The notes under the pieces: model-generated | Told to the model about the DNA's origin: nothing | Database searches by the model: none | Seen by the model: only the letters and a program-made list of their open reading frames with translations | In this document: positions 1 through 64,000 of the stretch, piece after piece | How positions within the stretch are numbered: the first letter of the stretch is position 1 | Layout: each line of letters begins with the position of its first letter | NCBI RefSeq assembly: GCF_011382985.1 | Contig: NZ_CP049933.1 | Span: 2,170,001-2,234,000 of the forward strand | Length of the DNA stretch: 64,000 nucleotides | From: Leucobacter coleopterorum | GTDB taxonomy: Bacteria > Actinomycetota > Actinomycetes > Actinomycetales > Microbacteriaceae | Direction of reading: 5' to 3' | Made by a program: the position numbers and the translations under genes

Positions 1-1
1 A

Positions 2-736
2 GCAGCAGGTTGCACCACTGTTCAGGTTCTTCCACGGGTGCGGGTGCTGCTCTGCTCGACCGGAGATGAAATCCCGAGTGGTGCTGAGTCTCGTTCGTCG
101 ACCGCAACGGTTCAGCTTGAACTCGGCAAGATCCACGACGCGAATACACCGATGCTCGCCGCCGCCCTGCGCGAAGCGGGTGCCGAGGTGGACACCCTTC
201 GCTGCGGAGATCAGGCGGCAGCGTTGCACGCCGCACTCACGGCCGCTTCGCCCGGCTACGACCTGATTGTCACGTCAGGTGGCATTAGCGCTGGAGCTTT
301 TGAGGTCGTACGAGAAGCGCTTGCACCGCTCGGGGCTGAGTTCATGTCGGTTGCCATGCAGCCCGGCGGACCGCAGGGTCTTGGTGAAATTACACTTGCC
401 GGGAGCACCATTCCCGTGGTCAGTTTTCCTGGCAACCCCGTGAGCGCTTTTATCTCGGCCGAGTGCTTTGTGCTTCCGCTGCTTCGAGAGCATGCCGGGC
501 TGGCGTCCGAGCGCCCTCGTGAGCAGCGACAACTTGCCCACGACACAAAGTCGCCTCTCGACAAACTTCAGGTGCGGCGAGGCCGGATCGAAGCGGACGG
601 CCGGGTCACGCTGAGCGGTCCCGGTTCCCACTTGCTGAGCGAACTAGCCGCCGCCGATGTGCTCGTCCAGTTGCCGCTCGGGCAAGACACCTTTCCTGAA
701 AACACCCCCGTCGAAACCTGGAGGATCAATGATTGA
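2..736 (+). CDS. moeA: Molybdopterin molybdenumtransferase MoeA, C-terminal part (cut by window start)
   Basis: MoeA inserts molybdate into adenylylated molybdopterin, the last step of molybdenum cofactor synthesis in the cytoplasm. The frame is open to the first bases of the window, so the apparent GTG at 38 is probably an internal Val and the true start lies upstream. Visible motifs are STGDE near the start, SGGISAG, and FPGNPVSAF, the MoeA/MogA-like nucleotide and pterin-binding fold. About 70 further residues would form the C-terminal beta domain. The stop overlaps the moaC start by 8 bases, and mogA follows, so this is a molybdenum cofactor operon. The family call is secure; only the 5' end is unknown. 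Confidence 0.93.
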
Positions 737-1223
737 CTCGCCCCTTTCCGAGCCTCAACAACTCACTCATCTGCGCGGTGACGGTAGCGCCCACATGGTT
801 GATGTCACAGAGAAGCCGGTGACTAAGCGCACAGCACGCGCTGAGGCCACCCTGGTCACTCGCGCTGATGTTGTAGAGCTGCTGGTCTCGGGCGAACTCC
901 CCAAGGGCGAAGCCCTCGGCACCGCACGGATCGCGGGAATCATGGCGGCCAAGCGCACCTCAGAGCTGATTCCACTCTGTCACCCGCTGCCGCTCACAAA
1001 ACTCGCCATCGATTTTGAGCCACTGGGTGACCGTGTGCGAGTCATCGCAACCGTCACCACCCGCGGGCTCACCGGAGTCGAGATGGAAGCGCTGACGGCC
1101 GCGAGCATTACTGCGCTGACCCTCTACGACATGATTAAGGCGGTCGACAAACACGCTACCGTTACAGACACGCGTGTGATCGCAAAATCGGGTGGCAAAA
1201 GCGGCGATTGGTCGGTGGAATGA
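729..1223 (+). CDS. moaC: Cyclic pyranopterin monophosphate synthase MoaC
   Basis: MoaC converts 3',8-cyclo-7,8-dihydro-GTP, the product of MoaA, to cyclic pyranopterin monophosphate. The protein has 164 residues, the usual family length. It carries MVDVTEK near the N-terminus, the active-site stretch [13 protein letters not shown], and the helix [11 protein letters not shown]...[13 protein letters not shown] with the conserved acidic residues and lysines. The ATG at 729 is preceded by a strong GGAGG ribosome site at about 719-725 and overlaps the moeA stop. The reading frame extends upstream inside moeA, but that part does not resemble MoaC. Its stop overlaps the mogA start as ATGA, which suggests coupled translation. 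Confidence 0.96.
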
Positions 1224-1701
1224 CGCGGCGCGCGGTCGTCATCGTTGCTTCTACCCGCGCCGCCGCTGGCCAGGCAGAGGATCGAACGGGTCCCCTCATT
1301 CGCGAGTGGCTCGCGGCCCGCGGATTCGAGGCCGCTGCGCCCCTTGTTGTCGCCGATGGTGCCCCAGTTGGTAACGCAGCGCGCAAGGCTTTGAGTTCCC
1401 GGCCAGCGGTCATCATTTCGACCGGGGCACTGGTATCTCGTCGAGCGACCAAACGCCTGAACAACTCACACCCCTACTCGATGTGCAGCTTACCGGCATC
1501 ATCGAGGAGATCCGCCGCCAGGGCACTTCCGCGGTTCCCACCGCGATCCTCACTCGCGGTGTTGCTGGCTTCTCGGGAGATACCTTCATTGTGACGCTGC
1601 CAGGCTCCCCGGGTGGGGTTCGCGACGGCCTTGCGGTGCTTGATGGTGTGCTGGAGCATCTGCTCGGGCAGCGCCTAGGATCAGCGCGCGGAAACCACTA
1701 G
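1220..1701 (+). CDS. mogA: Molybdopterin adenylyltransferase MogA/MoaB family (frame broken at 1424-1427)
   Basis: This family adenylylates molybdopterin before MoeA inserts the metal. The ATG at 1220 overlaps the moaC stop as ATGA. The first part reads [16 protein letters not shown] up to the IISTG stretch. The frame is then lost at the GGGG run 1424-1427. Adding one G restores [17 protein letters not shown], the conserved GGTG binding loop, and joins the second part ([30 protein letters not shown]) into a 160-residue protein of normal length. The break is therefore more likely a sequencing undercall than a true pseudogene. It is the third gene of the moeA-moaC-mogA operon. Confidence 0.88.
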
Positions 1702-1713
1702 CGCTCTTTCGTT

Positions 1714-2040
1714 TCAGGAAACACCTTTTTTCGAAATCGCACGCACGTCGTCTTCAAGATTATTCACTTGCTTCTCCAGGCGCCCGAACCGCCGATCAAC
1801 CTCGTCAAAGCGTGAATCTACGACATCAAAACGCGCATCCATCACGTCGAAACGGGCGTCAATAAGATCAAACCTAGATTCCATCGCGTCGCATCTTGAC
1901 CCCACCGATTTGAACTCAGAGGCGACGGCATCAAACTTTGCTGAGATCGTTCGGTTAAATGACTGTGTAACGAAGGTCAGGAGCCCGATCATGGTCGCAC
2001 CGAACACCCCGATCAAGGTCCACACTTGAGGCTCATTCAT
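1714..2040 (-). CDS. Small membrane-anchored coiled-coil protein, function unknown
   Basis: The protein has 108 residues if translation starts at the ATG at 2040 (MNEPQVWTLIG); an in-frame ATG lies 18 bases upstream. Residues of about 5-25 form one hydrophobic segment. The rest is a continuous coiled coil built from near-identical heptads such as SRFDLID, ARFDVMD, ARFDVVD, SRFDEVD and RRFGRLE, which repeat about every 21 bases in the DNA. I recall similar short N-terminally anchored repeat proteins in Microbacteriaceae, but no function is known to me. It stands alone, convergent with mogA, so the neighbours give no clue. Repeat number could vary between strains. Confidence 0.7.
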   Translation of the reverse strand: MNEPQVWTLIGVFGATMIGLLTFVTQSFNRTISAKFDAVASEFKSVGSRCDAMESRFDLIDARFDVMDARFDVVDSRFDEVDRRFGRLEKQVNNLEDDVRAISKKGVS

Positions 2041-2189
2041 TGTGATCATGCCTTTCATTCTGACTGATTTCAGTCAAGAATTCCAGAGCTAAACCACTGA
2101 TCAAGCCACAAAAACTCAATCTGTGGATAAGCCGCGTGATTCTTCAAAAATGGGGGCTTGTTAGCGAAGTTCAACTCGCAAGAAGGCTG

Positions 2190-3626
2190 CTACACCCCGA
2201 GCATTGCCTCGATCGGCCCGCGGGCAAAAAACACCACAAAACCAACCGCTACAACCCACAGCAGCCAGTGAACCTGCTTCGCTCGACCACTCAGGGCATG
2301 CACGAGCACCCAGGCCACAAAACCGGCACCAATACCGTTCGCGATCGAGTAGGTCATTGGCATCACAGTGACCGTCAAGAACACAGGCAGCAGTACTCGG
2401 AAGTCCGTGAAGTCGATGTTTTTGATCTGCGCCATCATCAACGCCCCAACAATCACCAACGCTGCGGCTGCAACCTCGGTCGGCACGATCTGTGTGAGCG
2501 GCGTGAAGAACATCGCGAGTAAAAACATCGCGCCAGTCATGATGTTAGCGAAGCCCGTTCGCGCACCCTCACCAATGCCAGCACCCGACTCAATAAAGAC
2601 CGTGTTCGATGACGACGATGTCAGGCCGCCCGCGATCGCACCAACACCCTCAACAACCAGCGCAGATTTCAGGCGAGGGAAGTTACCTTTCTCGTCAGCC
2701 AGCCCCGCCTCGCGCGAGAGTCCGGTAAAGGTGCCCATCGCGTCAAAGAAGTTTGTGAACAGTAGCGTAAACACCAGCATAACGACCGTCACGATCCCGA
2801 CCCGCCCAAGGTCGAAACTGACGGCACCAACCAGGCTGAGGTCCGGAATGCTCAACGGTGCCCCAGTGAGACTCGGAACAGTAAGACCCCAGCCACCCGC
2901 GTGTTCCTGACTCGACCCAAGATGCCAGATCGACTCAACGATCACCGAGATCACGGTGCCCGAGACCAGACCAATAAGCAGACCACCCTTCACCTTTGCG
3001 GCGACGAGTACGCCCGTGAGAATCAGTGTGACCACAAAAATGAGAGTTGGGATCGTTACGACAGATCCGCCGATGCCGAGCCCGACTGGGGGCGAAGGGT
3101 TACCAGTGGCAGTCACGAAGCCAGCATTCACGAAGCCGATAAAGGCAATAAACAGCCCGATACCAACGGTGATCGCCAGTTTGAGTTCAACCGGTACAGC
3201 ATCGAAGATCATGCGACGCAGACCCGTTGCAGCGAGCACCACGATCAGCACACCGTTGATCACTACAAGAGCCATGGCTTCCGGCCAGGTCACCTGCCCA
3301 ACAACCGAGAACGCGAGGAAAGCGTTGATCCCGAGACCCGCTGCGAAGCTAAAAGGCAACCGAGAAACCAGACCAAACAGAATCGTCATCACGCCTGCGG
3401 TGAGAGCTGTAACCGCGCTCACGGCAGCGAAAGAGAGCTGGTTCCCCTCAACGTCGGAAGTGGTTGTGAGAATGATCGGATTGAGGATCACAATGTAGGC
3501 CATCGTCACGAAGGTCACCAGACCACCACGAATCTCGGTTCCGAAGCTCGACCCCCGCTCGGTGATCTGGAAGTAGCGGTCAACCGCTCCCCTCGCTACA
3601 GACTCCTGCTGATTCGCCTCTGCCAC
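2190..3626 (-). CDS. NCS2 family purine permease, AzgA (adenine/guanine/hypoxanthine) type
   Basis: This is an inner-membrane proton symporter for purine bases. It has many hydrophobic segments and the AzgA signatures RYFQITERGSSFGTEIRGG at the N-terminus, MAYIVILNP, then FFDAMGTFTGLSREAGL and a SSSNTVFIESGAGIGEGARTG stretch. I place the start at the GTG at 3626, because GGAG lies six bases upstream. An ATG at 3680 is in frame but would add an atypical 18-residue tail running through a palindrome. The resulting 478 residues fit the family. The gene is monocistronic, just downstream of a strong terminator, with a 16-base palindrome in its leader. A second, different NCS2 permease lies at 51054. 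Confidence 0.9.
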   Translation of the reverse strand: MAEANQQESVARGAVDRYFQITERGSSFGTEIRGGLVTFVTMAYIVILNPIILTTTSDVEGNQLSFAAVSAVTALTAGVMTILFGLVSRLPFSFAAGLGINAFLAFSVVGQVTWPEAMALVVINGVLIVVLAATGLRRMIFDAVPVELKLAITVGIGLFIAFIGFVNAGFVTATGNPSPPVGLGIGGSVVTIPTLIFVVTLILTGVLVAAKVKGGLLIGLVSGTVISVIVESIWHLGSSQEHAGGWGLTVPSLTGAPLSIPDLSLVGAVSFDLGRVGIVTVVMLVFTLLFTNFFDAMGTFTGLSREAGLADEKGNFPRLKSALVVEGVGAIAGGLTSSSSNTVFIESGAGIGEGARTGFANIMTGAMFLLAMFFTPLTQIVPTEVAAAALVIVGALMMAQIKNIDFTDFRVLLPVFLTVTVMPMTYSIANGIGAGFVAWVLVHALSGRAKQVHWLLWVVAVGFVVFFARGPIEAMLGV

Positions 3627-3654
3627 AGGCTTCTCCGATCCTCGATCCTGGGTG

Positions 3655-3670
3655 TTTCCTGAACAGGAAA
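3655..3670. promoter_or_regulatory. 16-base palindrome upstream of the purine permease (possible operator)
   Basis: TTTCCTG-AA-CAGGAAA is a perfect inverted repeat with 7-base arms, 29 bases upstream of the chosen GTG start. Its position suits a repressor site controlling purine uptake, but I see no regulator gene next to it. A role in mRNA structure is also possible. Confidence 0.4.
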
Positions 3671-3711
3671 ACCCTAACATCCTGGGGAGCGGCGCATTGA
3701 CGCGGCGGCGA

Positions 3712-3762
3712 ACCCCAACACAAAAGGCCCCGGACAGAGTCCGGGGCCTTTTGTGTTGGGGT
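3712..3762 (-). terminator. Strong rho-independent terminator after the FKBP gene
   Basis: A perfect inverted repeat with 24-base arms (3712-3735 and 3739-3762) encloses a 3-base loop. The core is GGCCCCGGAC/GTCCGGGGCC flanked by AAAA/TTTT, so it can terminate on either strand. It begins one base beyond the FKBP stop codon at 3764 and separates that gene from the permease. Confidence 0.9.
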
Positions 3763-3763
3763 G

Positions 3764-4135
3764 TTAGCTCACACCCTGCAGATCAATAACAAAAATCAGG
3801 GTCTTACCCGAGAGCGGGTGCCCACCTGCAGTGCCATACGCCTGTGCAGGAGGCACAACAAGCTTGCGTCGACCGCCAACCTTCATTCCAGGAATGCCGG
3901 TCTGCCAGCCTTGAATCAGCGAGCGCAACGGGAAGTTGATCGATTCACCACGGCTCCAAGAAGAATCAAACTCTTCGCCGGAATCGAACTCGACTCCGAG
4001 GTAGTGCACATCAACGGTTGAACTCGCGAGCGCTTCCTCACCCGTTCCCTCGATGAGATCGATGATCTCAAGCTCAGTTGGTGCGGGGCCCTCAGGGGCG
4101 TCGATCTCTGGCTTAGTCTTCGCGCTTTCAGTCAT
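3764..4135 (-). CDS. FKBP-type peptidyl-prolyl cis-trans isomerase
   Basis: A small cytoplasmic prolyl isomerase of 123 residues, close to the actinobacterial single-domain FKBP length. After an acidic, disordered N-terminal tail of about 25 residues it shows the FKBP fold motifs VDVHYLGV, EFDSSW, LIQGWQTGIPGMKVGGRR and LVVPPAQAYG. These supply the hydrophobic pocket, including the Trp of the QGW motif. There is no signal peptide, so it should act in the cytoplasm. It is monocistronic and ends in a very strong terminator. Specific substrates cannot be inferred. Confidence 0.93.
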   Translation of the reverse strand: MTESAKTKPEIDAPEGPAPTELEIIDLIEGTGEEALASSTVDVHYLGVEFDSGEEFDSSWSRGESINFPLRSLIQGWQTGIPGMKVGGRRKLVVPPAQAYGTAGGHPLSGKTLIFVIDLQGVS

Positions 4136-4333
4136 AACTTCAATTCTCTCGGGTTCTGGGCCAGTTTCACCTCAGAGTTCGCTCAGAGGAAAGTCCTTCT
4201 TTTCCACCAACAACCTGTTTAGGCATCGCGACCCCGTTTCCACCCCAAGAATCTTCTTAGCAAAGCTACGGAAGAACAGGTACAACTTTAGAGAACACCA
4301 CTAAGCGCTCGACTGTTCCGATACCCTGGGGAA

Positions 4334-5196
4334 GTGAGATTTGCGCACTTAATCAGCTCCCAGGTAATTCCCCCGAACTTGTTGTGGTTCGGGGGATCGA
4401 TTCATCCCTGTCAGCAGCCTCGGTGTGATCGCAAGCTCGCTGCAGCAATTTATTGAGGCGGGTTCGGAGGCGCAGGATCGTGTGCGCACCGCCCTCGCGG
4501 AGCTTCCTAAAGACGCAGGGAAACCTCTCGACGGCACCAGCTTTGGCCCAGCTATTATCAATCCCCCATCGTGCTGGCAGTCGGCCTCAACTACGACGAA
4601 CACGCGAGTGAGCTCAACCTCGATAACGACTCGGGGCCCGTACTGTTCTCTCTGTTTCCCAACTCTCTCAACGCACACAACGCCGAGGTACCGATCCCAA
4701 CCCACCTCAGCGAAGAAGTGGACTACGAGGGCGAACTCGGCGTCGTCATCGGTAAGGCTGCAAAGAATGTCTCAGCCGAGGACGCTCTCGATTATGTGTT
4801 CGGATACACCGTGATCAACGACATCACGGCGCGCAACATCCAGTTCCAAGAGCCGCAGTGGTCACGCTGCAAATCGTTCGATGGCTTCACACCGGTCGGA
4901 CCGGTGGTCGTGACCGCGGATCAGGTCCCAGATCCTCAGGACCTGCACCTCACGACAGATGTGGATGGGCTTCGCGTACAGGATTCCTCGACCGGGTTTA
5001 TGATCCGCACCGTGGCTCAACTCATCGCCTCGATCTCGCAGTCACTCACACTGCTTCCCGGCACCGTTATCTCTACGGGTTCTCCGGGGGCGCTGGACGC
5101 TCACGTAAGCCCCCACTGTATCTTCGCCCTGGCACCGAGGTCACAGTCACGATCGAGAACATCGGCACGCTCACCTCGCACTGCGTACAGGCTTAG
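4334..5196 (+). CDS. Fumarylacetoacetate hydrolase (FAH) family protein, four frame breaks
   Basis: FAH-family enzymes are metal-dependent hydrolases, decarboxylases or isomerases of 2-oxo acids. The gene is read in fragments, but adding one base at each of four runs (C 4370-4374, G 4391-4395, C 4563-4567, G 5086-5090) gives one 288-residue protein. It runs RFAHLISSQVI, ELVVVRGDRFIPVSSL, VLAVGLNYDEHA, DYEGELGVVIGK, YTVINDITARN, KSFDGFTPVGP and LPGTVISTGSPGGAG. The conserved Glu of EGELGVVIG and the Asp of the NDIT region are metal ligands in this family. The GTG at 4334 has a GATACC box about 10 bases upstream and no separate ribosome site, so a leaderless mRNA is possible. The exact substrate is unknown. 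Confidence 0.82.
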
Positions 5197-5304
5197 AAGA
5201 CCATTTTCCCAAGGGAAGCTGCACTGACAATGTAGTAGCCTTCTTCTGCTTGGGGTGTTGTAGAGAGGTCCTGGCATTTCTCAAGCTCAAAAGTGGGAGT
5301 TTTT

Positions 5305-7860
5305 GTGGCGTACGTTGCGCGTTCTGAAGAACTGGCGGCTTGCAAGACCGCCGTTTTGCAAGGCCTCTCTATAGATATCGTGGGGCGCCTGGGCAGCGGG
5401 CGCTCCGAACTCATTAAGGCGCTCACCGCAGAACTACTTGATGCAGGTCGCAAGGTTGTCACAATCGCCGGCTATTCTGCGGCCACCAAGAAGCCGTTTA
5501 GAGCACTTGAGCTTGCTGGTTTTGGAACGGACAGCCAATCCCCAATAGCAGCGCTCCTCAAAGCGGTGGCTGATCACCCCAGCATCATCACGGTTGACGA
5601 TGCCAACCTACTTGATGAAGACTCGTGGGCTGCCCTCGCGGCTGTGCACACGGAACTTGGAACCCCGTTTGTTATCTCGCGTGTGCAAGAGATGCCCTCG
5701 GAAGGTCACTCGGATCGCTCGGTCAGGTCGCTCGCATCGTCAACCATGATGCTTAGGCTGGAGCCGCTCACTTTCGAAGCGACCACAGAGCTGCTGCTTG
5801 AGCGGCTCGGTGGCCCCGCCGAGCTTGATGTCCTGTCGCGGGTGTACCGAAAGTCGGGTGGGCTTCCCGGCCTCGTAACCGCCATAGCCGACACCGCACT
5901 TCTCTCCGGTCGCCTGTCTCAAAAGGATCAAGTCTGGTCAATGACGGGTGAGTTTTGGGACGGCAATCTGACAGGCTCAGTCAAACATTTGCTTTCCGGC
6001 CTGACCCGCAGTCAAATGGATCTCATCGAGGCAATCGGACTTTTTGGCTCGCTGAGCTTGGACGTCGCTCTTGACATTGTCGGAGAAGAAGAGCTTGAAT
6101 CACTTGAGGCATCAGAGGTCATAGCGATTGCTTCAACCGACGCGCGCACAAAACTTGCGCTTGATCCACCACTCATCGGCGAATGGGTGAGGCACGAACC
6201 TTCGTCATTACGACGCAGGCGAGTCACAGAGGCCCTCAAAGAGAAACTTCCCGCGTCAAAGCAGCTCACCCCTGCCGCCACACCGAGAGTCGACAGTGCA
6301 TTGTCAACCGCAAACTCGGCTCTGGGCGTCACAGTGGCACATGAGCGCGCTAACCGACTAAGCATCGCTCGTGACGCATGGAAAGCCGACGGTGACTTCA
6401 CAAATGGCCTTCGCCTCTTGCAGGAGCTTCACGCTTCGCCGTCGAGCCCCGAGGAAATCGAAGACGTCTACACAGCGTTAAGCGAGGAAGAGGGCGTCCC
6501 AGCAGACAGGGCCGAGTACCGTCAGCTGCGCATGCACTGGCTTGCCTACCGTTTGAACCGCCCCGAAGACGCCATCAAACTTGCGATAGATCTTCCGCCA
6601 GAGCTTCTCCCCTATTCCGAGTACTTGTGTGCTGTCGCACTGCGGGTTCAAATTGATGCCTTCGGCGTACCTGAAGATGTCGATGATCAACTCGCACAGA
6701 TGCGACGCCCAGATCAGTTCGAATCGGGCTGGGTGGATATCTCAGAGGCATTCGTCCGTATTGTGCAGGGCAAGCCGCTCTCGGCGCTCGACGTTCTCAA
6801 CAGAGTCACACCGCCGCCGCAGAGCGAGCTCGCCTCAATGCACGAGCTCATGTACCTTTGGGCACGAATGGGCAACGGAGACGTCACCTGGGGGTTCGAA
6901 GCCTCAATGAAGTTGCTCAACGCTGCGCTTGAGCGTTTCGATCTCACACTCACTCGCGCGTATGCGCTCCCCGCAGCGACGTGCCTTCACGCCGTCGGGC
7001 ATTACGGAGCCGGTGAATCTCTGCTCGGAGCTGTGCTCACACTCGGACCACCGGCCGTTGGACAAGAACGCACACACGTCGCCTTACTGAGCTATGCAGC
7101 CGTCTTTAGCTGCCTCGGCGGACATCTCACCCTGGCAGACTCTCTCACTCGAGAAGCTGAACGACCAGCGGTTCCACCAAGCCCGTTTCCCTCGGCAACC
7201 GCGGGGCAGGCCCGTGCGTCGCTACAGAATCTCGCGGGTGACAGATCTGGTGCGGTACGCTCGCTCGTTGAGTCGTTCAAACAGCTGAATGACCGCGGAT
7301 ACTTACTCTCCGCGGTCGACGGTGGCCTCATCAGCGGCGCAATGATGGGAATTGGCGACTTGCTCCCCACTATCTACCCGTTGATTGACACCATGGAGGG
7401 AGAGTGGCGGTCGCGCTACCTCGACTACATCATGGCCGTCGCGAAGTCCGATGTGGTGGCGTTGGAATCCAGCACGGCGCACCTCGTTGACGCTGGTCGG
7501 TTAGCAGCTGCGCAGTTCGGTGCGACAGAACTGCGCCGATTGTACGTGGCAAGCCAAGACAAACCCGGCATCGAGCGCGCCGACAAACTCATCGAGCGTG
7601 TGGTGCGACTTCGAGACGACATCGACGTCTCTGCTGCAGCCTGGCTCTACGGTAAGCATTTTCGGATCATGGCCGACCTCAGCAGCCGAGAACAAGAGAT
7701 AGCCCGTCTCGCTGCGAAGGGGCTCAGCAATCAGGCAATCGCGGATCACCTCATCTTGAGTCTCCGGACCGTCGAGACTCACCTCTCAGCTGCCTATCGC
7801 AAACTTGGCATTCGAAACCGCGCTGATCTTCTTGAGCTGAACTGGGATTGGGACGCATAA
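5305..7860 (+). CDS. Large LuxR-family ATPase transcriptional regulator
   Basis: A stand-alone regulator of 851 residues with an N-terminal P-loop ATPase, a helical middle part and a C-terminal LuxR-type helix-turn-helix. The P-loop reads GRLGSGRS at residues 27-34, with Arg in place of the usual Lys. A Walker B-like IITVDD follows near residue 95. The last 65 residues (LSSREQEIARLAAKGLSNQA...SLRTVETHLSAAYRKLGI) are a typical DNA-binding domain. The GTG at 5305 is chosen because GGGAG lies five bases upstream; another in-frame GTG is at 5293. The helical middle resembles the TPR-like region of LAL/MalT regulators. It has no partner operon; target genes and ligand are unknown. Confidence 0.85.
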   Translation: MAYVARSEELAACKTAVLQGLSIDIVGRLGSGRSELIKALTAELLDAGRKVVTIAGYSAATKKPFRALELAGFGTDSQSPIAALLKAVADHPSIITVDDANLLDEDSWAALAAVHTELGTPFVISRVQEMPSEGHSDRSVRSLASSTMMLRLEPLTFEATTELLLERLGGPAELDVLSRVYRKSGGLPGLVTAIADTALLSGRLSQKDQVWSMTGEFWDGNLTGSVKHLLSGLTRSQMDLIEAIGLFGSLSLDVALDIVGEEELESLEASEVIAIASTDARTKLALDPPLIGEWVRHEPSSLRRRRVTEALKEKLPASKQLTPAATPRVDSALSTANSALGVTVAHERANRLSIARDAWKADGDFTNGLRLLQELHASPSSPEEIEDVYTALSEEEGVPADRAEYRQLRMHWLAYRLNRPEDAIKLAIDLPPELLPYSEYLCAVALRVQIDAFGVPEDVDDQLAQMRRPDQFESGWVDISEAFVRIVQGKPLSALDVLNRVTPPPQSELASMHELMYLWARMGNGDVTWGFEASMKLLNAALERFDLTLTRAYALPAATCLHAVGHYGAGESLLGAVLTLGPPAVGQERTHVALLSYAAVFSCLGGHLTLADSLTREAERPAVPPSPFPSATAGQARASLQNLAGDRSGAVRSLVESFKQLNDRGYLLSAVDGGLISGAMMGIGDLLPTIYPLIDTMEGEWRSRYLDYIMAVAKSDVVALESSTAHLVDAGRLAAAQFGATELRRLYVASQDKPGIERADKLIERVVRLRDDIDVSAAAWLYGKHFRIMADLSSREQEIARLAAKGLSNQAIADHLILSLRTVETHLSAAYRKLGIRNRADLLELNWDWDA

Positions 7861-7879
7861 TAGGTTGCCCATACGGAGA

Positions 7880-7911
7880 CTGGCCCTGAACGCTTTCGTG
7901 TTCAAGGCCAG
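7880..7911 (+). terminator. Hairpin after the LuxR-type regulator gene
   Basis: CTGGCCCTGAAC and GTTCAAGGCCAG form a 12-base stem with one mismatch and an 8-base loop, 19 bases after the stop codon. It has no strong T tract, so its efficiency as a terminator is uncertain. Confidence 0.5.
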
Positions 7912-7969
7912 TCGGATTTCGCCATGGGTTAGCCACGACTCGTTGCAGTTCTGCAGCGGTGCGAGCGTT

Positions 7970-8002
7970 AGGGCGGTGGGGATCCAGGATTCCCACCGCC
8001 CT
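7970..8002 (-). terminator. Hairpin after aspA
   Basis: AGGGCGGTGGG pairs perfectly with CCCACCGCCCT across an 11-base spacer that can extend the stem. It lies 18 bases beyond the aspA stop on the minus strand and separates the convergent regulator and aspA transcripts. The T tract is weak on both sides. Confidence 0.55.
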
Positions 8003-8020
8003 ACTTTGCGTTCCGCAAGA

Positions 8021-9514
8021 CTAATTCTTAACCGAATCAACCTTTGCTGGCGCTGGTTCAGTCTTCTCCGGGTTGCCCGGCACGATGTCAATCGCACCGG
8101 TCTCGGGAGCGAGACCCGCGAGTTTCAGGGGCTGCAGCAAGTCAGAGAGCTCTTCTTCGCCGAGCAGTCCACGAGACACAACAAGATCTGAGATCTTGGC
8201 GTTTGTCGCGAGTGCCTCCTTGGCAAGTTTCGCTGCCTCAGAGTAACCGATAACGGGCGCGAGCGCCGTGATGACGGTCACGGAACGCGACACCATGTCT
8301 TCGAGACGATCCTCGTTCGCTGTGATGCCATCGACGCAGTTGACGCGCAGGGTCTGGCAGGCGCGCTCTAGCCAAGTAATCGACTGGAAAATCGAGTGGG
8401 CAATAATGGGCTCAAACGCGTTGAGCTGCAGCTGACCAGCTTCGACGGCCATCGACACGGTGACGTCTGATCCCGCAACCGCGTACGCAACCTGAGATAC
8501 GGCCTCCGGGATCACCGGGTTGACCTTGCCAGGCATAATCGAGGATCCGGCTTGGCGCGCAGGCAGGTTGATCTCGCCGAGGCCAGCCTGCGGTCCCGAC
8601 GACAGAAGACGCAGGTCGTTCGAGATCTTGGAAAGCTTCAGCGCACTGCGCTTCAGGGCACCCGAGAATGTAATGAACACACCGGTGTCGCTCGTGGACT
8701 CCACGAGATCACCCGCGGTGACTAGCTCAAGATCCGTGATGTCGCGCAGGTGCTTGATCACAGCTTCTTTGTAGCCCTTGGGAGCGTTGATGCCGGTGCC
8801 GATAGCGGTGGCTCCCATGTTGACCTCGCGCAGCAGGGTCACTGCCTCTTGCAAACGCTCGATGTCCTCACGCAGTGTCACTGCAAACGCATTGAACTCC
8901 TGCCCGAGCGTCATCGGCACGGCATCCTGCAACTGCGTGCGCCCCACCTTGACTATGTGTGAGAACTCGCGCCCCTTGGCAGCAAAGGATTCAGAAAGCA
9001 GCTTCAGCTCTTCGAGTAGGCTGTCGAGCGAAAATGCGAGCGCAATCTTGATTGCGGTTGGGTAAGTGTCGTTGGTCGACTGACTGTGGTTCGTGTGATC
9101 GTTCGGGTTGATGAACGCGTAGTCACCCTTCGGGTGGCCCGCAAGCTCAAGCGCGCGGTTGGTGATGACCTCGTTGGCGTTCATGTTCGTTGAGGTGCCA
9201 GCACCACCCTGCACTACCCCAACAACAAACTGATCGTGCAGCATGCCAGTTTTGATCTCTTCGCACGCGCGGTCGATGAGAACCGCGCGCTGCTCGTCGA
9301 GCGCTCCGATCTCAAGATTGGCACGCGCCGCAGCTTGCTTTACACACGCAAACGCGCGGATGAAGTCGGGGTACACCGAGATTGGACGACGAGCAATCGG
9401 GAAGTTCTCGTGTGCTCGAGCCGTATGGACACCCCAGTATGCAGTTGCTGGGATCTCCAGGCTGCCAATCGAGTCCGTCTCCGTGCGAGTCTGAGCCGCC
9501 AGGTAGTCAGTCAC
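8021..9514 (-). CDS. aspA: Aspartate ammonia-lyase (aspartase)
   Basis: Aspartase reversibly deaminates L-aspartate to fumarate and ammonia and so feeds aspartate into the TCA cycle. The 497-residue protein belongs to the fumarase/aspartase superfamily. It has TSTNMNANEV, HSQSTNDTYPTA, the lyase signature GSSIMPGKVNPV with the catalytic Ser loop, and QLNAFEP. The early ETDSIGSLEIPATAYWG and the GHPKGDY stretch favour aspartase over class II fumarase. The GTG start at 9514 has GGAG 12 bases upstream, which is rather far. It is monocistronic. The peptidase E at 31196, whose family releases N-terminal aspartate, could supply substrate, but that link is inference. Confidence 0.9.
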   Translation of the reverse strand: MTDYLAAQTRTETDSIGSLEIPATAYWGVHTARAHENFPIARRPISVYPDFIRAFACVKQAAARANLEIGALDEQRAVLIDRACEEIKTGMLHDQFVVGVVQGGAGTSTNMNANEVITNRALELAGHPKGDYAFINPNDHTNHSQSTNDTYPTAIKIALAFSLDSLLEELKLLSESFAAKGREFSHIVKVGRTQLQDAVPMTLGQEFNAFAVTLREDIERLQEAVTLLREVNMGATAIGTGINAPKGYKEAVIKHLRDITDLELVTAGDLVESTSDTGVFITFSGALKRSALKLSKISNDLRLLSSGPQAGLGEINLPARQAGSSIMPGKVNPVIPEAVSQVAYAVAGSDVTVSMAVEAGQLQLNAFEPIIAHSIFQSITWLERACQTLRVNCVDGITANEDRLEDMVSRSVTVITALAPVIGYSEAAKLAKEALATNAKISDLVVSRGLLGEEELSDLLQPLKLAGLAPETGAIDIVPGNPEKTEPAPAKVDSVKN

Positions 9515-9604
9515 CAGTTATCTTTGCTCCATAGTCAAAGGGTGCGGATGATGCCGCATGAACGTCCACAAGCCTATCCTCGAACGCTGTTCTCGGCCAA
9601 TGCA

Positions 9605-11074
9605 TCACGGGTTGCGATCAGCTTCGCGCGCGGGATCGTCACCTTCGTCCTCACTTGCGATGCCATCAATCAGGATCACGCCGGTCGTCGCATCGGCAAC
9701 AGCCCCGTCTTGCGGAGCCGACTCCCCTGGCACCAGCAGTTCTTCGTCCCTTCGCAGCACAGAGATCGGCGCGGTGAGCGTTTCGGTCTGCTGAGCATGG
9801 TCATCGTCAACGCCGGGCCTCCCGACGTGCGTCACAGTGAACCGCAGGCCCTCATCACGATGGAAGCGCAATTGCCGCTCGACCAGCAGCCAGGTCATAC
9901 CGATTCCAAACGCGAGGAAGGCGGCTACGGCGCTGATCACAAGCGTGGATCGTGCGCCCAGTGTATCTGCAGCGGCCCCTACAAGTGGCGCACCGATGGG
10001 AGTGCCACCCATCAGTACGGCAACGTACAGTGCCAGCACCCTCCCACGAACGGTCGGGTCGGTTGTGGTCTGTACAAAGCCGTTTGCGGTCGTGAGCAGC
10101 GTTGAAATGGCGAACCCAAGAAAGATGAGCGTGAGCGCAAAAGTCCAGAACGTGGGCATCACAGCGGCGAACACGCTGACGGCACCGATCCCACCCGCCG
10201 CAATAATCACAACGCGCATGCGAGCCGCGGGGCGTTTTGCCACCAGCAGTGCACCCGTAAGCGATCCGATGGCAAGAATCGAAGAGAGCAATCCGTAGTC
10301 GCCCGCGCCCCGCCCAAACTCAACGGCCATCGTTGAAGACATCACTGGGAAGTTCATGCTGAACGTACCAAGCAGAAACACCATCACAAACACAACGATC
10401 ATGTCGTGTCGTGAACGTACGTATCGCAATCCAGCAGAAAGCTGCCGCAGCTGGGATTCACGCTGGTTTGCCTTGGGCGCTGACTTGGCCACCGTACGAA
10501 TGAGCAGCAGCGCACCGAGCACACCGAGAAACGAGACCGCGTTGATCATAAATACCCAACCGGATCCAACGACAGCAATCAGCACACCCGCGACAGCGGG
10601 ACCAACCAACCTGGCGGAGTTGAAGGATGCGGAGTTCAACGCAACCGCGTTGGAGAGGTTCGCGGGGCCCACGAGGTCAGATACAAACGCCTGTCGCGCG
10701 GTGGTGTCAAAGGCATTCACGATCCCAAGCCCCAGCGCAAACGCGTACAGGTGCCACAGCTCTGCCTGTCCGGTAACGAGCAGCACGCCGAGCCCCGCCG
10801 CAAACAGCATCAGCAGCGACTGAGTCACAAGCAACACGTGACGACGCTCGAAACGGTCCGCCACGGCCCCGCTAAAGGGCACAAGCAGCAGCTGCGGACC
10901 AAACTGCAGTGCCATCGTCACACCGACCGCCGAGGCGTTATGGGTGGTGAGCTCGGTCAACACGACCCCGTTTTGAGTGGTGGCCTGCATCCACGCGCCA
11001 ATGTTCGACACGAGCGCCCCGAAGAACCAGATGCGGTAGTTGCGTACGGCGAGCGAGCGGAACATGTTTGACAC
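9605..11074 (-). CDS. MFS transporter, enterobactin-exporter-like (MFS_3) type
   Basis: A cytoplasmic-membrane major facilitator of 489 residues. It starts SNMFRSLAVRNYRIWFFGALVSN, typical of the EntS-like group whose members export siderophores or drugs. About 12 hydrophobic segments are visible, and the loop motif GAVADRFERRHVLL sits between segments 2 and 3. The last 90 residues form a long, charged cytoplasmic tail ending in an acidic GIASEDEGDDP stretch. The GTG start at 11074 has GAGGAGG upstream. It is followed by aspA on the same strand after about 90 bases, but no functional link is apparent. The substrate cannot be predicted. Confidence 0.85.
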   Translation of the reverse strand: MSNMFRSLAVRNYRIWFFGALVSNIGAWMQATTQNGVVLTELTTHNASAVGVTMALQFGPQLLLVPFSGAVADRFERRHVLLVTQSLLMLFAAGLGVLLVTGQAELWHLYAFALGLGIVNAFDTTARQAFVSDLVGPANLSNAVALNSASFNSARLVGPAVAGVLIAVVGSGWVFMINAVSFLGVLGALLLIRTVAKSAPKANQRESQLRQLSAGLRYVRSRHDMIVVFVMVFLLGTFSMNFPVMSSTMAVEFGRGAGDYGLLSSILAIGSLTGALLVAKRPAARMRVVIIAAGGIGAVSVFAAVMPTFWTFALTLIFLGFAISTLLTTANGFVQTTTDPTVRGRVLALYVAVLMGGTPIGAPLVGAAADTLGARSTLVISAVAAFLAFGIGMTWLLVERQLRFHRDEGLRFTVTHVGRPGVDDDHAQQTETLTAPISVLRRDEELLVPGESAPQDGAVADATTGVILIDGIASEDEGDDPAREADRNP

Positions 11075-11120
11075 TGGCGGGGCGACCTCCTCGGCTACCC
11101 CTCAACCTTACGCCGTGTCG

Positions 11121-11990
11121 TTAGAACTTACCGCCCATGTCGAGCAGGCGGCGGATCCGATCTGGAATCGGCGGGTGTGTCGCGAAGAGCTTCTGCATCA
11201 CACCCGGCTTGAGCGGATCCGCAATCCACAGGTGGGCCATGCTCGAGCTCTGTTTTTGCATCGGCCGCCCGTACTCGGAGAGCTTGTGCAGTGCGCTCGC
11301 GAGCGCTTCTGGGTGCCGCGTGGTCAATGCTCCGGTGGCATCGGCGAGATACTCACGCTGCCGCGAAACAGCAAGTTGCACAATCGTCGCGATGATGGGT
11401 GCAACGATCATCGCTACAAGGCCGAAAATCAACACGACCGGGTTACCGTTGTTATTTCGCCCAAAGAACGCAACACGCACCATCACATCGGCGATCATGC
11501 CGATCGCAACAACGAGCCCATAGACAATCATCGAGACTCGGATGTCGTAGTTGCGCACGTGACCGAGTTCGTGGGCCATAACACCCTCAAGCTCGGAGTC
11601 CGTCATGATGTCGAGCAGCCCCGTTGTCGCAGCGACCATCGCGTGTTCAGGATCACGCCCCGTCGCAAACGCGTTTGGTGCCGGGTCGTTCACAATGTAG
11701 ACCTCGGGCATCGGCGAACCTGTTGTGATCGCGAGGTTCTCGACAATACGGTATAGCCGCGGATTATCGGCCTCGGTGATGCGCTGGGCCCCGCTCATCG
11801 AGATCGCTTGCCGCCCGGCGGCAAAGTACTGAATCGCAGCGTACACAACCGAGATCACCACAACGGTGATTACGATGCCGGGCGATCGATAGATGTACGC
11901 GGCCAACCACCCGAGTCCACCGACAATCACGATGAACAGCAGGATGATAAAGAAACTATTGACCTTGTTGCGACGTATTGCGCTGTACAC
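11121..11990 (-). CDS. HtpX-like zinc metalloprotease, M48 family
   Basis: A membrane-bound protease of 289 residues. Two hydrophobic segments lie at about residues 12-32 and 37-57. The zinc site is HELGH at residues 140-144, with the third ligand in the REYLADATGA stretch near residue 214. A further hydrophobic pair lies between them. HtpX-like enzymes degrade misfolded membrane proteins. The gene lies 11 bases after the lemA stop, and the lemA-M48 pair is common in actinobacteria, so the two probably act together on membrane quality control. Translation starts at a GTG behind a GGGG-containing site. The call is secure at family level. Confidence 0.9.
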   Translation of the reverse strand: MYSAIRRNKVNSFFIILLFIVIVGGLGWLAAYIYRSPGIVITVVVISVVYAAIQYFAAGRQAISMSGAQRITEADNPRLYRIVENLAITTGSPMPEVYIVNDPAPNAFATGRDPEHAMVAATTGLLDIMTDSELEGVMAHELGHVRNYDIRVSMIVYGLVVAIGMIADVMVRVAFFGRNNNGNPVVLIFGLVAMIVAPIIATIVQLAVSRQREYLADATGALTTRHPEALASALHKLSEYGRPMQKQSSSMAHLWIADPLKPGVMQKLFATHPPIPDRIRRLLDMGGKF

Positions 11991-12001
11991 GGCCTACCCC
12001 G

Positions 12002-12571
12002 CTAGAACTGAATGCGCGGCGGCTCTGAGATCGCGGCAACGTCTTCAACCTCGAAGAACTCGCGCTCCCTGAAGCCCATGCCGCGCACGAAGATGGTGTT
12101 CGGAAAGACCTGGATCTTCGTGTTGAACTCACGCACCCCACCGTTGTAGAAACGACGCGACGCCTGAATCTTGTTTTCGGTGTCAACAAGTTCACTCTGC
12201 AACTGGAGGAAGTTGGTGCTGGCCTGCAGCTGAGGGTATGCCTCTGCTACTGCAAAGATGCTCTTCAGAGCCTGCTGCATGTGGTTCTCGGCTACTGATG
12301 CCTCAGCGGGCCCCTGAGCCGAAACGGTCTCGGCACGAGCCTGCGTGACAGCCTCGAAGACACCCTTCTCGTGCTCAGCATAACCCTTCACAGTTTGGAC
12401 GAGACTCGGGATCAGATCAGCTCGACGCTTGAGCTGCACCGTAATGTCGCTCCACGCCTCGTCCACACGCACTCGAAGCGTGACAAGCGAGTTGTAGGTG
12501 ATCCACACGTATGCGATCAGCAGGACAAGTACGCCAGCCACGATGAGCGTAGCAATTAATCCACCAGTCAT
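12002..12571 (-). CDS. lemA: LemA family protein
   Basis: A 189-residue protein with one N-terminal membrane segment (about residues 5-25). A long helical domain follows, carrying the LemA signatures YNSLVTLRVRVDEAWSDI, QLKRRADLIPSLVQTVKGYA and SRRFYNGGVREFNT. The bulk of the protein is on the outer or cytoplasmic face as a four-helix bundle. The family's molecular role is poorly defined. It is the first gene of a two-gene operon with the M48 protease downstream, which is a recurrent arrangement and suggests it helps present substrates to, or regulates, the protease. The start at 12571 has AGGATT upstream. Confidence 0.93.
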   Translation of the reverse strand: MTGGLIATLIVAGVLVLLIAYVWITYNSLVTLRVRVDEAWSDITVQLKRRADLIPSLVQTVKGYAEHEKGVFEAVTQARAETVSAQGPAEASVAENHMQQALKSIFAVAEAYPQLQASTNFLQLQSELVDTENKIQASRRFYNGGVREFNTKIQVFPNTIFVRGMGFREREFFEVEDVAAISEPPRIQF

Positions 12572-12620
12572 GGTTTAATCCTAACGGAGTCTTCCCCTGA
12601 ACTCGCTGGGGATCGGCCGC

Positions 12621-13925
12621 TCATTCACCTAACACTCGGGTCAAATATGGGTTAGCAAATACCCGGTCAGGATCAAGCTGATCCCGAACCGCCAAGAAGC
12701 GCTCGAAGCCGGGGTAGAGTTCTCGCAGTGAGCGAGCATTTTGGGTGTGCATCTTGCCCCAGTGCGGTCGGCCCTCGTGGTCAGCCAAAATAGCTTCGGC
12801 TTCCCGAAAATAGCTGCGATCACGCTCACGCCAGTAGAGGTGCACCGCGATGTAGCCGGTCTCGCGCCCATTTGCGGTCGACATCAACAGCTCGTCTGCT
12901 GCAGCCGAGCGCACCTCGATCGGAAATGAAACCCGATACCTGCGCTTGCCGATCATGCGACGCATTTCTCGCACAGCGTCAGGCACGGCTTCCAACGGCA
13001 CTCCGTACTCCATCTCACGAAAGTGCACGCGCCGCTGCGTCACAAACACTCTGTGAGATTCGTCGCTGTAGCTGCGCTTACTCGACACCGAGCTCACAAG
13101 TCGATTGAGGCGTGGCACGGCTCGCGGAAACGCAGATCCGATCGCAGTAACAGCACCAAACGCGGCGTTGTTGGCGAGTTCCTCGTCGGCGAAACGCTGG
13201 AACCGTCCGAGCGGTTCAGCTTGGGCTTCCGGGGCAAGCCGCGTGTTGTTTTTGGTGCGCGCACCGCGGGTGTGCGGAAACCAGTAGAACTCGTAGTGGT
13301 CGGTCGTGCGCGATCGCTCCACGAACGTATCGAGCACCTCTTCAAGCGGCATCGGCATCTCTTCAGCGTGCAGCAAATACTTTGGCACGCACTGCAGCGT
13401 CACGGTAGCGAGCACCCCAAGTGCTCCGATCCCGAGCGCCACGGCTGGCAGCAACTCAGCGTTCTCGTCTTCGCTCACAGTGAGGATCTCGCCGGTTCCT
13501 GTGACGAGCGTCGCCGCAACGATAGCGGTTGCGAGCCCACCCAATTTCAGTCCTGTGCCGTGCGTTCCGGTCTGGGTGGATCCAGTGATGGTCTGGCGGT
13601 CAATGTCGCCCATGTTGTGCAGGGCAAGACCGAGTGGTGTCAGGATCGCCGGGAGCTCCCAGAGGTGCGTGCCTCCCCAGAGGGTGACCCGCGCACGATC
13701 CCGATCAGCAGAAACCAGCCCGCGCAGCCTACTCATGTCGAGCCGCACGCCGTCGGTCGCCCCAACTCCGGTGAAGCTATGGGACGCCCCAATCGCCTTC
13801 ACCGCATGGCCAGTCTCCGCAGCCCGGTTGACTGCGAGCACAATCTGTTCGATGCTCCTTGGGGCAACCGCGAGCACTGGTTGGGATGACTCTGTTCTCG
13901 CCCAGTTCTGCCAGCGTATGGTCAT
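12621..13925 (-). CDS. FAD-linked sugar-1,4-lactone oxidase (D-arabinono-1,4-lactone oxidase family)
   Basis: A flavoprotein oxidase of 434 residues. The N-terminal PCMH-type FAD-binding domain contains VKAIGASHSFTGVGATDGV, in which the His is the usual covalent FAD attachment position, and ITGSTQTGTHGTG. The C-terminal ALO domain has HLYWRERDRSYF, GRPHWGKMHTQ and the final DPDRVFANPYL. I use the ATG at 13925, which overlaps the upstream stop as ATGA; a TTG at 13934 is in frame. It is co-transcribed with the aldolase-like gene upstream. Bacterial relatives oxidise sugar lactones or related polyols; the true substrate here is unknown. Confidence 0.88.
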   Translation of the reverse strand: MTIRWQNWARTESSQPVLAVAPRSIEQIVLAVNRAAETGHAVKAIGASHSFTGVGATDGVRLDMSRLRGLVSADRDRARVTLWGGTHLWELPAILTPLGLALHNMGDIDRQTITGSTQTGTHGTGLKLGGLATAIVAATLVTGTGEILTVSEDENAELLPAVALGIGALGVLATVTLQCVPKYLLHAEEMPMPLEEVLDTFVERSRTTDHYEFYWFPHTRGARTKNNTRLAPEAQAEPLGRFQRFADEELANNAAFGAVTAIGSAFPRAVPRLNRLVSSVSSKRSYSDESHRVFVTQRRVHFREMEYGVPLEAVPDAVREMRRMIGKRRYRVSFPIEVRSAAADELLMSTANGRETGYIAVHLYWRERDRSYFREAEAILADHEGRPHWGKMHTQNARSLRELYPGFERFLAVRDQLDPDRVFANPYLTRVLGE

Positions 13926-15214
13926 AAGAAACAATGCCCCTCTCCCCGATAGCTCGGCATTGCGGGAAGCACAGAGCCATCCGCGGTCAACGGTACGATC
14001 TCGGTTGTGTGCTCAAGAGGTTCCCCAGACTTGGTGTGACGCAACCAGACTCGGTCCCCCGGTTCAAGCTGCCGCGCAGCCTCGCCCTGCAGCGGGGTTT
14101 GCACTTCGCCAGCTCCCTCACGAGGCTCGTATTTCAGGCCTTCCGGCCACACCGGCAAGGGCAGTCGATCGGGCGCCGCCGGCCCAGAAGCGATCCACCC
14201 ACCACCGAGCAGCGTGGCGCGATCCCGCGTGGGTTTGCGCACCACATCGAGCGCAAACGCCATCGCCGGCGCGGGCGTAAACGTTGAGTAGTGGTCAAAA
14301 AGGTGCGGCCCAAAGAGACCGCTCCCAGCGGCGACTTCAGTCACGACGGACTCCGCGGCAGTGCGCTCGACTGATCCTGTGCCACCACCGTTCACAAACT
14401 CAAGCTCTGCAACCTCGCGCACTGCCGCGATGGCGGCCGCCCTACGCTCTGCAAGTTCTGCTCCGCTCGCCTTCTGGATTGTACGCAGCAGCGCTGCCTC
14501 GGCGGGCTTTCCTGCGGGCCGATCGCCCACTCCCGCGATCTGTGCTTCGTAGGCCATCACACCAACGAGTGTGAATCCCGCTCGCTGCTCGACCCGGGCA
14601 GCGAGGGCCTGCAGCTCGTGCGGTTGTCGAAGCGGCGAGCGTCTCACGCCAATGTGCCCGAACACCAGGTTGCGCCAGGAGGCATCGAGGTCGAGGCAGA
14701 CCCGAATTGCGTCTCGTTGTGCAGGTGGGATCGCAGCATCGATGAGGTCGAGCTGATCCTCGCTGTCGATCATCACGGTGACCCGTTGGCATGCCAGGGC
14801 GCTCTCCCCCAACCGCTGGATAGCGGCTCGATCCGCCGTCGGGTACCCGACCACAACATCGTCGATACTCTCGGCAAGCCACAGTGCCTCGGCAAGGGTG
14901 TAGGCAAGCACCCCACGAAATCCAGGTAACGCGAGCACCGCGTCGAGCACACCTCTCACGCGAACTGACTTGCTGGCAACGCGAATCGGGATCCCACCAG
15001 CGCGGCGCAGCAGGTCGTGTGCGTTGTGGTGCAGCGCCTCGACACTCAACGCGACGACGGGCGCGGATCGGGACTGCGTGGCCGCAGTAAATGCACCCCA
15101 GTAGCTCTCCGGGTTGAGCCAGGGCTGCTGTGCAGCCCGCGTTCGAAGGTCTACCGCTGTGAGGTCGAGCACCGCTTCGGGGTCATAGTCGAAGTGTAGA
15201 GCGCAGCCGCCCAC
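13922..15214 (-). CDS. PLP-dependent amino acid deaminase/aldolase, D-threonine aldolase-like (DSD1 fold)
   Basis: A fold-type III, alanine-racemase-like enzyme of 430 residues. The stretch IPIRVASKSVRVRGVL has the Schiff-base Lys (ASKS). It is followed by a TIM barrel with FTLVGVMAYEAQIAG and ELEFVNGGGTGSVE, and a C-terminal D-serine dehydratase-like beta domain ending PSYRGEGHCFL with the His-Cys pair that binds metal in this family. Such enzymes cleave or deaminate D-3-hydroxy amino acids. The start is a GTG at 15214. It overlaps the lactone oxidase gene by four bases. I recall this pairing from other actinobacteria. The substrate is not predictable. Confidence 0.85.
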   Translation of the reverse strand: MGGCALHFDYDPEAVLDLTAVDLRTRAAQQPWLNPESYWGAFTAATQSRSAPVVALSVEALHHNAHDLLRRAGGIPIRVASKSVRVRGVLDAVLALPGFRGVLAYTLAEALWLAESIDDVVVGYPTADRAAIQRLGESALACQRVTVMIDSEDQLDLIDAAIPPAQRDAIRVCLDLDASWRNLVFGHIGVRRSPLRQPHELQALAARVEQRAGFTLVGVMAYEAQIAGVGDRPAGKPAEAALLRTIQKASGAELAERRAAAIAAVREVAELEFVNGGGTGSVERTAAESVVTEVAAGSGLFGPHLFDHYSTFTPAPAMAFALDVVRKPTRDRATLLGGGWIASGPAAPDRLPLPVWPEGLKYEPREGAGEVQTPLQGEAARQLEPGDRVWLRHTKSGEPLEHTTEIVPLTADGSVLPAMPSYRGEGHCFL

Positions 15215-15261
15215 TATCGCTAGGGTTTCGTCGCCAGGGTGTTGTGCTCAGGCAGCGGCGA

Positions 15262-15996
15262 CTACACTCTGCGGCGCAGCGCATAACTCGCGGCACCAAC
15301 AGCGAGTGCGCACCACACAACAAGCACAAGCACACTTCGGCTCGTTACGCTGAAGTGCTGCGAGTCAAGTGTCGCTCGCATCAGGTCAGCCATTGGCTCA
15401 ATCGGCAACCACTCATGCACCGCTTGCAACCACTCCGGCATGCGTGAAGCGGGGTAGCTAATCGGCGAAAATAGCAGCACCACAAACACCAGAGTTTGTG
15501 AGATGAGCTGGGCAACCGTGGGTTTGGCAACCACGGCAAGGCCGTAGCCAATTGCGGCAGACGTGAGCGACACGAGCAACGCAGCAGGAATCACCCACGG
15601 AGTCACCGACAGCGTGATCCCGAACTGCCAAGCCCCGATCACAACACCAAGCACCATTCCGGGCAACGCAATGAGGGTCCACATTGAGAGATCAGCGACA
15701 AGAAACAGAATTCTAGGCACCGGCAGCGTGCGCATCCAGTCAAAGGTTCCCTCAATTTTTGACTGCGCGACCTGCTGCGGTGTCATCACGAGCCCCACCA
15801 TAATCAAGGTGACAGTCGGGGCTCCCGTGGCGAGAAACCGCCCCATCTCGGTCGTCACGTCGCCGATCAGCATTTTGTAACCAAGCACCGTGGTCATGGC
15901 AAGCAGGGCCTGCACCAATACCAGCAGAACCATCGAGTCTGAGTTGCGACGCAGTTGCCACTGCAGCAGCAGAGAGGTCTGACGAACGGGGTTCAT
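15262..15996 (-). CDS. ABC-2 type transporter permease
   Basis: A membrane component of an exporter, 244 residues with about six hydrophobic segments (for example VLVQALLAMTTVLGYKML and VLVVWCALAVGAASYAL). It contains the short KIEGTFDWMRTLP loop characteristic of ABC-2 permeases. The start overlaps the stop of the ATP-binding gene as ATGA, so the two subunits are co-translated. The pair lies under the palindromic operator at 16962-16979 and is divergent from a TetR gene, which suggests drug- or lipid-inducible export. The exported compound is unknown. Confidence 0.88.
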   Translation of the reverse strand: MNPVRQTSLLLQWQLRRNSDSMVLLVLVQALLAMTTVLGYKMLIGDVTTEMGRFLATGAPTVTLIMVGLVMTPQQVAQSKIEGTFDWMRTLPVPRILFLVADLSMWTLIALPGMVLGVVIGAWQFGITLSVTPWVIPAALLVSLTSAAIGYGLAVVAKPTVAQLISQTLVFVVLLFSPISYPASRMPEWLQAVHEWLPIEPMADLMRATLDSQHFSVTSRSVLVLVVWCALAVGAASYALRRRV

Positions 15997-16943
15997 GCTG
16001 TTGCTCCTTCTGCCTCGGTGTTTTCCGCACCAACCAGGCCGATGTAGATGTCTTCCAACGAGACGGGAGCGATCCCGTACCGCATCGCTTCGCCCGATTT
16101 GACGGTGGCCTCGGCCCAGCGAATAAGTTCATCGGCGGTCGAAGACGGGGCCGTGCCGACCCACCGCATCGCGTGATGGCGATGCGGTGTCACGACCCCC
16201 GGCCAATCTGGCTGGCGATCGATCATGTCAATCTCAAGTGTGAGGTGCCCTTCGAGGTCCGCCATCACTTCGCTTCGGGATCCCTCACGAATCACCTGCC
16301 CAGAGTCAAGAATGGCGACTCGGTCAACAACGTGCTCGGCCTCGCGCACGTTGTGCGTGACCAGCAACACCGCGGCGCCCTGATCGGCAAGCGCACGAAT
16401 CTGCGTCCACAGAAGCTGACGACGCACGGGGTCTACATCATTGGTTGGTTCGTCGAGCACCACAAGTTTGCTCGGGGCAACCGCGGCCATAGCGAAGGCC
16501 GTCAGCCGCGCGACACCACCCGAGATCTTCTGCGCGGGCACGTTTGCCCACGCACTCAAGTCGAGTGCGTCGATGAGTCGAGCGGTATTAGCCTCTGCTG
16601 CGGCTCGAGAAAGTCCGCGAATTCTGCCCACCTGAGAGATGGCACGCGCTGGTGTGAGTCCGGTGATCGGCACATTTGCCTGAGCCTGCACGCAGCTGAG
16701 CGCTCGGGCCTTGCTCGGGTTTGCAATGGCATCAACTCCCGAGAGGGTGATGCTGCCGGAATCGGGCTTCACAAGACCCACAATTTGATTCACGAGCGAG
16801 GTCTTGCCTGCGCCGTTGTGCCCAAGCAAACCAACGACCTCTCCCGCGGAGACCTCTAGGTTGACCCCTGCACTCGCAATCGCACCACGTTTGCCGGGGT
16901 ATCGCTTACAAAGCTCGCGTATTGACAGTATCGGATCGTGCAT
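15993..16943 (-). CDS. ABC transporter ATP-binding protein
   Basis: The nucleotide-binding subunit, 316 residues. The Walker A is GHNGAGKTS. The signature loop is degenerate (KISGGVARL in place of LSGGQ), and the Walker B reads LVVLDEPTNDVD. A C-terminal extension of about 90 residues follows, as in exporters of the ABC-2 class. The ATG at 16943 follows AAGGGG. Longer in-frame starts would run across the operator and into the divergent TetR gene and were rejected. It is the first gene of a two-gene operon with the permease, probably repressed by the TetR protein at 17041. Confidence 0.9.
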   Translation of the reverse strand: MHDPILSIRELCKRYPGKRGAIASAGVNLEVSAGEVVGLLGHNGAGKTSLVNQIVGLVKPDSGSITLSGVDAIANPSKARALSCVQAQANVPITGLTPARAISQVGRIRGLSRAAAEANTARLIDALDLSAWANVPAQKISGGVARLTAFAMAAVAPSKLVVLDEPTNDVDPVRRQLLWTQIRALADQGAAVLLVTHNVREAEHVVDRVAILDSGQVIREGSRSEVMADLEGHLTLEIDMIDRQPDWPGVVTPHRHHAMRWVGTAPSSTADELIRWAEATVKSGEAMRYGIAPVSLEDIYIGLVGAENTEAEGATA

Positions 16944-16961
16944 ATTGAACCCCTTAGCCAG

Positions 16962-16979
16962 ATATTCCGATCGGAATAT
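16962..16979. promoter_or_regulatory. Perfect 18-base palindrome between the ABC and TetR genes (TetR operator)
   Basis: ATATTCCGATCGGAATAT is fully self-complementary. It lies 19 bases before the ABC gene start and about 60 before the TetR start, in the only gap between the divergent genes. TetR-type repressors bind such palindromes next to their own genes, so autoregulation and repression of the exporter are likely. Confidence 0.8.
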
Positions 16980-17040
16980 ACCTAACGGTATCACATGCCA
17001 ACAGGTACGGAACTCCGTGTGGCAGCGTAGAATGCTCGAT

Positions 17041-17885
17041 ATGAGCACCCCTGGAGACGCACACTCCGAGTCAATCACGGCGGCGGCGAAGGCACTCGCA
17101 AAGGCCACCTCTCGCCTCGCAAAGGCAATGGGCTCACAGGCTTCTGAGCTTGTACCCGACATTCAGTCCGGGGTTTCTGAAAGTCTTCGCCAAGCCTCAG
17201 AAACGCTCAACCGCGCGGCCGAGCGTGCCGCGACACCAAAACCCGCGCAGTCTAAAGCCGCGCGCACACGTGAGGAGCTTCTTCTCGCCGCGGCCCAGGT
17301 GTTCGCCGAACAGGGGATCGAAAAGGCCTCTATGGGTGACATCGCATCGAAGGCGGGCTACACAAAAGGGGCGCTCTACGCGAACTTCTCTTCAAAACAA
17401 GACCTCATTCGTCACGTGGCACGCTCGACCGACCGGGTGACAGCCGTGGAACCCGAAGATGCGCAAGAATTAGACTGCGCAACCGACCTCCCGGGGTCTC
17501 CGACGGCACCGTCGACGAATCTGCTCTCGCAGACTGGCTGCAAGAAGCACAGAAGGACACCCACCTACTGCTTGCGCTCGAGCTTATGGCGTACGGGATT
17601 CGCCACCCCGAACTACGACAGGAGTTTGCAGATACGCTACTCACAAGCCATCACGCGCTCGTCACCCAGGTTTTCCGATTCCGGCAGGCTCGTTCCAGTT
17701 CAACACACGATTCCACCGCAGAGTCAGACACTCCTGATGAGCGAGACGTAGATACCGCGACGGCTATCCTCTCGATTGCCAACCACACCGCGCTCCTCAA
17801 CCGACTCTCGCAGAGCGAGCCCTCGTCACCCGCGGCCACGGCTCGGATCATCGCACGGATCCTTGCAAGCAACGACCGAACCTAG
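17041..17885 (+). CDS. TetR family regulator with long N-terminal extension (frame broken at 17493-17496)
   Basis: The DNA-binding domain begins near residue 75 (ARTREELLLAAAQVFAEQG, then SMGDIASKAGYTKGALYANF with the recognition helix). Before it lies an unusual, alanine-rich helical extension, TAAAKALAKATSRLAKAMG and ESLRQASETLNRAAERA. The frame breaks at GGGG 17493-17496. One added G gives LPGVSDGTVDESALADWLQEA and joins the C-terminal ligand domain (LALELMAYGIRHPELR...), giving 281 residues in all. The ATG at 17041 or the one at 17032 could be used; neither has a good ribosome site. It is divergent from the ABC exporter across a perfect palindrome, so it probably represses that exporter and itself. 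Confidence 0.82.
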
Positions 17886-18032
17886 TTAGTGCTTCAGATC
17901 CCGATCCAACTCTGTTTGCCGCTGTGCTTTTGCCAGTGCGAGCCGTCGACGCCAAGCTCGCACCCTCATAAACACTCCCAGGGTGATCGCAAGAAGGATC
18001 GCGACGATCAGCACTATCTTGGCAACAAGCAC
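17886..18032 (-). CDS. Small single-span membrane protein, function unknown
   Basis: An open frame of 48 residues from a GTG. The N-terminal half is one hydrophobic helix (VLVAKIVLIVAILLAITLGVFM) followed by a basic stretch RVRAWRRRLALAKAQR and a polar end. The hydrophobic-then-basic layout suits a single-span membrane protein with a cytoplasmic tail. The start lies only two bases from the 3' end of the tRNA gene, so it may be read from the same transcript. The stop adjoins the convergent TetR stop. No homolog is recognised; coding status rests on composition and fit between neighbours. Confidence 0.5.
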   Translation of the reverse strand: MLVAKIVLIVAILLAITLGVFMRVRAWRRRLALAKAQRQTELDRDLKH

Positions 18033-18033
18033 G

Positions 18034-18107
18034 TCCCCCCACTGGGATTCGAACCCAGACTGGATCGATTTTAAGTCGACTGCCTCTGCCTGTTGGGCTA
18101 TGGGGGC
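18034..18107 (-). tRNA. tRNA-Leu (anticodon UAA), short variable arm
   Basis: The minus strand folds as a tRNA: acceptor GCCCCCA, D-stem GCC/GGC, anticodon stem GTCGA/TCGAT with loop CTTAAAA (anticodon TAA), a 5-base variable region, and T-arm CTGGG-TTCGAAT-CCCAG. CCA is not encoded. Bacterial leucine tRNAs normally have a long variable arm, which is absent here. The first acceptor pair would be G-G; if the G run at 18102-18106 has lost a base, the stem CCCCCCA/TGGGGGG pairs perfectly. Anticodon identity is clear; the charging amino acid is inferred from it. Confidence 0.85.
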
Positions 18108-18161
18108 CCTATTGATTCTGTCAGATATTCGGACCCACTCGTAACCGATCCCGACAAAATA

Positions 18162-18197
18162 GTAGGTCCCGTCGTTGGGCAGAACGACGGGACCTAC
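18162..18197 (-). terminator. Rho-independent terminator of pckA
   Basis: GTAGGTCCCGTCGTT and AACGACGGGACCTAC form a perfect 15-base stem with a 6-base loop. On the minus strand it is followed by TATTTT. It lies 32 bases past the pckA stop and before the tRNA gene. Confidence 0.9.
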
Positions 18198-18229
18198 GGC
18201 TTGTGTGAGCGCCAGGCGCTCAGGTTGGC

Positions 18230-20064
18230 TTATTTACTCAGTCGCGCACGCAGTCCTGCAAGCTGCTCACCAAGCGCGGACGGAACACGATCACCGAACT
18301 GCGCGAAAAACTCTTCGGTAAGGTCGGCCTCTGCGAGCCAGGAGTCGGCGTGCACCGAGAACAGTTCCTCGAGGTCGGCCTCTGGTACCTCGATGCCATT
18401 GAGGTTCAGCTCTCCCGCGGCGGGAACGGTACCAATAGCAGTCTCGCGGCCGGTCACATCACCCTCGACACGGCGGATTACCCAGTCGATGACGCGCGAG
18501 TTGTCGCCGAAGCCAGGCCACAGGAAGCGACCATCGGCACCCTTGCGGAACCAGTTGACCTGGAAGATCTTGGGGCCTTGTCGCCAAGAGTCTCACCCAT
18601 CTTGAGCCAGTGGCCCCAGTAGTCAGCCATGTTGTATCCACAGAACGGCAGCATCGCGAATGGATCACGGCGCAGCTCGCCAACGGTTCCCTCTGCCGCC
18701 GCGGTCTGCTCCGAAGAAACCGTGGCACCAACGAACACACCGTGCTCCCAGGAGAGCGACTGGGCCACAAGCGGCACGTTGGTGGCGCGACGTCCACCGA
18801 ACAGGATCGCGTCAAGTGGCACACCATCCTGTTCGTACCAGTCCTGTGCGAGCGTCGGGGTCTGCTGAATCGGCACGGTGAAGCGCGAGTTCGGGTGAGC
18901 AGCAACACGGCCAGACTCGGGAGTCCAGTCATTGCCCTCCCAGTCAATCAGGTGCGAAGGAACCGCATCCGTCTTCCCCTCCCACCACACATCGCCGTCA
19001 TCGGTCAGCGCAACGTTGGTGTAGATGGTGTTGCCCCACAGGGTCTCCATCGCGACCGGGTTGGTCGTCTCGCCGGTGCCGGGTGCTACGCCAAAGAAGC
19101 CTGCCTCGGGGTTGATCGCATAGAGGCGACCGTCTTTGCCGGGGCGCAACCAAGCGATGTCGTCACCGATAGTCTCGACCTTCCAACCAGGAATGGTCGG
19201 CTGCAGCATCGCGAGGTTTGTCTTGCCGCAGGCAGACGGGAACGCCGCGGAGAGGTGGTAGGACTTGCCCGACTCGGTGTTGGTGAGCTTCAGCAGCAGC
19301 ATGTGCTCTGCGAGCCAACCCTCATTGTTGCCCATAACGCTGGCGATGCGCAGCGCAAAGCACTTCTTCGAGAGCAGCGCGTTGCCGCCGTAGCCCGAAC
19401 CGTAGGACCAAACTTCAAGGGTCTCCGGGAAGTGTGTGATGTACTTCGTGTCGTTGCACGGCCACGCAACATCTTCCTGCCCGTACTCAAGCGGCATACC
19501 CACGGAGTGAACCGTGCGTACCCACTCACTGCCTGGAGTGATGCCGTCAAGCGCAGCCTGTCCCATGCGTGTCATGATCCGCATGTTGAGCACAGCGTAG
19601 GGAGAATCGGTGATCTCGATGCCGAGCTGCGTGATAGCACCACCGACGGGGCCCATCGAGAAAGGAACAATGTACATGGTGCGACCGCGCATCGCGCCAT
19701 CGAAGTACGGGTTGAGCTCGGCCTTCATGGCCTCGGGTGCAACCCAGTTATTGGTCGGACCAGCATCGGCCTCGTTTTCTGAGCAGATGAAAGTGCGGTC
19801 TTCGACACGCGCCACGTCGGCCGGGTGCGAGCGAGCGAGGAAGCTGCCGGGACGCAGGTCCTTGTTGAGTGGGATGAGAGTACCCGCCTCAACCATCTCG
19901 GTGGTGATGCGGTTCCATTCATCTTGCGAACCATCGCACCACACGATTGCGTCGGGCTTCACGAGCTCAGCAACAGTGGTCACCCACTCCAGAATCTCCG
20001 GGTTGGTGGTGGTGGCTTCGGCGCGCACGAGATCTGCGATCTCGATGACCTGGTTGGTGCCCAT
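18230..20064 (-). CDS. pckA: Phosphoenolpyruvate carboxykinase (GTP) (frame broken at 18572-18575)
   Basis: PckA converts oxaloacetate and GTP to PEP and CO2, the committed step of gluconeogenesis. The 611-residue repaired protein is typical of GTP enzymes. It has [22 protein letters not shown], the P-loop [36 protein letters not shown] and ILFGGRR. The frame is lost after LGDKAP at the run 18572-18575. One extra base restores [14 protein letters not shown] and [18 protein letters not shown], the conserved C-terminal region. The ATG at 20064 follows GAGGAGA. A strong terminator follows the stop, and a RamB-like regulator is divergent. Acetate-type growth control is therefore likely. Confidence 0.93.
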
Positions 20065-20174
20065 TGACGTTCTCCTCGGGTATGAACCTTGAGTGGTAAG
20101 AATCGGTGTCATATCCATTCTCGGCACTCCCGAAGCTGCAAGTTTACCGATTCGGGTGTAAATATTTTAGCTTT

Positions 20175-20189
20175 TTGACATATAGTCAA
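20175..20189. promoter_or_regulatory. Inverted repeat in the pckA - ramB-like intergenic region
   Basis: TTGAC-ATATA-GTCAA, a 15-base inverted repeat with 5-base arms, ends three bases before the regulator's ATG and includes a -35-like TTGACA. It may be a binding site for the regulator encoded downstream. The intergenic region (20065-20192) also holds A/T-rich TAAATATTTTAG, suitable for promoters. Confidence 0.4.
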
Positions 20190-20192
20190 TTT

Positions 20193-21664
20193 ATGGCACC
20201 TGAAGCAACCCCCTCCATTAGCGAGGCAGAAGTTGACCGTCTTTTGCTCGGAAAGCGGCTGCGACACTTCAGAACACGTTCGGGCTTAACTCTCGATCAA
20301 CTCGGCGAAAAGGTCGGTGTTGTCGCGAGCCAGCTTTCCCTTATCGAAAACGGAAAGCGCGAGCCACGGCTGGGTCTTTTGCAGGGCCTCGCCCGCGAGT
20401 TTGGCATTGATCCCTCGGAACTACTGAAACACGAGGCTCCGGATCATCGCAGCGCTCTAGAGATCGAGCTCGAACGCGCGCAGTCAGCCCCGGGTTACGC
20501 CCGCTTAGGTCTACCCCACGTGCGTACGCCACGAACACTGAGTGACGACACCCTCGAGGCCATCGTTGGGCTGCATCGCGAATTGGCACGGCGCTCCCGA
20601 GCCGCCGCAACGACCTCAGAGGAGGCCCGGCGCGCAAACACCGCCATCCGCCTGCAAATGCAGGAGCGCGACAACCACATCCCCGAAATTGAGTTGCTCG
20701 CGTCTGACCTCATGCGGCGCATCGGTCACGGCACGGGAGCTGTCACTCACCGCCAGGTCGCGATGCTGGCGGAAATGCTCGGCTTCACACTCATCTTCGT
20801 CGATGACCTCCCGTCAAACACACGAAGTATTACAGATCTTGAGAACGGACGCATTTATTTGCCGCCCGCCTCGATCCCCGGGGCCACGGCCTACGCTCAC
20901 TCGCGCTGCAGGCCATGGCGCACCGGGTGCTCGGCCATTCCGAACCGGCAAGTTATGCAGAATTTCTCGAACAACGACTCCAGATCAACTACTTTGCGGC
21001 GGCCTGTCTGCTGCCGGAGGCACGCGCGGTCGAGTTCTTGCAGCAGGCAAAGCGCAATCGAAATCTCGCGATTGAAGATCTTCGTGACGCTTTCGGGGTC
21101 ACCCACGAGGCCGCGGCCCACCGCTTCACAAATCTCGCCACCAGGCACCTCGATCTGCGGGTGCACCACTACCGCGCCGATGGTGCTGGTTCGCTCGTCC
21201 GCGGCTACGCTAACGACGGGATGCCGTTTCCTGCTGATGATTCAGGCTCGATCGAGGGCGAAGTTCTCTGCCATAAGTGGGGTGGCCGATCCGCGTTCAA
21301 TCGAACCAACCGCACGAGCGAGTTTTACCAGTACACCGACACCCCATCAGGCACCTTCTGGTCGAGTGTGCAGACGGGCGACGCAGAGCAGGGCCCGTTT
21401 GCGATTGCCTGTGGCGTCACGTTCGACGACACACGCTGGTTTCGTGGCCGCGACACTAGCGTGCGCGCGATGTCGACTTGCCCTGACGAGTCCTGCTGCC
21501 GCATGGCCCGCCCTGAGCTACTGACTCGCTGGTCCGGCAAGGCTTGGCCGAGCGCGCGCATGCACGCACACGTGCTCACGCCGCTGCCAACGGGCACCTT
21601 CCCCGGTGTCGACGACACAGACATGTACGAGTTCCTGTCGCGGCATGCACCCCAGGAGAATTAA
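20193..21664 (+). CDS. RamB-like XRE/IrrE-type regulator of carboxylic acid metabolism (frame broken at 20880-20883)
   Basis: A cytoplasmic DNA-binding regulator. The N-terminal XRE helix-turn-helix (LGKRLRHFRTRSGLTLDQLGEKVGVVASQLSLIENG, residues about 18-53) is followed by a linker, an IrrE/ImmA-like domain and a C-terminal cysteine-containing domain (MSTCPDESCCRMARPE). That order matches RamB of Corynebacterium and the short-chain fatty acyl regulator family. The frame breaks at GGGG 20880-20883. One G restores SIPGGHGLRSLALQAMAHRVLGH and gives 490 residues, the family length. It is divergent from pckA. In Corynebacterium RamB controls acetate and glyoxylate genes, so control of pckA and the prpE/ActP locus is a reasonable inference. 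Confidence 0.85.
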
Positions 21665-21742
21665 CCCGCTGTCTGGCCACTCTGTCGACGAAATCATGAC
21701 TTCTCAGCGGGGTGGGCAGGGCGAGTGATGTGCCTAGAAACA

Positions 21743-21780
21743 CGGAAACCCCCGCTGACCTAGAGGTCTGCGGGGTTCCG
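21743..21780 (-). terminator. Hairpin between ndh and the RamB-like gene
   Basis: GGAAACCCCCGC and GCGGGGTTCC, with an inner ACCT/AGGT, form an imperfect stem 15 bases beyond the ndh stop. It sits between two convergent genes and can serve both. Confidence 0.6.
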
Positions 21781-21794
21781 TCGTTCAGGATCGA

Positions 21795-23126
21795 TTACGC
21801 CTTGGGTCGGCTCGCAAACTCCTCGAAGATGGCGCGGGGCTCTTGCACTGCCTCGATGTTCACGACATCGCGTGCGAGGAAGAAGTGCCCAACCCAGCCA
21901 CCGAACACGCGCCACTTGCGCTCCCACGTGGGGATCGCGAGGCCGTGGTAGAAGCGGTGAGCGAGCCACGCGAAGTAACCACGCATCGCGAAGTTGCCCG
22001 ACTGGAACACACCGGTGTTGAGGCCGAGACCGGCGACCGCACCCTGGTTCTTATGGTTGTACTCGCGTGCACCCTCGCCACGGAGGTCCGCAACGATGTT
22101 CTTGGCGAGCAGACGACCCTGGCGCACGGCGTGCTGCGCGTTGGGAACGCAGAATCCACCGGGGCCGGGGGTCGCAGAGATATCGGGTACCTGCGAGGTG
22201 TCACCCGCGGTCCAAGCACCAGCGAGCTCTTCGCCCTCTTCGGTGGTGATGCGCAGGTTCGGGCTCGCGACCACGTGGCCGCGCGGGCCGATCGGCAGGT
22301 CGGTGCCGCGCAGGAACGGACGGGGCATAACACCGGCCGTCCACACGATCAGGTCGGACTCGTAGTTCTCGCCGGTGGAGAGCTCGATCTTGCCGTCGAC
22401 TGCCGAGGAGAGCTGCGTGTCGAGGTGAATGTTGACGCCGCGACGAGTCTGATCCTTGACGACCCAGTCAGCGGTCTTCTGCGCAACCTCGGGCATGATC
22501 CTCCCCATCGCCTCAACGAGGTGGAATACCGTCTCGTCGAAGGTGATTTCGGGGTAACGGCGCAGCAGCGAGGTCGCAAATGACCGCAGCTCAGAGATGG
22601 TCTCGATGCCGGCGAAGCCGCCACCGACCACCGTAACGGTGAGGAGACGGGCACGCTCGGCTGATCCAACGGGCAGCGAAGCAGCACGCTCGAAGTTGCC
22701 GACCATGCGGTCGCGCACTGCAACGGCCTCTTCGATGGTCTTCATGCCGATCGCGTTGTCGGCGATGCCGGCGATCGGGAAGGTGCGCGATACGGATCCG
22801 GTCGTCACGACGATCTGGTCGTACTCGAAGTCGAATGCCTCCCCAACATTGGGGGTGATGGTCGCCGTCTTGGTGGCGTGCGAGATGCCGGTCACCTTGC
22901 CAGCGATATTCGCGGTCTTCTTGAGGTGACGGCGGCGCGCTACAACAGCGTGACGCGGCTCGATCGAGCCAGCGGCAACCTCGGGAAGGAACGGCAGGTA
23001 GGCCATGTATGGCAACGGATCAACGATCGTCACCTCAGCTTCGCCTGCGCGAAGAAGCTTTTCGAGCTTCCAAGCAGTGTAGAAGCCAGCGTAGCCACCA
23101 CCAACGATCAGAATCTTCTTCGCCAC
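21795..23126 (-). CDS. ndh: Type II NADH dehydrogenase (NDH-2)
   Basis: A membrane-associated flavoprotein that passes electrons from NADH to menaquinone without pumping protons. The 443-residue protein has the FAD site ILIVGGGYAGFYTA at the N-terminus, the NAD site VTVVGGGFAGIE near residue 170, and FCVPNAQHAVRQG (the quinone-site AQ.A motif) near residue 320. A C-terminal amphipathic region YFAWLAHRFYHG anchors it to the membrane. The GTG at 23126 is chosen because AAGGAG lies seven bases upstream; earlier in-frame starts lack one. It is a single gene. The long leader (23127-23321) shows no other gene. Confidence 0.93.
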   Translation of the reverse strand: MAKKILIVGGGYAGFYTAWKLEKLLRAGEAEVTIVDPLPYMAYLPFLPEVAAGSIEPRHAVVARRRHLKKTANIAGKVTGISHATKTATITPNVGEAFDFEYDQIVVTTGSVSRTFPIAGIADNAIGMKTIEEAVAVRDRMVGNFERAASLPVGSAERARLLTVTVVGGGFAGIETISELRSFATSLLRRYPEITFDETVFHLVEAMGRIMPEVAQKTADWVVKDQTRRGVNIHLDTQLSSAVDGKIELSTGENYESDLIVWTAGVMPRPFLRGTDLPIGPRGHVVASPNLRITTEEGEELAGAWTAGDTSQVPDISATPGPGGFCVPNAQHAVRQGRLLAKNIVADLRGEGAREYNHKNQGAVAGLGLNTGVFQSGNFAMRGYFAWLAHRFYHGLAIPTWERKWRVFGGWVGHFFLARDVVNIEAVQEPRAIFEEFASRPKA

Positions 23127-23321
23127 GAAGCGGTCTCCTTGATGCATATGAGCAGAATTGGTCCCGCGCCTGGAACGGGGACACAGCAATTGATGGACGC
23201 AGTTCGCCCAACCCGTTTATTCTAGACCGTTTTGGGGGCCGACCTTGCGCTTTCAGCGGTCCATACCGAAAAAACCGAAAGTTTCAACCAAGTTCCACAC
23301 AAAAGCCGAGGTTTCTGCGCC

Positions 23322-23804
23322 CTACAGGCTCCAGCCACTTCGCTCCAGCGCAATATCTCCGATGGGATTCACGCCGGGCCCAGCGGCCAGGGCGTGCCCC
23401 ATGAGTGCGTGCAGGCACTTGACACGGGTGGGCATTCCGCCAGCGCTCACGCCAGCGAGCTCTGGCACTTCACCCACGGTATCGCGGTCGGCGATGTACT
23501 GCTCGTGCGCGCGCTGATACTGCTCACGCATCTCTTCGTCTTCCGCGAGCATCTCGTTGAACTCCGTCATCATGCCCACGGCTTCGAGTCGTGACGCTGC
23601 GGCAACGGCCTCCGGGTGACACAGATAGTAAAACGTTGGGAACGGTGATCCGTCGGGAAGTCGAGACGCCGTTGCCACCACCGCGGGGTCACCGTTAGAG
23701 GTGCGCGCGGCGATCCCGACCACGCCTCGGGCCTCTCGACCAAGCTGTTCGCTAACGGCCGCGATATCGGCCGGGGTCGGGTCAGCATATGGTGGTCGGC
23801 TCAT
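23322..23804 (-). CDS. DUF501 domain-containing protein
   Basis: A conserved actinobacterial protein of 160 residues and unknown function. The DUF501 hallmarks are QLGREARGVVGIAARTSNG, FPTFYYLCHPEAV, and the C-terminal PTRVKCLHALMGHALAAGPGVNPIGD. The KCLH...GH residues could bind a metal or serve catalysis, but this is unproven. The start overlaps the stop of the FtsB/DivIC-like gene as ATGA. The order enolase - FtsB/DivIC-like - DUF501 is conserved in actinobacteria, so a link with cell division or envelope growth has been suspected by position only. Confidence 0.9.
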   Translation of the reverse strand: MSRPPYADPTPADIAAVSEQLGREARGVVGIAARTSNGDPAVVATASRLPDGSPFPTFYYLCHPEAVAAASRLEAVGMMTEFNEMLAEDEEMREQYQRAHEQYIADRDTVGEVPELAGVSAGGMPTRVKCLHALMGHALAAGPGVNPIGDIALERSGWSL

Positions 23805-24334
23805 TGTTCGGGATCCTCGTTGGTGGTGTCGGTCGGGGTCTGTTCAGACGCGGGATCTTGCTCAGCGGTCTTGTCAGATTTCAGTTCTTCTGGCGTGGCC
23901 TTGGTGGTTGCGGCGGTCAAAAATGAACCGGCAAGACCGTGCGCCCAGTTGCTCTGCATGCGGGAGAGCTTGGCCTCTGTTGTTTCGGTGGATTCGACGG
24001 GCAGCACCGTGTCGTCAATGACGTTCAGCTGGGTCTCCCCCGGCAGCACGTAAAACAATCGATCGCGCGCTTGGGATCGCACGTAAACGGGATCTTTCCA
24101 CTTCGCGCGTTCGGCATCGATGTCGTCAACGGCTTTCTGCCCCTGCTTCACGCTCTCGCGCAGATCAGAGAGTTCCCGCTGCTGCTGCACAAATGTTGAC
24201 AGGCTCGGGCTCACAATCACCACACCCGCCACAAGCAGCAGCACGACGAGCACGGTGAAGCCGCTGAAGCGCAGACTCGAGAACCAGGTTCCGAAGTCTT
24301 CTCTCCAGCGTTTCACCGCGCCGTCGTTACTCAT
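23801..24334 (-). CDS. FtsB/DivIC-family septum formation initiator
   Basis: A single-span divisome protein of 177 residues. The N-terminus is cytoplasmic, with a membrane helix at about residues 26-46 (GFTVLVVLLLVAGVVIVSP). A coiled coil follows (QQQRELSDLRESVKQGQKAVDDIDAER), then the conserved KWKDPVYVRSQARDRLFYVLPGE, the DivIC hallmark. FtsB-type proteins bridge FtsL and FtsQ at the septum. The last 50 residues are a disordered, Thr/Glu/Pro-rich tail. It follows eno by 23 bases and overlaps the DUF501 gene, so all three are probably one transcript. Confidence 0.9.
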   Translation of the reverse strand: MSNDGAVKRWREDFGTWFSSLRFSGFTVLVVLLLVAGVVIVSPSLSTFVQQQRELSDLRESVKQGQKAVDDIDAERAKWKDPVYVRSQARDRLFYVLPGETQLNVIDDTVLPVESTETTEAKLSRMQSNWAHGLAGSFLTAATTKATPEELKSDKTAEQDPASEQTPTDTTNEDPEQ

Positions 24335-24357
24335 GCGTACTGCCTAGATGCCCTTGC

Positions 24358-25647
<1,290 letters not shown>

Positions 25648-25732
25648 CTAGTAGTTAGTGCCTGTGTGTACTAAACCTGTTGGTCGGCACGACTACATCG
25701 CGCCGACCAACAGTTTAGCGGGCACCAAACAC

Positions 25733-26167
25733 TCAGGGCAGTTGCGACTCCCAGACAGCCGGGCCCTGCTCGGATGCCACGGGATCCATGTACAAGAACT
25801 CGAGGATGTTGCCGTCGGGATCTTCCATTGTTCGTGAGTACATGAAGCCGTAGTCGGATGGTTCTCTCGGCTCGCTGCCTCCCGCGGCAATGCCAGCGGC
25901 CAGGATGCCGTCAACGTCTTCGCGAGACTCGCGAGACATTGCGAGGATCACCTGGGCCGAGGCACGTGGATCCACGAGCGTCTTGTCGGTGAATCCACCA
26001 AAGTGCTCGCGCGTGAGCACCATGAAGTAGATGTGCTCGTTCCACACGATGCAGGCCGCGTTCTCATCTGTGAACAGCGGATTGATCTCACACCCTAGGG
26101 CTGTGTAGAAGGCTTTGGAACGATCAAGGTCGGTCGTCGTAACATTGACAAAGATTTGTGTGTCCAT
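25733..26167 (-). CDS. VOC family (glyoxalase/extradiol dioxygenase fold) protein
   Basis: A small cytoplasmic protein of 144 residues made of two beta-alpha-beta-beta-beta modules. It shows TQIFVNVTTTDLDRSKAFYTALG at the N-terminus and MEDPDGNILEFLYMD near the C-terminus. It resembles the PhnB/YaeR-like glyoxalase group. Usual metal ligands (His at the first strand, Glu at NILEF) are only partly present: the first-strand His is replaced by Asn (FVNV), so enzymatic activity is uncertain. It stands alone between eno and hisS. Confidence 0.85.
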   Translation of the reverse strand: MDTQIFVNVTTTDLDRSKAFYTALGCEINPLFTDENAACIVWNEHIYFMVLTREHFGGFTDKTLVDPRASAQVILAMSRESREDVDGILAAGIAAGGSEPREPSDYGFMYSRTMEDPDGNILEFLYMDPVASEQGPAVWESQLP

Positions 26168-26224
26168 GGTGGCATGGTGCCACCGCTCGAGGTCTACGTC
26201 AACGGGTCACGGTCACCTTCGCAG

Positions 26225-27538
26225 CTAATCGCTAAGTGGCCGGAACTCTAGCTCGCTAGTGCTCTTGGTCTCGGGGCGCACCGCGGCGAAGCTCGTAAAG
26301 CCCTCAGCCGCGACCCTGGCGAGCAGCGTCTTCATGTTCTTCTGTCGCTTTTCAAGTCGCACGCGATGCCCGCGAGCCACAAGCTCACGCTTAAGACTCA
26401 CCAGGGTCACAAAATCAGCGTCCGGGTCGAACACCAGGGCGACCGCTTCCGGGCCCGTACCCTCGGGCAGGGTCAGCAGATCCACAACCCGCTCAAACCC
26501 GATCGAGAAGCCGACCGCGGGCACGTCTTGCCCCAGGAATCGACCCACCATGCCGTCGTAGCGGCCGCCCCCACCGACGGAGCTGCCCGATCCAGGGTGG
26601 GCGACCTCAAAGATGGTGCCGGTGTAGTAGCCCATGCCGCGCACGAGTGTTGGGTCAAAGCGAACCGAGACGCCCTCGGGAAGCGCACCTTCGAGAGCGG
26701 CTCCGAGCGCGGAGAGGTTTTCTACGCCCTCGTTCGCTGCGCCAGTCGGCAGCACAGCCTCGATCGCCTCGCCGGTGAGCGGGATCCCGCCTGTTCCCGA
26801 CTCGGTGCCCTCGAGCGCGGGCTCGACGGCCTTGAGCACGGATCCAAGCTTTTCGGCAGCGGCAGCGTCGACTCCGCGCAGCTCTTCAACGACACCCTCG
26901 GCACCAATCTTGTCGAGCTTGTCGATGGTAATGAGCGCACCATCATGGGTCTCCGACGCGAAGCCGCAGTGAGCCAACAACCCAAACAAAATACGGCGAT
27001 CGTTGACGCGTATCACGCAGCCGCTGAGTCCCAGCTCGGCAAGTGCCTGCGAGGTCGCGGTGACAAGCTCGATCTCGGCGAGCAGTCCCGCCTCGCCGAT
27101 GATGTCGATGTCGGCCTGCACAAACTGACGGTAACGGCCCTTCTGCGGGCGCTCGGCACGCCAAACAGGCCCGATCTGGATCGAACGAAACACCGGTGGT
27201 AGCTCGGAGCGGTGGCTCGCGTAAAACCTGGTGAGCGGCACGGTCAGATCGAAGCGTAGACCGAGGTCGGCAAGCTGTTCTGGGTTACCCGATTCAACCG
27301 CAGCGGCGAGCGTCTCTGGCTTGATCCCGCGCTTGAGAATCGAGAACGACAGTTTTTCGTTGTCTCCCCCGAGCCCCGCGTGCAACCGCGAGTAGTCCTC
27401 TACCGTCGGGGTCTCAATCTCGTCGAAACCGTGTGCACGATACACACCCTTGATAATCCCGAGCGCGTGTTCACGGCGGGCCTTGTCAGCGGGCAGGAAA
27501 TCGCGCATGCCGCGCGGCGGGTTTACGGGGTTTGCCAT
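26225..27538 (-). CDS. hisS: Histidine-tRNA ligase
   Basis: Class II aminoacyl-tRNA synthetase charging tRNA-His. It has PPRGMRDFLPADKARRE at the N-terminus, motif 2 (QIGPVWRAERPQKGRYRQF), the histidine loops LVRGMGYYTGTIFE and GGGGRYDGMVGRF, and motif 3 (AVGFSIGFERVVDLL), then the anticodon-binding domain. I choose the ATG at 27538 (ANPVNPPRG), the family start; an in-frame ATG nine bases upstream is possible. The protein of 437 residues is full length. It is a single gene between the VOC gene and a divergent membrane protein gene. Confidence 0.97.
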   Translation of the reverse strand: MANPVNPPRGMRDFLPADKARREHALGIIKGVYRAHGFDEIETPTVEDYSRLHAGLGGDNEKLSFSILKRGIKPETLAAAVESGNPEQLADLGLRFDLTVPLTRFYASHRSELPPVFRSIQIGPVWRAERPQKGRYRQFVQADIDIIGEAGLLAEIELVTATSQALAELGLSGCVIRVNDRRILFGLLAHCGFASETHDGALITIDKLDKIGAEGVVEELRGVDAAAAEKLGSVLKAVEPALEGTESGTGGIPLTGEAIEAVLPTGAANEGVENLSALGAALEGALPEGVSVRFDPTLVRGMGYYTGTIFEVAHPGSGSSVGGGGRYDGMVGRFLGQDVPAVGFSIGFERVVDLLTLPEGTGPEAVALVFDPDADFVTLVSLKRELVARGHRVRLEKRQKNMKTLLARVAAEGFTSFAAVRPETKSTSELEFRPLSD

Positions 27539-27602
27539 GCAGGCCATTCTTTCATGTGCGCGGGCGGGTTTCAGCTACGGACAATCTTGTATCACCACAC
27601 TG

Positions 27603-27615
27603 ACACAACTTGTGT
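27603..27615. promoter_or_regulatory. Palindrome upstream of the membrane protein - GntR operon
   Basis: ACACAA-C-TTGTGT is a perfect 13-base palindrome, followed at once by TTACC-GTTTT-GGTA. Both lie about 50-70 bases before the start at 27676. GntR-type repressors of the YtrA group bind such two-part sites at their own promoters, so control by the product of 28752 is likely. Confidence 0.55.
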
Positions 27616-27675
27616 TACCGTTTTGGTACAAGCATTTAATTGCCCCCGATCTCTCCGCACACGAAAGGTGCTCTG

Positions 27676-28755
27676 ATGGACCTGCTTCACCAAGCGCTTT
27701 ACATACTTCACCTCATGTTCACAATGTTTCCAATGGAAGTTGCGCTCACGCTCGGTGTCATCTTCTTCGTCATCTCGTGGGTCTACCCACGCAGCCTGGT
27801 GGCACTTCCCGGCGGTGAGCATGTCGACCGCAGGCGTCTAGGCACCCTCGTCTGGGCGGGGATCGCAGGACCGCTCTTTGTGGTTGCGGTAGCCACGGTG
27901 ACAACGACGATTGCCTACAGCTACGGCTTTCCGGACCCAAGCGGTTTCGCCGGCTGGTGGCGCCGCCCAGCTCCGCTCCTTGCCGCCGCGCTTGTTGTGG
28001 CCGTTGCAGCCGTGGCGCTTCGCGGTGAAGTTCTCCCCACCCCAACAGAACGAGCGATCTCGCCACGTCGACGCTGGTGGAGTTTCACATCACCCCCGCT
28101 CTTGTGGGGCACGGCTTCAATCGCAGCGTTGCTCGCCCTCACGACCACTTGGCAAATCGCCATCGGACGCTCAGCTCCGCCCGGCGCAAACCAGTTTGGA
28201 ATGGCGCCGGTAGAAAGCGATCTGCCCGTCTTCATGGCACTCTACGGTGATTATGGCTTCATTCCCGGAGCCGGTTGGCCGAACCACCTCCCCACCTTGA
28301 TCGTGCTCCTACTCACCGCCGCCGTGTTCTCATTCACGCTTGGTGCCGATGCCAACCGAGCAATCTTTGCGCGCTCCACCGCAGTAGAAGTGAGACGCGA
28401 GCGTGAAGCTACCGCACGCCTGCTTACCCTCATCACACTCGGCGGCCTCGCCGCGACACTCGGCGCAGTGTGGTCCTTCACCGGCTTCATTGGGGAGATC
28501 ATAATCATGATGGAGAGTCATGATGGCAGCAACAACTACCTGGGTGGCGACGTTGCACAGGCCGTTGTTGGCACAAGCTACCAGGGGATTGCTCCGTTCA
28601 TGCACAAAGGCGGCTATCTTGTACAGGGCCTGGGCGTCGCCCTCTTGCTGAGAGTCACAGTGGATACCATGCGTTCGTGGGTCGGAATTCGATCGGATCA
28701 GCGACGGCGCGCAAGTGAAGCGCGCGAGGCTGCGGATTCGGGAGTGAACAGATGA
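27676..28755 (+). CDS. Multi-span membrane protein, function unknown
   Basis: A 359-residue integral membrane protein with about seven or eight hydrophobic segments, for example VALTLGVIFFVISWVYP, PLLAAALVVAVAAVAL and NHLPTLIVLLLTAAVFSF. I do not recognise a transporter family. The loops are rich in Arg/Trp (GWWRRPAP, SPRRRWWSF), and extracellular stretches such as YGDYGFIPGAGWPN and ESHDGSNNYLGGD are distinctive. The ATG at 27676 follows GAAAGG. It overlaps the GntR gene by four bases, as in many YtrA-regulated transport operons, but no ATPase gene is present. It could be a permease, sensor or immunity-type protein. Confidence 0.75.
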   Translation: MDLLHQALYILHLMFTMFPMEVALTLGVIFFVISWVYPRSLVALPGGEHVDRRRLGTLVWAGIAGPLFVVAVATVTTTIAYSYGFPDPSGFAGWWRRPAPLLAAALVVAVAAVALRGEVLPTPTERAISPRRRWWSFTSPPLLWGTASIAALLALTTTWQIAIGRSAPPGANQFGMAPVESDLPVFMALYGDYGFIPGAGWPNHLPTLIVLLLTAAVFSFTLGADANRAIFARSTAVEVRREREATARLLTLITLGGLAATLGAVWSFTGFIGEIIIMMESHDGSNNYLGGDVAQAVVGTSYQGIAPFMHKGGYLVQGLGVALLLRVTVDTMRSWVGIRSDQRRRASEAREAADSGVNR

Positions 28756-29111
28756 CTCCCGTCTCAGCAGCACCGCCCCACACAGCCGACAGCATCGCCG
28801 ACCTGTTCCGTGGCGCAATCCGCTCAGGGCAACTTGGCGATGGCGAACGCCTCCCAACCGTGCGGCAGACAGCCCGCGACTTCGCGGTTGCACCGGGCAC
28901 GGCTGCCAAGGCATACAAAACGCTTGAGCAGGAGGGCCTCCTCGTCACGCGCACTGCTGCAGGCACGCGGGTGGCTTCGGGAGCATCGCGGGCAGCGGGC
29001 CAGACGGTCGAGCGCGCGCGTGCGCTCGCGGAGTCAGCCCAACAAGACGGGGTGAGCATCGACGACGCTATCGCGGTGCTGCGCGCGGTGTGGTCGAACC
29101 CAGTTGACTGA
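28752..29111 (+). CDS. GntR family regulator, YtrA-like
   Basis: A short regulator of 119 residues. The winged helix DLFRGAIRSGQLGDGERLPTVRQTARDFAVAPGTAAKAYKTLEQEGL fills most of the protein, and a single C-terminal helix for dimerisation follows (ERARALAESAQQ). It lacks the large effector domain of FadR/HutC types, which is the YtrA pattern. Its ATG overlaps the stop of the membrane protein gene as ATGA. It probably represses that operon from the palindrome at 27603-27615. The inducer is unknown. Confidence 0.9.
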   Translation: MTPVSAAPPHTADSIADLFRGAIRSGQLGDGERLPTVRQTARDFAVAPGTAAKAYKTLEQEGLLVTRTAAGTRVASGASRAAGQTVERARALAESAQQDGVSIDDAIAVLRAVWSNPVD

Positions 29112-29126
29112 CTCCACTCAGCCCGC

Positions 29127-29879
29127 TCAACCCCGCCTACCAAGCAGCCTGCCAATAGCCTGCGCGGTCGCGCGGGTCTGCGCAATCAGCTGGTCAGTCA
29201 CGTCGAGCGCACCCCGCCTCGAGACCGTGACGGAGCCGAGCGGGTCGTTGCTCAGCTGCACGGGCACCGCGAGCGCCGAGACCTGCTCATCGTACTCGCC
29301 CTGGGTGACGCAGTAGCCGTGTTCGCGGATCGCCGCGAACTCCACCTCCAGCGCCTCGGGGTTCATGCTGGTGAGGGAGGTGTACCGCGCGAGCGGTCGC
29401 TGGCTGGTGAAATGCTCTCGCATCGCTCTGGGCAGATAGGCGTAGTACGCCTTCGAGATAGCGCCGACATGCGCAGGGAAGAGCTCGCCCGCGATCGGAT
29501 AGTCACGGTGCGGTCCCTCCGATCCGTCGACGGCGACCACAGCACGCATGTGCGCGTGGTCTGCAACTGCGAACGACGCGGTCAGCCCTGTTTCTTCTGC
29601 CAGTCGCTCGATTGCGGGCCGCGTGATGCTCGCGAGTGAGGCGGTGCTCTGCCAGGCACGAGCTAGGTGCAGGACCCCGATCCCGAGCCGGTAGACGGGC
29701 CGGTGCTCATCTCTGCGAAGAAACTGCAGTTTCGCGAGGGTGTGGATCGTGCGCTGGGCACTCGATGTCGAGCAGCCGAGCAGCTGCGCGAGTTCGGTCA
29801 CACCGATCTCCCTGCGATCCGCCCCGAAAATCCGAAGGGCCTCGAGAGCTCGTTCGACGCTGTCGAGCGTTTCAGTCAT
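29127..29879 (-). CDS. IclR family regulator of the peptide locus
   Basis: A 250-residue IclR-type regulator. The N-terminal winged helix (SVERALEALRIFGADRREIGVTELAQLLGCSTSSAQRTIHTL) is followed by the effector domain, with ETGLTASFAVADHAHMRAVVAVDG and the conserved GEYDEQVSALAVPV. It is divergent from a class V aminotransferase gene that leads a four-gene string (29992-34586). A perfect 21-base inverted repeat lies eight bases before its start, so it probably controls itself and that string. IclR members sense small acids; here the inducer may derive from a peptide or its breakdown product. That is inference from position. Confidence 0.9.
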   Translation of the reverse strand: MTETLDSVERALEALRIFGADRREIGVTELAQLLGCSTSSAQRTIHTLAKLQFLRRDEHRPVYRLGIGVLHLARAWQSTASLASITRPAIERLAEETGLTASFAVADHAHMRAVVAVDGSEGPHRDYPIAGELFPAHVGAISKAYYAYLPRAMREHFTSQRPLARYTSLTSMNPEALEVEFAAIREHGYCVTQGEYDEQVSALAVPVQLSNDPLGSVTVSRRGALDVTDQLIAQTRATAQAIGRLLGRRG

Positions 29880-29886
29880 GCCTCAA

Positions 29887-29907
29887 TTATCCCGTATAGC
29901 GGGATAA
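29887..29907. promoter_or_regulatory. Perfect inverted repeat: putative IclR operator
   Basis: TTATCCCG-TATAG-CGGGATAA has 8-base perfect arms around a 5-base spacer. It sits between the IclR gene and the divergent aminotransferase gene, 8 and 84 bases from their starts. It fits a dimeric regulator site controlling both directions. Confidence 0.75.
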
Positions 29908-29991
29908 GTATTGTGTGTGCCTCGGCCATGCCGAATTCTCGTAGGAACACGGCACCCCATCGGAGCCGGATCGAGAAAGTGACGGAATCCA

Positions 29992-31196
29992 ATGACGGAC
30001 TGGCAGACCCGGCAAACCGCGCACCGAGCGGGAACCGCACTCGGCGACGAGCACCTGTACTTCGACACCGCGGCCGCGGCTCCCCCGTCTGCTGCAGCGG
30101 TCGAGGCGGCAGTCGAGTATCTCGGGCAGACCTCCCGCACGGGTCCCTACCTACCAAGCCTCCGCAGCGCGGTCTACACCCGCGTGGAGAAGATCCGCGC
30201 CGAGGTCGCCGCCTTCGTGCAGGCCGCGCCAGAGGAGCTCGCCTTCACCCGCAACGGCACCGAGTCAATCTGCCTCGTGGCCAGGGGCCTCCGCTGGCGT
30301 GCGGGCGACGAGATCGTCGTGCCCGACACCGAGATGCTGAGCAACATCGCAATCTGGCGGCTGCTCGAACAGGAGGTCGGCGTGCGCGTGGTCACGGTCG
30401 AGGGCGGTCACACCGGCGTGCTCGATCCCGCGCGGGTGCGCGACGCCATCACGGATCGCACACGGCTCGTCACGTTCGCCGCACTGTCAAACGTCACCGG
30501 GGCCGTGCAGCCGGTGCGCGAGATCTGCGAGGTCGCCGCGCAACACGGGGTGCTGAGCCACGTGAACGCAGCGCAGGCCCTCGGCATGATGCCGGTCGGC
30601 TTCGAGGAGTGGCGCTGCGACTTCATCTCGGCCTGCTCGCGGAAGGGGCTGCGCGGGATCGAGGGGTCTGGCATCCTCGCCGTGCGCGAGCACCTGCTCG
30701 AGAGCCTCACCCCCACACTCGTCGGCTGGTGGAACGCCAGCGTCGACGAGAGCAGCGGTGAGATCCGTTTCCCGCACTCGGCTCGCCGCTTCGAGGCGGG
30801 ATCGCCGAACGTTCCGGCGATCCTCGCACTCGGCGCAGCGGTCGAGACCGCGGCAGGGCTCGGCATCGAGGCAATCCACGATCGAGTGCGCGAGCTCACC
30901 CGCCACGCCGCGAATCGTCTGCGGAGTATCCCCGGCGCGCAACTCTACGGCCCGGACGATGACTCCAACCGCCTGGGGATCCTCCCTTCAACATCGACGG
31001 GATCGACCCGCGCGAACTCACCCTCGCGCTCGAGCGCCGCGGCATCGTCATCGAGGCCGGCCACTTCATGGCCGCGCCGATCCTCGCCGCCTACGGCATC
31101 GAGCGCATGGCCAGGGCCTCGCTGCACTATTTCAACACCACCGACGAGATCGACCGCCTGGTTCTGGCGATCGACGCAGAGAGAGGAACCCGCTAA
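29992..31196 (+). CDS. Class V aminotransferase-fold PLP enzyme (frame broken at 30984-30986)
   Basis: A PLP enzyme of the isopenicillin-N epimerase/cysteine desulfurase class. Visible are LYFDTAAAAPP, EELAFTRNGTESICLVARGL, SNVTGAVQPVREI and the PLP Lys region FISACSRKGLRGIEGSGIL. The frame breaks at CCC 30984-30986. One C restores LGILPFNIDGIDPREL and the C-terminal RRGIVIEAGHFM to FNTTDEIDRL, giving 401 residues. Its stop overlaps the peptidase E start (TAATG). It has higher G+C than its flanks. It could epimerise, desulfurate or beta-eliminate an amino acid released from the imported peptide. The reaction is unknown; the fold call is firm. Confidence 0.85.
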
Positions 31197-31924
31197 TGAC
31201 CCACGCACTCCTAATGAGCAGCTCCAGGAAGGACGCCCTCGGCTATCTCGAGCACGCGTCCGACCAGCTGCGCACCGTGCTCGACGGCACCAGCCGCCGA
31301 GTGCTCTTCATCCCCTACGCGGCCGTCTCCTTCTCGTATGACGCGTATGAGACGCTCGCGGCACCGCCGTTCGAGGCGGTGGACGCCCAGCTAACGTCAA
31401 TCCATCACCACAACGATCCCGTCGCCGCGGTCCGAGAGGCCGACGTGATCGCGGTCGGCGGCGGCAACAGCTTCGCGCTGCTCTCCCGGCTCTACGGCGC
31501 CGGGCTCGTGGACGAGATCCGGCGGCGGATGACCGAGGCCGGCACGCGCTACATCGGCTGGAGCGCCGGCACGAACGTGGCCACGCCCACGATCCGCACG
31601 ACGAACGACATGCCGATCGTCGAGCCGCCGTCATTCTCTGCCCTCGGGCTCGTGCCATTCCAGATCAACCCCCACTTCATCCCGGGGAAGCCGCAGGGGC
31701 ACAACGGCGAGAGCCGCGAGGAGCGCCTGGCTGAGTTCACCGTGATCAACCCTGGCGAGGAGGTGCTCGCACTCGTCGAAGGCAGCGCGCTCCACGTCAC
31801 AGACGGACACGGTGAAATTCTCGGCGAGCGCAAGGCGCTCGTGTTCACGGGTGGTGCCCCCGTGCGCGACATCCGCCCCGGGCAGCGGTTTGAGCTCGGC
31901 GAGCTCTCGGGACCGGTCGGCTGA
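31196..31924 (+). CDS. pepE: Peptidase E (alpha-aspartyl dipeptidase, S51 family)
   Basis: A cytoplasmic serine peptidase of 242 residues that in known members cleaves Asp-X dipeptides. It has RRVLFIPYAAVSFSYDAY near the N-terminus, the GGGNSFALLSRL oxyanion segment, and the nucleophile elbow YIGWSAGTNVA with the catalytic Ser. PFQINPHF follows with the catalytic His, then GHNGESREERLAEF. All catalytic elements are intact. It overlaps the upstream aminotransferase by one base and the DUF1177 gene by one base (ATGG... shares the TGA end), so it is tightly co-translated. Released aspartate could feed aspA, though that gene is distant. Confidence 0.92.
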   Translation: MTHALLMSSSRKDALGYLEHASDQLRTVLDGTSRRVLFIPYAAVSFSYDAYETLAAPPFEAVDAQLTSIHHHNDPVAAVREADVIAVGGGNSFALLSRLYGAGLVDEIRRRMTEAGTRYIGWSAGTNVATPTIRTTNDMPIVEPPSFSALGLVPFQINPHFIPGKPQGHNGESREERLAEFTVINPGEEVLALVEGSALHVTDGHGEILGERKALVFTGGAPVRDIRPGQRFELGELSGPVG

Positions 31925-32867
31925 TGGCGCTCCGGGAGATTCTCGAGGTCACCGACCTCATGGACGATCCGAGACTCGACGGCGAGCGCATCGCCGCCCT
32001 GCTGCGCGGCGCGAACGCACAGGACTGCGAGATCACAATCGAGAGCACGCCCTACGAGTCACCGGAGGACACGAGCCGGGTCTGCGATTTCCTGAAGGTC
32101 GTGATTCCGGGCGAGCACGGAGCAGCCTCCGGAGGCGACGCGCCCACCCTCGGCATCATCGGCAGGCTCGGGGCCCAGCAAGCCCAGCCCGGCCGCATCG
32201 GCTTTGTCTCCGACGCCGACGGCTCGATCGTCGCCGTCGCGGCTGCTCTCAAGCTCCTCCGACTCGCTGGAGCGGGCGCGAGGCTTGCGGGAGACGTCAT
32301 TGTCACCACTCACATCGCAACGCACGTGAGCATCATCCCTCGCGAACCCGTCGATTTCATGGGCGCGCCCATCTCTTCGGGCGGATGAACGATTTCGAGG
32401 TGGACCCCCGGATGGACGCGATTCTTTCCGTCGACACTTCGAAGGGAAACCGCCTCATCAATCACCGGGGCGTCGCCCTCTCTCCGACGGCGAAGGCCGG
32501 CTACCTGCTTCCCGTGGCGCCCGACCTCGTCACGCTCCTCGAGTACGCAACGGGCGAACCGGCCCGCACCTTCCCGCTGGCGCAGCAAGACATCACGCCC
32601 TACGAGAACGGGCTGCGGCATTTCAACTCGATCATGCAGCCCACCGTGGCCACCGCGGCGCCCGTCGTCGGCGTCGCGCTCACGGCGAGGGCGACCGTGC
32701 CCGGCTCTTCCACGGGCGCGAGCTACGAGACCCCACTGCTCGATGCCACGCGGTTCGCCGTCGAGGTCGCGAAGCAGTTCACCGCTGAGCAGATGTCCTT
32801 CTTCGACGAAGAGGAGCACGCGACCCTACTCGCCCGCTATGGCGAAATGACCCCCTTCCAGAGATAA
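31924..32867 (+). CDS. DUF1177 family protein (frame broken at 32379-32381)
   Basis: A conserved protein of unknown function. The first part reads LREILEVTDLMDDPRLDGERIA, PTLGIIGRLGAQQAQPGRIGFVSDADG and GDVIVTTHIATHVSIIPREPVDFMG. The frame ends at 32388 unless one G is added at GGG 32379-32381. That continues as MNDFEVDPRMDAILSVDTSKGN, GVALSPTAKAGYLLPVAPDL and YENGLRHFNSIMQPT, making 314 residues. The conserved DADG, HIATH and VDTSKG motifs suggest a metal- or phosphate-binding enzyme, but no reaction is established. It lies between peptidase E and the OPT transporter, so a role in handling the imported peptide is inferred. Confidence 0.83.
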
Positions 32868-32872
32868 CCCGA

Positions 32873-32923
32873 CTCTCCCACCGCGCTCCACCGATTCCCC
32901 TTTTCCTAGGGGCGCGGTGAGAG
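32873..32923 (+). promoter_or_regulatory. Intergenic stem-loop between DUF1177 and OPT genes
   Basis: CTCTCCCACCGCGC and GCGCGGTGAGAG pair with a one-base bulge around a loop of about 25 bases containing CCCCTTTTCCTAGGGG, which can pair internally. No T tract follows. It could protect the upstream mRNA 3' end, attenuate transporter expression, or be a partial terminator. Confidence 0.4.
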
Positions 32924-32948
32924 AATCCCCTCAAGAGAGAAGAAAAAC

Positions 32949-34586
32949 ATGACCGCACCCACCGATGCGAAAGTTGGCAGTGTCGCCGCAGCGCATCCCC
33001 GAGCCTTCGAGCTCGGCACCCTGATCGTCTCCGCCGGGCTCAGTCTGCTTGGCGCCGTGATCGGCGTTCACCTCATCACCACCCTTGGAATTTCCGCGAA
33101 CACCAGCGTGATTGGCGCGGTGATCGCGATGCTCATCGGCCGCATCTCATTCCTCGGCCTGAGCAAGTTCCGCAGCCCTCAACGGCAGAACATCGTGCAG
33201 TCGGCGATCTCCAGCGCGACCTTCGCCGCCGCCAACGGCCTGCTCGCTCCGATCGCAATTCCCTACGCGCTCGGCAAGCCAGAACTCGTCTGGCCGATGC
33301 TGATCGGCTGCTCAATCGGCATCCTCATTGACGTCTTCATCCTGTACCGCGCGTTCGGTTCCCGCTTCATGCCCGCGTCCGCCCCCTGGCCTCCCGGCAT
33401 CGCCGCCGCGGAGACCATCCGCGCGGGCGCACAGGGCGGAAGACGCGCGCTGATCTTGGTCGGCGGTGCCGCCGTCGGCGTTATCGGATCCTTACTCTCC
33501 CTACCGATGTCAGCTGCGGGCGTCGCGCTCATCGGCAATATCTGGGCGTTGCTCATGTTCGGGATCGGCCTGCTTCTATCGCAGTACGCGCCCGCACTCT
33601 GGAATGTAAACCTCGGCGAAATGTATGTCGCCCACGGCGTCATGATCGGTGCCGGCGTTGTGGCGCTACTCCAGGTGATCTGGATCATCGCGGGGACGCG
33701 CACCAAGCGCGTCAAACTCGCTGAGACAGGAAGGATCGAGGCTGTCGCCCACGACGAGTCGCTGCAGTACACAATCAACGGACCCAAGCTCGGGCGGGCG
33801 CTGGGGCTCGGCTACGTGCTGTTTGTGCTGGGGGCGCTCCTCATCGCACTCATCGGCGGCGCAATGTCCGAGCTCACGGTATGGGGTCTCATCGGGTTCG
33901 TGCTGTTCGCCGGAGTCGCGGCGATCGTGCATGAGCTCATCGTAGGGCTGGCGGCTATGCACGCTGGTTGGTTCCCAGCTTTTGCCGTCACGCTCATTTT
34001 CCTCATCTTCGGTCTGATGCTGAACACTCCGATCGTGCCGCTCGTGATGCTCGTCGCATACTGCTCCGCGACGGGGCCCGCCTTCGCCGACATGGGCTAC
34101 GACTACAAGACCGGCTGGATCCTTCGCCGAGAACAGCGCCCGTGGAAAGCATACGAGCTCGCAGGCCGACGAGAGCAGCTGAAAGCCTCGATCGTCGCGA
34201 TCGCGATCGCGATCGGCGTCGTGGCCGTCTCCTGGCAGGGCTTATTCGCCGAGGGTAAGCTTCCACCGTCGTCGCAGGTGTTCGCCGACACAATCATGGC
34301 CGGTGTCTCCGACCCGCGGATCGCGCTTACAATGGCGCTGTGGGCGATCCCGGGAGCGCTCATCCAATTGCTCGGCGGATCGAAGCGGCAGATGGGCGTG
34401 CTGTTCGCCACCGGTCTGCTCGTAGCCACGCCGAACGCTGGCTGGCTGGTGCTAGCGGCGCTTGCCGCCCGGCTGGCGTGGATGAAGTACCGCGGCGAAC
34501 GCGGCGAGCAGGAACTCGCGCTCGTGGGAGCGGGCATCATCGCAGCCGACTCGATCATGAGCGTCGGCAAGGTGGTGGAGTTCTGA
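32949..34586 (+). CDS. OPT/YSL family transporter
   Basis: A large integral membrane protein of 545 residues with about 14 hydrophobic segments, such as LGTLIVSAGLSLLGAVIGVHLI, GGAAVGVIGSLLSLPMSAAGVALIG and LGYVLFVLGALLIALIGG. The OPT family imports oligopeptides or metal-peptide chelates by proton symport. The family-typical NIVQSAISSATFAAANGLLAP and PASAPWPPGIAAAETIRAG stretches are present. It closes the IclR-controlled string, and the upstream peptidase and PLP enzyme suggest import of a peptide-like compound as a nutrient. A metal-chelate (YSL-type) substrate is the main alternative. Confidence 0.88.
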   Translation: MTAPTDAKVGSVAAAHPRAFELGTLIVSAGLSLLGAVIGVHLITTLGISANTSVIGAVIAMLIGRISFLGLSKFRSPQRQNIVQSAISSATFAAANGLLAPIAIPYALGKPELVWPMLIGCSIGILIDVFILYRAFGSRFMPASAPWPPGIAAAETIRAGAQGGRRALILVGGAAVGVIGSLLSLPMSAAGVALIGNIWALLMFGIGLLLSQYAPALWNVNLGEMYVAHGVMIGAGVVALLQVIWIIAGTRTKRVKLAETGRIEAVAHDESLQYTINGPKLGRALGLGYVLFVLGALLIALIGGAMSELTVWGLIGFVLFAGVAAIVHELIVGLAAMHAGWFPAFAVTLIFLIFGLMLNTPIVPLVMLVAYCSATGPAFADMGYDYKTGWILRREQRPWKAYELAGRREQLKASIVAIAIAIGVVAVSWQGLFAEGKLPPSSQVFADTIMAGVSDPRIALTMALWAIPGALIQLLGGSKRQMGVLFATGLLVATPNAGWLVLAALAARLAWMKYRGERGEQELALVGAGIIAADSIMSVGKVVEF

Positions 34587-34599
34587 TGCCCGCGCCCCG

Positions 34600-36222
34600 C
34601 TAGTGCGCCACCGGCGGCTCCGCACCGAAGCCCGTGAGTTCTCGCACCTCCATCTCGGCCGCGAGCTTCTTCGACTCGATTACGGGATCAGTAACCGACC
34701 CCAACCACCCGAGGAAGAATCCGAGCGGGATCGAGACAATGCCGGGGTTCTTCAGTGGGAAGATCGCGAAATCGACGCCGTCGCCAAGCATCGCTGTCTC
34801 GTTGCCTGATACGACCGGCGAGAGGGCGATCAGAATGATCGCCGATCCGAGGCCACCAATCATGCTCCACACCGCACCGCGGGTGGTGAACTTGCTCCAG
34901 AAGAGCGAGTACAGGATCGTCGGCAAGTTTGCCGAGGCGGCTACCGCAAACGCGAGTGCGACCAGAAAGGCGATGTTCTGCCCCTGTACGCCGATACCGC
35001 CGAGGATCGCAACGGCGCCAATCACGAGGGTCGTGATCTTCGCAACCCTTACCTCCTGCTTCGGGGTCGCCTTACCCTTCTTGATCACACTGTTGTAGAT
35101 GTCGTGGGCGTACGAGGCCGACGCCGTGATGGTGAGTCCCGCCACCACTGCGAGGATCGTGGCGAACGCTACCGCCGAGATGAACCCGAGGAGCAAGGGC
35201 CCTCCGAGCACGAGTGCGACAAGGGGCGCCGCTGAGTTCTGTCCGCCAGGGGCAGCGGCGATTGTTTCCGGCCCCACCAGTGCGGCCGCACCAAACCCGA
35301 GCACGAGCGTGAACAGGTAAAATATACCGATCAGCCAGATCGCCCACACAACCGATTTGCGGGCTTCCTTTGCCGTCGGCACGGTGTAGAACCGCATCAG
35401 CACATGAGGCAGACCCGCCGTGCCGAGCACCAGAGCAAGTGCGAGCGACACGAAGTCGAGGGGGTTCGAGCCGTACTGCAGCCCCGGCGCCAGAATTGCG
35501 TCCCCGTTGGCATTCTCGGGGTTTGCAATTGCTGCCTCAAGCAGCGCGTTGAAGCTGAAGCCGTTGAGCGCCAAGACCCAGAAGGTCATCAACCCGGCAC
35601 CCGCGATCAGCAGCACTGCCTTGATGATCTGCACCCAGGTGGTGCCCTTCATGCCGCCGATCAGCACGTACATGATCATGACCACACCGACCACCGCGAT
35701 CACAAGCGACTGCGCAGTCTGGTCTTCCAACCCGAGCAGCAACGACACGAGACCGCCTGCACCGGCCATCTGCGCGAGCAGGTAGAAGAACGACACCACG
35801 AGCGTTGTCGCGGCGGCGGCCATACGCACAGGACGCTGCTTCAGACGGAACGACAGCACGTCAGCCATCGTGAACTTCGCGGTGTTTCGCATCAGTTCAG
35901 CGACGAGCAACAGGGCGACCAGCCACGCTACAAGGAAGCCGATCGAGTAGAGAAAACCGTCGTAGCCATTGATCGCGATCGCACCGCAGATACCGAGGAA
36001 GGAGGCCGCCGAGAGGTAATCCCCCGCAATCGCAATGCCGTTTTGAGTGCCGGAGAACGACCGCCCGCCCGCGTAGTAATCGGCCGCGGTGCGATTGTTG
36101 CGGCTCGCACGCACCACGATCACCATCGTTACAGCAACGAACGCCAGAAAGATGGAGATGTTGAGCACGGGGTTTTGCTCCGCCGCTTTCGGGGCAAGAT
36201 GCAGGATCGTTGCGGTGTTCAT
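34600..36222 (-). CDS. Cation/acetate symporter, ActP-like (SSS family)
   Basis: A sodium/solute symporter of 540 residues with about 13 hydrophobic segments. It shows RTAADYYAGGRSFSGTQNGIAIAGDYLSAASFLGICGAIA, typical of ActP and MctC carboxylate transporters, and TAGLPHVLMRFYTVPTAKEARKS. It imports acetate, propionate or pyruvate. It overlaps the DUF485 gene upstream as ATGA, and the PrpE-type synthetase gene lies just upstream in the same direction, so uptake and activation are coupled. It is convergent with the OPT gene, with only 13 bases between the stops. Confidence 0.9.
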   Translation of the reverse strand: MNTATILHLAPKAAEQNPVLNISIFLAFVAVTMVIVVRASRNNRTAADYYAGGRSFSGTQNGIAIAGDYLSAASFLGICGAIAINGYDGFLYSIGFLVAWLVALLLVAELMRNTAKFTMADVLSFRLKQRPVRMAAAATTLVVSFFYLLAQMAGAGGLVSLLLGLEDQTAQSLVIAVVGVVMIMYVLIGGMKGTTWVQIIKAVLLIAGAGLMTFWVLALNGFSFNALLEAAIANPENANGDAILAPGLQYGSNPLDFVSLALALVLGTAGLPHVLMRFYTVPTAKEARKSVVWAIWLIGIFYLFTLVLGFGAAALVGPETIAAAPGGQNSAAPLVALVLGGPLLLGFISAVAFATILAVVAGLTITASASYAHDIYNSVIKKGKATPKQEVRVAKITTLVIGAVAILGGIGVQGQNIAFLVALAFAVAASANLPTILYSLFWSKFTTRGAVWSMIGGLGSAIILIALSPVVSGNETAMLGDGVDFAIFPLKNPGIVSIPLGFFLGWLGSVTDPVIESKKLAAEMEVRELTGFGAEPPVAH

Positions 36223-36614
36223 CGTGCGCCTCCGTCTGTTGCGGGCTCGGGCGCGCCGTCGCGCTCCAGCAGTTCAAGTTTTGCCCGCAGCTCGGTTGAG
36301 GCGGGATCCAGGTGCCGGTTCGCAAACCAGACGTACCACATGGTGATTCCGAACGTCGTCACGAACTGTGCCAGGCCGAGCACGAGGCCCACGTTCATGC
36401 CAAAAAGCGGCTGCGCCATAAAGTCGTGCGCGTACGCGGCGAGCACCACGTAGCCGAGAAACCACACCATGAACGCTGCGGCGACGGGGAACACAAAACG
36501 GCGGAACCGCCGCTTGTACGCCTGAAACTCTGGCCTCGCTTGAAAGGCTTCGTAGTCGATCGGGTGTGTTGGTTCACCCTCTGTGTTGTGTGTCATGTGG
36601 CCTCCTTGCCGCAC
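36219..36614 (-). CDS. DUF485 domain membrane protein
   Basis: A small protein of 131 residues. It has a soluble N-terminus (HPIDYEAFQARPEFQAYKRRFRRFVFP), two membrane helices (VAAAFMVWFLGYVVLAAYA and LVLGLAQFVTTFGITMWYV) and a soluble C-terminal tail with FANRHLDPASTELRAKLELLE. DUF485 genes regularly accompany ActP-type symporters (YjcH in E. coli) and may be accessory subunits. The stop overlaps the symporter start as ATGA, which supports stoichiometric expression. The biochemical role is not established. Confidence 0.92.
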   Translation of the reverse strand: MRQGGHMTHNTEGEPTHPIDYEAFQARPEFQAYKRRFRRFVFPVAAAFMVWFLGYVVLAAYAHDFMAQPLFGMNVGLVLGLAQFVTTFGITMWYVWFANRHLDPASTELRAKLELLERDGAPEPATDGGAR

Positions 36615-36641
36615 GGGTGGATAGTAAATACTCGTTCGGGG

Positions 36642-38620
36642 CTAGCCCGAGGTGATGCTGATTTGTGTCGTTGCTGGCGCGCGAACCGTGCGCCCGAGCG
36701 CCTCGATCAGCGCATCAATCACACTCGGATCCTCGATGGTTGCCGGAATCTTGTATGGCTCGCCATCGACAATTTGCCGGATAGTTTTGCGCAGGATCTT
36801 GCCCGAGCGTGTCTTGGGCAGTCGCTCCACGATCGTGACGTCGCGAAACGCAGCCACGGGCCCAACATGCTCGCGCACCATACTCACGAGTTCGGCGGCG
36901 AGCTCTTCACGTTGCACCTGCTCTCCGTGCTTCAACGCAACAAACCCAGCAGCGTGCTGCCCCTTGAGCTCGTCGTGCACCCCGATCACGGCGCACTCGG
37001 CGACCGCGGGGTGCCGTGTGAGCACCTCTTCCAACGATCCCGTGGAGAGCCTGTGCCCGGCAACATTGATCACGTCGTCGGTGCGGCCCATGACAAACAG
37101 GTAACCGTCCTCGTCGAAGTACCCCGCGTCGCCCGAGGCGTAGTATCCCGGGAACGCGGCGAGATACGAACTGATGAATCGCTCGTGGCCACCCCATACA
37201 TCAAGCATGGCTCCTGGTGCGAGCGGAAGCCTGATGGCAATGTTCCCCTCGACACCCGGCGCGGTAATGTCGTTGCCCTCCGCGTCGACGATGCTCACGT
37301 CAAACCCCGGCATGGGCACGGTCGTGGATCCGGCCTTTGAGGGCAACTGCTCGATGCCGAGCGGGTTCGCGCAGATCGGCCAACCGGTTTCGGTCTGCCA
37401 CCAATGGTCAACGACCGGCACGCCCAGGCCGTCGTTGATCCAGTGCCAGGTTTCGGGATCCATTCGCTCGCCAGCCAGGTACACCGCTCTGAGCGAAGAC
37501 ACGTCGTGCTGTGCGAGTTCGCGCAGCTCGGGATCCTCACGCTTGATCGCCCGCAGCGCTGTTGGCGCAGTGGAGAGGATCTTTGCGCCATACGACGAAA
37601 CGATTCGCCAAAACGCGCCGGCATCAGGTGTGCCGACGGGTTTGCCCTCGTAAAGCACGGTGGTGCCGCCCGCGAGCAGCGGCCCGTACACGATGAAGGA
37701 GTGGCCAACGACCCAACCCACGTCGGAGGCGGTAAAGATGGTGTCTCCTGGCCCAAAGTCGTAGATGCCGCGCATGGCCCACGACAGCCCCACTGCGTAT
37801 CCGCCGCTGTCTCGCACAACACCCTTCGGGTTTCCGGTGGTGCCAGAGGTGTAGAGAATGTAGAGCGGGTGATCTGCAGGCAGCGCCACAGGATCAGCCG
37901 GGGCCACACCGCGTTCCGCGTCATCCCAGTCGATCCAGCGCGCGGTCGAGTCCCCCACGTAATCGGCCGCCGACCCCGGAACGGCATCGCGATCCCGAAC
38001 GATCACCGTCTGCACGCCAGACGCCGCGCCTCCGCAGATTTCAAGCGCCCGCCGCACGAGCGGCAGATACTCCACCGCACGATTCGGTTCAAGACCGCCC
38101 GACGCCGTCACTATGACCTTGGGCCTCGCGTCCTGGATTCTGATAGCAAGCTCGTTCGCCGCGAATCCCCAAACACAACCGAGTGGATCGCGCCTATGCG
38201 CGCACAAGCGAGCATGGCGGTAACCGCCTCGGGTGTCATCGGCAGGTAGATGAGCACACGATCACCAGCTTCGACCCCCTGAGCCAGGAGAGCCCCGGCG
38301 AAGCGCGCAACACGCTCGCGAAGCTCGGAGTAGCTGATGCTGGCACGGGTGCCGGTCATCGCGGAGTCGTAGATGAGCGCCGTGTTGTCACCGCGTCCCG
38401 CGTCAATGTGTCGGTCAAGCGCGTTTGCCGAGACGTTCAGTTCGCCACCCGGAAACCAGCGCCACTCCGTCAGGCTGCGCTCCTCGAGAGCAACCTGTGG
38501 CGGCACGACCCACTCGACGGCCTCTGCAGCCTCGAGCCAGAAGCCCGCGCGATCGTCTTGACTTCGATCCCAAACCTCGCGGTATCTCCCCGCAGCAGAG
38601 GGGCGTGCGTGATCCAACAT
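36642..38620 (-). CDS. prpE: Propionyl/acetyl-CoA synthetase, PrpE type (frame broken at 38167-38170)
   Basis: An AMP-forming acyl-CoA synthetase activating propionate or acetate. It has the ACS N-terminal part (GGELNVSANALDRHIDAGRG), YILYTSGTTGNPKGVVRD (the P-loop-like ATP motif), VDHWWQTETGWP, YYASGDAGYFDEDGYLFVMGR, and the C-terminal TRSGKILRKTIRQI with the catalytic Lys. SGGLEPNRAVEYLPLV is PrpE-like. The frame breaks at CCCC 38167-38170 (plus strand). One base restores IHSVVFGGFAANELAIRI and gives 659 residues. The ATG at 38620 follows AAAGGAG. It is divergent from a RamA-like regulator and upstream of the ActP symporter. Confidence 0.9.
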
Positions 38621-38629
38621 GCATTTCTC

Positions 38630-38676
38630 CTTTGAAATACCGATCGACATCAGTGTCAATGACTTGCGTTTCAAAG
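38630..38676. promoter_or_regulatory. Spaced inverted repeat between prpE and the RamA-like gene
   Basis: CTTTGAAA (38630-38637) and TTTCAAAG (38669-38676) are perfect complements 31 bases apart. The left arm overlaps the prpE ribosome site. They lie in the shared promoter region (38621-38723) and could be paired sites for the divergent LuxR-type regulator. The spacing could also be coincidental. Confidence 0.35.
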
Positions 38677-38723
38677 TTAGAGATTTCGGCTACCATCGTG
38701 ATACCCCGAAAGTAGGTATTGCA

Positions 38724-39595
38724 ATGAAGCAAGACACAATGACGGCAGAACAATTGAGTCTCGACACCGCTGTGCAGTCGTTCGCGCAGGCCACGGGATT
38801 TGACGTTACGTTTGGCGGGTTTGAACACCGAGGAGTGGCAACGGTCACCTCGCTCTTTGGCAACCAGACCCAGAGCCTGAGCGGCCTTGAGGTTGCACTC
38901 GGGCTCGGACTGGGTGGCCGGGCAATGCACGAGTGCCGCCCACGCCTCACCTCCGATTACGCCCGGTCTTCAAAGATCACCCACCACTACGACACGCAGG
39001 TGCTCACCGAGGGAATCCGCATGCTGTTCGCGGTGCCCGTGATCGTCGATGGCTGCGTTCGTGCCGTGCTCTACGGCGGGTCGCGTACTGCCTCAGCCCG
39101 GGAAATGCCCTCGTCAACGCGGCATCGACGGTGACTGGGCTGTTTGCACGAGATATCCGCGTTCACGACGAAGTGAACCGTCGTCTCGCCACAATGCCCA
39201 AGCGAGTCATCGAGCACCGTGAGATACCAGCTGGGACTCTCGAGGAATTGCGAGAGAGCTACGCCGAGCTGCGAGGCATTTCGGCGGAGGTGTCTGATCC
39301 AGCCCTGCGTGCAAAGCTTGCTGCGCTAGAGGATCGCTTGGCACGTTTGAGCAAGGGCGCGGGATCGACACACTCTGCGGGTGCGACACCATCGACGGGT
39401 GTGCAGCTCTCTCCACGAGAACTCGATGTACTGGCGCACGTGGCCCTCGGCGGCAGCAACATCGAGATCGGGCAGACGCTCGGGCTCACCGAGGCCACGA
39501 TTAAGAGCTACCTGAAAACGGCGACCACCAAACTGGGGTGCTCAAATCGGCACGCGGCGGTTGCCGCGGCCCGTAAGGCAGGCCTACTGCCGTAG
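38724..39595 (+). CDS. RamA-like LuxR-type regulator of acetate/propionate use (frame broken at about 39097-39099)
   Basis: A one-component regulator of 290 residues after repair. The N-terminal GAF-like part reads AVQSFAQATGFDVTFGGFEH and GRAMHECRPRLTSDYA...ITHHYDTQV. The C-terminal LuxR helix-turn-helix is LSPRELDVLAHVALGGSNIEIGQTLGLTEATIKSYL. This architecture is that of RamA, the activator of acetate genes in Corynebacterium. The frame breaks around CCC 39097-39099. One C gives LYGGSRTASAPGNALVNAAST; a G in the nearby GGG is an alternative. It is divergent from prpE, so it probably controls prpE, the DUF485 gene and the ActP-like symporter. Confidence 0.83.
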
Positions 39596-39599
39596 CGTG

Positions 39600-40262
39600 C
39601 TATTTCGACTCAACCGCGAGCTTTGCTAGCCGATCAACGGCGCGTCGGAGAGCACGATCAGGGTCGATCCCCGTCGCGTTCGCCCGCGAAACCAGCGCCA
39701 GCATCGCATCACCGAGTTGATCTTCCGCGTCTGAGTCAAGATCAGATGCCGCACCCACTGTCGGTTCGATGAGATTTGCTCGTTTGAGCCGTTCGACCAC
39801 CTTCGCCGCGCGAGCAAGCGTCGGCATGCCCGCGGGTATCCCCTCCAATGGGCTGCGGGATCCCCTCGCCTCACCCGCAGCGTCCTCCTTCAGGCGTTCC
39901 CACTCCGCGTGCAGTTCTTCAACTGTCATGTAGCCACGGTCGCCAAAAACGTGCGGATGCCTCGCGATAAGTTTCTCGTTCAGGGCATCAGCAACGCTTC
40001 GCAGGTCGTAGCCCTCGCCGTCGCGCTCCGCAATCGCAGCGTGAAAAAGCACCTGATAGAGCACATCACCGAGCTCTGACCGCACCTCACTGGCCGGTAG
40101 TTCGCGTTCAACCGCGTCGACGAACTCCGCTGTTTCCTCTACGAGAAACGGCATGAGCGACTCGTGGGTTTGCACCTCGTGCCAAGCACATCCTCCGGGC
40201 GAGATCATCGTGCGCACAGTCTCGTAGGCCTGCATAACATGCCGGGCGTCATCGTTTGCCAT
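39600..40262 (-). CDS. mazG: MazG family nucleoside triphosphate pyrophosphohydrolase
   Basis: An all-alpha NTP pyrophosphatase of 220 residues that removes non-canonical or excess (d)NTPs. The N-terminal MazG domain shows GGCAWHEVQTHESLMPFLVEETAEFVDAVE with the metal-binding EE..E pattern, then SELGDVLYQVLFHAAIAE. The Trp-His at CAWH replaces the more usual CPWD. The C-terminal part (LEGIPAGMPTLARAAKVVERLKRANL) is a second, degenerate domain ending in RANATGIDPDRALRRAVDR. It is convergent with the RamA-like gene, with four bases between the stops. Confidence 0.92.
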   Translation of the reverse strand: MANDDARHVMQAYETVRTMISPGGCAWHEVQTHESLMPFLVEETAEFVDAVERELPASEVRSELGDVLYQVLFHAAIAERDGEGYDLRSVADALNEKLIARHPHVFGDRGYMTVEELHAEWERLKEDAAGEARGSRSPLEGIPAGMPTLARAAKVVERLKRANLIEPTVGAASDLDSDAEDQLGDAMLALVSRANATGIDPDRALRRAVDRLAKLAVESK

Positions 40263-40275
40263 GCCGTAAGCCTAA

Positions 40276-40431
40276 TCAGTCAACCTACCCCAGACGCCGA
40301 TTCAGGGGTCATTCATCCCGCTAGATTGCGGTTGCTACCAGTATCCCAACACAGTTATCTATATCGAGAGCGACTTTGCCGTGCTGGACCCCGCCGCGGA
40401 GTGGCAGCTGGTGTGCCGCCTCTCCGATTAG
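40276..40431 (+). CDS. Possible small gene without a visible start (C-terminal 51 codons)
   Basis: The frame from 40276 to the TAG at 40431 has protein-like composition and ends PLDCGCYQYPNTVIYI, SDFAVLDPAAEW and QLVCRLSD. A perfect 12-base terminator-like stem follows 20 bases later, as expected after a real gene. No ATG, GTG or TTG lies at its 5' end. If one base is missing in the CCCC or GGGG run near 40288 or 40305, the frame could begin farther upstream, against the mazG start. I do not recognise the product. It may instead be chance coding. Confidence 0.3.
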   Translation, partial: SVNLPQTPIQGSFIPLDCGCYQYPNTVIYIESDFAVLDPAAEWQLVCRLSD

Positions 40432-40450
40432 TTTCGGCATCAAATCGCTA

Positions 40451-40486
40451 CGAGGCTATCGCGGCGTATGCGCTGCGATAGCCTCG
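40451..40486 (+). terminator. Perfect hairpin upstream of the GNAT gene
   Basis: CGAGGCTATCGC and GCGATAGCCTCG pair perfectly over 12 bases with a 12-base loop, followed by TTTG. It lies between the possible small gene and the acetyltransferase ATG at 40492. It could terminate the former or occlude initiation of the latter. Confidence 0.55.
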
Positions 40487-40491
40487 TTTGC

Positions 40492-41792
40492 ATGAGCGAG
40501 CAATCTGGCAGCGTGACAGCGGATTTGGGTCGGGAGCCTTGGACCCCAAGGACTGGTCTCGCCAGGCGCTGGCGCAGCACCCGCTCCGCACTGAGCGCCT
40601 CACAATTCGCCCGCTTGAGGCTTCCGACGCCGACGACGTCTGGCGGTATCAAAAGGATGCCGAGATCCTGCGGTATATCCCCTGGCCCGAACGGACACGC
40701 GCCGAGGCTCGCGAGCACACCGAGCGCAGGGCATCGTCGGGTGAGTTACTAAAGCAGGATGGCGACCACGTGTTCCTGGCGGTGGAGCTCGCTGCCGGGC
40801 CCGAGGCAGGTCGGGTCATCGGAGATCTGATGCTTCGGGTCTCAAACACCGTCAAGGCAGAGATTGAAGTGGGGTGGGTCTTTGCAAGCGACCAGCAGGG
40901 CAAAGGCTACGCCGCTGAGGCCTCCGCCGAGGCAATCCGACTCGCCTTCGAGCAGCTCGAAGCGCACCGAGTGGTGGCGCACCTCGACGACCGAAACACG
41001 GCCTCCGCGGCCCTGTGTACCCGCCTCGGTATGCGCCACGAGGGCACCGCGTTTGCGCAGGAGTGGGAGCCAGACGGGTGGGTGAACCTTGAGCTCTACG
41101 CCTTGGACCACGAAGAGTGGTCTTGCCTCGACTCGGGATCACCGCAGCCACGCGCGGCTTCACCGACTCCGGTGCCGCCAACCGTTGCCAGCGAGGGCGC
41201 GCCCTCGCCGTTTCTTCTCCCCTACGATTTCGCGGGGAACCGCACGCTCCCTCTGCATACCGAGCGGCTAGAACTGCGCGCCTATCGCGAATCCGACGGT
41301 GCTGAACTCTGGGCCCTCATGAGCGACCCGGCGATAACGCACTATCTGAGCACCTATCCCCGCAATCTCACAGAGACTTCTGCCCTGGCACACAAAAACG
41401 CGCACTGCCTCACCCTGGACCGAGAGGGCGATGCCGTGAAAGCCGTCATCGCAGCAGACGGTGTGTTCGCGGGACAGATAAAACTGCAGGTGGCCTCGGT
41501 TGAGCTGCACGTTCTCGAGGTCGGGTGGACCGTTGCCCCGTCGTTTCAAGGCCGTGGCTTCGCCCGTGAGGCGGCCACCGCGCTGCTCGACGTCGCCTTC
41601 GAGAAAATTGGCGCTCACCGCGTCATTGCCAACCTAGACCCTTGCAACCGCCCCTCAGCCGCTCTCGCGACACGACTGGGCATGCGACCTGAACAGGTCA
41701 GCCGCCTGGACTGGCCCGAGGCGAACAACCGCTGGGTAGATAACGCGGTCTACGCAATCACCGCCGCGGAGTGGCGAGCACGGGTCAAGTAA
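40492..41792 (+). CDS. Tandem GNAT acetyltransferase (two fused domains; frame broken at 40544-40547)
   Basis: Two RimJ/RimL-type GNAT domains in one chain of 433 residues. Domain 1 (about residues 30-205) has LRTERLTIRPLEASDADDVWRY, the acetyl-CoA loop SDQQGKGYAAEASAEAIRLAF and RNTASAALCTRLGM. Domain 2 (about 255-430) has LHTERLELRAYRESDGAELWAL, APSFQGRGFAREAATALLDVAF and CNRPSAALATRLGM. The ATG at 40492 reads SEQSGSVTADLGREPWTP and joins the main frame if one C is added at CCCC 40544-40547. A start at 40488 keeps a single frame but gives an unnatural N-terminus. The acetyl acceptor is unknown; the 3' end overlaps mfd by eight bases. Confidence 0.83.
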
Positions 41793-44700
41793 CCGCTGGC
41801 GCATCCTCTTCTAGCAGCGTGGCAAGCACCCGACCGGTCCAGGCAGCCACGTCGCCCTCGTCGCCAACGTGGCGCTGACCAACACCGGCGAGCGGGCTAC
41901 GAGACGAGGCGGTGCCGCCCGGCAGCGGAATCTGCAGGCTCTGGCTCGCCTCGGTGTAACGCGAGCCGGGATACATGCGATTCATACGCATCTTTCGTGA
42001 GTCGAGCAGCTTTACCGGTTCGAGGCGCAGCGCGGGGCCCGCGGCGACCACCTTGGTGAGTCCGAGTCGGGATGCCCGGCGACGCAGCGCCGATACCGCG
42101 GCGAGCCGCTGCACCTCTTCGGGCGGTTCTCCATAGCGGTCGGTGAGTTCCTCGAGCACCAGGGCAACGTGGTCTTCGGGGGCTTGCGGGTGCGACGCCG
42201 CCGAGAACTTCTGATAGGCCTCGAGCCGCAGCCGCTCACTCTCAACGTATTCCTCGGGAATGTGAGCGTCCACCGGCAGTTCAAGCACCAATTCGGTGTT
42301 GCTCTGCACATCTTCGCCTTTGAACGTGCTCACGGCCTCACCGATCATGCGCAAGTAAAGGTCAAACCCAACACCCGCGATATGGCCTGATTGTTCGCCT
42401 CCGAGCAGATTGCCTGCACCGCGTAGCTCGAGGTCTTTGAGAGCGACCTGCATTCCAGCGCCGAGCTCGTTGTTGGTGGCGAGCGTCTCGAGGCGTTCGT
42501 GAGCGTGCTCGGTGAGGGGCTTGTCGGGGTCGTAGAGGAAGTAGGCGTAGGCGCGCTCTCGGCTTCGCCCGACACGGCCGCGCAGCTGATGGAGCTGGCT
42601 CAGGCCGTACTTGTCGGCAGCGTCAATGATGATGGTGTTTGCATTTGCAATATCGAGGCCGGTCTCAATGATGGTGGTCGAGACGAGCACGTCGTACTTG
42701 CGCTCCCAGAAGTCTTGCACCACCTGTTCGAGTTGGTGTTCACTGAGTTTGCCGTGGGCAACCGCGACACGTGCCTCAGGCACGAGTTCCGCGATCTGGG
42801 CAGCGACCCTTGAGATCGAGGAGACCCTGTTGTGGACGAAGAACACTTGCCCCTCGCGCAGCATTTCACGCCGGATCGCGGCTCCGATCTGCTTGTCGCT
42901 TCGGGGGCCCACAAAGGTCAGAATTGGGTGCCGGTCTTCCGGTGCCGTGGCGAGCGTCGACATCTCGCGAATGCCGGTCACCGCCATCTCGAGCGTACGC
43001 GGGATCGGCGTCGCGCTCATCGCAAGAATGTCGACGTTTGTCTTCAGCTTCTTGAGCTTGTCTTTGTGCTCGACCCCAAAACGCTGCTCTTCGTCAATGA
43101 TGACCAGGCCGAGGTCTTTGTAGAGAACGTTCTCGGACAGCAGCCGGTGTGTGCCGATCACAACGTCGACGGTGCCAGCGGCGAGCCCCTCAATGGTTTC
43201 TTTCGATTCTTTGTCGGTCTGGAAACGGCTGAGTGGCCTGAGCTGCACCGGGAACCCAGCGAAGCGATCCTGGAATGTTTCGAGGTGCTGATTGACCAGC
43301 AGCGTGGTTGGCACGAGCATGGCAACCTGTTTGCCGTCTTGCACCGCTTTGAAGGCCGCGCGCACGGCCACCTCGGTCTTACCGAACCCGACGTCTCCCG
43401 CGACGAGCCGGTCCATGGGGATCGGCTTCTCCATGTCACGCTTCACCTCGTCAATGGTGGTGAGCTGGTCGAGAGTCTCGGCGAAAGGGAAGGCTTCTTC
43501 AAGCTCATGCTGCCACGGTGTGTCAGACGAGAAGGCAAAGCCTTTTGAGGCCACTCGGGCGGAGTACAGTTTGACCAGCTCCACCGCGATGTCTCGCACG
43601 GCCTTGCGCGCCTTCTTTTTGGCGTTGGCCCAGTCGTTGCCGCCCATTTTCGAGAGCGCGGGGGCTTCGCCGCCAACGTAGCGCGAGAGTTGATCAAGCT
43701 GATCAGTCGGCACGTACAGCTTGTCTTTCGGCATACCCCGTTTAGTTGACGCGTACTCGAGCACCAGGTACTCACGCAAAGCCTTTGTCGCGTCGCGACC
43801 GATCCCGGTTGGCACCATACGCTGGGTCAATTCTACAAATCGCCCGATGCCGTGGGTCTCGTGCACAACGTAATCGCCAGCGACGAGCTTCAGCGGATCC
43901 ACCACATTCTTGCCGCGACGCTTTGCAAGTTTCTGTCCAGTTGCTGCCTGACTCGAAACGGCGCGGCCGAAGAACTCTGCCTCCGAAACCAACAGTAGTT
44001 TCGCTTCGTCGCTCTCGAAACCGCTCGAAGCAGTACCGGGAACCAAGTAGACCACACCGTCTTCGAGCACTTCTGGCAACTCGGCGACCAGCCGAGCCGC
44101 GGCTCCCGCCTCAGAAAGCACATCCCTGGCTCGTTCAACCAGGCCGATCCCCCGTGCAGTAACAATGGCGTGCCAACCAGCAGCAAGCCTCTCGCTCAGC
44201 AGACTAATCGTAGCTCCGGTAGCTTCCACGCTTGAGGGTTTCAGAACGGGGCCGCCGTTCACATTGATGGTGACGAAGTCGACGTAGTTCACGTGCTCCT
44301 CGGTGTCAGCTGACTCACCCTCGTCACGCACGAAACTCGACACTGACCACCAGGGTCGCCCATTTGAGGCTTTACGCAGCTGCGACATCGACAGCATTCC
44401 GCTGTCGTCGACCGGGATAGGCGCATCCGCGCCAGCCGTCGCTGCGCTCCAGGCAGCCTCCAGAAACTCGCGGTTTGTTTCTGACAGGCTGACGGCTCGG
44501 CTAGCAACCCGCTCGGGTGATGCCACCAACACGGCACCACCCTCGGGAAGCAGCGACGTAAGTGGTTCAAGCCCTGGCACGAGCTGCGGCAGCAAACTCT
44601 CCATGCCTTCAACGGGCATTCCCTGGCTCATCTTTTCAAGCAGTGTGCTCAGCGCCGGGTAGCGAGGCAACATCTCAGCGGCACGCTCGCGCACTTCAGG

Positions 44701-45426
44701 AGTCAACAGCAACTCCCGAGCAGGCCACAGTTCAAGTTCGGTGAGCGGATCCCCTGCACTGCGCTGGTCAGCGACCGCAAAGCGTCGAATCTGGTCCACT
44801 TCGTCGCCGAAGAAGTCGACACGAGCGGCATGATCTTCAGTCGGCGGGAAGACGTCGAGAATGCCACCGCGCACCGCAAATTCGCCGCGACGTGTCACCA
44901 TGTCAACTCGGGTGTAAGCGAGCTCAACCAGATCACGCGCAACAGTTTCGAGCGGATCGGAGGCTTCACCGGCTCGCAACACAATGGAGCGGGCTTCAAC
45001 CGCGTGGGGCGACACCGGCTGCAGCGCGGCGCGCACTGAGGCGACCAGGATAAGCGGCCCCTCTTCTGCGTGGTCAACCGACTCGCGCAGAACCCGCAGG
45101 GCTGCGGCGCGGCGCCCTACAGTCTCGGCGCTGGGGCTGAGCCGCTCGTGCGGAAGGGTTTCCCAGGCAGGGAACTCAACTGTGGTTGCCTCGGGTATGA
45201 GCGAAGCCAACGCGCTGCGCAACGAATCGGCCTCACGACTGGTCGCAGCGATCACGAGGAGTGGCCCACGATCCCCACCTTCTCTGCGCCTGCGCACAAG
45301 GCCCGCAATGAGCGGTGCGCGAAGCCCGTCTGTGACGGCAAATTCTGCGTCACGCTCACTAGCGTCGAGCGCTCGGCTAAAGGACTCGGAGGTTTCAAGA
45401 AGTCGATCTACACCCCGCAGTGTCAT
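41785..45426 (-). CDS. mfd: Transcription-repair coupling factor Mfd
   Basis: Mfd removes RNA polymerase stalled at DNA damage and recruits UvrA. The 1213-residue protein is full length. It has an N-terminal UvrB-homology part (PLIAGLVRRRREGGDRGPLLVI, GGILDVFPPTEDHAARVDFFGDEVDQIRRF), the RNA polymerase-interaction domain near residues 490-570 (KLVAGDYVVHETHGIGRFVEL, LEYASTKRG), then superfamily 2 helicase motifs. Walker A is GDVGFGKTEVAVRAAF, the Walker B box is DEEQRFG, and motif VI is LHQLRGRVGRSRERAYAYF. A C-terminal TRCF domain follows. It overlaps pth upstream by four bases. The pth-mfd pair is usual in actinobacteria. Confidence 0.97.
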   Translation of the reverse strand: MTLRGVDRLLETSESFSRALDASERDAEFAVTDGLRAPLIAGLVRRRREGGDRGPLLVIAATSREADSLRSALASLIPEATTVEFPAWETLPHERLSPSAETVGRRAAALRVLRESVDHAEEGPLILVASVRAALQPVSPHAVEARSIVLRAGEASDPLETVARDLVELAYTRVDMVTRRGEFAVRGGILDVFPPTEDHAARVDFFGDEVDQIRRFAVADQRSAGDPLTELELWPARELLLTPEVRERAAEMLPRYPALSTLLEKMSQGMPVEGMESLLPQLVPGLEPLTSLLPEGGAVLVASPERVASRAVSLSETNREFLEAAWSAATAGADAPIPVDDSGMLSMSQLRKASNGRPWWSVSSFVRDEGESADTEEHVNYVDFVTINVNGGPVLKPSSVEATGATISLLSERLAAGWHAIVTARGIGLVERARDVLSEAGAAARLVAELPEVLEDGVVYLVPGTASSGFESDEAKLLLVSEAEFFGRAVSSQAATGQKLAKRRGKNVVDPLKLVAGDYVVHETHGIGRFVELTQRMVPTGIGRDATKALREYLVLEYASTKRGMPKDKLYVPTDQLDQLSRYVGGEAPALSKMGGNDWANAKKKARKAVRDIAVELVKLYSARVASKGFAFSSDTPWQHELEEAFPFAETLDQLTTIDEVKRDMEKPIPMDRLVAGDVGFGKTEVAVRAAFKAVQDGKQVAMLVPTTLLVNQHLETFQDRFAGFPVQLRPLSRFQTDKESKETIEGLAAGTVDVVIGTHRLLSENVLYKDLGLVIIDEEQRFGVEHKDKLKKLKTNVDILAMSATPIPRTLEMAVTGIREMSTLATAPEDRHPILTFVGPRSDKQIGAAIRREMLREGQVFFVHNRVSSISRVAAQIAELVPEARVAVAHGKLSEHQLEQVVQDFWERKYDVLVSTTIIETGLDIANANTIIIDAADKYGLSQLHQLRGRVGRSRERAYAYFLYDPDKPLTEHAHERLETLATNNELGAGMQVALKDLELRGAGNLLGGEQSGHIAGVGFDLYLRMIGEAVSTFKGEDVQSNTELVLELPVDAHIPEEYVESERLRLEAYQKFSAASHPQAPEDHVALVLEELTDRYGEPPEEVQRLAAVSALRRRASRLGLTKVVAAGPALRLEPVKLLDSRKMRMNRMYPGSRYTEASQSLQIPLPGGTASSRSPLAGVGQRHVGDEGDVAAWTGRVLATLLEEDAPAVT

Positions 45427-46048
45427 TTTGCGCTCCGTCCGTGGAAGCGCTGCTGGGCCGCAAGCAGTCCCGCTGTAGTGAGTGCCTCGGTCGCATCGGC
45501 AGCGTCTTCGAGCAGCACCGCGAGTGCGGCGCGCTCAGATGTGCCGAAAGGGCGCAACACGTAGTCTGCCGGGTCTTGCTGCCCGGGTGGTCGACCAATG
45601 CCGACTCGTACGCGCAAAAACTCTGGGGTGCCAAGTGCCTTGGCGATGTCCCGCAGGCCATTGTGGCCGCTGTGTCCACCCCCTGCTTCAGTTTGATGCT
45701 ATCGAAAGGAAGGTCGAGTTCGTCATGGATCACGACAACCCGCTCCGGTGGCACCCCGAAGTAGCGCGCGAGCGCTGATACCGGGCCACCAGACGTGTTC
45801 ATGTAGCCGTTTGATTTGGCAAGGATCAGCTTCGGGCCGCCGGGAACCAAACGCCCCTCTGCGACCCGGGAGTTTGTGCGGTGAGAGGAGAACCGAGCGC
45901 TCATGCGCTCAGCAAGCACGTCAATCACCATCTGGCCGACGTTGTGTCTGGTCGCTTCATACTTCGCGCCGGGGTTACCAAGGCCGACAATCAGCCAGTT
46001 GTCACTCACCATGCGATCTTCTGCTTCCTTCTTCTTGCGCCAGAACAT
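45423..46048 (-). CDS. pth: Peptidyl-tRNA hydrolase (frame broken at 45679-45683)
   Basis: Pth recycles peptidyl-tRNA dropped during translation and is normally essential. The first part has WLIVGLGNPGAKYEATRHNVGQMVIDVLAER with the catalytic His, ILAKSNGYMNTSGGPVSALARY, and RVVVIHDELDLPF with the catalytic Asp. The frame breaks after KLKQG at CCCCC 45679-45683 (plus strand). One base restores KQGGGHSGHNGLRDIAKAL and LRVRVGIGRPPGQQDPADYVL, the conserved substrate loop and C-terminus, giving 208 residues. The ATG at 46048 follows GGAGGG. An essential gene with an undercalled run strongly suggests sequencing error. Its stop overlaps the mfd start. Confidence 0.93.
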
Positions 46049-46120
46049 GTGATCCCTCCGTAATTATGATCGCAGGAGCCACCGACATTGACGATGCACA
46101 ACCTCTTCAAACAGACAAAC

Positions 46121-46160
46121 GGCCCGTCGTGTCGGCGTTGAAGCGCCAACCCGACGGGCC
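46121..46160 (-). terminator. Rho-independent terminator of the L25 gene
   Basis: GGCCCGTCG pairs with CGACGGGCC around an inner GGCG/CGCC stem. On the minus strand a T-rich stretch (GTTTGTCTGTTTG) follows. It lies 16 bases beyond the L25 stop and separates it from pth. Confidence 0.85.
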
Positions 46161-46176
46161 AGAAAGTGTTCGAGAA

Positions 46177-46767
46177 CTACTCGGCGGCTGCCTCTGCAGC
46201 GGCCTCTGCCTCTTCGTCTGCGGAAGAGCCGCGCGGTACAACAACGTGCACAACAAGCTGATCAGCATCGTCGAGCAGCACAGCACCCTTGGGCAGCTCG
46301 ATGTCGCCAGCGAGCACCTGTGTACCCTCTTCAGCGCCCTCGATGTTGACAACAACGTTCTCTGGGATAGAGGTAGCGGGAGCGCTCAGGCGCAGCGTGT
46401 TGAGCTCAAGCAGCGCGTTGGTGCCAGAGAATGACTCGCCCTCAACGTGAACGGGAACCTCAACGTCAACGAGCTCGCCCTTCTTCACAACGATCAGGTC
46501 GAGGTGCTCGATGATCTGGCGAACCGGATCCTTCTGCACGTCCTTCACGAGCACGAGCTCCTTGCGGCCCTCGATATCGAGCTCGATGATCGCGTTTGCC
46601 TGGCGGATGATGAGGCTCAGCGGGTGAGTCTCAACCGAAACGTGAACGGGATCGGTGCCGTGGCCATAAACAACTGCGGGGGTGCGGCCTGCTGCGCGCA
46701 GCTTGCGAGCAACACCCTTACCGAAAGCATCGCGGTTGGTAGCTGCCAACTTGTTGGTCTGGCTCAT
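46177..46767 (-). CDS. rplY: 50S ribosomal protein L25, long (Ctc/TL5) form
   Basis: A 5S-rRNA-binding ribosomal protein of 196 residues with the two-domain Ctc layout. The N-terminal L25 domain has NRDAFGKGVARKLRAAGRTPAVVYGHG and LDIEGRKELVLVKDVQKDPVRQIIEHLDL. The C-terminal TL5 domain carries VEVPVHVEG and LRLSAPATSIPENVVVNIEG, ending in an Ala/Glu-rich tail. The ATG at 46767 follows AAGGAG; in-frame codons upstream lack L25 similarity. It stands as its own transcript upstream of pth and mfd, an order often seen in actinobacteria. Confidence 0.96.
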   Translation of the reverse strand: MSQTNKLAATNRDAFGKGVARKLRAAGRTPAVVYGHGTDPVHVSVETHPLSLIIRQANAIIELDIEGRKELVLVKDVQKDPVRQIIEHLDLIVVKKGELVDVEVPVHVEGESFSGTNALLELNTLRLSAPATSIPENVVVNIEGAEEGTQVLAGDIELPKGAVLLDDADQLVVHVVVPRGSSADEEAEAAAEAAAE

Positions 46768-46965
46768 ATTTGAATCTCCTTGACGGGCTCTCGCCCAATG
46801 AGGGCGGCACAGCCGCCAGGATTGGTGTCTCGCACTTGCGTAGAAACGCAGCAAGATGGCCCGCTGAGGCGTTCCGTCCCGCGTCGATAACGGGCTCGAA
46901 GGCCCCTCGCCGAAGTACAGCTATTCATCTTACACGAGATACTGAAGAGTTCGAGAACATCGTCG

Positions 46966-47266
46966 GTGGAACAACTTACGGAGTTTGTCGCGGCTTCTCC
47001 TGAGCTCGGCGTCGAGAGCGGCTTGATGGATTCGATTGGGTGCGCATCACCGAGACACAGTTGTTTGGATTGCCGGTACGCGCGAGGTACCTCGCTATCG
47101 ATCCAGGTCTTGAGCACGGTGTGATGGTGGATCTCGCCAGCCGTGTTGATCCTCCGCCATTGGCAAACGGTGCTCCCCGTTGGGCATCAACCTTGAGCTC
47201 AACACGGACCCGACAGACCAGGCCGTGACAAGCAACCTCCCGACAACCCGTGAGGAAGCGAAATAG
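46966..47266 (+). CDS. Unrecognised 100-residue protein (two frame breaks)
   Basis: No single frame is open here, but adding one G at GGG 47038-47040 and one at GGG 47182-47184 yields a continuous protein. It reads EQLTEFVAASPELGVESGLMDSIG, VRITETQLFGLPVRARYLAID, LEHGVMVDLASRVDPPPLANG, and WGINLELNTDPTDQAVTSNLPTTREEAK before a stop at 47264-47266. Composition, regular secondary structure and the repair pattern seen across the window support coding. The GTG at 46966 is the first good start (GAGAA eight bases upstream); a GATACT box lies about 25 bases upstream. I recognise no family and cannot propose a function. It is divergent from rplY. Confidence 0.55.
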
Positions 47267-47348
47267 CGATGGCACAGTTCCAGACTTCTTCTACGCACTT
47301 GCGCAACGGCGCGAGCAACGCCTCCATGCCGTGCAAGAAGTAACGGCT

Positions 47349-48663
47349 CTATACAGCGCCCGCTTCGGCGAGGCTGCCGATGCTCGGCCGCTCGACATCA
47401 CCCTGTTGCAGACGCTGAGCCAACTCATCAAGCGCTTCTCGGGTTCGCTGCGGCATTTCAAGCATCGCCCGTAAGCCGAGCCCGATCTCCGCGGCGGAGA
47501 CCTCATTGGGGCAAGAGCCAAACCAAATCCGAGTCGTTCAAGAGCTTCAGCCCCGCAAACTGATCCGTGGAAAAAGGCAGCACGATCAACGGCACTCCAA
47601 AGTGGAGCGCCTCCGTGACACTATTGTTGCCCCCGTGCGTGACGGCGAGCGCGGCGGACTCCAGCAATGTGACCTGGGGCAAGAACTCTTCGATAAGCCA
47701 GTGTGAGGGCAACTCTCCCAGCATTGCAAGATCGGCCGAGCCGTAAGCAATGGCCGCCCGCACGTTCGCTTCCTTCAACGCAGTCACGACCTTGGCGAGC
47801 ACATCTGCTCTCACCGAGAGAAAGCTTCCAAAACTGACGTACACAAAGGGCTCGTCGCTGGCCGACAGCCACTGAGTCACACGTGAATCCTTGCGGTCCG
47901 CGCGCACAGAGGAGCCAATAAAGGTGTGCGGCGGCAATAGGGCCAGGCGATCCCGCGACACCAGCTCTTTCGGGTAGTTAAACACCAGAAAATCTCCGTG
48001 TTCGGCAAAGGCGTCGTTTGATAGCGGCTTGCCGGGCGCGAGTTCTTCGAGCACGCGGTTCCATTCCGCGGTGAACGTTTGACTCGTTGCTTCTGTGAGT
48101 TTGCGTAGACCTTCGAGCTCCGCTGGGGTCGGTGAGAACGCGTTCGGCCACGCCGGTGGCAGTCCGTACACTTCCCCGGTTGCGGGAAGTGGGAGCGCAG
48201 TCGGGTGACCCAGTACGACGTCAACGTGCCGGATGTCTGCTGCCACAAGGGCCAGACGGGCACTGAACGCGAGGTGGTCAACAATGATGGTGTCTGGTTG
48301 CAGAGCTTCCACAATGGCCAGAACCTTCCGAGCGGTGGCAAGAGGCTCCCACATGAGATCGTTCATGCGGGCTTTCGCCTGGAAGGTCAGCGTCTCAATC
48401 ATGCCCTCACGGGTTGCGGCAAAGAAGCCGCGCAACGCTTCGTCCTCACCGCGTGGCTGTTCCTCGGCGCGAATCACACCGGGGTTTGATCCTTGGCTCA
48501 GCTGAAGACCAACGTGCTCAAACCCGAAAGATTCAACGATTGCCTGGGTGACGGATCCTGTCGCCACCACCACTCGCTCGTCTCGATCTCGCCAGCGGCT
48601 GCCGAGAGCCGCAAGAGGGTACAGGTGCGAGGCATAGTCGGGGCTGATAATCAAAAGCGTCAT
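47349..48663 (-). CDS. UGT/MGT-type glycosyltransferase (two frame breaks near the 3' end)
   Basis: A GT1-fold enzyme resembling macrolide and UDP-glucuronosyl transferases. It reads LLIISPDYASHLYPLAALG at the N-terminus and has the C-terminal nucleotide-sugar motif LAVTHGGNNSVTEALHFGVPLIVLPFSTDQFAG. The reading frame stops at 47503. Adding one C at the run 47508-47511 and one G near 47523-47524 continues it as DLGLALAPNEVSAAEIGLGLRAML and QRTREALDELAQRL to a stop at 47349, giving a typical 438 residues. The ATG overlaps the stop of the GT4 gene. Donor and acceptor are unknown; possible acceptors are a lipid, glycan or antibiotic. Confidence 0.82.
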
Positions 48664-50892
48664 GAGAAAACGTCCAGTTCTTGTTGAAGCGTCATGCTGT
48701 CGTGATGGGTGCCTGAGTACACTCCGACGAGAGCCTTGGCCATGGCTTCGACGGTGTAGCCCTGCTCTACAACACTGCGAGAACGTTGGGCGCGCTCATC
48801 GGTGCGCTCATCGGCGGCGCGGTCAAGGGCTTCACCAATCGCGTCACGGAGTTTCGAGGGCACCCAAGTGGAGGTGAGAAAGCCGGTGTGTCCGTGTTCA
48901 ACATAGGTTGCCGGGCCTCCGCCGTCAGGGGCAACGACCAGCAATCCGGCCGCCATGGCTTCGAGCACCGCAAGGCCAAATTCTTCTTTGAGGCTGCCGC
49001 ACACATAGACGCCGTTCGGGGCAACAAACCCAGGGAGTCCAAAGCGGGCGGCCGCGATCCAACGCGACACGACCCCGTTGGGTCGATGCCCCGACAGCAC
49101 GAGCCCCCGGCCATGCGCTGTTCCGGCTCAATGATCTGGTGGATCCGATCCAGCTGGTCTTGCTCGTCAATTGAAGGGCGTAGCAAGTTTCCCCCGATCA
49201 GAAGCAGGTTCGCGCGCTCGCGCAGTTCTGATCCGGCCCATGCTTCTACGATGCTGGCGGTTCCCTTGACCCGATGGAACCGACCGACACTCAACAGCAG
49301 TGGCAACCCACGCCGCTCGGGCGGGAGCCCTGCAACAGTTCACGAAGCTCGCTGAGCGCGGAGCTTGGAGTGCCGCCCTCGGAGAAGCGCCGCGCCTCGT
49401 TCACAGCCTCATCCGTCAGGGACAGATCGATTCCCTCTGGAACAGTGGTGTGTTTACCTGGCGCCTTCGCTACGTCGATGCCCATGAGATCCCGCATGTC
49501 GAACTGCAGGTTTGGCCTAGGGAAATAGACGGTGTGAGCCGAACTCGCCACGAGCCGTTGCAAGAGGTTCACTCTGAACCAAAAGTGCTCGGTTTCGTCA
49601 ACGGATCCAAAGTTTTCCCGGGTCAAGCGGCCCGAGAGATCCATGGTGTTGATGAGCACGTGAGGGTCGGGAGCCGAGGTAAAGACGACAGGAATGTTAC
49701 TCGCACGAGCGACTTCAAGCGCCGCCAAGCTGCCCACATCGGCCATGCGAAGGTGGATTACGTCCACCCGGCCCGCGGCCCGAATCATGCGAGCAATGCC
49801 TCTGCGCGCGGTCACCCTCAGCGGCCAGGCGTTTGCAGCCTGTACAGGATCTTGCAGCAGCGGGATGCGTGCATAGACGTGACCAGCAAGGCCCTTCCGC
49901 AACACTTCAAGGTTCTGCGCCGCCTCATGAATGTCACCTCTTGAGAGCGTCAGCACGCGCGTCACAGGAACCCGCTCGACTCCCCCGAGGCTCACCTCAT
50001 CTCCCAGGCGATCCGAGGTGCCAACGAGCGCGTCCCCCAGCCTCACCAACAGCGTCGCGATTCCGCCATTGTCTCCGTTCCCAGCGTTGCTCAGCTCGGG
50101 ATCAATGTCTGCGTGGAGAAACAGTTGCGCTATGGTCAGTCCTCCTCCAATCTTGGTGCCAGCAGGATCGACCGCGCCGCCCCCATCTGATGCGTTCGAG
50201 GCGATCACTGCGGCTTTGATATCTGCAAGCGCAAGCTTGGCCACCTCAGCGAGAACTCCGTCGAGTTGCGTGAGCTGTTCAAGCAGCGCACACTCTGTGG
50301 GCGCAGGCACTTGGTCTCCGAGCGCGGAGACCGCCGCCACACGCGCGAGAAGGCCTTCCCCAACGTCACCTGCAATGCGCGCAAGCTGAACCGCCACTGC
50401 GGAGCCCGGCACCAAACCGAGTGTTTCCACGAGTCGAAACCGCTGTGCTGGGTCAACGACCTCGGCCAGGGCGCTCTCAAGTCGGGCAGCGACTGTAGCT
50501 GGGGCCGCTTTCGCCCACTCCTCGAGGGTGCGTTGAGAAAGCATGCCAGTGAATCCGCCGGTAACCACCATATATATGAGAGGCCCGACAGCTTCAATGC
50601 GAGGCGCTCGAGATCCAAGTGCCCAGACTGAGTGCTCACGCACAAACCCCTGCTCGTGAGTGAGCATGCCCATCAATGCTTCGTCGACCTCTGGGTCAGG
50701 AATGCACGCAAGGGCATGGATCGCAGCAATCGCCATCACCTGATCGCTGGATTCGACCGTCTGCAACAGCACTGGAATGTCACTTACGCTTCCAGAGCGG
50801 GCCGCCGTCGCTGCGAGTTCGTCTGCGGAGCGAAGCGCTTCTAACAACCGATCGGCCTTGCGAACAGCTTCGAGACGGTTGCGAACGCGCAT
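48660..50892 (-). CDS. HEAT-repeat - GT4 glycosyltransferase fusion (two frame breaks)
   Basis: A 744-residue protein after repair. Residues of about 1-235 are helical HEAT/armadillo-like repeats (SSDQVMAIAAIHALACIPDPEVDEALMGML, HEQGFVREHSVWALGS). From about residue 250 it is a GT-B glycosyltransferase: GGLTIAQLFLHADIDPELS, VDVIHLRMADVGSLAALEVA, TTVPEGID, LPLLLSVGRFHRVKG, and the EFGLAVLEAMAAGLLVVAPDGGG donor motif. Breaks lie at GGG 49319-49321 (one C restores GSRPERRGLPLLLSVGRF on the minus strand) and CCCCC 49104-49108 (restores MAGGLVLSGHRPNG). It overlaps the UGT-type gene. The repeats may bind a protein acceptor or partner. Sugar and acceptor are unknown. Confidence 0.8.
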
Positions 50893-51053
50893 ATTTGATG
50901 GTCCTCCGAGAATCTGTACGTTTCAACAGGACGCCTAAAGCGTATACCGTTTGAGGCGGTCGCAAACTGAAACTCTGCAACATTCAAGCCGAACAGAGCA
51001 GAAAAGTTACAACGTCCCTAGGAACCAAAGCACCCAGCCGCTAGTGTTCAGTT

Positions 51054-52423
51054 GTGAGTACTGCGCTGCGAGATCCACGCACCCCACGTCCCGAAGACGA
51101 GCGACTTCCTATCGGACGCACCCTGGGCTATGGCCTACAGCACGTGCTCACGATGTACGGTGGGATCATCGCGCCTCCACTCATCGTTGGCAGCGCGGCT
51201 GGGCTAAGTTCAGCAGAAATCGGAGCGCTCATTGCGAGCTGTCTCTTTGTCGGTGGACTCGCCACAATCTTGCAGACCGTGGGCATCCCGTTCTTTGGCA
51301 GCCAGCTCCCGCTCGTGCAGGGCACCTCGTTTGCTGCAGTCGCCACGATGGTCGCGATTCTCGAGAGCGATGGCGGTGATATCCAGCGTGTATTCGGAGC
51401 AGTGCTCGTGGCCTCGATCGTGGGGTTCTTGATCGCTCCAGTCTTCGCCCGAATCATTCGCTTTTTTCCGCCCGTGGTGACCGGCGTGGTCATCACCATG
51501 ATCGGGATCGCCCTCCTTCCCGTCGCCGCGAACTGGGCGATGGGCGGCAATGCATCCGCAAAAGAGTATGGAAGCCCGGTCAACATTGGCCTCGCGATGG
51601 CCACTCTTTGCTCTGCTCTGCTGCTCACCAGATTTGGATCGGTGGCAGTTCGACGACTGGCCATTCTGCTCAGTATGGCCTTCGGGACCCTCCTCGCGGC
51701 CCTTCTCGGCACTGCCGATTTCTCGAGAGTCGGGCAGGGGTCGTTCTTCGCGTTCCCCCAGCCACTGGCCTTTGGCTGGCCGGCGTTTGAAATCGGAAGC
51801 ATCATTTCCATGATCGTGGTGGTGCTCGTGATTCTTACGGAAACCACTGCTGACATTGTTGCGCTCGGCCAGATCGTCGGCACCAAGGTCAGCAAACGCC
51901 GGATCGCTGACGGCTTGCGAGCAGACATGGCCGCCAGCATCTTGGCCCGTTCCTCAACACATTTACGCAAAGCGCATTCGCTCAAAACGTCGGTCTCACC
52001 GCCATTACCGGCGTAAAGAGCAGGTTCGTTGTGACGGCAGGCGGCGGGATCCTGGTAGTTCTGGGACTGTTCCCCATTCTCGGTCAGGTGGTGGCCGCCC
52101 TGCCGACCCCGGTGTTGGGTGGGGCCGGGATCGTGCTCTTCGGTACCGTTGCCGCATCGGGCATACGCACGCTGAGCAAGATCGGTTACGAAGGAAACTT
52201 CAACCTGATCATCGTGTCTGTCTCAATTGCCGTTGGCAGTCTGCCAGTGGTTCGGCCAGACTTCTACGATGGGTTCCCGACTTGGTTCGCGACGATCTTC
52301 GATTCAGGCATCAGTTCAGCAGCACTGGCGGCTGTGGCGCTCAACCTCTTTTTCAATGAGCTCAGACTCACCCGCGCAAAGTCGAGAAACACGTCGGGCT
52401 CCCCCGCAGACATCTCCAGATAA
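51054..52423 (+). CDS. NCS2 family uracil/xanthine-type permease (frame broken at 51946-51948)
   Basis: A nucleobase symporter of 456 residues after repair, of the UraA/PbuX/UacT group and distinct from the AzgA-type permease at 2190. It has GYGLQHVLTMYGGIIAPPLIVG, VQGTSFAAVATMVAI, VTGVVITMIGIALLPVA and the substrate-site helix VVVLVILTETTADIVALG. The frame breaks at CCC 51946-51948. One C restores ASILAPFLNTFTQSAFAQNVGLTAITGVKSR and PVLGGAGIVLFGTVAASGI. The GTG at 51054 lacks a clear ribosome site. It is followed by an MFS gene after 38 bases. Substrate within purines or pyrimidines is not certain. Confidence 0.87.
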
Positions 52424-52461
52424 TCCGCGCGTCGGGCCGCCCGCGCCCATATACTCGTCTG

Positions 52462-53690
52462 ATGGGTATTTATCGTGAGCTGGGGCGAAATCCAGGCGTC
52501 TTTCGCGTACTTGTCTCGCAGCTGACCGCCCGTTTTCCCTTCGGGATGCTCTCGATCATTCTGCTGCTGCACATTCAACTCGCGTACGGAGACTACACCT
52601 CTGCCGGCATCGTGCTCGCAACACAGAGTGCAGGCCAGGCGATTTCGGGTCCAGTTGCCAGCAGGCTCATGGGCCGCTGGGGCATGCGCCCAGTTCTGAC
52701 ACTCACTGCGATCCTCTGTTCAGGGTTGCTTGTCACCATTGCAGTGGTGCACCTCCCCTCGTCATCGTCGCGGGTTTGGCCTTTCTCGTTGGCCTGACAA
52801 CACCGCCCGTCACCCCCGCAGTGCGCACGCTCTACCCGAAGCTCGTACCGGGCAATCAGCTCACTGCCCTCTTCTCACTCGACGCTGCCGCGCAAGAGCT
52901 CATCTGGGTCGTTGGCCCAGTCGTTGCGGTGCTCGTTTCTTCGCAGTTTGGCACCGTAGTAGGCCTTTGTGTCGCTGCGGCATTCATGCTGCTTGGTGGT
53001 GCCTGGTTCATTCTGAGCCCGTCAGTCGGCTCAGTAAAGATTCCCCGCTCGCGGCGAGGCCTCGGCGCGATTCTGCGGCGCCCAACCGTTATCATCTCCA
53101 CAACCATCGGGTTCTTCTTTGTTGCGTCATTCGCGGCGATTGAGGCGGGGATCGTCTCGGCGTTCACCCCTGCGGGTGAAGGTGCTGGGCACGGGAGCAT
53201 TGAGTCCGGGATCGTGCTCGCACTGTTTGCAGGCGGCTCCCTTGTGGGCGGATTACTCTTCGGTCACCGCCCTCTGCGCCCTTGGTCACTCCTACTCAGA
53301 ATTTCCATCGTTCTGATCGGTACCGTCCTGTGCCTCGTCAGTTTGAACATCTGGTGGCTCAGCGCCGTGCTGTTTTTGGGCGGGATCGGCACGGCCCCCA
53401 CTTTCGCTGCCGTTTCAAGCATGGTCAGCTCGACGGTGAAGTTCTCTGAGACCGCCGAAGCATTTGGTTGGATCGGAACCGGTCAGCTCGTAGGAGTTGC
53501 GGTTGGATCAGCGTTTGCCGGTGTCGCCATCGACGCAGCCGGAGCACACGGCGCGATCCTTGTCTCCGCCGGACTCTTACTCGTCTGCGTGATTGTTGCG
53601 GCCTGCACTATGCGCTGGGTGCCGGATCTCAAAGACGGTCACATCGAACCGCTGCCCGAGACCGGAACACTTTCGATCCCGCTCCCCTAA
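52462..53690 (+). CDS. MFS transporter (frame broken at 52755-52758)
   Basis: A major facilitator of 409 residues after repair. The first half reads VLVSQLTARFPFGMLSIILLLH, GDYTSAGIVLATQSAGQAISGP and RLMGRWGMRPVLTLTAIL. The break is at CCCC 52755-52758. One C restores VVHLPLVIVAGLAFLVGLTTPPVTPAVRTLYP and joins the second half (AAQELIWVVGPVVAVLVSSQFG, GGLLFGHRPLRPWSLLLRI). The sequence resembles the YcaD/SetA-like or drug-efflux type. It follows the NCS2 permease closely and may share its transcript. The substrate is unknown. Confidence 0.83.
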
Positions 53691-53742
53691 CGATTACACG
53701 TCATTTGGGGTGCGGGTCAGTGCCCCCAAATACAATGAGGCC

Positions 53743-54668
53743 ATGAAACGACACGGCTCCATCCTCGCGCTCATCGCCGCATGTTTACTCGTTCTGCCAC
53801 TCTCTGCGTGTGCCATGCCTCCCGGCACCGTGAGTGACACAGGGCCACAAATCCCGCGCCGGGGGCTGCGGCGGAGCCTGGCGCGTTGTCGGATGCTTCA
53901 CCGAAGATGACAGACGCCGCCACTGAATCGGGCCAGTCAATCATTCAGAACGGCGACCTCACGATTGTGGTGTCCGATCCAACGAAGGCTGCAGACAAGG
54001 TGACCACCGTCGCAGAAAAGCTTGGCGGTTACGTCGAGTCTCAGACAGTTTCGAAGGCGACAGGAAGCGAACCCGCTTCAGCTACGCTGAGCGTGCGGGT
54101 GCCGTCGGCGAAAGTCGATGAGGCGTTTGACGCACTCGCGGAGGTCGGAGACGTCACCTCACAGAACCGCAGTGCGACCGATGTGACGGCAGAACACGTT
54201 GATCTTAAGGCCCGTGTAGCCGCTCTCGAAGACTCGGTAACACGCCTCAAAGAACTCATGTCGGGTGCGGCAACAACCGGGGAGCTGATCGAGGCAGAAA
54301 CAGCACTCTCGCAGCGACAGCAAGAACTTGATGGACTCAAGGCCCAGCTGAAGGCACTCGAGGGCCAGGTCGACGAGGCAAGCATTTGGGTGAACCTCAC
54401 AACAGAAAGTGTGATCCCGGGCGGCCCCTCAAACTTCTGGGACGGGCTGCTTGCGGGCATTGCGTCGCTCGGTACTGCAGGCGCGGGGGCGCTGGTGGTG
54501 CTCGGGATCCTGATTCCTTGGCTTGTGCTCGGTGGCGTCATCGCGCTAATTGTGATCGCGATCGTGCGATCGAGGCACCGGGCAAAGGCGCGTCGCAGTG
54601 CGGCCCAGCCGACCGCGCCCCTGCAAGAACCGCTCGAAACCACCCCGACAGCAAATGAGGCACCCTAG
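53743..54668 (+). CDS. DUF4349 domain lipoprotein (frame broken at 53853-53855)
   Basis: A secreted membrane-anchored protein of 308 residues. The start MKRHGSILALIAACLLVLPLSAC is a lipoprotein signal ending in the lipobox LSAC. The frame breaks at CCC 53853-53855. One C restores QIPAPGAAAEPGALSDASPKM. The DUF4349 domain follows (NGDLTIVVSDPTKAADKVTTVAEKLGGYV, SVRVPSAKVDEAFDALAEVG), with a coiled coil (EDSVTRLKELMSGA, QELDGLKAQLKALE). It ends in a C-terminal membrane helix and a basic tail. The family function is unknown. It is upstream of the cyclase-family gene. Confidence 0.85.
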
Positions 54669-54672
54669 AACA

Positions 54673-55344
54673 ATGCGTGTCATCGACCTTAGCCACCCTG
54701 TCACAACTGGCATGCCGGTGTACCCGGGCGACCCCGAAGTCAGCATCACTCCGGCGCTCAGCGTCGCCGAAGACACCGTCGCAGTTGCGCATCTTGTGCT
54801 CGGCTCTCACTCTGGCACGCACCTCGACGCGCCATCGCACTCAATCGAGGGCGGGCGAACGGTCGATAACATTCCGCTCGAACTCCTGCAGGGAGAGGCT
54901 CTCATTCTGCGAACGCGCGTCGGCGCGAACCACTGCATTACGGTCGCCGACCTTGACGCAGAACTGCCGGAGCGCCTCCCAACCATCGTCTGCATCGCTA
55001 CTGGCTGGGATCAGCATTTCGCAGACCAGCAGGCCATCAATCACCCTTTTATTTCGCTTGAACTCGCGGCAGAGCTGTGGGAACGCGGAGGCCGGGTGCT
55101 CGGGATTGATGCACTCAGCCCGGACGCGAGCAGCGATCCTAACAGCGCAACTCTGCCGGTTCACGAGCTCTGGCTTGGCCGCGACGGGATTATTGTCGAA
55201 AACCTCACCCGGCTCACCGAACTCCCAGCAAAGGTGGAGGTGGTCCTCGCCCCACTGCGACTCGCGGGTGTTGACGGCTCGCCGATCCGCGCTATGGCGA
55301 GGATCACAACGGATTTCGCAGATTCATCGCCACTCGACGGCTGA
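54673..55344 (+). CDS. Cyclase family metal-dependent hydrolase (kynurenine formamidase-like)
   Basis: A 223-residue enzyme of the KynB/polyketide-cyclase-like family. The metal-binding motif HSGTHLDAPSH is at residues of about 44-54, with LSHPVTTGMPVYPGDPEV at the N-terminus and IGIDALSPDASS-like GRVLGIDALSPD later. These enzymes hydrolyse N-formylkynurenine or related amides and esters. The ATG at 54673 lies four bases after the DUF4349 stop, so the two genes are probably co-transcribed. No other tryptophan-degradation gene is nearby, so the formamidase role is not assured. Confidence 0.85.
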   Translation: MRVIDLSHPVTTGMPVYPGDPEVSITPALSVAEDTVAVAHLVLGSHSGTHLDAPSHSIEGGRTVDNIPLELLQGEALILRTRVGANHCITVADLDAELPERLPTIVCIATGWDQHFADQQAINHPFISLELAAELWERGGRVLGIDALSPDASSDPNSATLPVHELWLGRDGIIVENLTRLTELPAKVEVVLAPLRLAGVDGSPIRAMARITTDFADSSPLDG

Positions 55345-55459
55345 TATGGGCTGCTCCCCTCCAGAAATACACGGGATCCGGACGCTAGTGCTGTGACCGC
55401 TGGTGTGGGAGACTTGCTATACCCACCACCAGACGAAGTCACTAAGGAGTGAGTCATTT

Positions 55460-56815
55460 ATGGGCACGTTTGCCGTAATTAACCCGGCCACGGGCGAGAC
55501 CGTTGCCGAGTACCCTGACGCTACAGCGGCGGAGATCGAGGACGCGCTTGCCTCGGCTCAGAAGGCTTACAAGGAGTGGTCGCGCACCACGACCGTTGCA
55601 CAGCGTGCAGCACTCGCGCAGCGCGCCGCTGAGCTCTTTGACGAGCGTAAAGATGAGCTCGGCGCGATCATCAACCGCGAAATGGGCAAGCCGCTCGATC
55701 AGTCGATCGGCGAGGCAGAGTTCTCGGGCGCTATCACCGCAGCCTTCGCGAACAACGCTGAGAAGTGGCTTGCAGACGAGCAGCTTGAGGTAGAAGACGG
55801 GCTGAAGAGCTTCTTCCGCTACCAGGGCACCGGCGTGATCCTCGGCATCATGCCGTGGAACTACCCCTACTACCAGGTCGCTCGCTTCGCAGTACCGAAC
55901 CTGATTCTGGGCAACACCGTCGTGCTGAAGCACGCCGCGCAGTGCCCCGAGTCGGCTCTCGCGCTCGAGAAGCTGTTCCTCGACGCAGGCTTCCCGAAGG
56001 GTGCCTACGTCAACGTGTTTGCAACACACGATCAGATCTCCGACATCATCGCCGACGACCGCATCCAGGGAATCTCGCTCACCGGCTCCGAGCGCGCTGG
56101 TGCGATCGTCGCAGAGAAGGCTGGCCGTGCTCTTAAGAAGTGTGTGCTTGAGCTCGGAGGCTCCGACGTCTTCCTCGTGCTCGACACCAACGATCTCGAC
56201 CACGCGGTTGAGCACGCAGTTGGCGGCCGCATGGAGAACACAGGCCAGGCTTGCAACGGTTCGAAGCGCATCGTTGTTATGGACAAGTACTTCGACGAGT
56301 TCTCAAAGAAGTTCACCGCGGCGATCGCTGGCCAGTCGTACGCAGACGGTGACTTCGGTCCCATGTCGTCGGCTGCCGCCACGAAGACCCTCGCGGGTCA
56401 GGTGCAGGGTGCGCTCGACCAGGGCGCCGAGGTGCTCGTGGGCAACAACACCCCCGAGGGCAACCTCTACACCCCGAGCGTGATCACAAACATCACCCCG
56501 GCAATGGACGTCTACAGCCAGGAGCTGTTCGGGCCCGTAGCGCAGCTCTACAAGGTTTCGAGCGATGCTGAGGCTATCGAGCTTGCAAACTCCTCGCCAT
56601 ACGGCCTCGGTTCCGTCATCATTTGTGACGACCTGGAGCGCGCCGAGCAGGTCGGCAACCAGCTCGACGTGGGCATGGTCTTCATTGGTGGCGCAGGCCT
56701 CGAGGGTGCTGACGTGCCCTTCGGTGGCGTGAAGAAGTCGGGCTACGGTCGCGAGCTCGGCAAGGTTGGCATGCTTGAGTTTGCCAACAAGAAGCTCTTC
56801 CGCTTCGCTGGCTAA
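55460..56815 (+). CDS. NAD(P)-dependent succinate-semialdehyde dehydrogenase-like aldehyde dehydrogenase
   Basis: An aldehyde dehydrogenase of 451 residues. Motifs are GIMPWNYPYYQVARFAVP (cofactor-binding and catalytic Asn), SLTGSERAGA, the catalytic Glu in VLELGGSD, the catalytic Cys in NTGQACNGSKR, and GKVGMLEFANKKL near the end. The short length and GQAC loop fit the Sad/YneI or GabD-like group, which oxidise succinate semialdehyde to succinate in GABA or aromatic catabolism. The ATG at 55460 follows AAGGAG with 10 bases of spacing; a TATACC promoter box lies upstream. It is monocistronic and has its own terminator. Other aldehydes are possible. Confidence 0.88.
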   Translation: MGTFAVINPATGETVAEYPDATAAEIEDALASAQKAYKEWSRTTTVAQRAALAQRAAELFDERKDELGAIINREMGKPLDQSIGEAEFSGAITAAFANNAEKWLADEQLEVEDGLKSFFRYQGTGVILGIMPWNYPYYQVARFAVPNLILGNTVVLKHAAQCPESALALEKLFLDAGFPKGAYVNVFATHDQISDIIADDRIQGISLTGSERAGAIVAEKAGRALKKCVLELGGSDVFLVLDTNDLDHAVEHAVGGRMENTGQACNGSKRIVVMDKYFDEFSKKFTAAIAGQSYADGDFGPMSSAAATKTLAGQVQGALDQGAEVLVGNNTPEGNLYTPSVITNITPAMDVYSQELFGPVAQLYKVSSDAEAIELANSSPYGLGSVIICDDLERAEQVGNQLDVGMVFIGGAGLEGADVPFGGVKKSGYGRELGKVGMLEFANKKLFRFAG

Positions 56816-56831
56816 GCACTAATAACTAAGT

Positions 56832-56863
56832 GGGGCCCGGGATCTAGTTGGATCTCGGGCCCC
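56832..56863 (+). terminator. Terminator after the semialdehyde dehydrogenase gene
   Basis: GGGGCCCGGGATC and GATCTCGGGCCCC form a 13-base stem with one G-T pair and a 6-base loop, 17 bases after the stop. It also lies just beyond the convergent vapC stop and may serve both. Confidence 0.85.
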
Positions 56864-56877
56864 AGTCGTCCCCAGCT

Positions 56878-57267
56878 TTATTTGTGAACAACCATCACAT
56901 CGGTGTGCACGAAGTCATCGCCAACGAAGAGCAAGGGTTCTCCCTGGGCTTTGGCAAGAGCATAGGAATAGGCGTCACCCAAGTTCAGTTTCGCCCGATG
57001 TCCGCTGCCTCGTCCAAATTGTTGATACGCAGCGGCTGCGAACTTCGCTTGTTTAGTGTCAAACGGAATAATTTGCACACTGAAAACCCGCAATAAATCG
57101 TCCACGAGACTCTGCTGCTCTTGGGTACGCGCCAAGACTGCACAGGTTTCCACGTAGCTCGCGGCAGACATACTTGGCGCAGGTTCTGCGACCAACACTT
57201 CCACAAGAGCTTCGAATCCCGGCTCCTGACGAAGCACTGCTACAACCACTGACGTGTCAATAATCAC
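56878..57267 (-). CDS. vapC: VapC-family PIN-domain ribonuclease toxin
   Basis: A 129-residue PIN domain protein. The active-site acids are in MIIDTSVVVAVL (Asp at residue 4), AASYVETCAVLA (Glu), and LNLGDAYSYALAKA (Asp), ending GDDFVHTDV (Asp). Such toxins cleave tRNA or rRNA when the antitoxin is lost. It overlaps the vapB gene by four bases as the second gene of the pair. It lies between the dehydrogenase and the aromatic monooxygenase, outside any recognisable mobile element. Confidence 0.93.
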   Translation of the reverse strand: MIIDTSVVVAVLRQEPGFEALVEVLVAEPAPSMSAASYVETCAVLARTQEQQSLVDDLLRVFSVQIIPFDTKQAKFAAAAYQQFGRGSGHRAKLNLGDAYSYALAKAQGEPLLFVGDDFVHTDVMVVHK

Positions 57268-57527
57268 GCAGGAAGCCCCGTCTTTGGATCATAAAGTTCT
57301 TGCTCCGCACGACGGGAACTCGCAATGGCTTCCGGCGTGAAGATACTCTGAGCCCGCGCAAGCAATGCTCTAATCGCTGGCCCACGCGTGCCCCAGTCAT
57401 CGGTTTCAAGTTCGTGGAGACGGCGTTCCACGGCGTCATCGACGGCAGCGGTCTGACTCATGCCAGTGAGCGCGGCCAAGCGTCTCACCTTCGCGTGCGT
57501 CATTTCATTCTTGATGTTCAAGGACAT
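57264..57527 (-). CDS. vapB: VapB-family antitoxin
   Basis: An 87-residue antitoxin of the PSK/VapB transcription factor family. The N-terminus SLNIKNEMTHAKVRRLAALTGMSQTAAVDDAVERRL is a ribbon-helix-helix type DNA-binding part. The C-terminal half (EAIASSRRAEQELYDPKTGLPA) would wrap the toxin; the ending YDPKTGLP is characteristic. The start overlaps nothing upstream, and its stop overlaps the vapC start (ATGA). Autorepression by the VapBC complex is expected from the family. Confidence 0.93.
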   Translation of the reverse strand: MSLNIKNEMTHAKVRRLAALTGMSQTAAVDDAVERRLHELETDDWGTRGPAIRALLARAQSIFTPEAIASSRRAEQELYDPKTGLPA

Positions 57528-57666
57528 ACCCTGATTCTACCTTTTGGATCCATTGCGGTCTACCCTCGAAATAAGCGCCAGGATCTACCGTCAGCGTGGA
57601 CACGCTTTCGTCCACTCTGGCGTTCCATGACAGTATCGGGTCATGAAACAACAGATCTGTGCATAA

Positions 57667-57690
57667 CCCACAGGCAATGCTGCCTGTGGG
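57667..57690 (-). terminator. Hairpin between the monooxygenase and vapB genes
   Basis: CCCACAGGCA and TGCCTGTGGG form a perfect 10-base stem with a 4-base loop, 25 bases beyond the monooxygenase stop on the minus strand. A short TTAT follows. The rest of 57528-57714 shows nothing else. Confidence 0.7.
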
Positions 57691-57714
57691 CGAAGCGGCC
57701 AACCCCTTTGAGCC

Positions 57715-59621
57715 TTAGCGCTCCAGGAACGTCTGAGCAAAGAAGTCAGACAACTCCTGAGTCGCCGACAGCGGGAAGATGCCCGCGACGTAGTGGTCGG
57801 GGCGAACGACCACAACGGCACCGTCGCGACTCACACCGCGTTGCTCGAAGATGTCGTCATCAGCCTTTGCAGCGTAGATCTTTTCGTAGTCAACGAGCTG
57901 GAACGGGCCCGACAGCGGCAGGAACACCTTCGACACTTTCGAGATATCAACGGAGTGGTGATCCTGCTGGTACACGGCCTTCACATCGAACACTGAATCA
58001 ACGTCGGCACCGAGCGGTGTGAAGCGTTGCAGCGGCGAGTCCTTCGAACCGAGCATCCACTCGGCCCACTGATCCAGCGCCTCGCCACCCACATCTGCGA
58101 AGGCGTAGACACGATAGCGACCGTCTGCGCGGTGGTGGTGCCCAATGTGCACGTCGACCGCGTCAGAAACACGGGTTGTAATAACAGACTTGAAGCGCTT
58201 GCCGATCGGGAAGCCCGTTGCCAACTCCTGGTGAGCACCCGGTCGCGTCAGCATCGACTCCGTGTACTCAGTCATGAACCCGGCTGGGAACTCCGCCGTC
58301 TGCACGTAGAACTCTTCCAGCTGCTTGGGCGAGTCAAACTCCTCGGGCTTGCGCGCCATGAGTCCCGACCACTCGCGGTCGAAATCGATGAGGTTCTGCG
58401 CGGTCACGCGGCGCTCGTCCGAGTAGGTCCGCAGCAGTGACTCCGGACTGCGCCCCTCAAGCACATACCCGAGCTTCCAGCCGAGATTCCAACCGTCCTG
58501 CATTGACACGTTCATGCCCTGACCCGCCTTGGCACTGTGCGTGTGGCAGGCGTCGCCCATCAAAAAGACGCGTGGTTTGCCATCGGGCGACGTTGCGGCA
58601 TCGTCGAAACGGTTGGTGACACGATGGGCCACCTCGTACACACTGTGCCAGGGCACGTTGCGCACATCGAGGGTGTAGGGGTGCAGGATCGCGTTCGCCT
58701 GCTGAATGACCTCTTCGAGCGAGGTCTCACGCACCTTGCCACCGTCGTTCTCATCAACCTCACCAAGATCGACATAGATGCGGCAGAGGTGGTTGCCCTC
58801 GCGCGGGATGTGGAGGATACTGCCCGCCTCAGAGTGAATGATGCACTTCTTGCGAATATCGGGGAAATCTGTGACCGAGAGCACATCCATGACACCCCAC
58901 GCGTGGAAGGACTGGTCTCCCTCGAGCGCACCCCCGATTGAGTGACGCACGGCTGAGCGAGCACCGTCAGCGCCGATCACATACTTCGCCCGCACGGTGA
59001 TCTCTCCGGCGTCGCCGCCCCCCGCGGCACGCTCGGTGTTGATGCCAGCGCCACTGTAACCGGAGACCCGACGCAGTGTCACCTCGACGGGATACTCCCC
59101 TCGCCCGTCACGTTGAGCCCAACAAACTCGTAACCGTAGTCAACCTCGCCGCGCGCGGGTGAGTATCGCGCGTACTGCGCGAAGTAATCGATCACACGTG
59201 CCTGGTTCACAATCAGGTGAGGGAACTCACTAATCCCCGTCGGATCATCGGGTGTAACAGAACTGCGCACGATGTTTTCGGGCTGCGCGGGATCGGGGCT
59301 CCAGAAACAGGTCTCGGTGATCTGGTAAGCCTCTTTGATGATCTCTTCTGCGAAGCCAAATGCCTGGAACGTTTCCACACTGCGCGCCTGGATCCCGTCG
59401 GCCTGCCCCAGCACGAGACGACCGTCGCGGCGCTCAACAACGCGCGTTACAACGCTCGGAAACTGTGCCAACTGGGCCGCGGCCACAATACCTGCCGGAC
59501 CCGAACCGACGATGAGCACGTCAATCTCTGCGGGTAGGTCGCTCGGACGGTCAAGGCCTACGCCAGCGGCCGGTTCGATTCGGGGATCAGTTGACACGTA
59601 TCCGTGGTGGTGGAACTGCAT
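57715..59621 (-). CDS. FAD-dependent aromatic monooxygenase, phenol/3-hydroxybenzoate hydroxylase type (frame broken at 59097-59100)
   Basis: A single-component flavin hydroxylase of 635 residues, the length of 3-hydroxybenzoate 4-monooxygenase and phenol 2-monooxygenase. It has the FAD motif DVLIVGSGPAGIVAAAQLAQ, the GADGARSAVRHSIG motif and the FLMGDACHTHSAKAGQGMNVSMQD motif, then a C-terminal thioredoxin-like dimerisation domain. The frame breaks at CCCC 59097-59100. One base restores NVTGEGEYPVEVTLRRV. The ATG at 59621 follows AAGGAG. It is divergent from an IclR regulator, as in many aromatic catabolic operons. The exact phenolic substrate is unknown; no ring-cleavage gene is in view. 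Confidence 0.87.
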
Positions 59622-59655
59622 TGTTACTCCTTCACGCGGGGAATGTTGTTCACTA

Positions 59656-59676
59656 TCTGAATAGCAAGTCTGAATA
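59656..59676. promoter_or_regulatory. Direct repeat in the monooxygenase - IclR intergenic region
   Basis: TCTGAATA occurs at 59656-59663 and again at 59669-59676, 13 bases apart, between the divergent genes. Repeated half-sites close to the monooxygenase start may be where the IclR regulator binds. The region also contains promoter-like A/T-rich stretches. Confidence 0.35.
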
Positions 59677-59752
59677 TCGCACACTCAGCATAAACGGCGG
59701 CGCGCGATCCCACAACACCCATTCTGCTCCTGGTATCGGGAAGAATAGTGAC

Positions 59753-60472
59753 ATGACCGAATCTCGCGCTGAGGGACAAGCCACCGCTGGCTCCCAGACG
59801 CTGTCCCGCGGACTCCAGGCCCTGGAACTACTCGCCGATGCGGAATCACCCATCTCAATCAGCGAGTTCGCAGAACGACTCGGGGTACATCGCTCAAACG
59901 CCTACAGGATCCTGCGCACCCTCGAGCAGCACCGCTTCGTTATTCGCGACAGCGCAGGTCTCATTCGCCTCGGCCCCAAAGTCACCGCACTCGCCCGTGG
60001 AGTTGCACCCGCGCTGCACACCGCCGCAATGCCCGCCGTCACTGAACTCGCCTATACAGTTGGCATGACGGCATTCCTCACCGTGCTCGATGCCAACGAG
60101 GTTGTCACACTCATGACCGTCGAACCGACCAACGTCGAGGCGACCATCGCACGCGACCCAGGCGTCAGCCACACGGTCGACCGCGGTGCTCCCGGGCGAG
60201 CCATCGAATCTTCACTGAGCGCCATCGAGCGCGAAACTCTGCTTGGCAGCCCTGAGTTCAGTGAAGCCGTGCTCAATACAAAACAGCAGGGCTACGCTGT
60301 AAGCCGCCACGAGGTGGTGAACGGTGTCAGCAGCGTGGCAGTCCCGATCCGCATTCCGGGCGAACCACCCGCGGCAATCGCGATCGTGCACTTCAACCTG
60401 CCGGATCCGCTCGACGAGGTCGTCGCCAAACTCAAAAACGCAGCCGAGCGGATCGCGCAAAACTACCGCTGA
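59753..60472 (+). CDS. IclR family regulator of the aromatic gene group
   Basis: A 239-residue regulator. The N-terminal winged helix TLSRGLQALELLADAESPISISEFAERLGVHRSNAYRILRTL precedes the effector domain (MTAFLTVLDANEVVTLMTVEP, GVSHTVDRGAPGRAIES, SRHEVVNGVSSVAVPI). The ATG at 59753 follows GGGAAGA and lies after the promoter region shared with the monooxygenase; longer in-frame starts extend into the divergent gene. It probably responds to an aromatic or hydroxy acid and controls the monooxygenase and perhaps the ThDP enzyme downstream. Confidence 0.9.
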   Translation: MTESRAEGQATAGSQTLSRGLQALELLADAESPISISEFAERLGVHRSNAYRILRTLEQHRFVIRDSAGLIRLGPKVTALARGVAPALHTAAMPAVTELAYTVGMTAFLTVLDANEVVTLMTVEPTNVEATIARDPGVSHTVDRGAPGRAIESSLSAIERETLLGSPEFSEAVLNTKQQGYAVSRHEVVNGVSSVAVPIRIPGEPPAAIAIVHFNLPDPLDEVVAKLKNAAERIAQNYR

Positions 60473-60644
60473 TATCTTTCACGTCAGTGACACGCTACCC
60501 GTAAGATGTAATCGTCCAGCACGGTCGGCTCTCGCCCGATCTGGCCGGCAAAGGCGCTCGAAAAAGGGGCGCTGCTGCTTGGGTAGTGAAACCCAGCGAG
60601 ACATACACGGATCCAAACCACTCTCATTCAATCAAGGACCTGTG

Positions 60645-62499
60645 ATGTCAGCACCATCAACCAGCACCCTCACCCACGCCGTCGCTCAAGCGCTTGCCCG
60701 GCACACCACGCACAGCTTCGGGCTCATGGGCAACGGCAACGCTCACCTTATCGAGCACTTCGCCGAGGTGGGCATTTCGTACACTGCCGTGCGCCACGAG
60801 GCCGGCACCGTTGCCGCAGCGGACGCCTTCACTCGCGTTTCGGGCCAGCTCGCCATTGCGACAACCACTTACGGCGCCGGATTCACCAACACGCTGACCG
60901 CCCTCGCCGAGGCGGCCCAAGCCCGCACTCCCATGCTGGTGGTGGTCGGTGAGGCACCCAGCGACGGCCCTCGCCCTGGGACGTTGACCAAGAGCTGCTC
61001 GCCGCGGCCATCGGGGTGCGCACCCACATGCTCTCTGTGACCAACATCGATCGCACGGTGGATCGTGCTGTGTCGTACGCGCTGCGCAGGCGGCGCCCGG
61101 TGGTGCTCGGCATCCCCTACGACCTCGTTTCCGCCGAGGTCGTGACCCCCGTCGTTACAACGGGTGCGATCAGCACGGCGGGATCAGGCGATGCCGGCAC
61201 ACAGGGCGGGATCGACCTCAACGACCCGGCCACCATGGCGGCGCTCAGCGCCTCGGTCGCAGATATTCCGAACCCGGTAGCACCTGCTGCCACGGCAACT
61301 CCTCGCACCCCACGCCCGTCTGGTGTGGCGGGCCACCAACTGAAATCCGCAATCACTGCACTCAAGGAGGCCGAGCGCCCGCTGATCCTCGCGGGTCGCG
61401 GTGCCCACATTTCCGGCGCGGCCGCTGAGTTGAATGAACTCGCAGACACCCTCGGTGCAGTCACCGCCACAACGGCCCTCGCGCGCGGCATCTTCTCTGC
61501 CGAGCAGTACGATCTGGGGATCACCGGCGGTTTTGGTCAGGATCGCGCAATGGCCGTGATCACAGAGGCTGACGTTGTGGTTGTTGTCGGTGCCAGCCTC
61601 AACCAGTTCACCATGCGCTTCGGTGAGCTATTTGGGCCGGGAACGACCGTCATTCGCATCGACGACGACCAGGTGAACCCACCGAAATCAAAAACTCCGA
61701 TCACCCATCTTCTGCTGCAGGGTGACGCGAAGGAGCTGCTGGGGTCGCTACTCGACCCGCTCACCGAATCAGACGTGGCGTCCAGCGGCTGGCGCGAGCG
61801 CGTAGCCGGCCTGGAACCCGGAGGCGCCCTGCGCACACGCAGCGACGGACTCGAGCAGCACCCGGACGGCCTCTGCACTGACGGCCGGCTCGATCCACGC
61901 AGTGTCGCCACCCGCATCGGCGAGCTTCTGCCTGCGGATCGCCACGTGACGACCGATGGCGGACACTTCATCGGCTGGGCCAACATGTACTGGCCGGTCA
62001 CATCACCCGAGCGCATGATCATGGTCGGCACCGCCTATCAGACCATCGGGCTCGGGTTTCCAACGGTTGCGGGCGTTGCTGCCGCGGCAGCCGGGACAAC
62101 CGTCGTGTTGAGCACGGGCGACGGTGGCGGGCTTATGGCGCTCGCGGATCTCGAAACCGCGATCCGCACGGCCCCAGCTGCGTGATCGTCGTCTGGAACG
62201 ACGGCGCCTACGGAGCCGAGGTACACCTCTACGGCGCGATGGGGCTCGACGAGACCCCCATGCTGATCCCCGACGTCGATTTTGCGGGCATGGCATCGGC
62301 GCTCGGCGCTCTCGGCATCACCGTGCGATCGCTTGCGGATCTCGACGCGCTCGAAGAGTGGGTGAGCTCAGGATCAAGCGGCACGATCCTGCTCGACTGC
62401 CGTGTCTCTCGCAGTGTTGTGGCCGAGTACCAGCGCGAGATTCAACGCGTCAACGGGGTCGAGGTCACCCTCGTCGAGACTGAATCCCCCGCCGACTAA
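60645..62499 (+). CDS. Thiamine diphosphate-dependent enzyme, acetolactate synthase-like (two frame breaks)
   Basis: A ThDP enzyme of 618 residues after repair. The N-terminal PYR domain has HSFGLMGNGNAHLIEHF, YTAVRHEAGTVAAADAFTRVSG (catalytic Glu) and IATTTYGAGFTNTLTALAEA. The middle domain has GRGAHISGAAAELNEL. The C-terminal PP domain has the GDGGGLMALADLETA Mg/ThDP motif and VIVVWNDGAYGAEVH. Breaks are at CCC 60974-60976 (repair gives PRPWDVDQELLAAAIGVRTHM) and CCCC 62172-62175 (RTAPSCVIVVWND). The ATG at 60645 follows AAGGA. It lies after the IclR gene and may decarboxylate a 2-oxo acid from aromatic degradation; biosynthetic IlvB is less likely without an ilvN gene. Confidence 0.83.
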
Positions 62500-62504
62500 A
62501 TCTC

Positions 62505-62906
62505 CTACTGCGCCGAGCGGGTGTCTTCGGTGATGGCGCCCGCCAATACCTGACCACCGCTCGTGAGAAGCGCGCGACGCCAAGGCAGCACCCCGTCGAT
62601 CTCGATCTGGATCGACATGCTGAGGATCGTTCGGATCACAACGATGAGGCCCAGCACAGCTGCAACCTCAAGGCTCGGGGCCGAGAGTGTGTGGATAATG
62701 TCGGCTGCGACGAAGATTTCAAGACCAAGCAGGATCGAACCTCCGATCGAGGTGCGGAGAGTCTGGTAGGCCGCCTTGCCGCCCTTCCCACGACTCAGCG
62801 CGCGCACAGCAAGCACGGCCGCGATCCCGAACCCGACGACCACAACGACGACCCCGATAATTTCAATCACCGAGACAACGCCCGCAGACAGCTCTTCAGT
62901 CTCCAT
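62505..62906 (-). CDS. DUF1622 membrane protein
   Basis: A 133-residue protein with three hydrophobic segments: VVSVIEIIGVVVVVVGFGIAAVLAV, GGSILLGLEIFVAADIIHTL and VAAVLGLIVVIRTILSMSI. It has the DUF1622 hallmarks LRTSIGGSILLGLE and FVAADIIHTL. The ATG at 62906 (METEELSAG) is preferred; the frame upstream has no family similarity and runs into the TetR gene. Function is unknown. It is convergent with the ThDP gene, five bases between the stops, and lies downstream of the TetR gene at 62941. Confidence 0.9.
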   Translation of the reverse strand: METEELSAGVVSVIEIIGVVVVVVGFGIAAVLAVRALSRGKGGKAAYQTLRTSIGGSILLGLEIFVAADIIHTLSAPSLEVAAVLGLIVVIRTILSMSIQIEIDGVLPWRRALLTSGGQVLAGAITEDTRSAQ

Positions 62907-62940
62907 GGCCCCAGCGTACCGCGAAGCTCGCGGCGATAAA

Positions 62941-63552
62941 TCAGGCGGCCAGGCCTCGCAGCAGGATTCCGAAGGCAGCGTGTGCCTGGTGGGGATCTTG
63001 CTGGCCCGCCGATACTCCCGCTGCAGCCTCGCGCAGTGCACCCACGAGGAGCAGCGCGACCGCAGCCACGTCGATCGCCGGGTCCACTTGGCCACTGCGC
63101 TGTGCAGCAGTCAGCGTCTCCCGGATCATGGCCGCACTTGCTCCCGAGCCGATGCCACGTTCGACCCCCGAGACAATCAACGTTGGGCCGGACACGTTGT
63201 AGAAGTGACCGATATTCGGGTCCGCAGCCAGCCGAAACATCTCACGAGCGTGGGCCGCAAGCTGTGCCTGCCAGTCTTCTGCCGCCGAAACCTCAGCGCG
63301 GGTGCGCTCCGCGAGTTCACTGCCGAGCCGGGCATAGGCAGCACGCAATAGTTCGTCTCTGCCACCGGGAAAGTGAGCGTAGATGGTGCCCCGGGAGATG
63401 CCAGAAACGGCCGATACCCGCTCGATAGTGGTGTCGGCGAGGCCAACATCTCGAATCACAACGAGCGCCGCGTCAACGAGCTCGGTTTGGGTGCGCTGTC
63501 GTCTGCGATCGCGCAGGCTGAGGGGCGCAGCACTCTCAATGCCGATGGTCAT
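62941..63552 (-). CDS. TetR family regulator
   Basis: A 203-residue repressor. The DNA-binding domain is RRRQRTQTELVDAALVVIRDVGLADTTIERVSAVSGISRGTIYAHFPGGRDELLRAAY. The ligand domain is helical and Ala-rich (WQAQLAAHAREMFRLAA, AMIRETLTAAQRSG). The ATG at 63552 follows GAGG; the 16 residues upstream are not conserved in the family. It is divergent from the kinase-like gene at 63672 across an inverted repeat, so it probably regulates that gene. Confidence 0.9.
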   Translation of the reverse strand: MTIGIESAAPLSLRDRRRQRTQTELVDAALVVIRDVGLADTTIERVSAVSGISRGTIYAHFPGGRDELLRAAYARLGSELAERTRAEVSAAEDWQAQLAAHAREMFRLAADPNIGHFYNVSGPTLIVSGVERGIGSGASAAMIRETLTAAQRSGQVDPAIDVAAVALLLVGALREAAAGVSAGQQDPHQAHAAFGILLRGLAA

Positions 63553-63603
63553 GCACCTCAGTCTAAGTGCAACAGCACAAAACTTACACCGCAAGTTCAA
63601 ATA

Positions 63604-63620
63604 CTATACTTTGAGTATAG
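63604..63620. promoter_or_regulatory. Inverted repeat between the TetR and kinase-like genes
   Basis: CTATAC-TTTGA-GTATAG, a 17-base inverted repeat with 6-base arms, lies between the divergent genes and overlaps A/T-rich promoter sequence. It fits a TetR-type operator. Confidence 0.6.
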
Positions 63621-63671
63621 ATTTTGCCCGCGATGCGTGTTAGCGTATGTGCATCGACCGAAAGGAATGGC

Positions 63672-64000
63672 ATGGTCAACGTAGATCTCGCAGCCGCCGA
63701 GGAGCTCGCCCGAGAGGCGCTCACCACGTACGGCATCACCGCTGATACGCCCCTCCAGCTCCTCAAAAACCGTGAGAACTTCGTGTTTTCCCTCAGCAGC
63801 AACGGCAGCCAGTACGTGCTGCGCGTGCACCGCCAGGGATACCACTCAGACGCCGAGCTCGGCTGCGAACTCGACTTCGTGCGTGCGCTGCACCGCGAAG
63901 GCGTTGCGGTTCCCGGGTTCTGTGAGGCACCCGATGGCCGCGGATTCTGCACCGTCGGGCACAACCACCCGGCCGGAGTACACCAGGTCGACCTTCAGTT
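63672..64000 (+). CDS. Aminoglycoside phosphotransferase-family kinase, N-terminal part (cut by window end)
   Basis: An open frame from the ATG at 63672, preceded by AAAGGA, continues past the window end (109 codons visible). It has the APH/choline kinase-like N-lobe: NFVFSLSSNGSQYVLRVHRQGYHSDAELGCELDFVRAL, where the usual ATP-binding Lys of the VLR strand is Arg (LRVHR), as in many APH members. HREGVAVPGF and the start of the hinge region follow. Such enzymes phosphorylate small hydroxyl compounds (homoserine, fructosamine, drugs). The divergent TetR gene suggests induction by its substrate. The exact activity cannot be judged from the fragment. Confidence 0.82.
   Translation, partial: MVNVDLAAAEELAREALTTYGITADTPLQLLKNRENFVFSLSSNGSQYVLRVHRQGYHSDAELGCELDFVRALHREGVAVPGFCEAPDGRGFCTVGHNHPAGVHQVDLQ

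Follow-up and report, generated by a model that had tools for sequence, protein, structure and literature searches.

The broken genes in this stretch of the Leucobacter coleopterorum genome are almost certainly consensus errors of a long-read assembly in which G/C homopolymers were undercounted, and not real gene loss, as judged by comparison with the sequences of related genomes. The artifact is of a known technical kind, with a signature already published for PacBio actinobacterial assemblies. Scale is the only addition that we make to the earlier interpretation: the genome as sampled is affected, with about 30% of the tested genes.

The assembly (G000) is a single contig of 3,215,551 bases, and the window, meaning the whole stretch of 64,000 nucleotides that was analysed, corresponds to C1:2170001-2234000. 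The completeness of G000 is 89.59 and its contamination 4.25; the 13 further genomes of the genus compared, likewise single contigs, have a completeness of 98 to 100. Its nearest relative, G051, shows 96% identity in the Mfd protein and 84% identity at the DNA level, and most of the window is syntenic with it. We detected breaks by frameshift-aware alignment of G051 proteins onto G000 DNA, with three other relatives (G016, G053, and G024) serving for cross-checks. The window and six other G000 regions (200 kb) were handled alike, giving a sample of 264 kb out of 3.2 Mb. Reference open reading frames (ORFs) were picked by alignment score, as picking by length only admitted shadow ORFs and thereby many false stops. 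Genes were kept at a coverage of ≥0.9 and a score of ≥3.3 per residue, and the 10 residues at either terminus were trimmed off. This filter retained 203 of the 222 picked genes over the seven regions, representing 213,368 coding bases, and 39 genes in the window, where 6 of 45 picked rows were dropped.

Broken reading frames in the window

The initial annotation, made from the sequence alone, had proposed that the loss of single G or C bases at 26 places breaks 19 genes, and it had named ten of these places. Gap columns and protein alignments independently placed a -1 frame break no more than 12 bases from each of the ten: the named positions 1424, 4370, 4391, 4563, 5086, 17493, 18572, 20880, 38167, and 45679 correspond to breaks found at 1424, 4358, 4390, 4569, 5087, ~17503, 18576, 20880, 38170, and 45685, respectively. 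Nine were recovered with G051 proteins and the tenth, in the TetR gene, with another relative, L156. The broader claim held for 18 of the 19 genes and for at least 25 sites, the exception being a GNAT gene described below. The 39 filtered genes contained 16 -1 events, distributed over 12 genes, with one +1 event and no in-frame stop. Beyond this count are the FAH break at 4358, which falls at residue 9 and was trimmed, two breaks in a 100-residue gene, one in the TetR gene, two in the GT4 gene, and four genes (class V aminotransferase, DUF1177, UGT, and NCS2) recognized by Pfam profiles that end early or resume in another frame.

At the start of the window, a mogA/moaB-like molybdenum cofactor gene (1208..1698, plus strand), named from the relative's intact copy, has one -1 near 1424 and is matched end-to-end by the G051 protein at 78% identity. 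The fumarylacetoacetate hydrolase (FAH) family gene (4334..5193, plus strand) carries four -1 events, at ~4358, 4390, 4569, and 5087, and is broken with respect to G016 as well. The TetR gene (17041..17879, plus strand), for which we kept the name given by the initial annotation, gave no Pfam match for two short pieces; L156, a protein of 312 amino acids, aligns to it at 55% identity and a coverage of 0.99, with one -1 near 17503. Single -1 events were found near 18576 in pckA (GTP) (18233..20118, minus strand) and near 20880 in a regulator only weakly identified as RamB-like (20106..21661, plus strand), the latter being the same with respect to G016 and G053. In the propionate--CoA ligase family gene prpE (36645..38674, minus strand), one -1 lies near 38170, and the RamA-like regulator (38632..39592, plus strand) contains two, near 38704 and 39096. 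The peptidyl-tRNA hydrolase gene pth (45426..46048, minus strand) is broken once, near 45685. Further downstream, single -1 events affect an MFS transporter (52441..53687, plus strand; near 52753), a DUF4349 gene (53596..54650, plus strand; near 53845), and a phenol 2-monooxygenase family gene (57718..59621, minus strand; near 59102), and a thiamine-diphosphate enzyme resembling acetolactate synthase (60630..62496, plus strand) has two, near 60972 and 62171.

The remaining genes were characterized by other means. The 100-residue gene (46921..47209, plus strand) has homologous pieces in three consecutive frames, with breaks near 47023 and 47175; it was left out of the filtered count as the alignment covers 54% of the relative's ORF. 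The GT4 gene (48705..50892, minus strand) is a single ORF of 707 to 756 amino acids in four relatives (L150-L153), which place -1 events near 49110 and 49330; with respect to a fifth relative, L154, the first place reads as +2. Pfam profile matches located three breaks to the ORF only: the match ends at 312 of 371 in the class V aminotransferase ORF (29992..31341, plus strand) and at 375 of 499 in the UGT-type glycosyltransferase ORF (47503..48663, minus strand), and it comprises only profile positions 109 to 269 of 272 in the DUF1177 ORF (31812..32867, plus strand). For the NCS2 permease (51054..52423, plus strand), profile positions 3 to 283 lie in one ORF and 313 to 386 in the next. Pooling other loci added nothing further for window positions 27.5 to 34.7 kb or 46.8 to 52.6 kb, and a plasmid search returned distant gene matches only. 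In the double-GNAT gene (40474..41783, plus strand), a -1 near 40543, ahead of the first domain, is possible but weakly indicated: a 434-amino-acid ORF contains both acetyltransferase domains entire, and similarity to the relative in a different frame is confined to ~13 residues at the N terminus.

Dependence of the losses on G/C run length

The initial annotation had suggested comparing run lengths with close relatives. We matched runs between G000 and G051, requiring three conserved bases on either flank. G/C runs were short in G000 at a frequency that rose with length, from 2/1380 for runs of three to 4/291 for four, 17/62 for five, and 5/7 for six. A/T runs of four or more were not shortened (1/590 for three, 0/81 for four, 0/27 for five, and 0/9 for six). 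At lengths of five and above, 22 of 69 G/C runs were short versus 0 of 36 A/T runs (p = 2.8e-5), and the contrast persisted with two or four flanking bases (p = 1.6e-5 and 5e-4, respectively). When G000 runs were instead taken as the base, the G051 counterpart was longer for 17 and shorter for 1 of the 305 runs of four; of the 49 runs of five, 5 were longer in G051 and none was shorter. The G/C run spectrum of G000 showed no depletion at length five; runs of six numbered 3 to 4 per 100 kb versus 8 in G051.

The frame breaks themselves sat beside G/C runs. Over all regions, 82 of 83 events lay at most 6 bases from a G/C run of three or more, versus ~38% of random coding positions, and 59 of 83 were near a run of four or more, versus ~12%; A/T runs occurred near events at background level. 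The statement of the initial annotation that every missing base is a G or C thus holds statistically, through the matched-run comparison, but not site by site, since for 34 of the 83 events the base of the relative opposite the gap is A or T. Short runs were found for C (17/57) and G (12/43), and strand- or replication-linked slippage was rejected given this similar effect on C and G runs. Losses were not rarer outside genes (7/14 runs) than within them (22/86).

Among RNA genes, tRNA-Leu(UAA) (18033..18107, minus strand) has a 5' acceptor arm that is one C shorter in G000 than in four relatives, so that a C run of 5 faces a G run of 6 and one base of the acceptor stem is unpaired; the gene is still recognized as a tRNA. 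The C and G runs of the two arms match in G016 and G053 (6/6), and in G051 and G024 it is the other arm that is short (6/5). In 23S rRNA, a single C loss relative to G051 is common to G016, and G/C runs also vary among the gene copies within G051 and within G024, so the 23S rRNA indels are uninformative on undercalling.

G051 is not free of errors either. One MFS gene is whole in the window and split in G051. Reciprocal controls, which are noisy as they had no shadow-ORF filter, gave zero events when G053 or G024 was the target of G051 proteins (27.5 and 19.2 kb, respectively). With G051 as the target, we counted 2 -1, 3 +1, and 3 +2 events against G016 (30.8 kb), 4 -1, 1 +1, and 1 +2 against G053 (24.4 kb), and 7 -1 and 6 +1 against the window ORFs (46.3 kb). 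With G016 as the target, there were 6 -1 events against G051 (31.7 kb) and 14 -1, 9 +1, 3 +2, and 1 -2 against G053 (46.9 kb). From these counts, G016 and G051 may have errors of their own.

Breaks in the sampled regions and in normally essential genes

In the seven regions, the 203 genes contained 77 -1, 10 +1, and 3 +2 events and 11 in-frame stops, and 61 of the genes had at least one -1. Per kb, the window had 0.36 -1 events and the other six regions 0.10 to 0.55, with no detectable difference among the seven (heterogeneity p = 0.24). The window is thus not special, breaks recurring at a similar rate in the other sampled regions, and extrapolation to the genome would give about a thousand one-base losses. 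Some of the +1 and +2 events and in-frame stops probably reflect noise in the alignments, the overlap of shadow ORFs, or genuine lesions, and some true frameshifts may be hidden among the artifacts.

G000 has a single pth match, which is divided between two frames, and breaks outside the window affect NAD kinase, an HSP90-family gene, and leuC; the rpoB and nucS frames are open. Both pth and NAD kinase are normally essential. Amino acid identity to the relative was 92.1% for broken genes and 92.6% for intact genes (0.921 versus 0.926), so the relaxed selection expected of pseudogenes was not observed. Together, the dependence on G/C run length, the spread over the sampled regions, the strand symmetry, and this conservation support homopolymer undercalling, which the initial annotation had put forward as the cause.

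Origin of the losses

The best biological alternative is real gene decay, in a lineage that loses genes by slippage at G/C runs, perhaps because actinobacteria rely on NucS rather than MutSL, and NucS leaves small indels unrepaired. The Mycobacterium smegmatis NucS is described as leaving indels of 1 to 2 bases unrepaired (PMC11551767), which would leave homopolymer slippage less checked, and G000 has an intact NucS frame. However, NucS is also present in all three relatives that were searched and hence is not peculiar to G000. Losses outnumber gains by 77 to 10 and reach about 30% of the tested genes, including the normally essential pth and NAD kinase. We consider decay very unlikely, as slippage with a NucS unable to repair indels fails on the essential genes, on the equal conservation of broken and intact genes, and on the spared A/T runs. 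A variant in which a recently arisen lineage has G/C runs of five or more truly contracting genome-wide, with many essential genes decoded or population-mixed, strikes us as extremely improbable. Ribosomes can slip at homopolymer runs, and the breaks do sit at runs, which would suit programmed or tolerated frameshifting with the ribosome restoring the frame. Yet the relatives that served as references read through these places in a single frame, the rate is set by run length alone across unrelated genes, and losses also occur outside genes and apparently in a tRNA, where no translation takes place; the chance that this explains the breaks seems to us vanishingly small.

We infer instead a technical cause, whereby a base caller or consensus step would undercount G/C homopolymers by one base while sparing A/T runs; ~1% of the runs with four bases, roughly a quarter of those with five, and most of those with six, which are few, would be affected. 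Each loss within a gene would shift the frame, and ~30% of genes would consequently appear broken. Such a step would account for the direction of the losses, their base, their length dependence, their strand symmetry, and their spread.

An artifact of the same type could also stem from nanopore rather than PacBio data, which we regard as a possible but less probable origin. Nanopore reads are reported to do worse at C and G runs than at A and T runs, with lengths above four worst in high-GC bacteria (PMC8486125). Comparable pseudogene inflation was described for a nanopore Pseudomonas assembly in the Kastor report (PMC12007338), where homopolymer-linked deletions, as in G000, raise the share of pseudogenes, to 23.3% of genes in the uncorrected assembly, and reduce completeness, to 92.2%. 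Nanopore data, however, also shorten A/T runs, which are spared in G000 both at length four (0/81) and at lengths five and six (0/36), albeit in a small sample. As only G/C runs are affected, PacBio without short-read polishing appears to be the more likely platform. PacBio consensus sequences of actinobacteria are reported to tend to miss G or C in homopolymers (PMC4849082), with single bases lost and frames shifted in high-GC genes as in G000; the cases described there involve natural-product gene clusters, with verification by Sanger or Illumina sequencing, whereas the platform of G000 is deduced from the run pattern.

These results call for caution in the use of G000. Automated annotation would call ~30% of the tested genes broken, among them pth, pckA, and NAD kinase. 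Any claim resting on this assembly that pathways are missing, that genes are pseudogenes, or that completeness is low would be wrong. Measuring G/C-run length against a syntenic relative provides a fast, read-free test for such assemblies. In the living organism, the genes are very probably intact.

Gene order and reading frames relative to the nearest relative

Two genes that adjoin each other in the nearest relative, G051, are separated in the window by a segment (15206-17895) encoding an ABC transporter pair together with a regulator. The closest copy of this segment that we found within the genus is in another relative, G016, at a different genomic location. The MFS transporter gene at 9605-11074 is a single open frame in the window, whereas it is divided into two ORFs in G051, the reference for the frame comparison. 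The reference assembly itself therefore probably contains an error at this locus.

Anomalous database records matched by Mfd

The Mfd search matched two records labeled Planococcus (L050) and Acidobacteria (L030) whose mfd is of the Microbacterium type. Both showed 64% identity to the query, the same value as the neighboring Microbacterium records in the match list, and these records probably represent contamination or mislabeling. Two further loci (L014 and L016) had mfd at identical coordinates on two Mycetocola lacteus scaffolds, which suggests that the scaffold is duplicated. On one Microbacterium ginsengisoli contig, two mfd loci (L072 and L074) lie in opposite orientations, as would be seen if the assembly were duplicated or palindromic.

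Acceptor arms of tRNA-Leu(UAA)

The lengths of the C and G runs in the acceptor arms of tRNA-Leu(UAA) (18033-18107, minus strand) vary among assemblies: 5/6 (C/G) in the window, 6/5 in G051 and G024, and 6/6 in G016 and G053 (all four being relatives' genomes). Such paired arms may provide a built-in ruler for undercalls, i.e., the loss of one G or C from a G/C run in an assembly.
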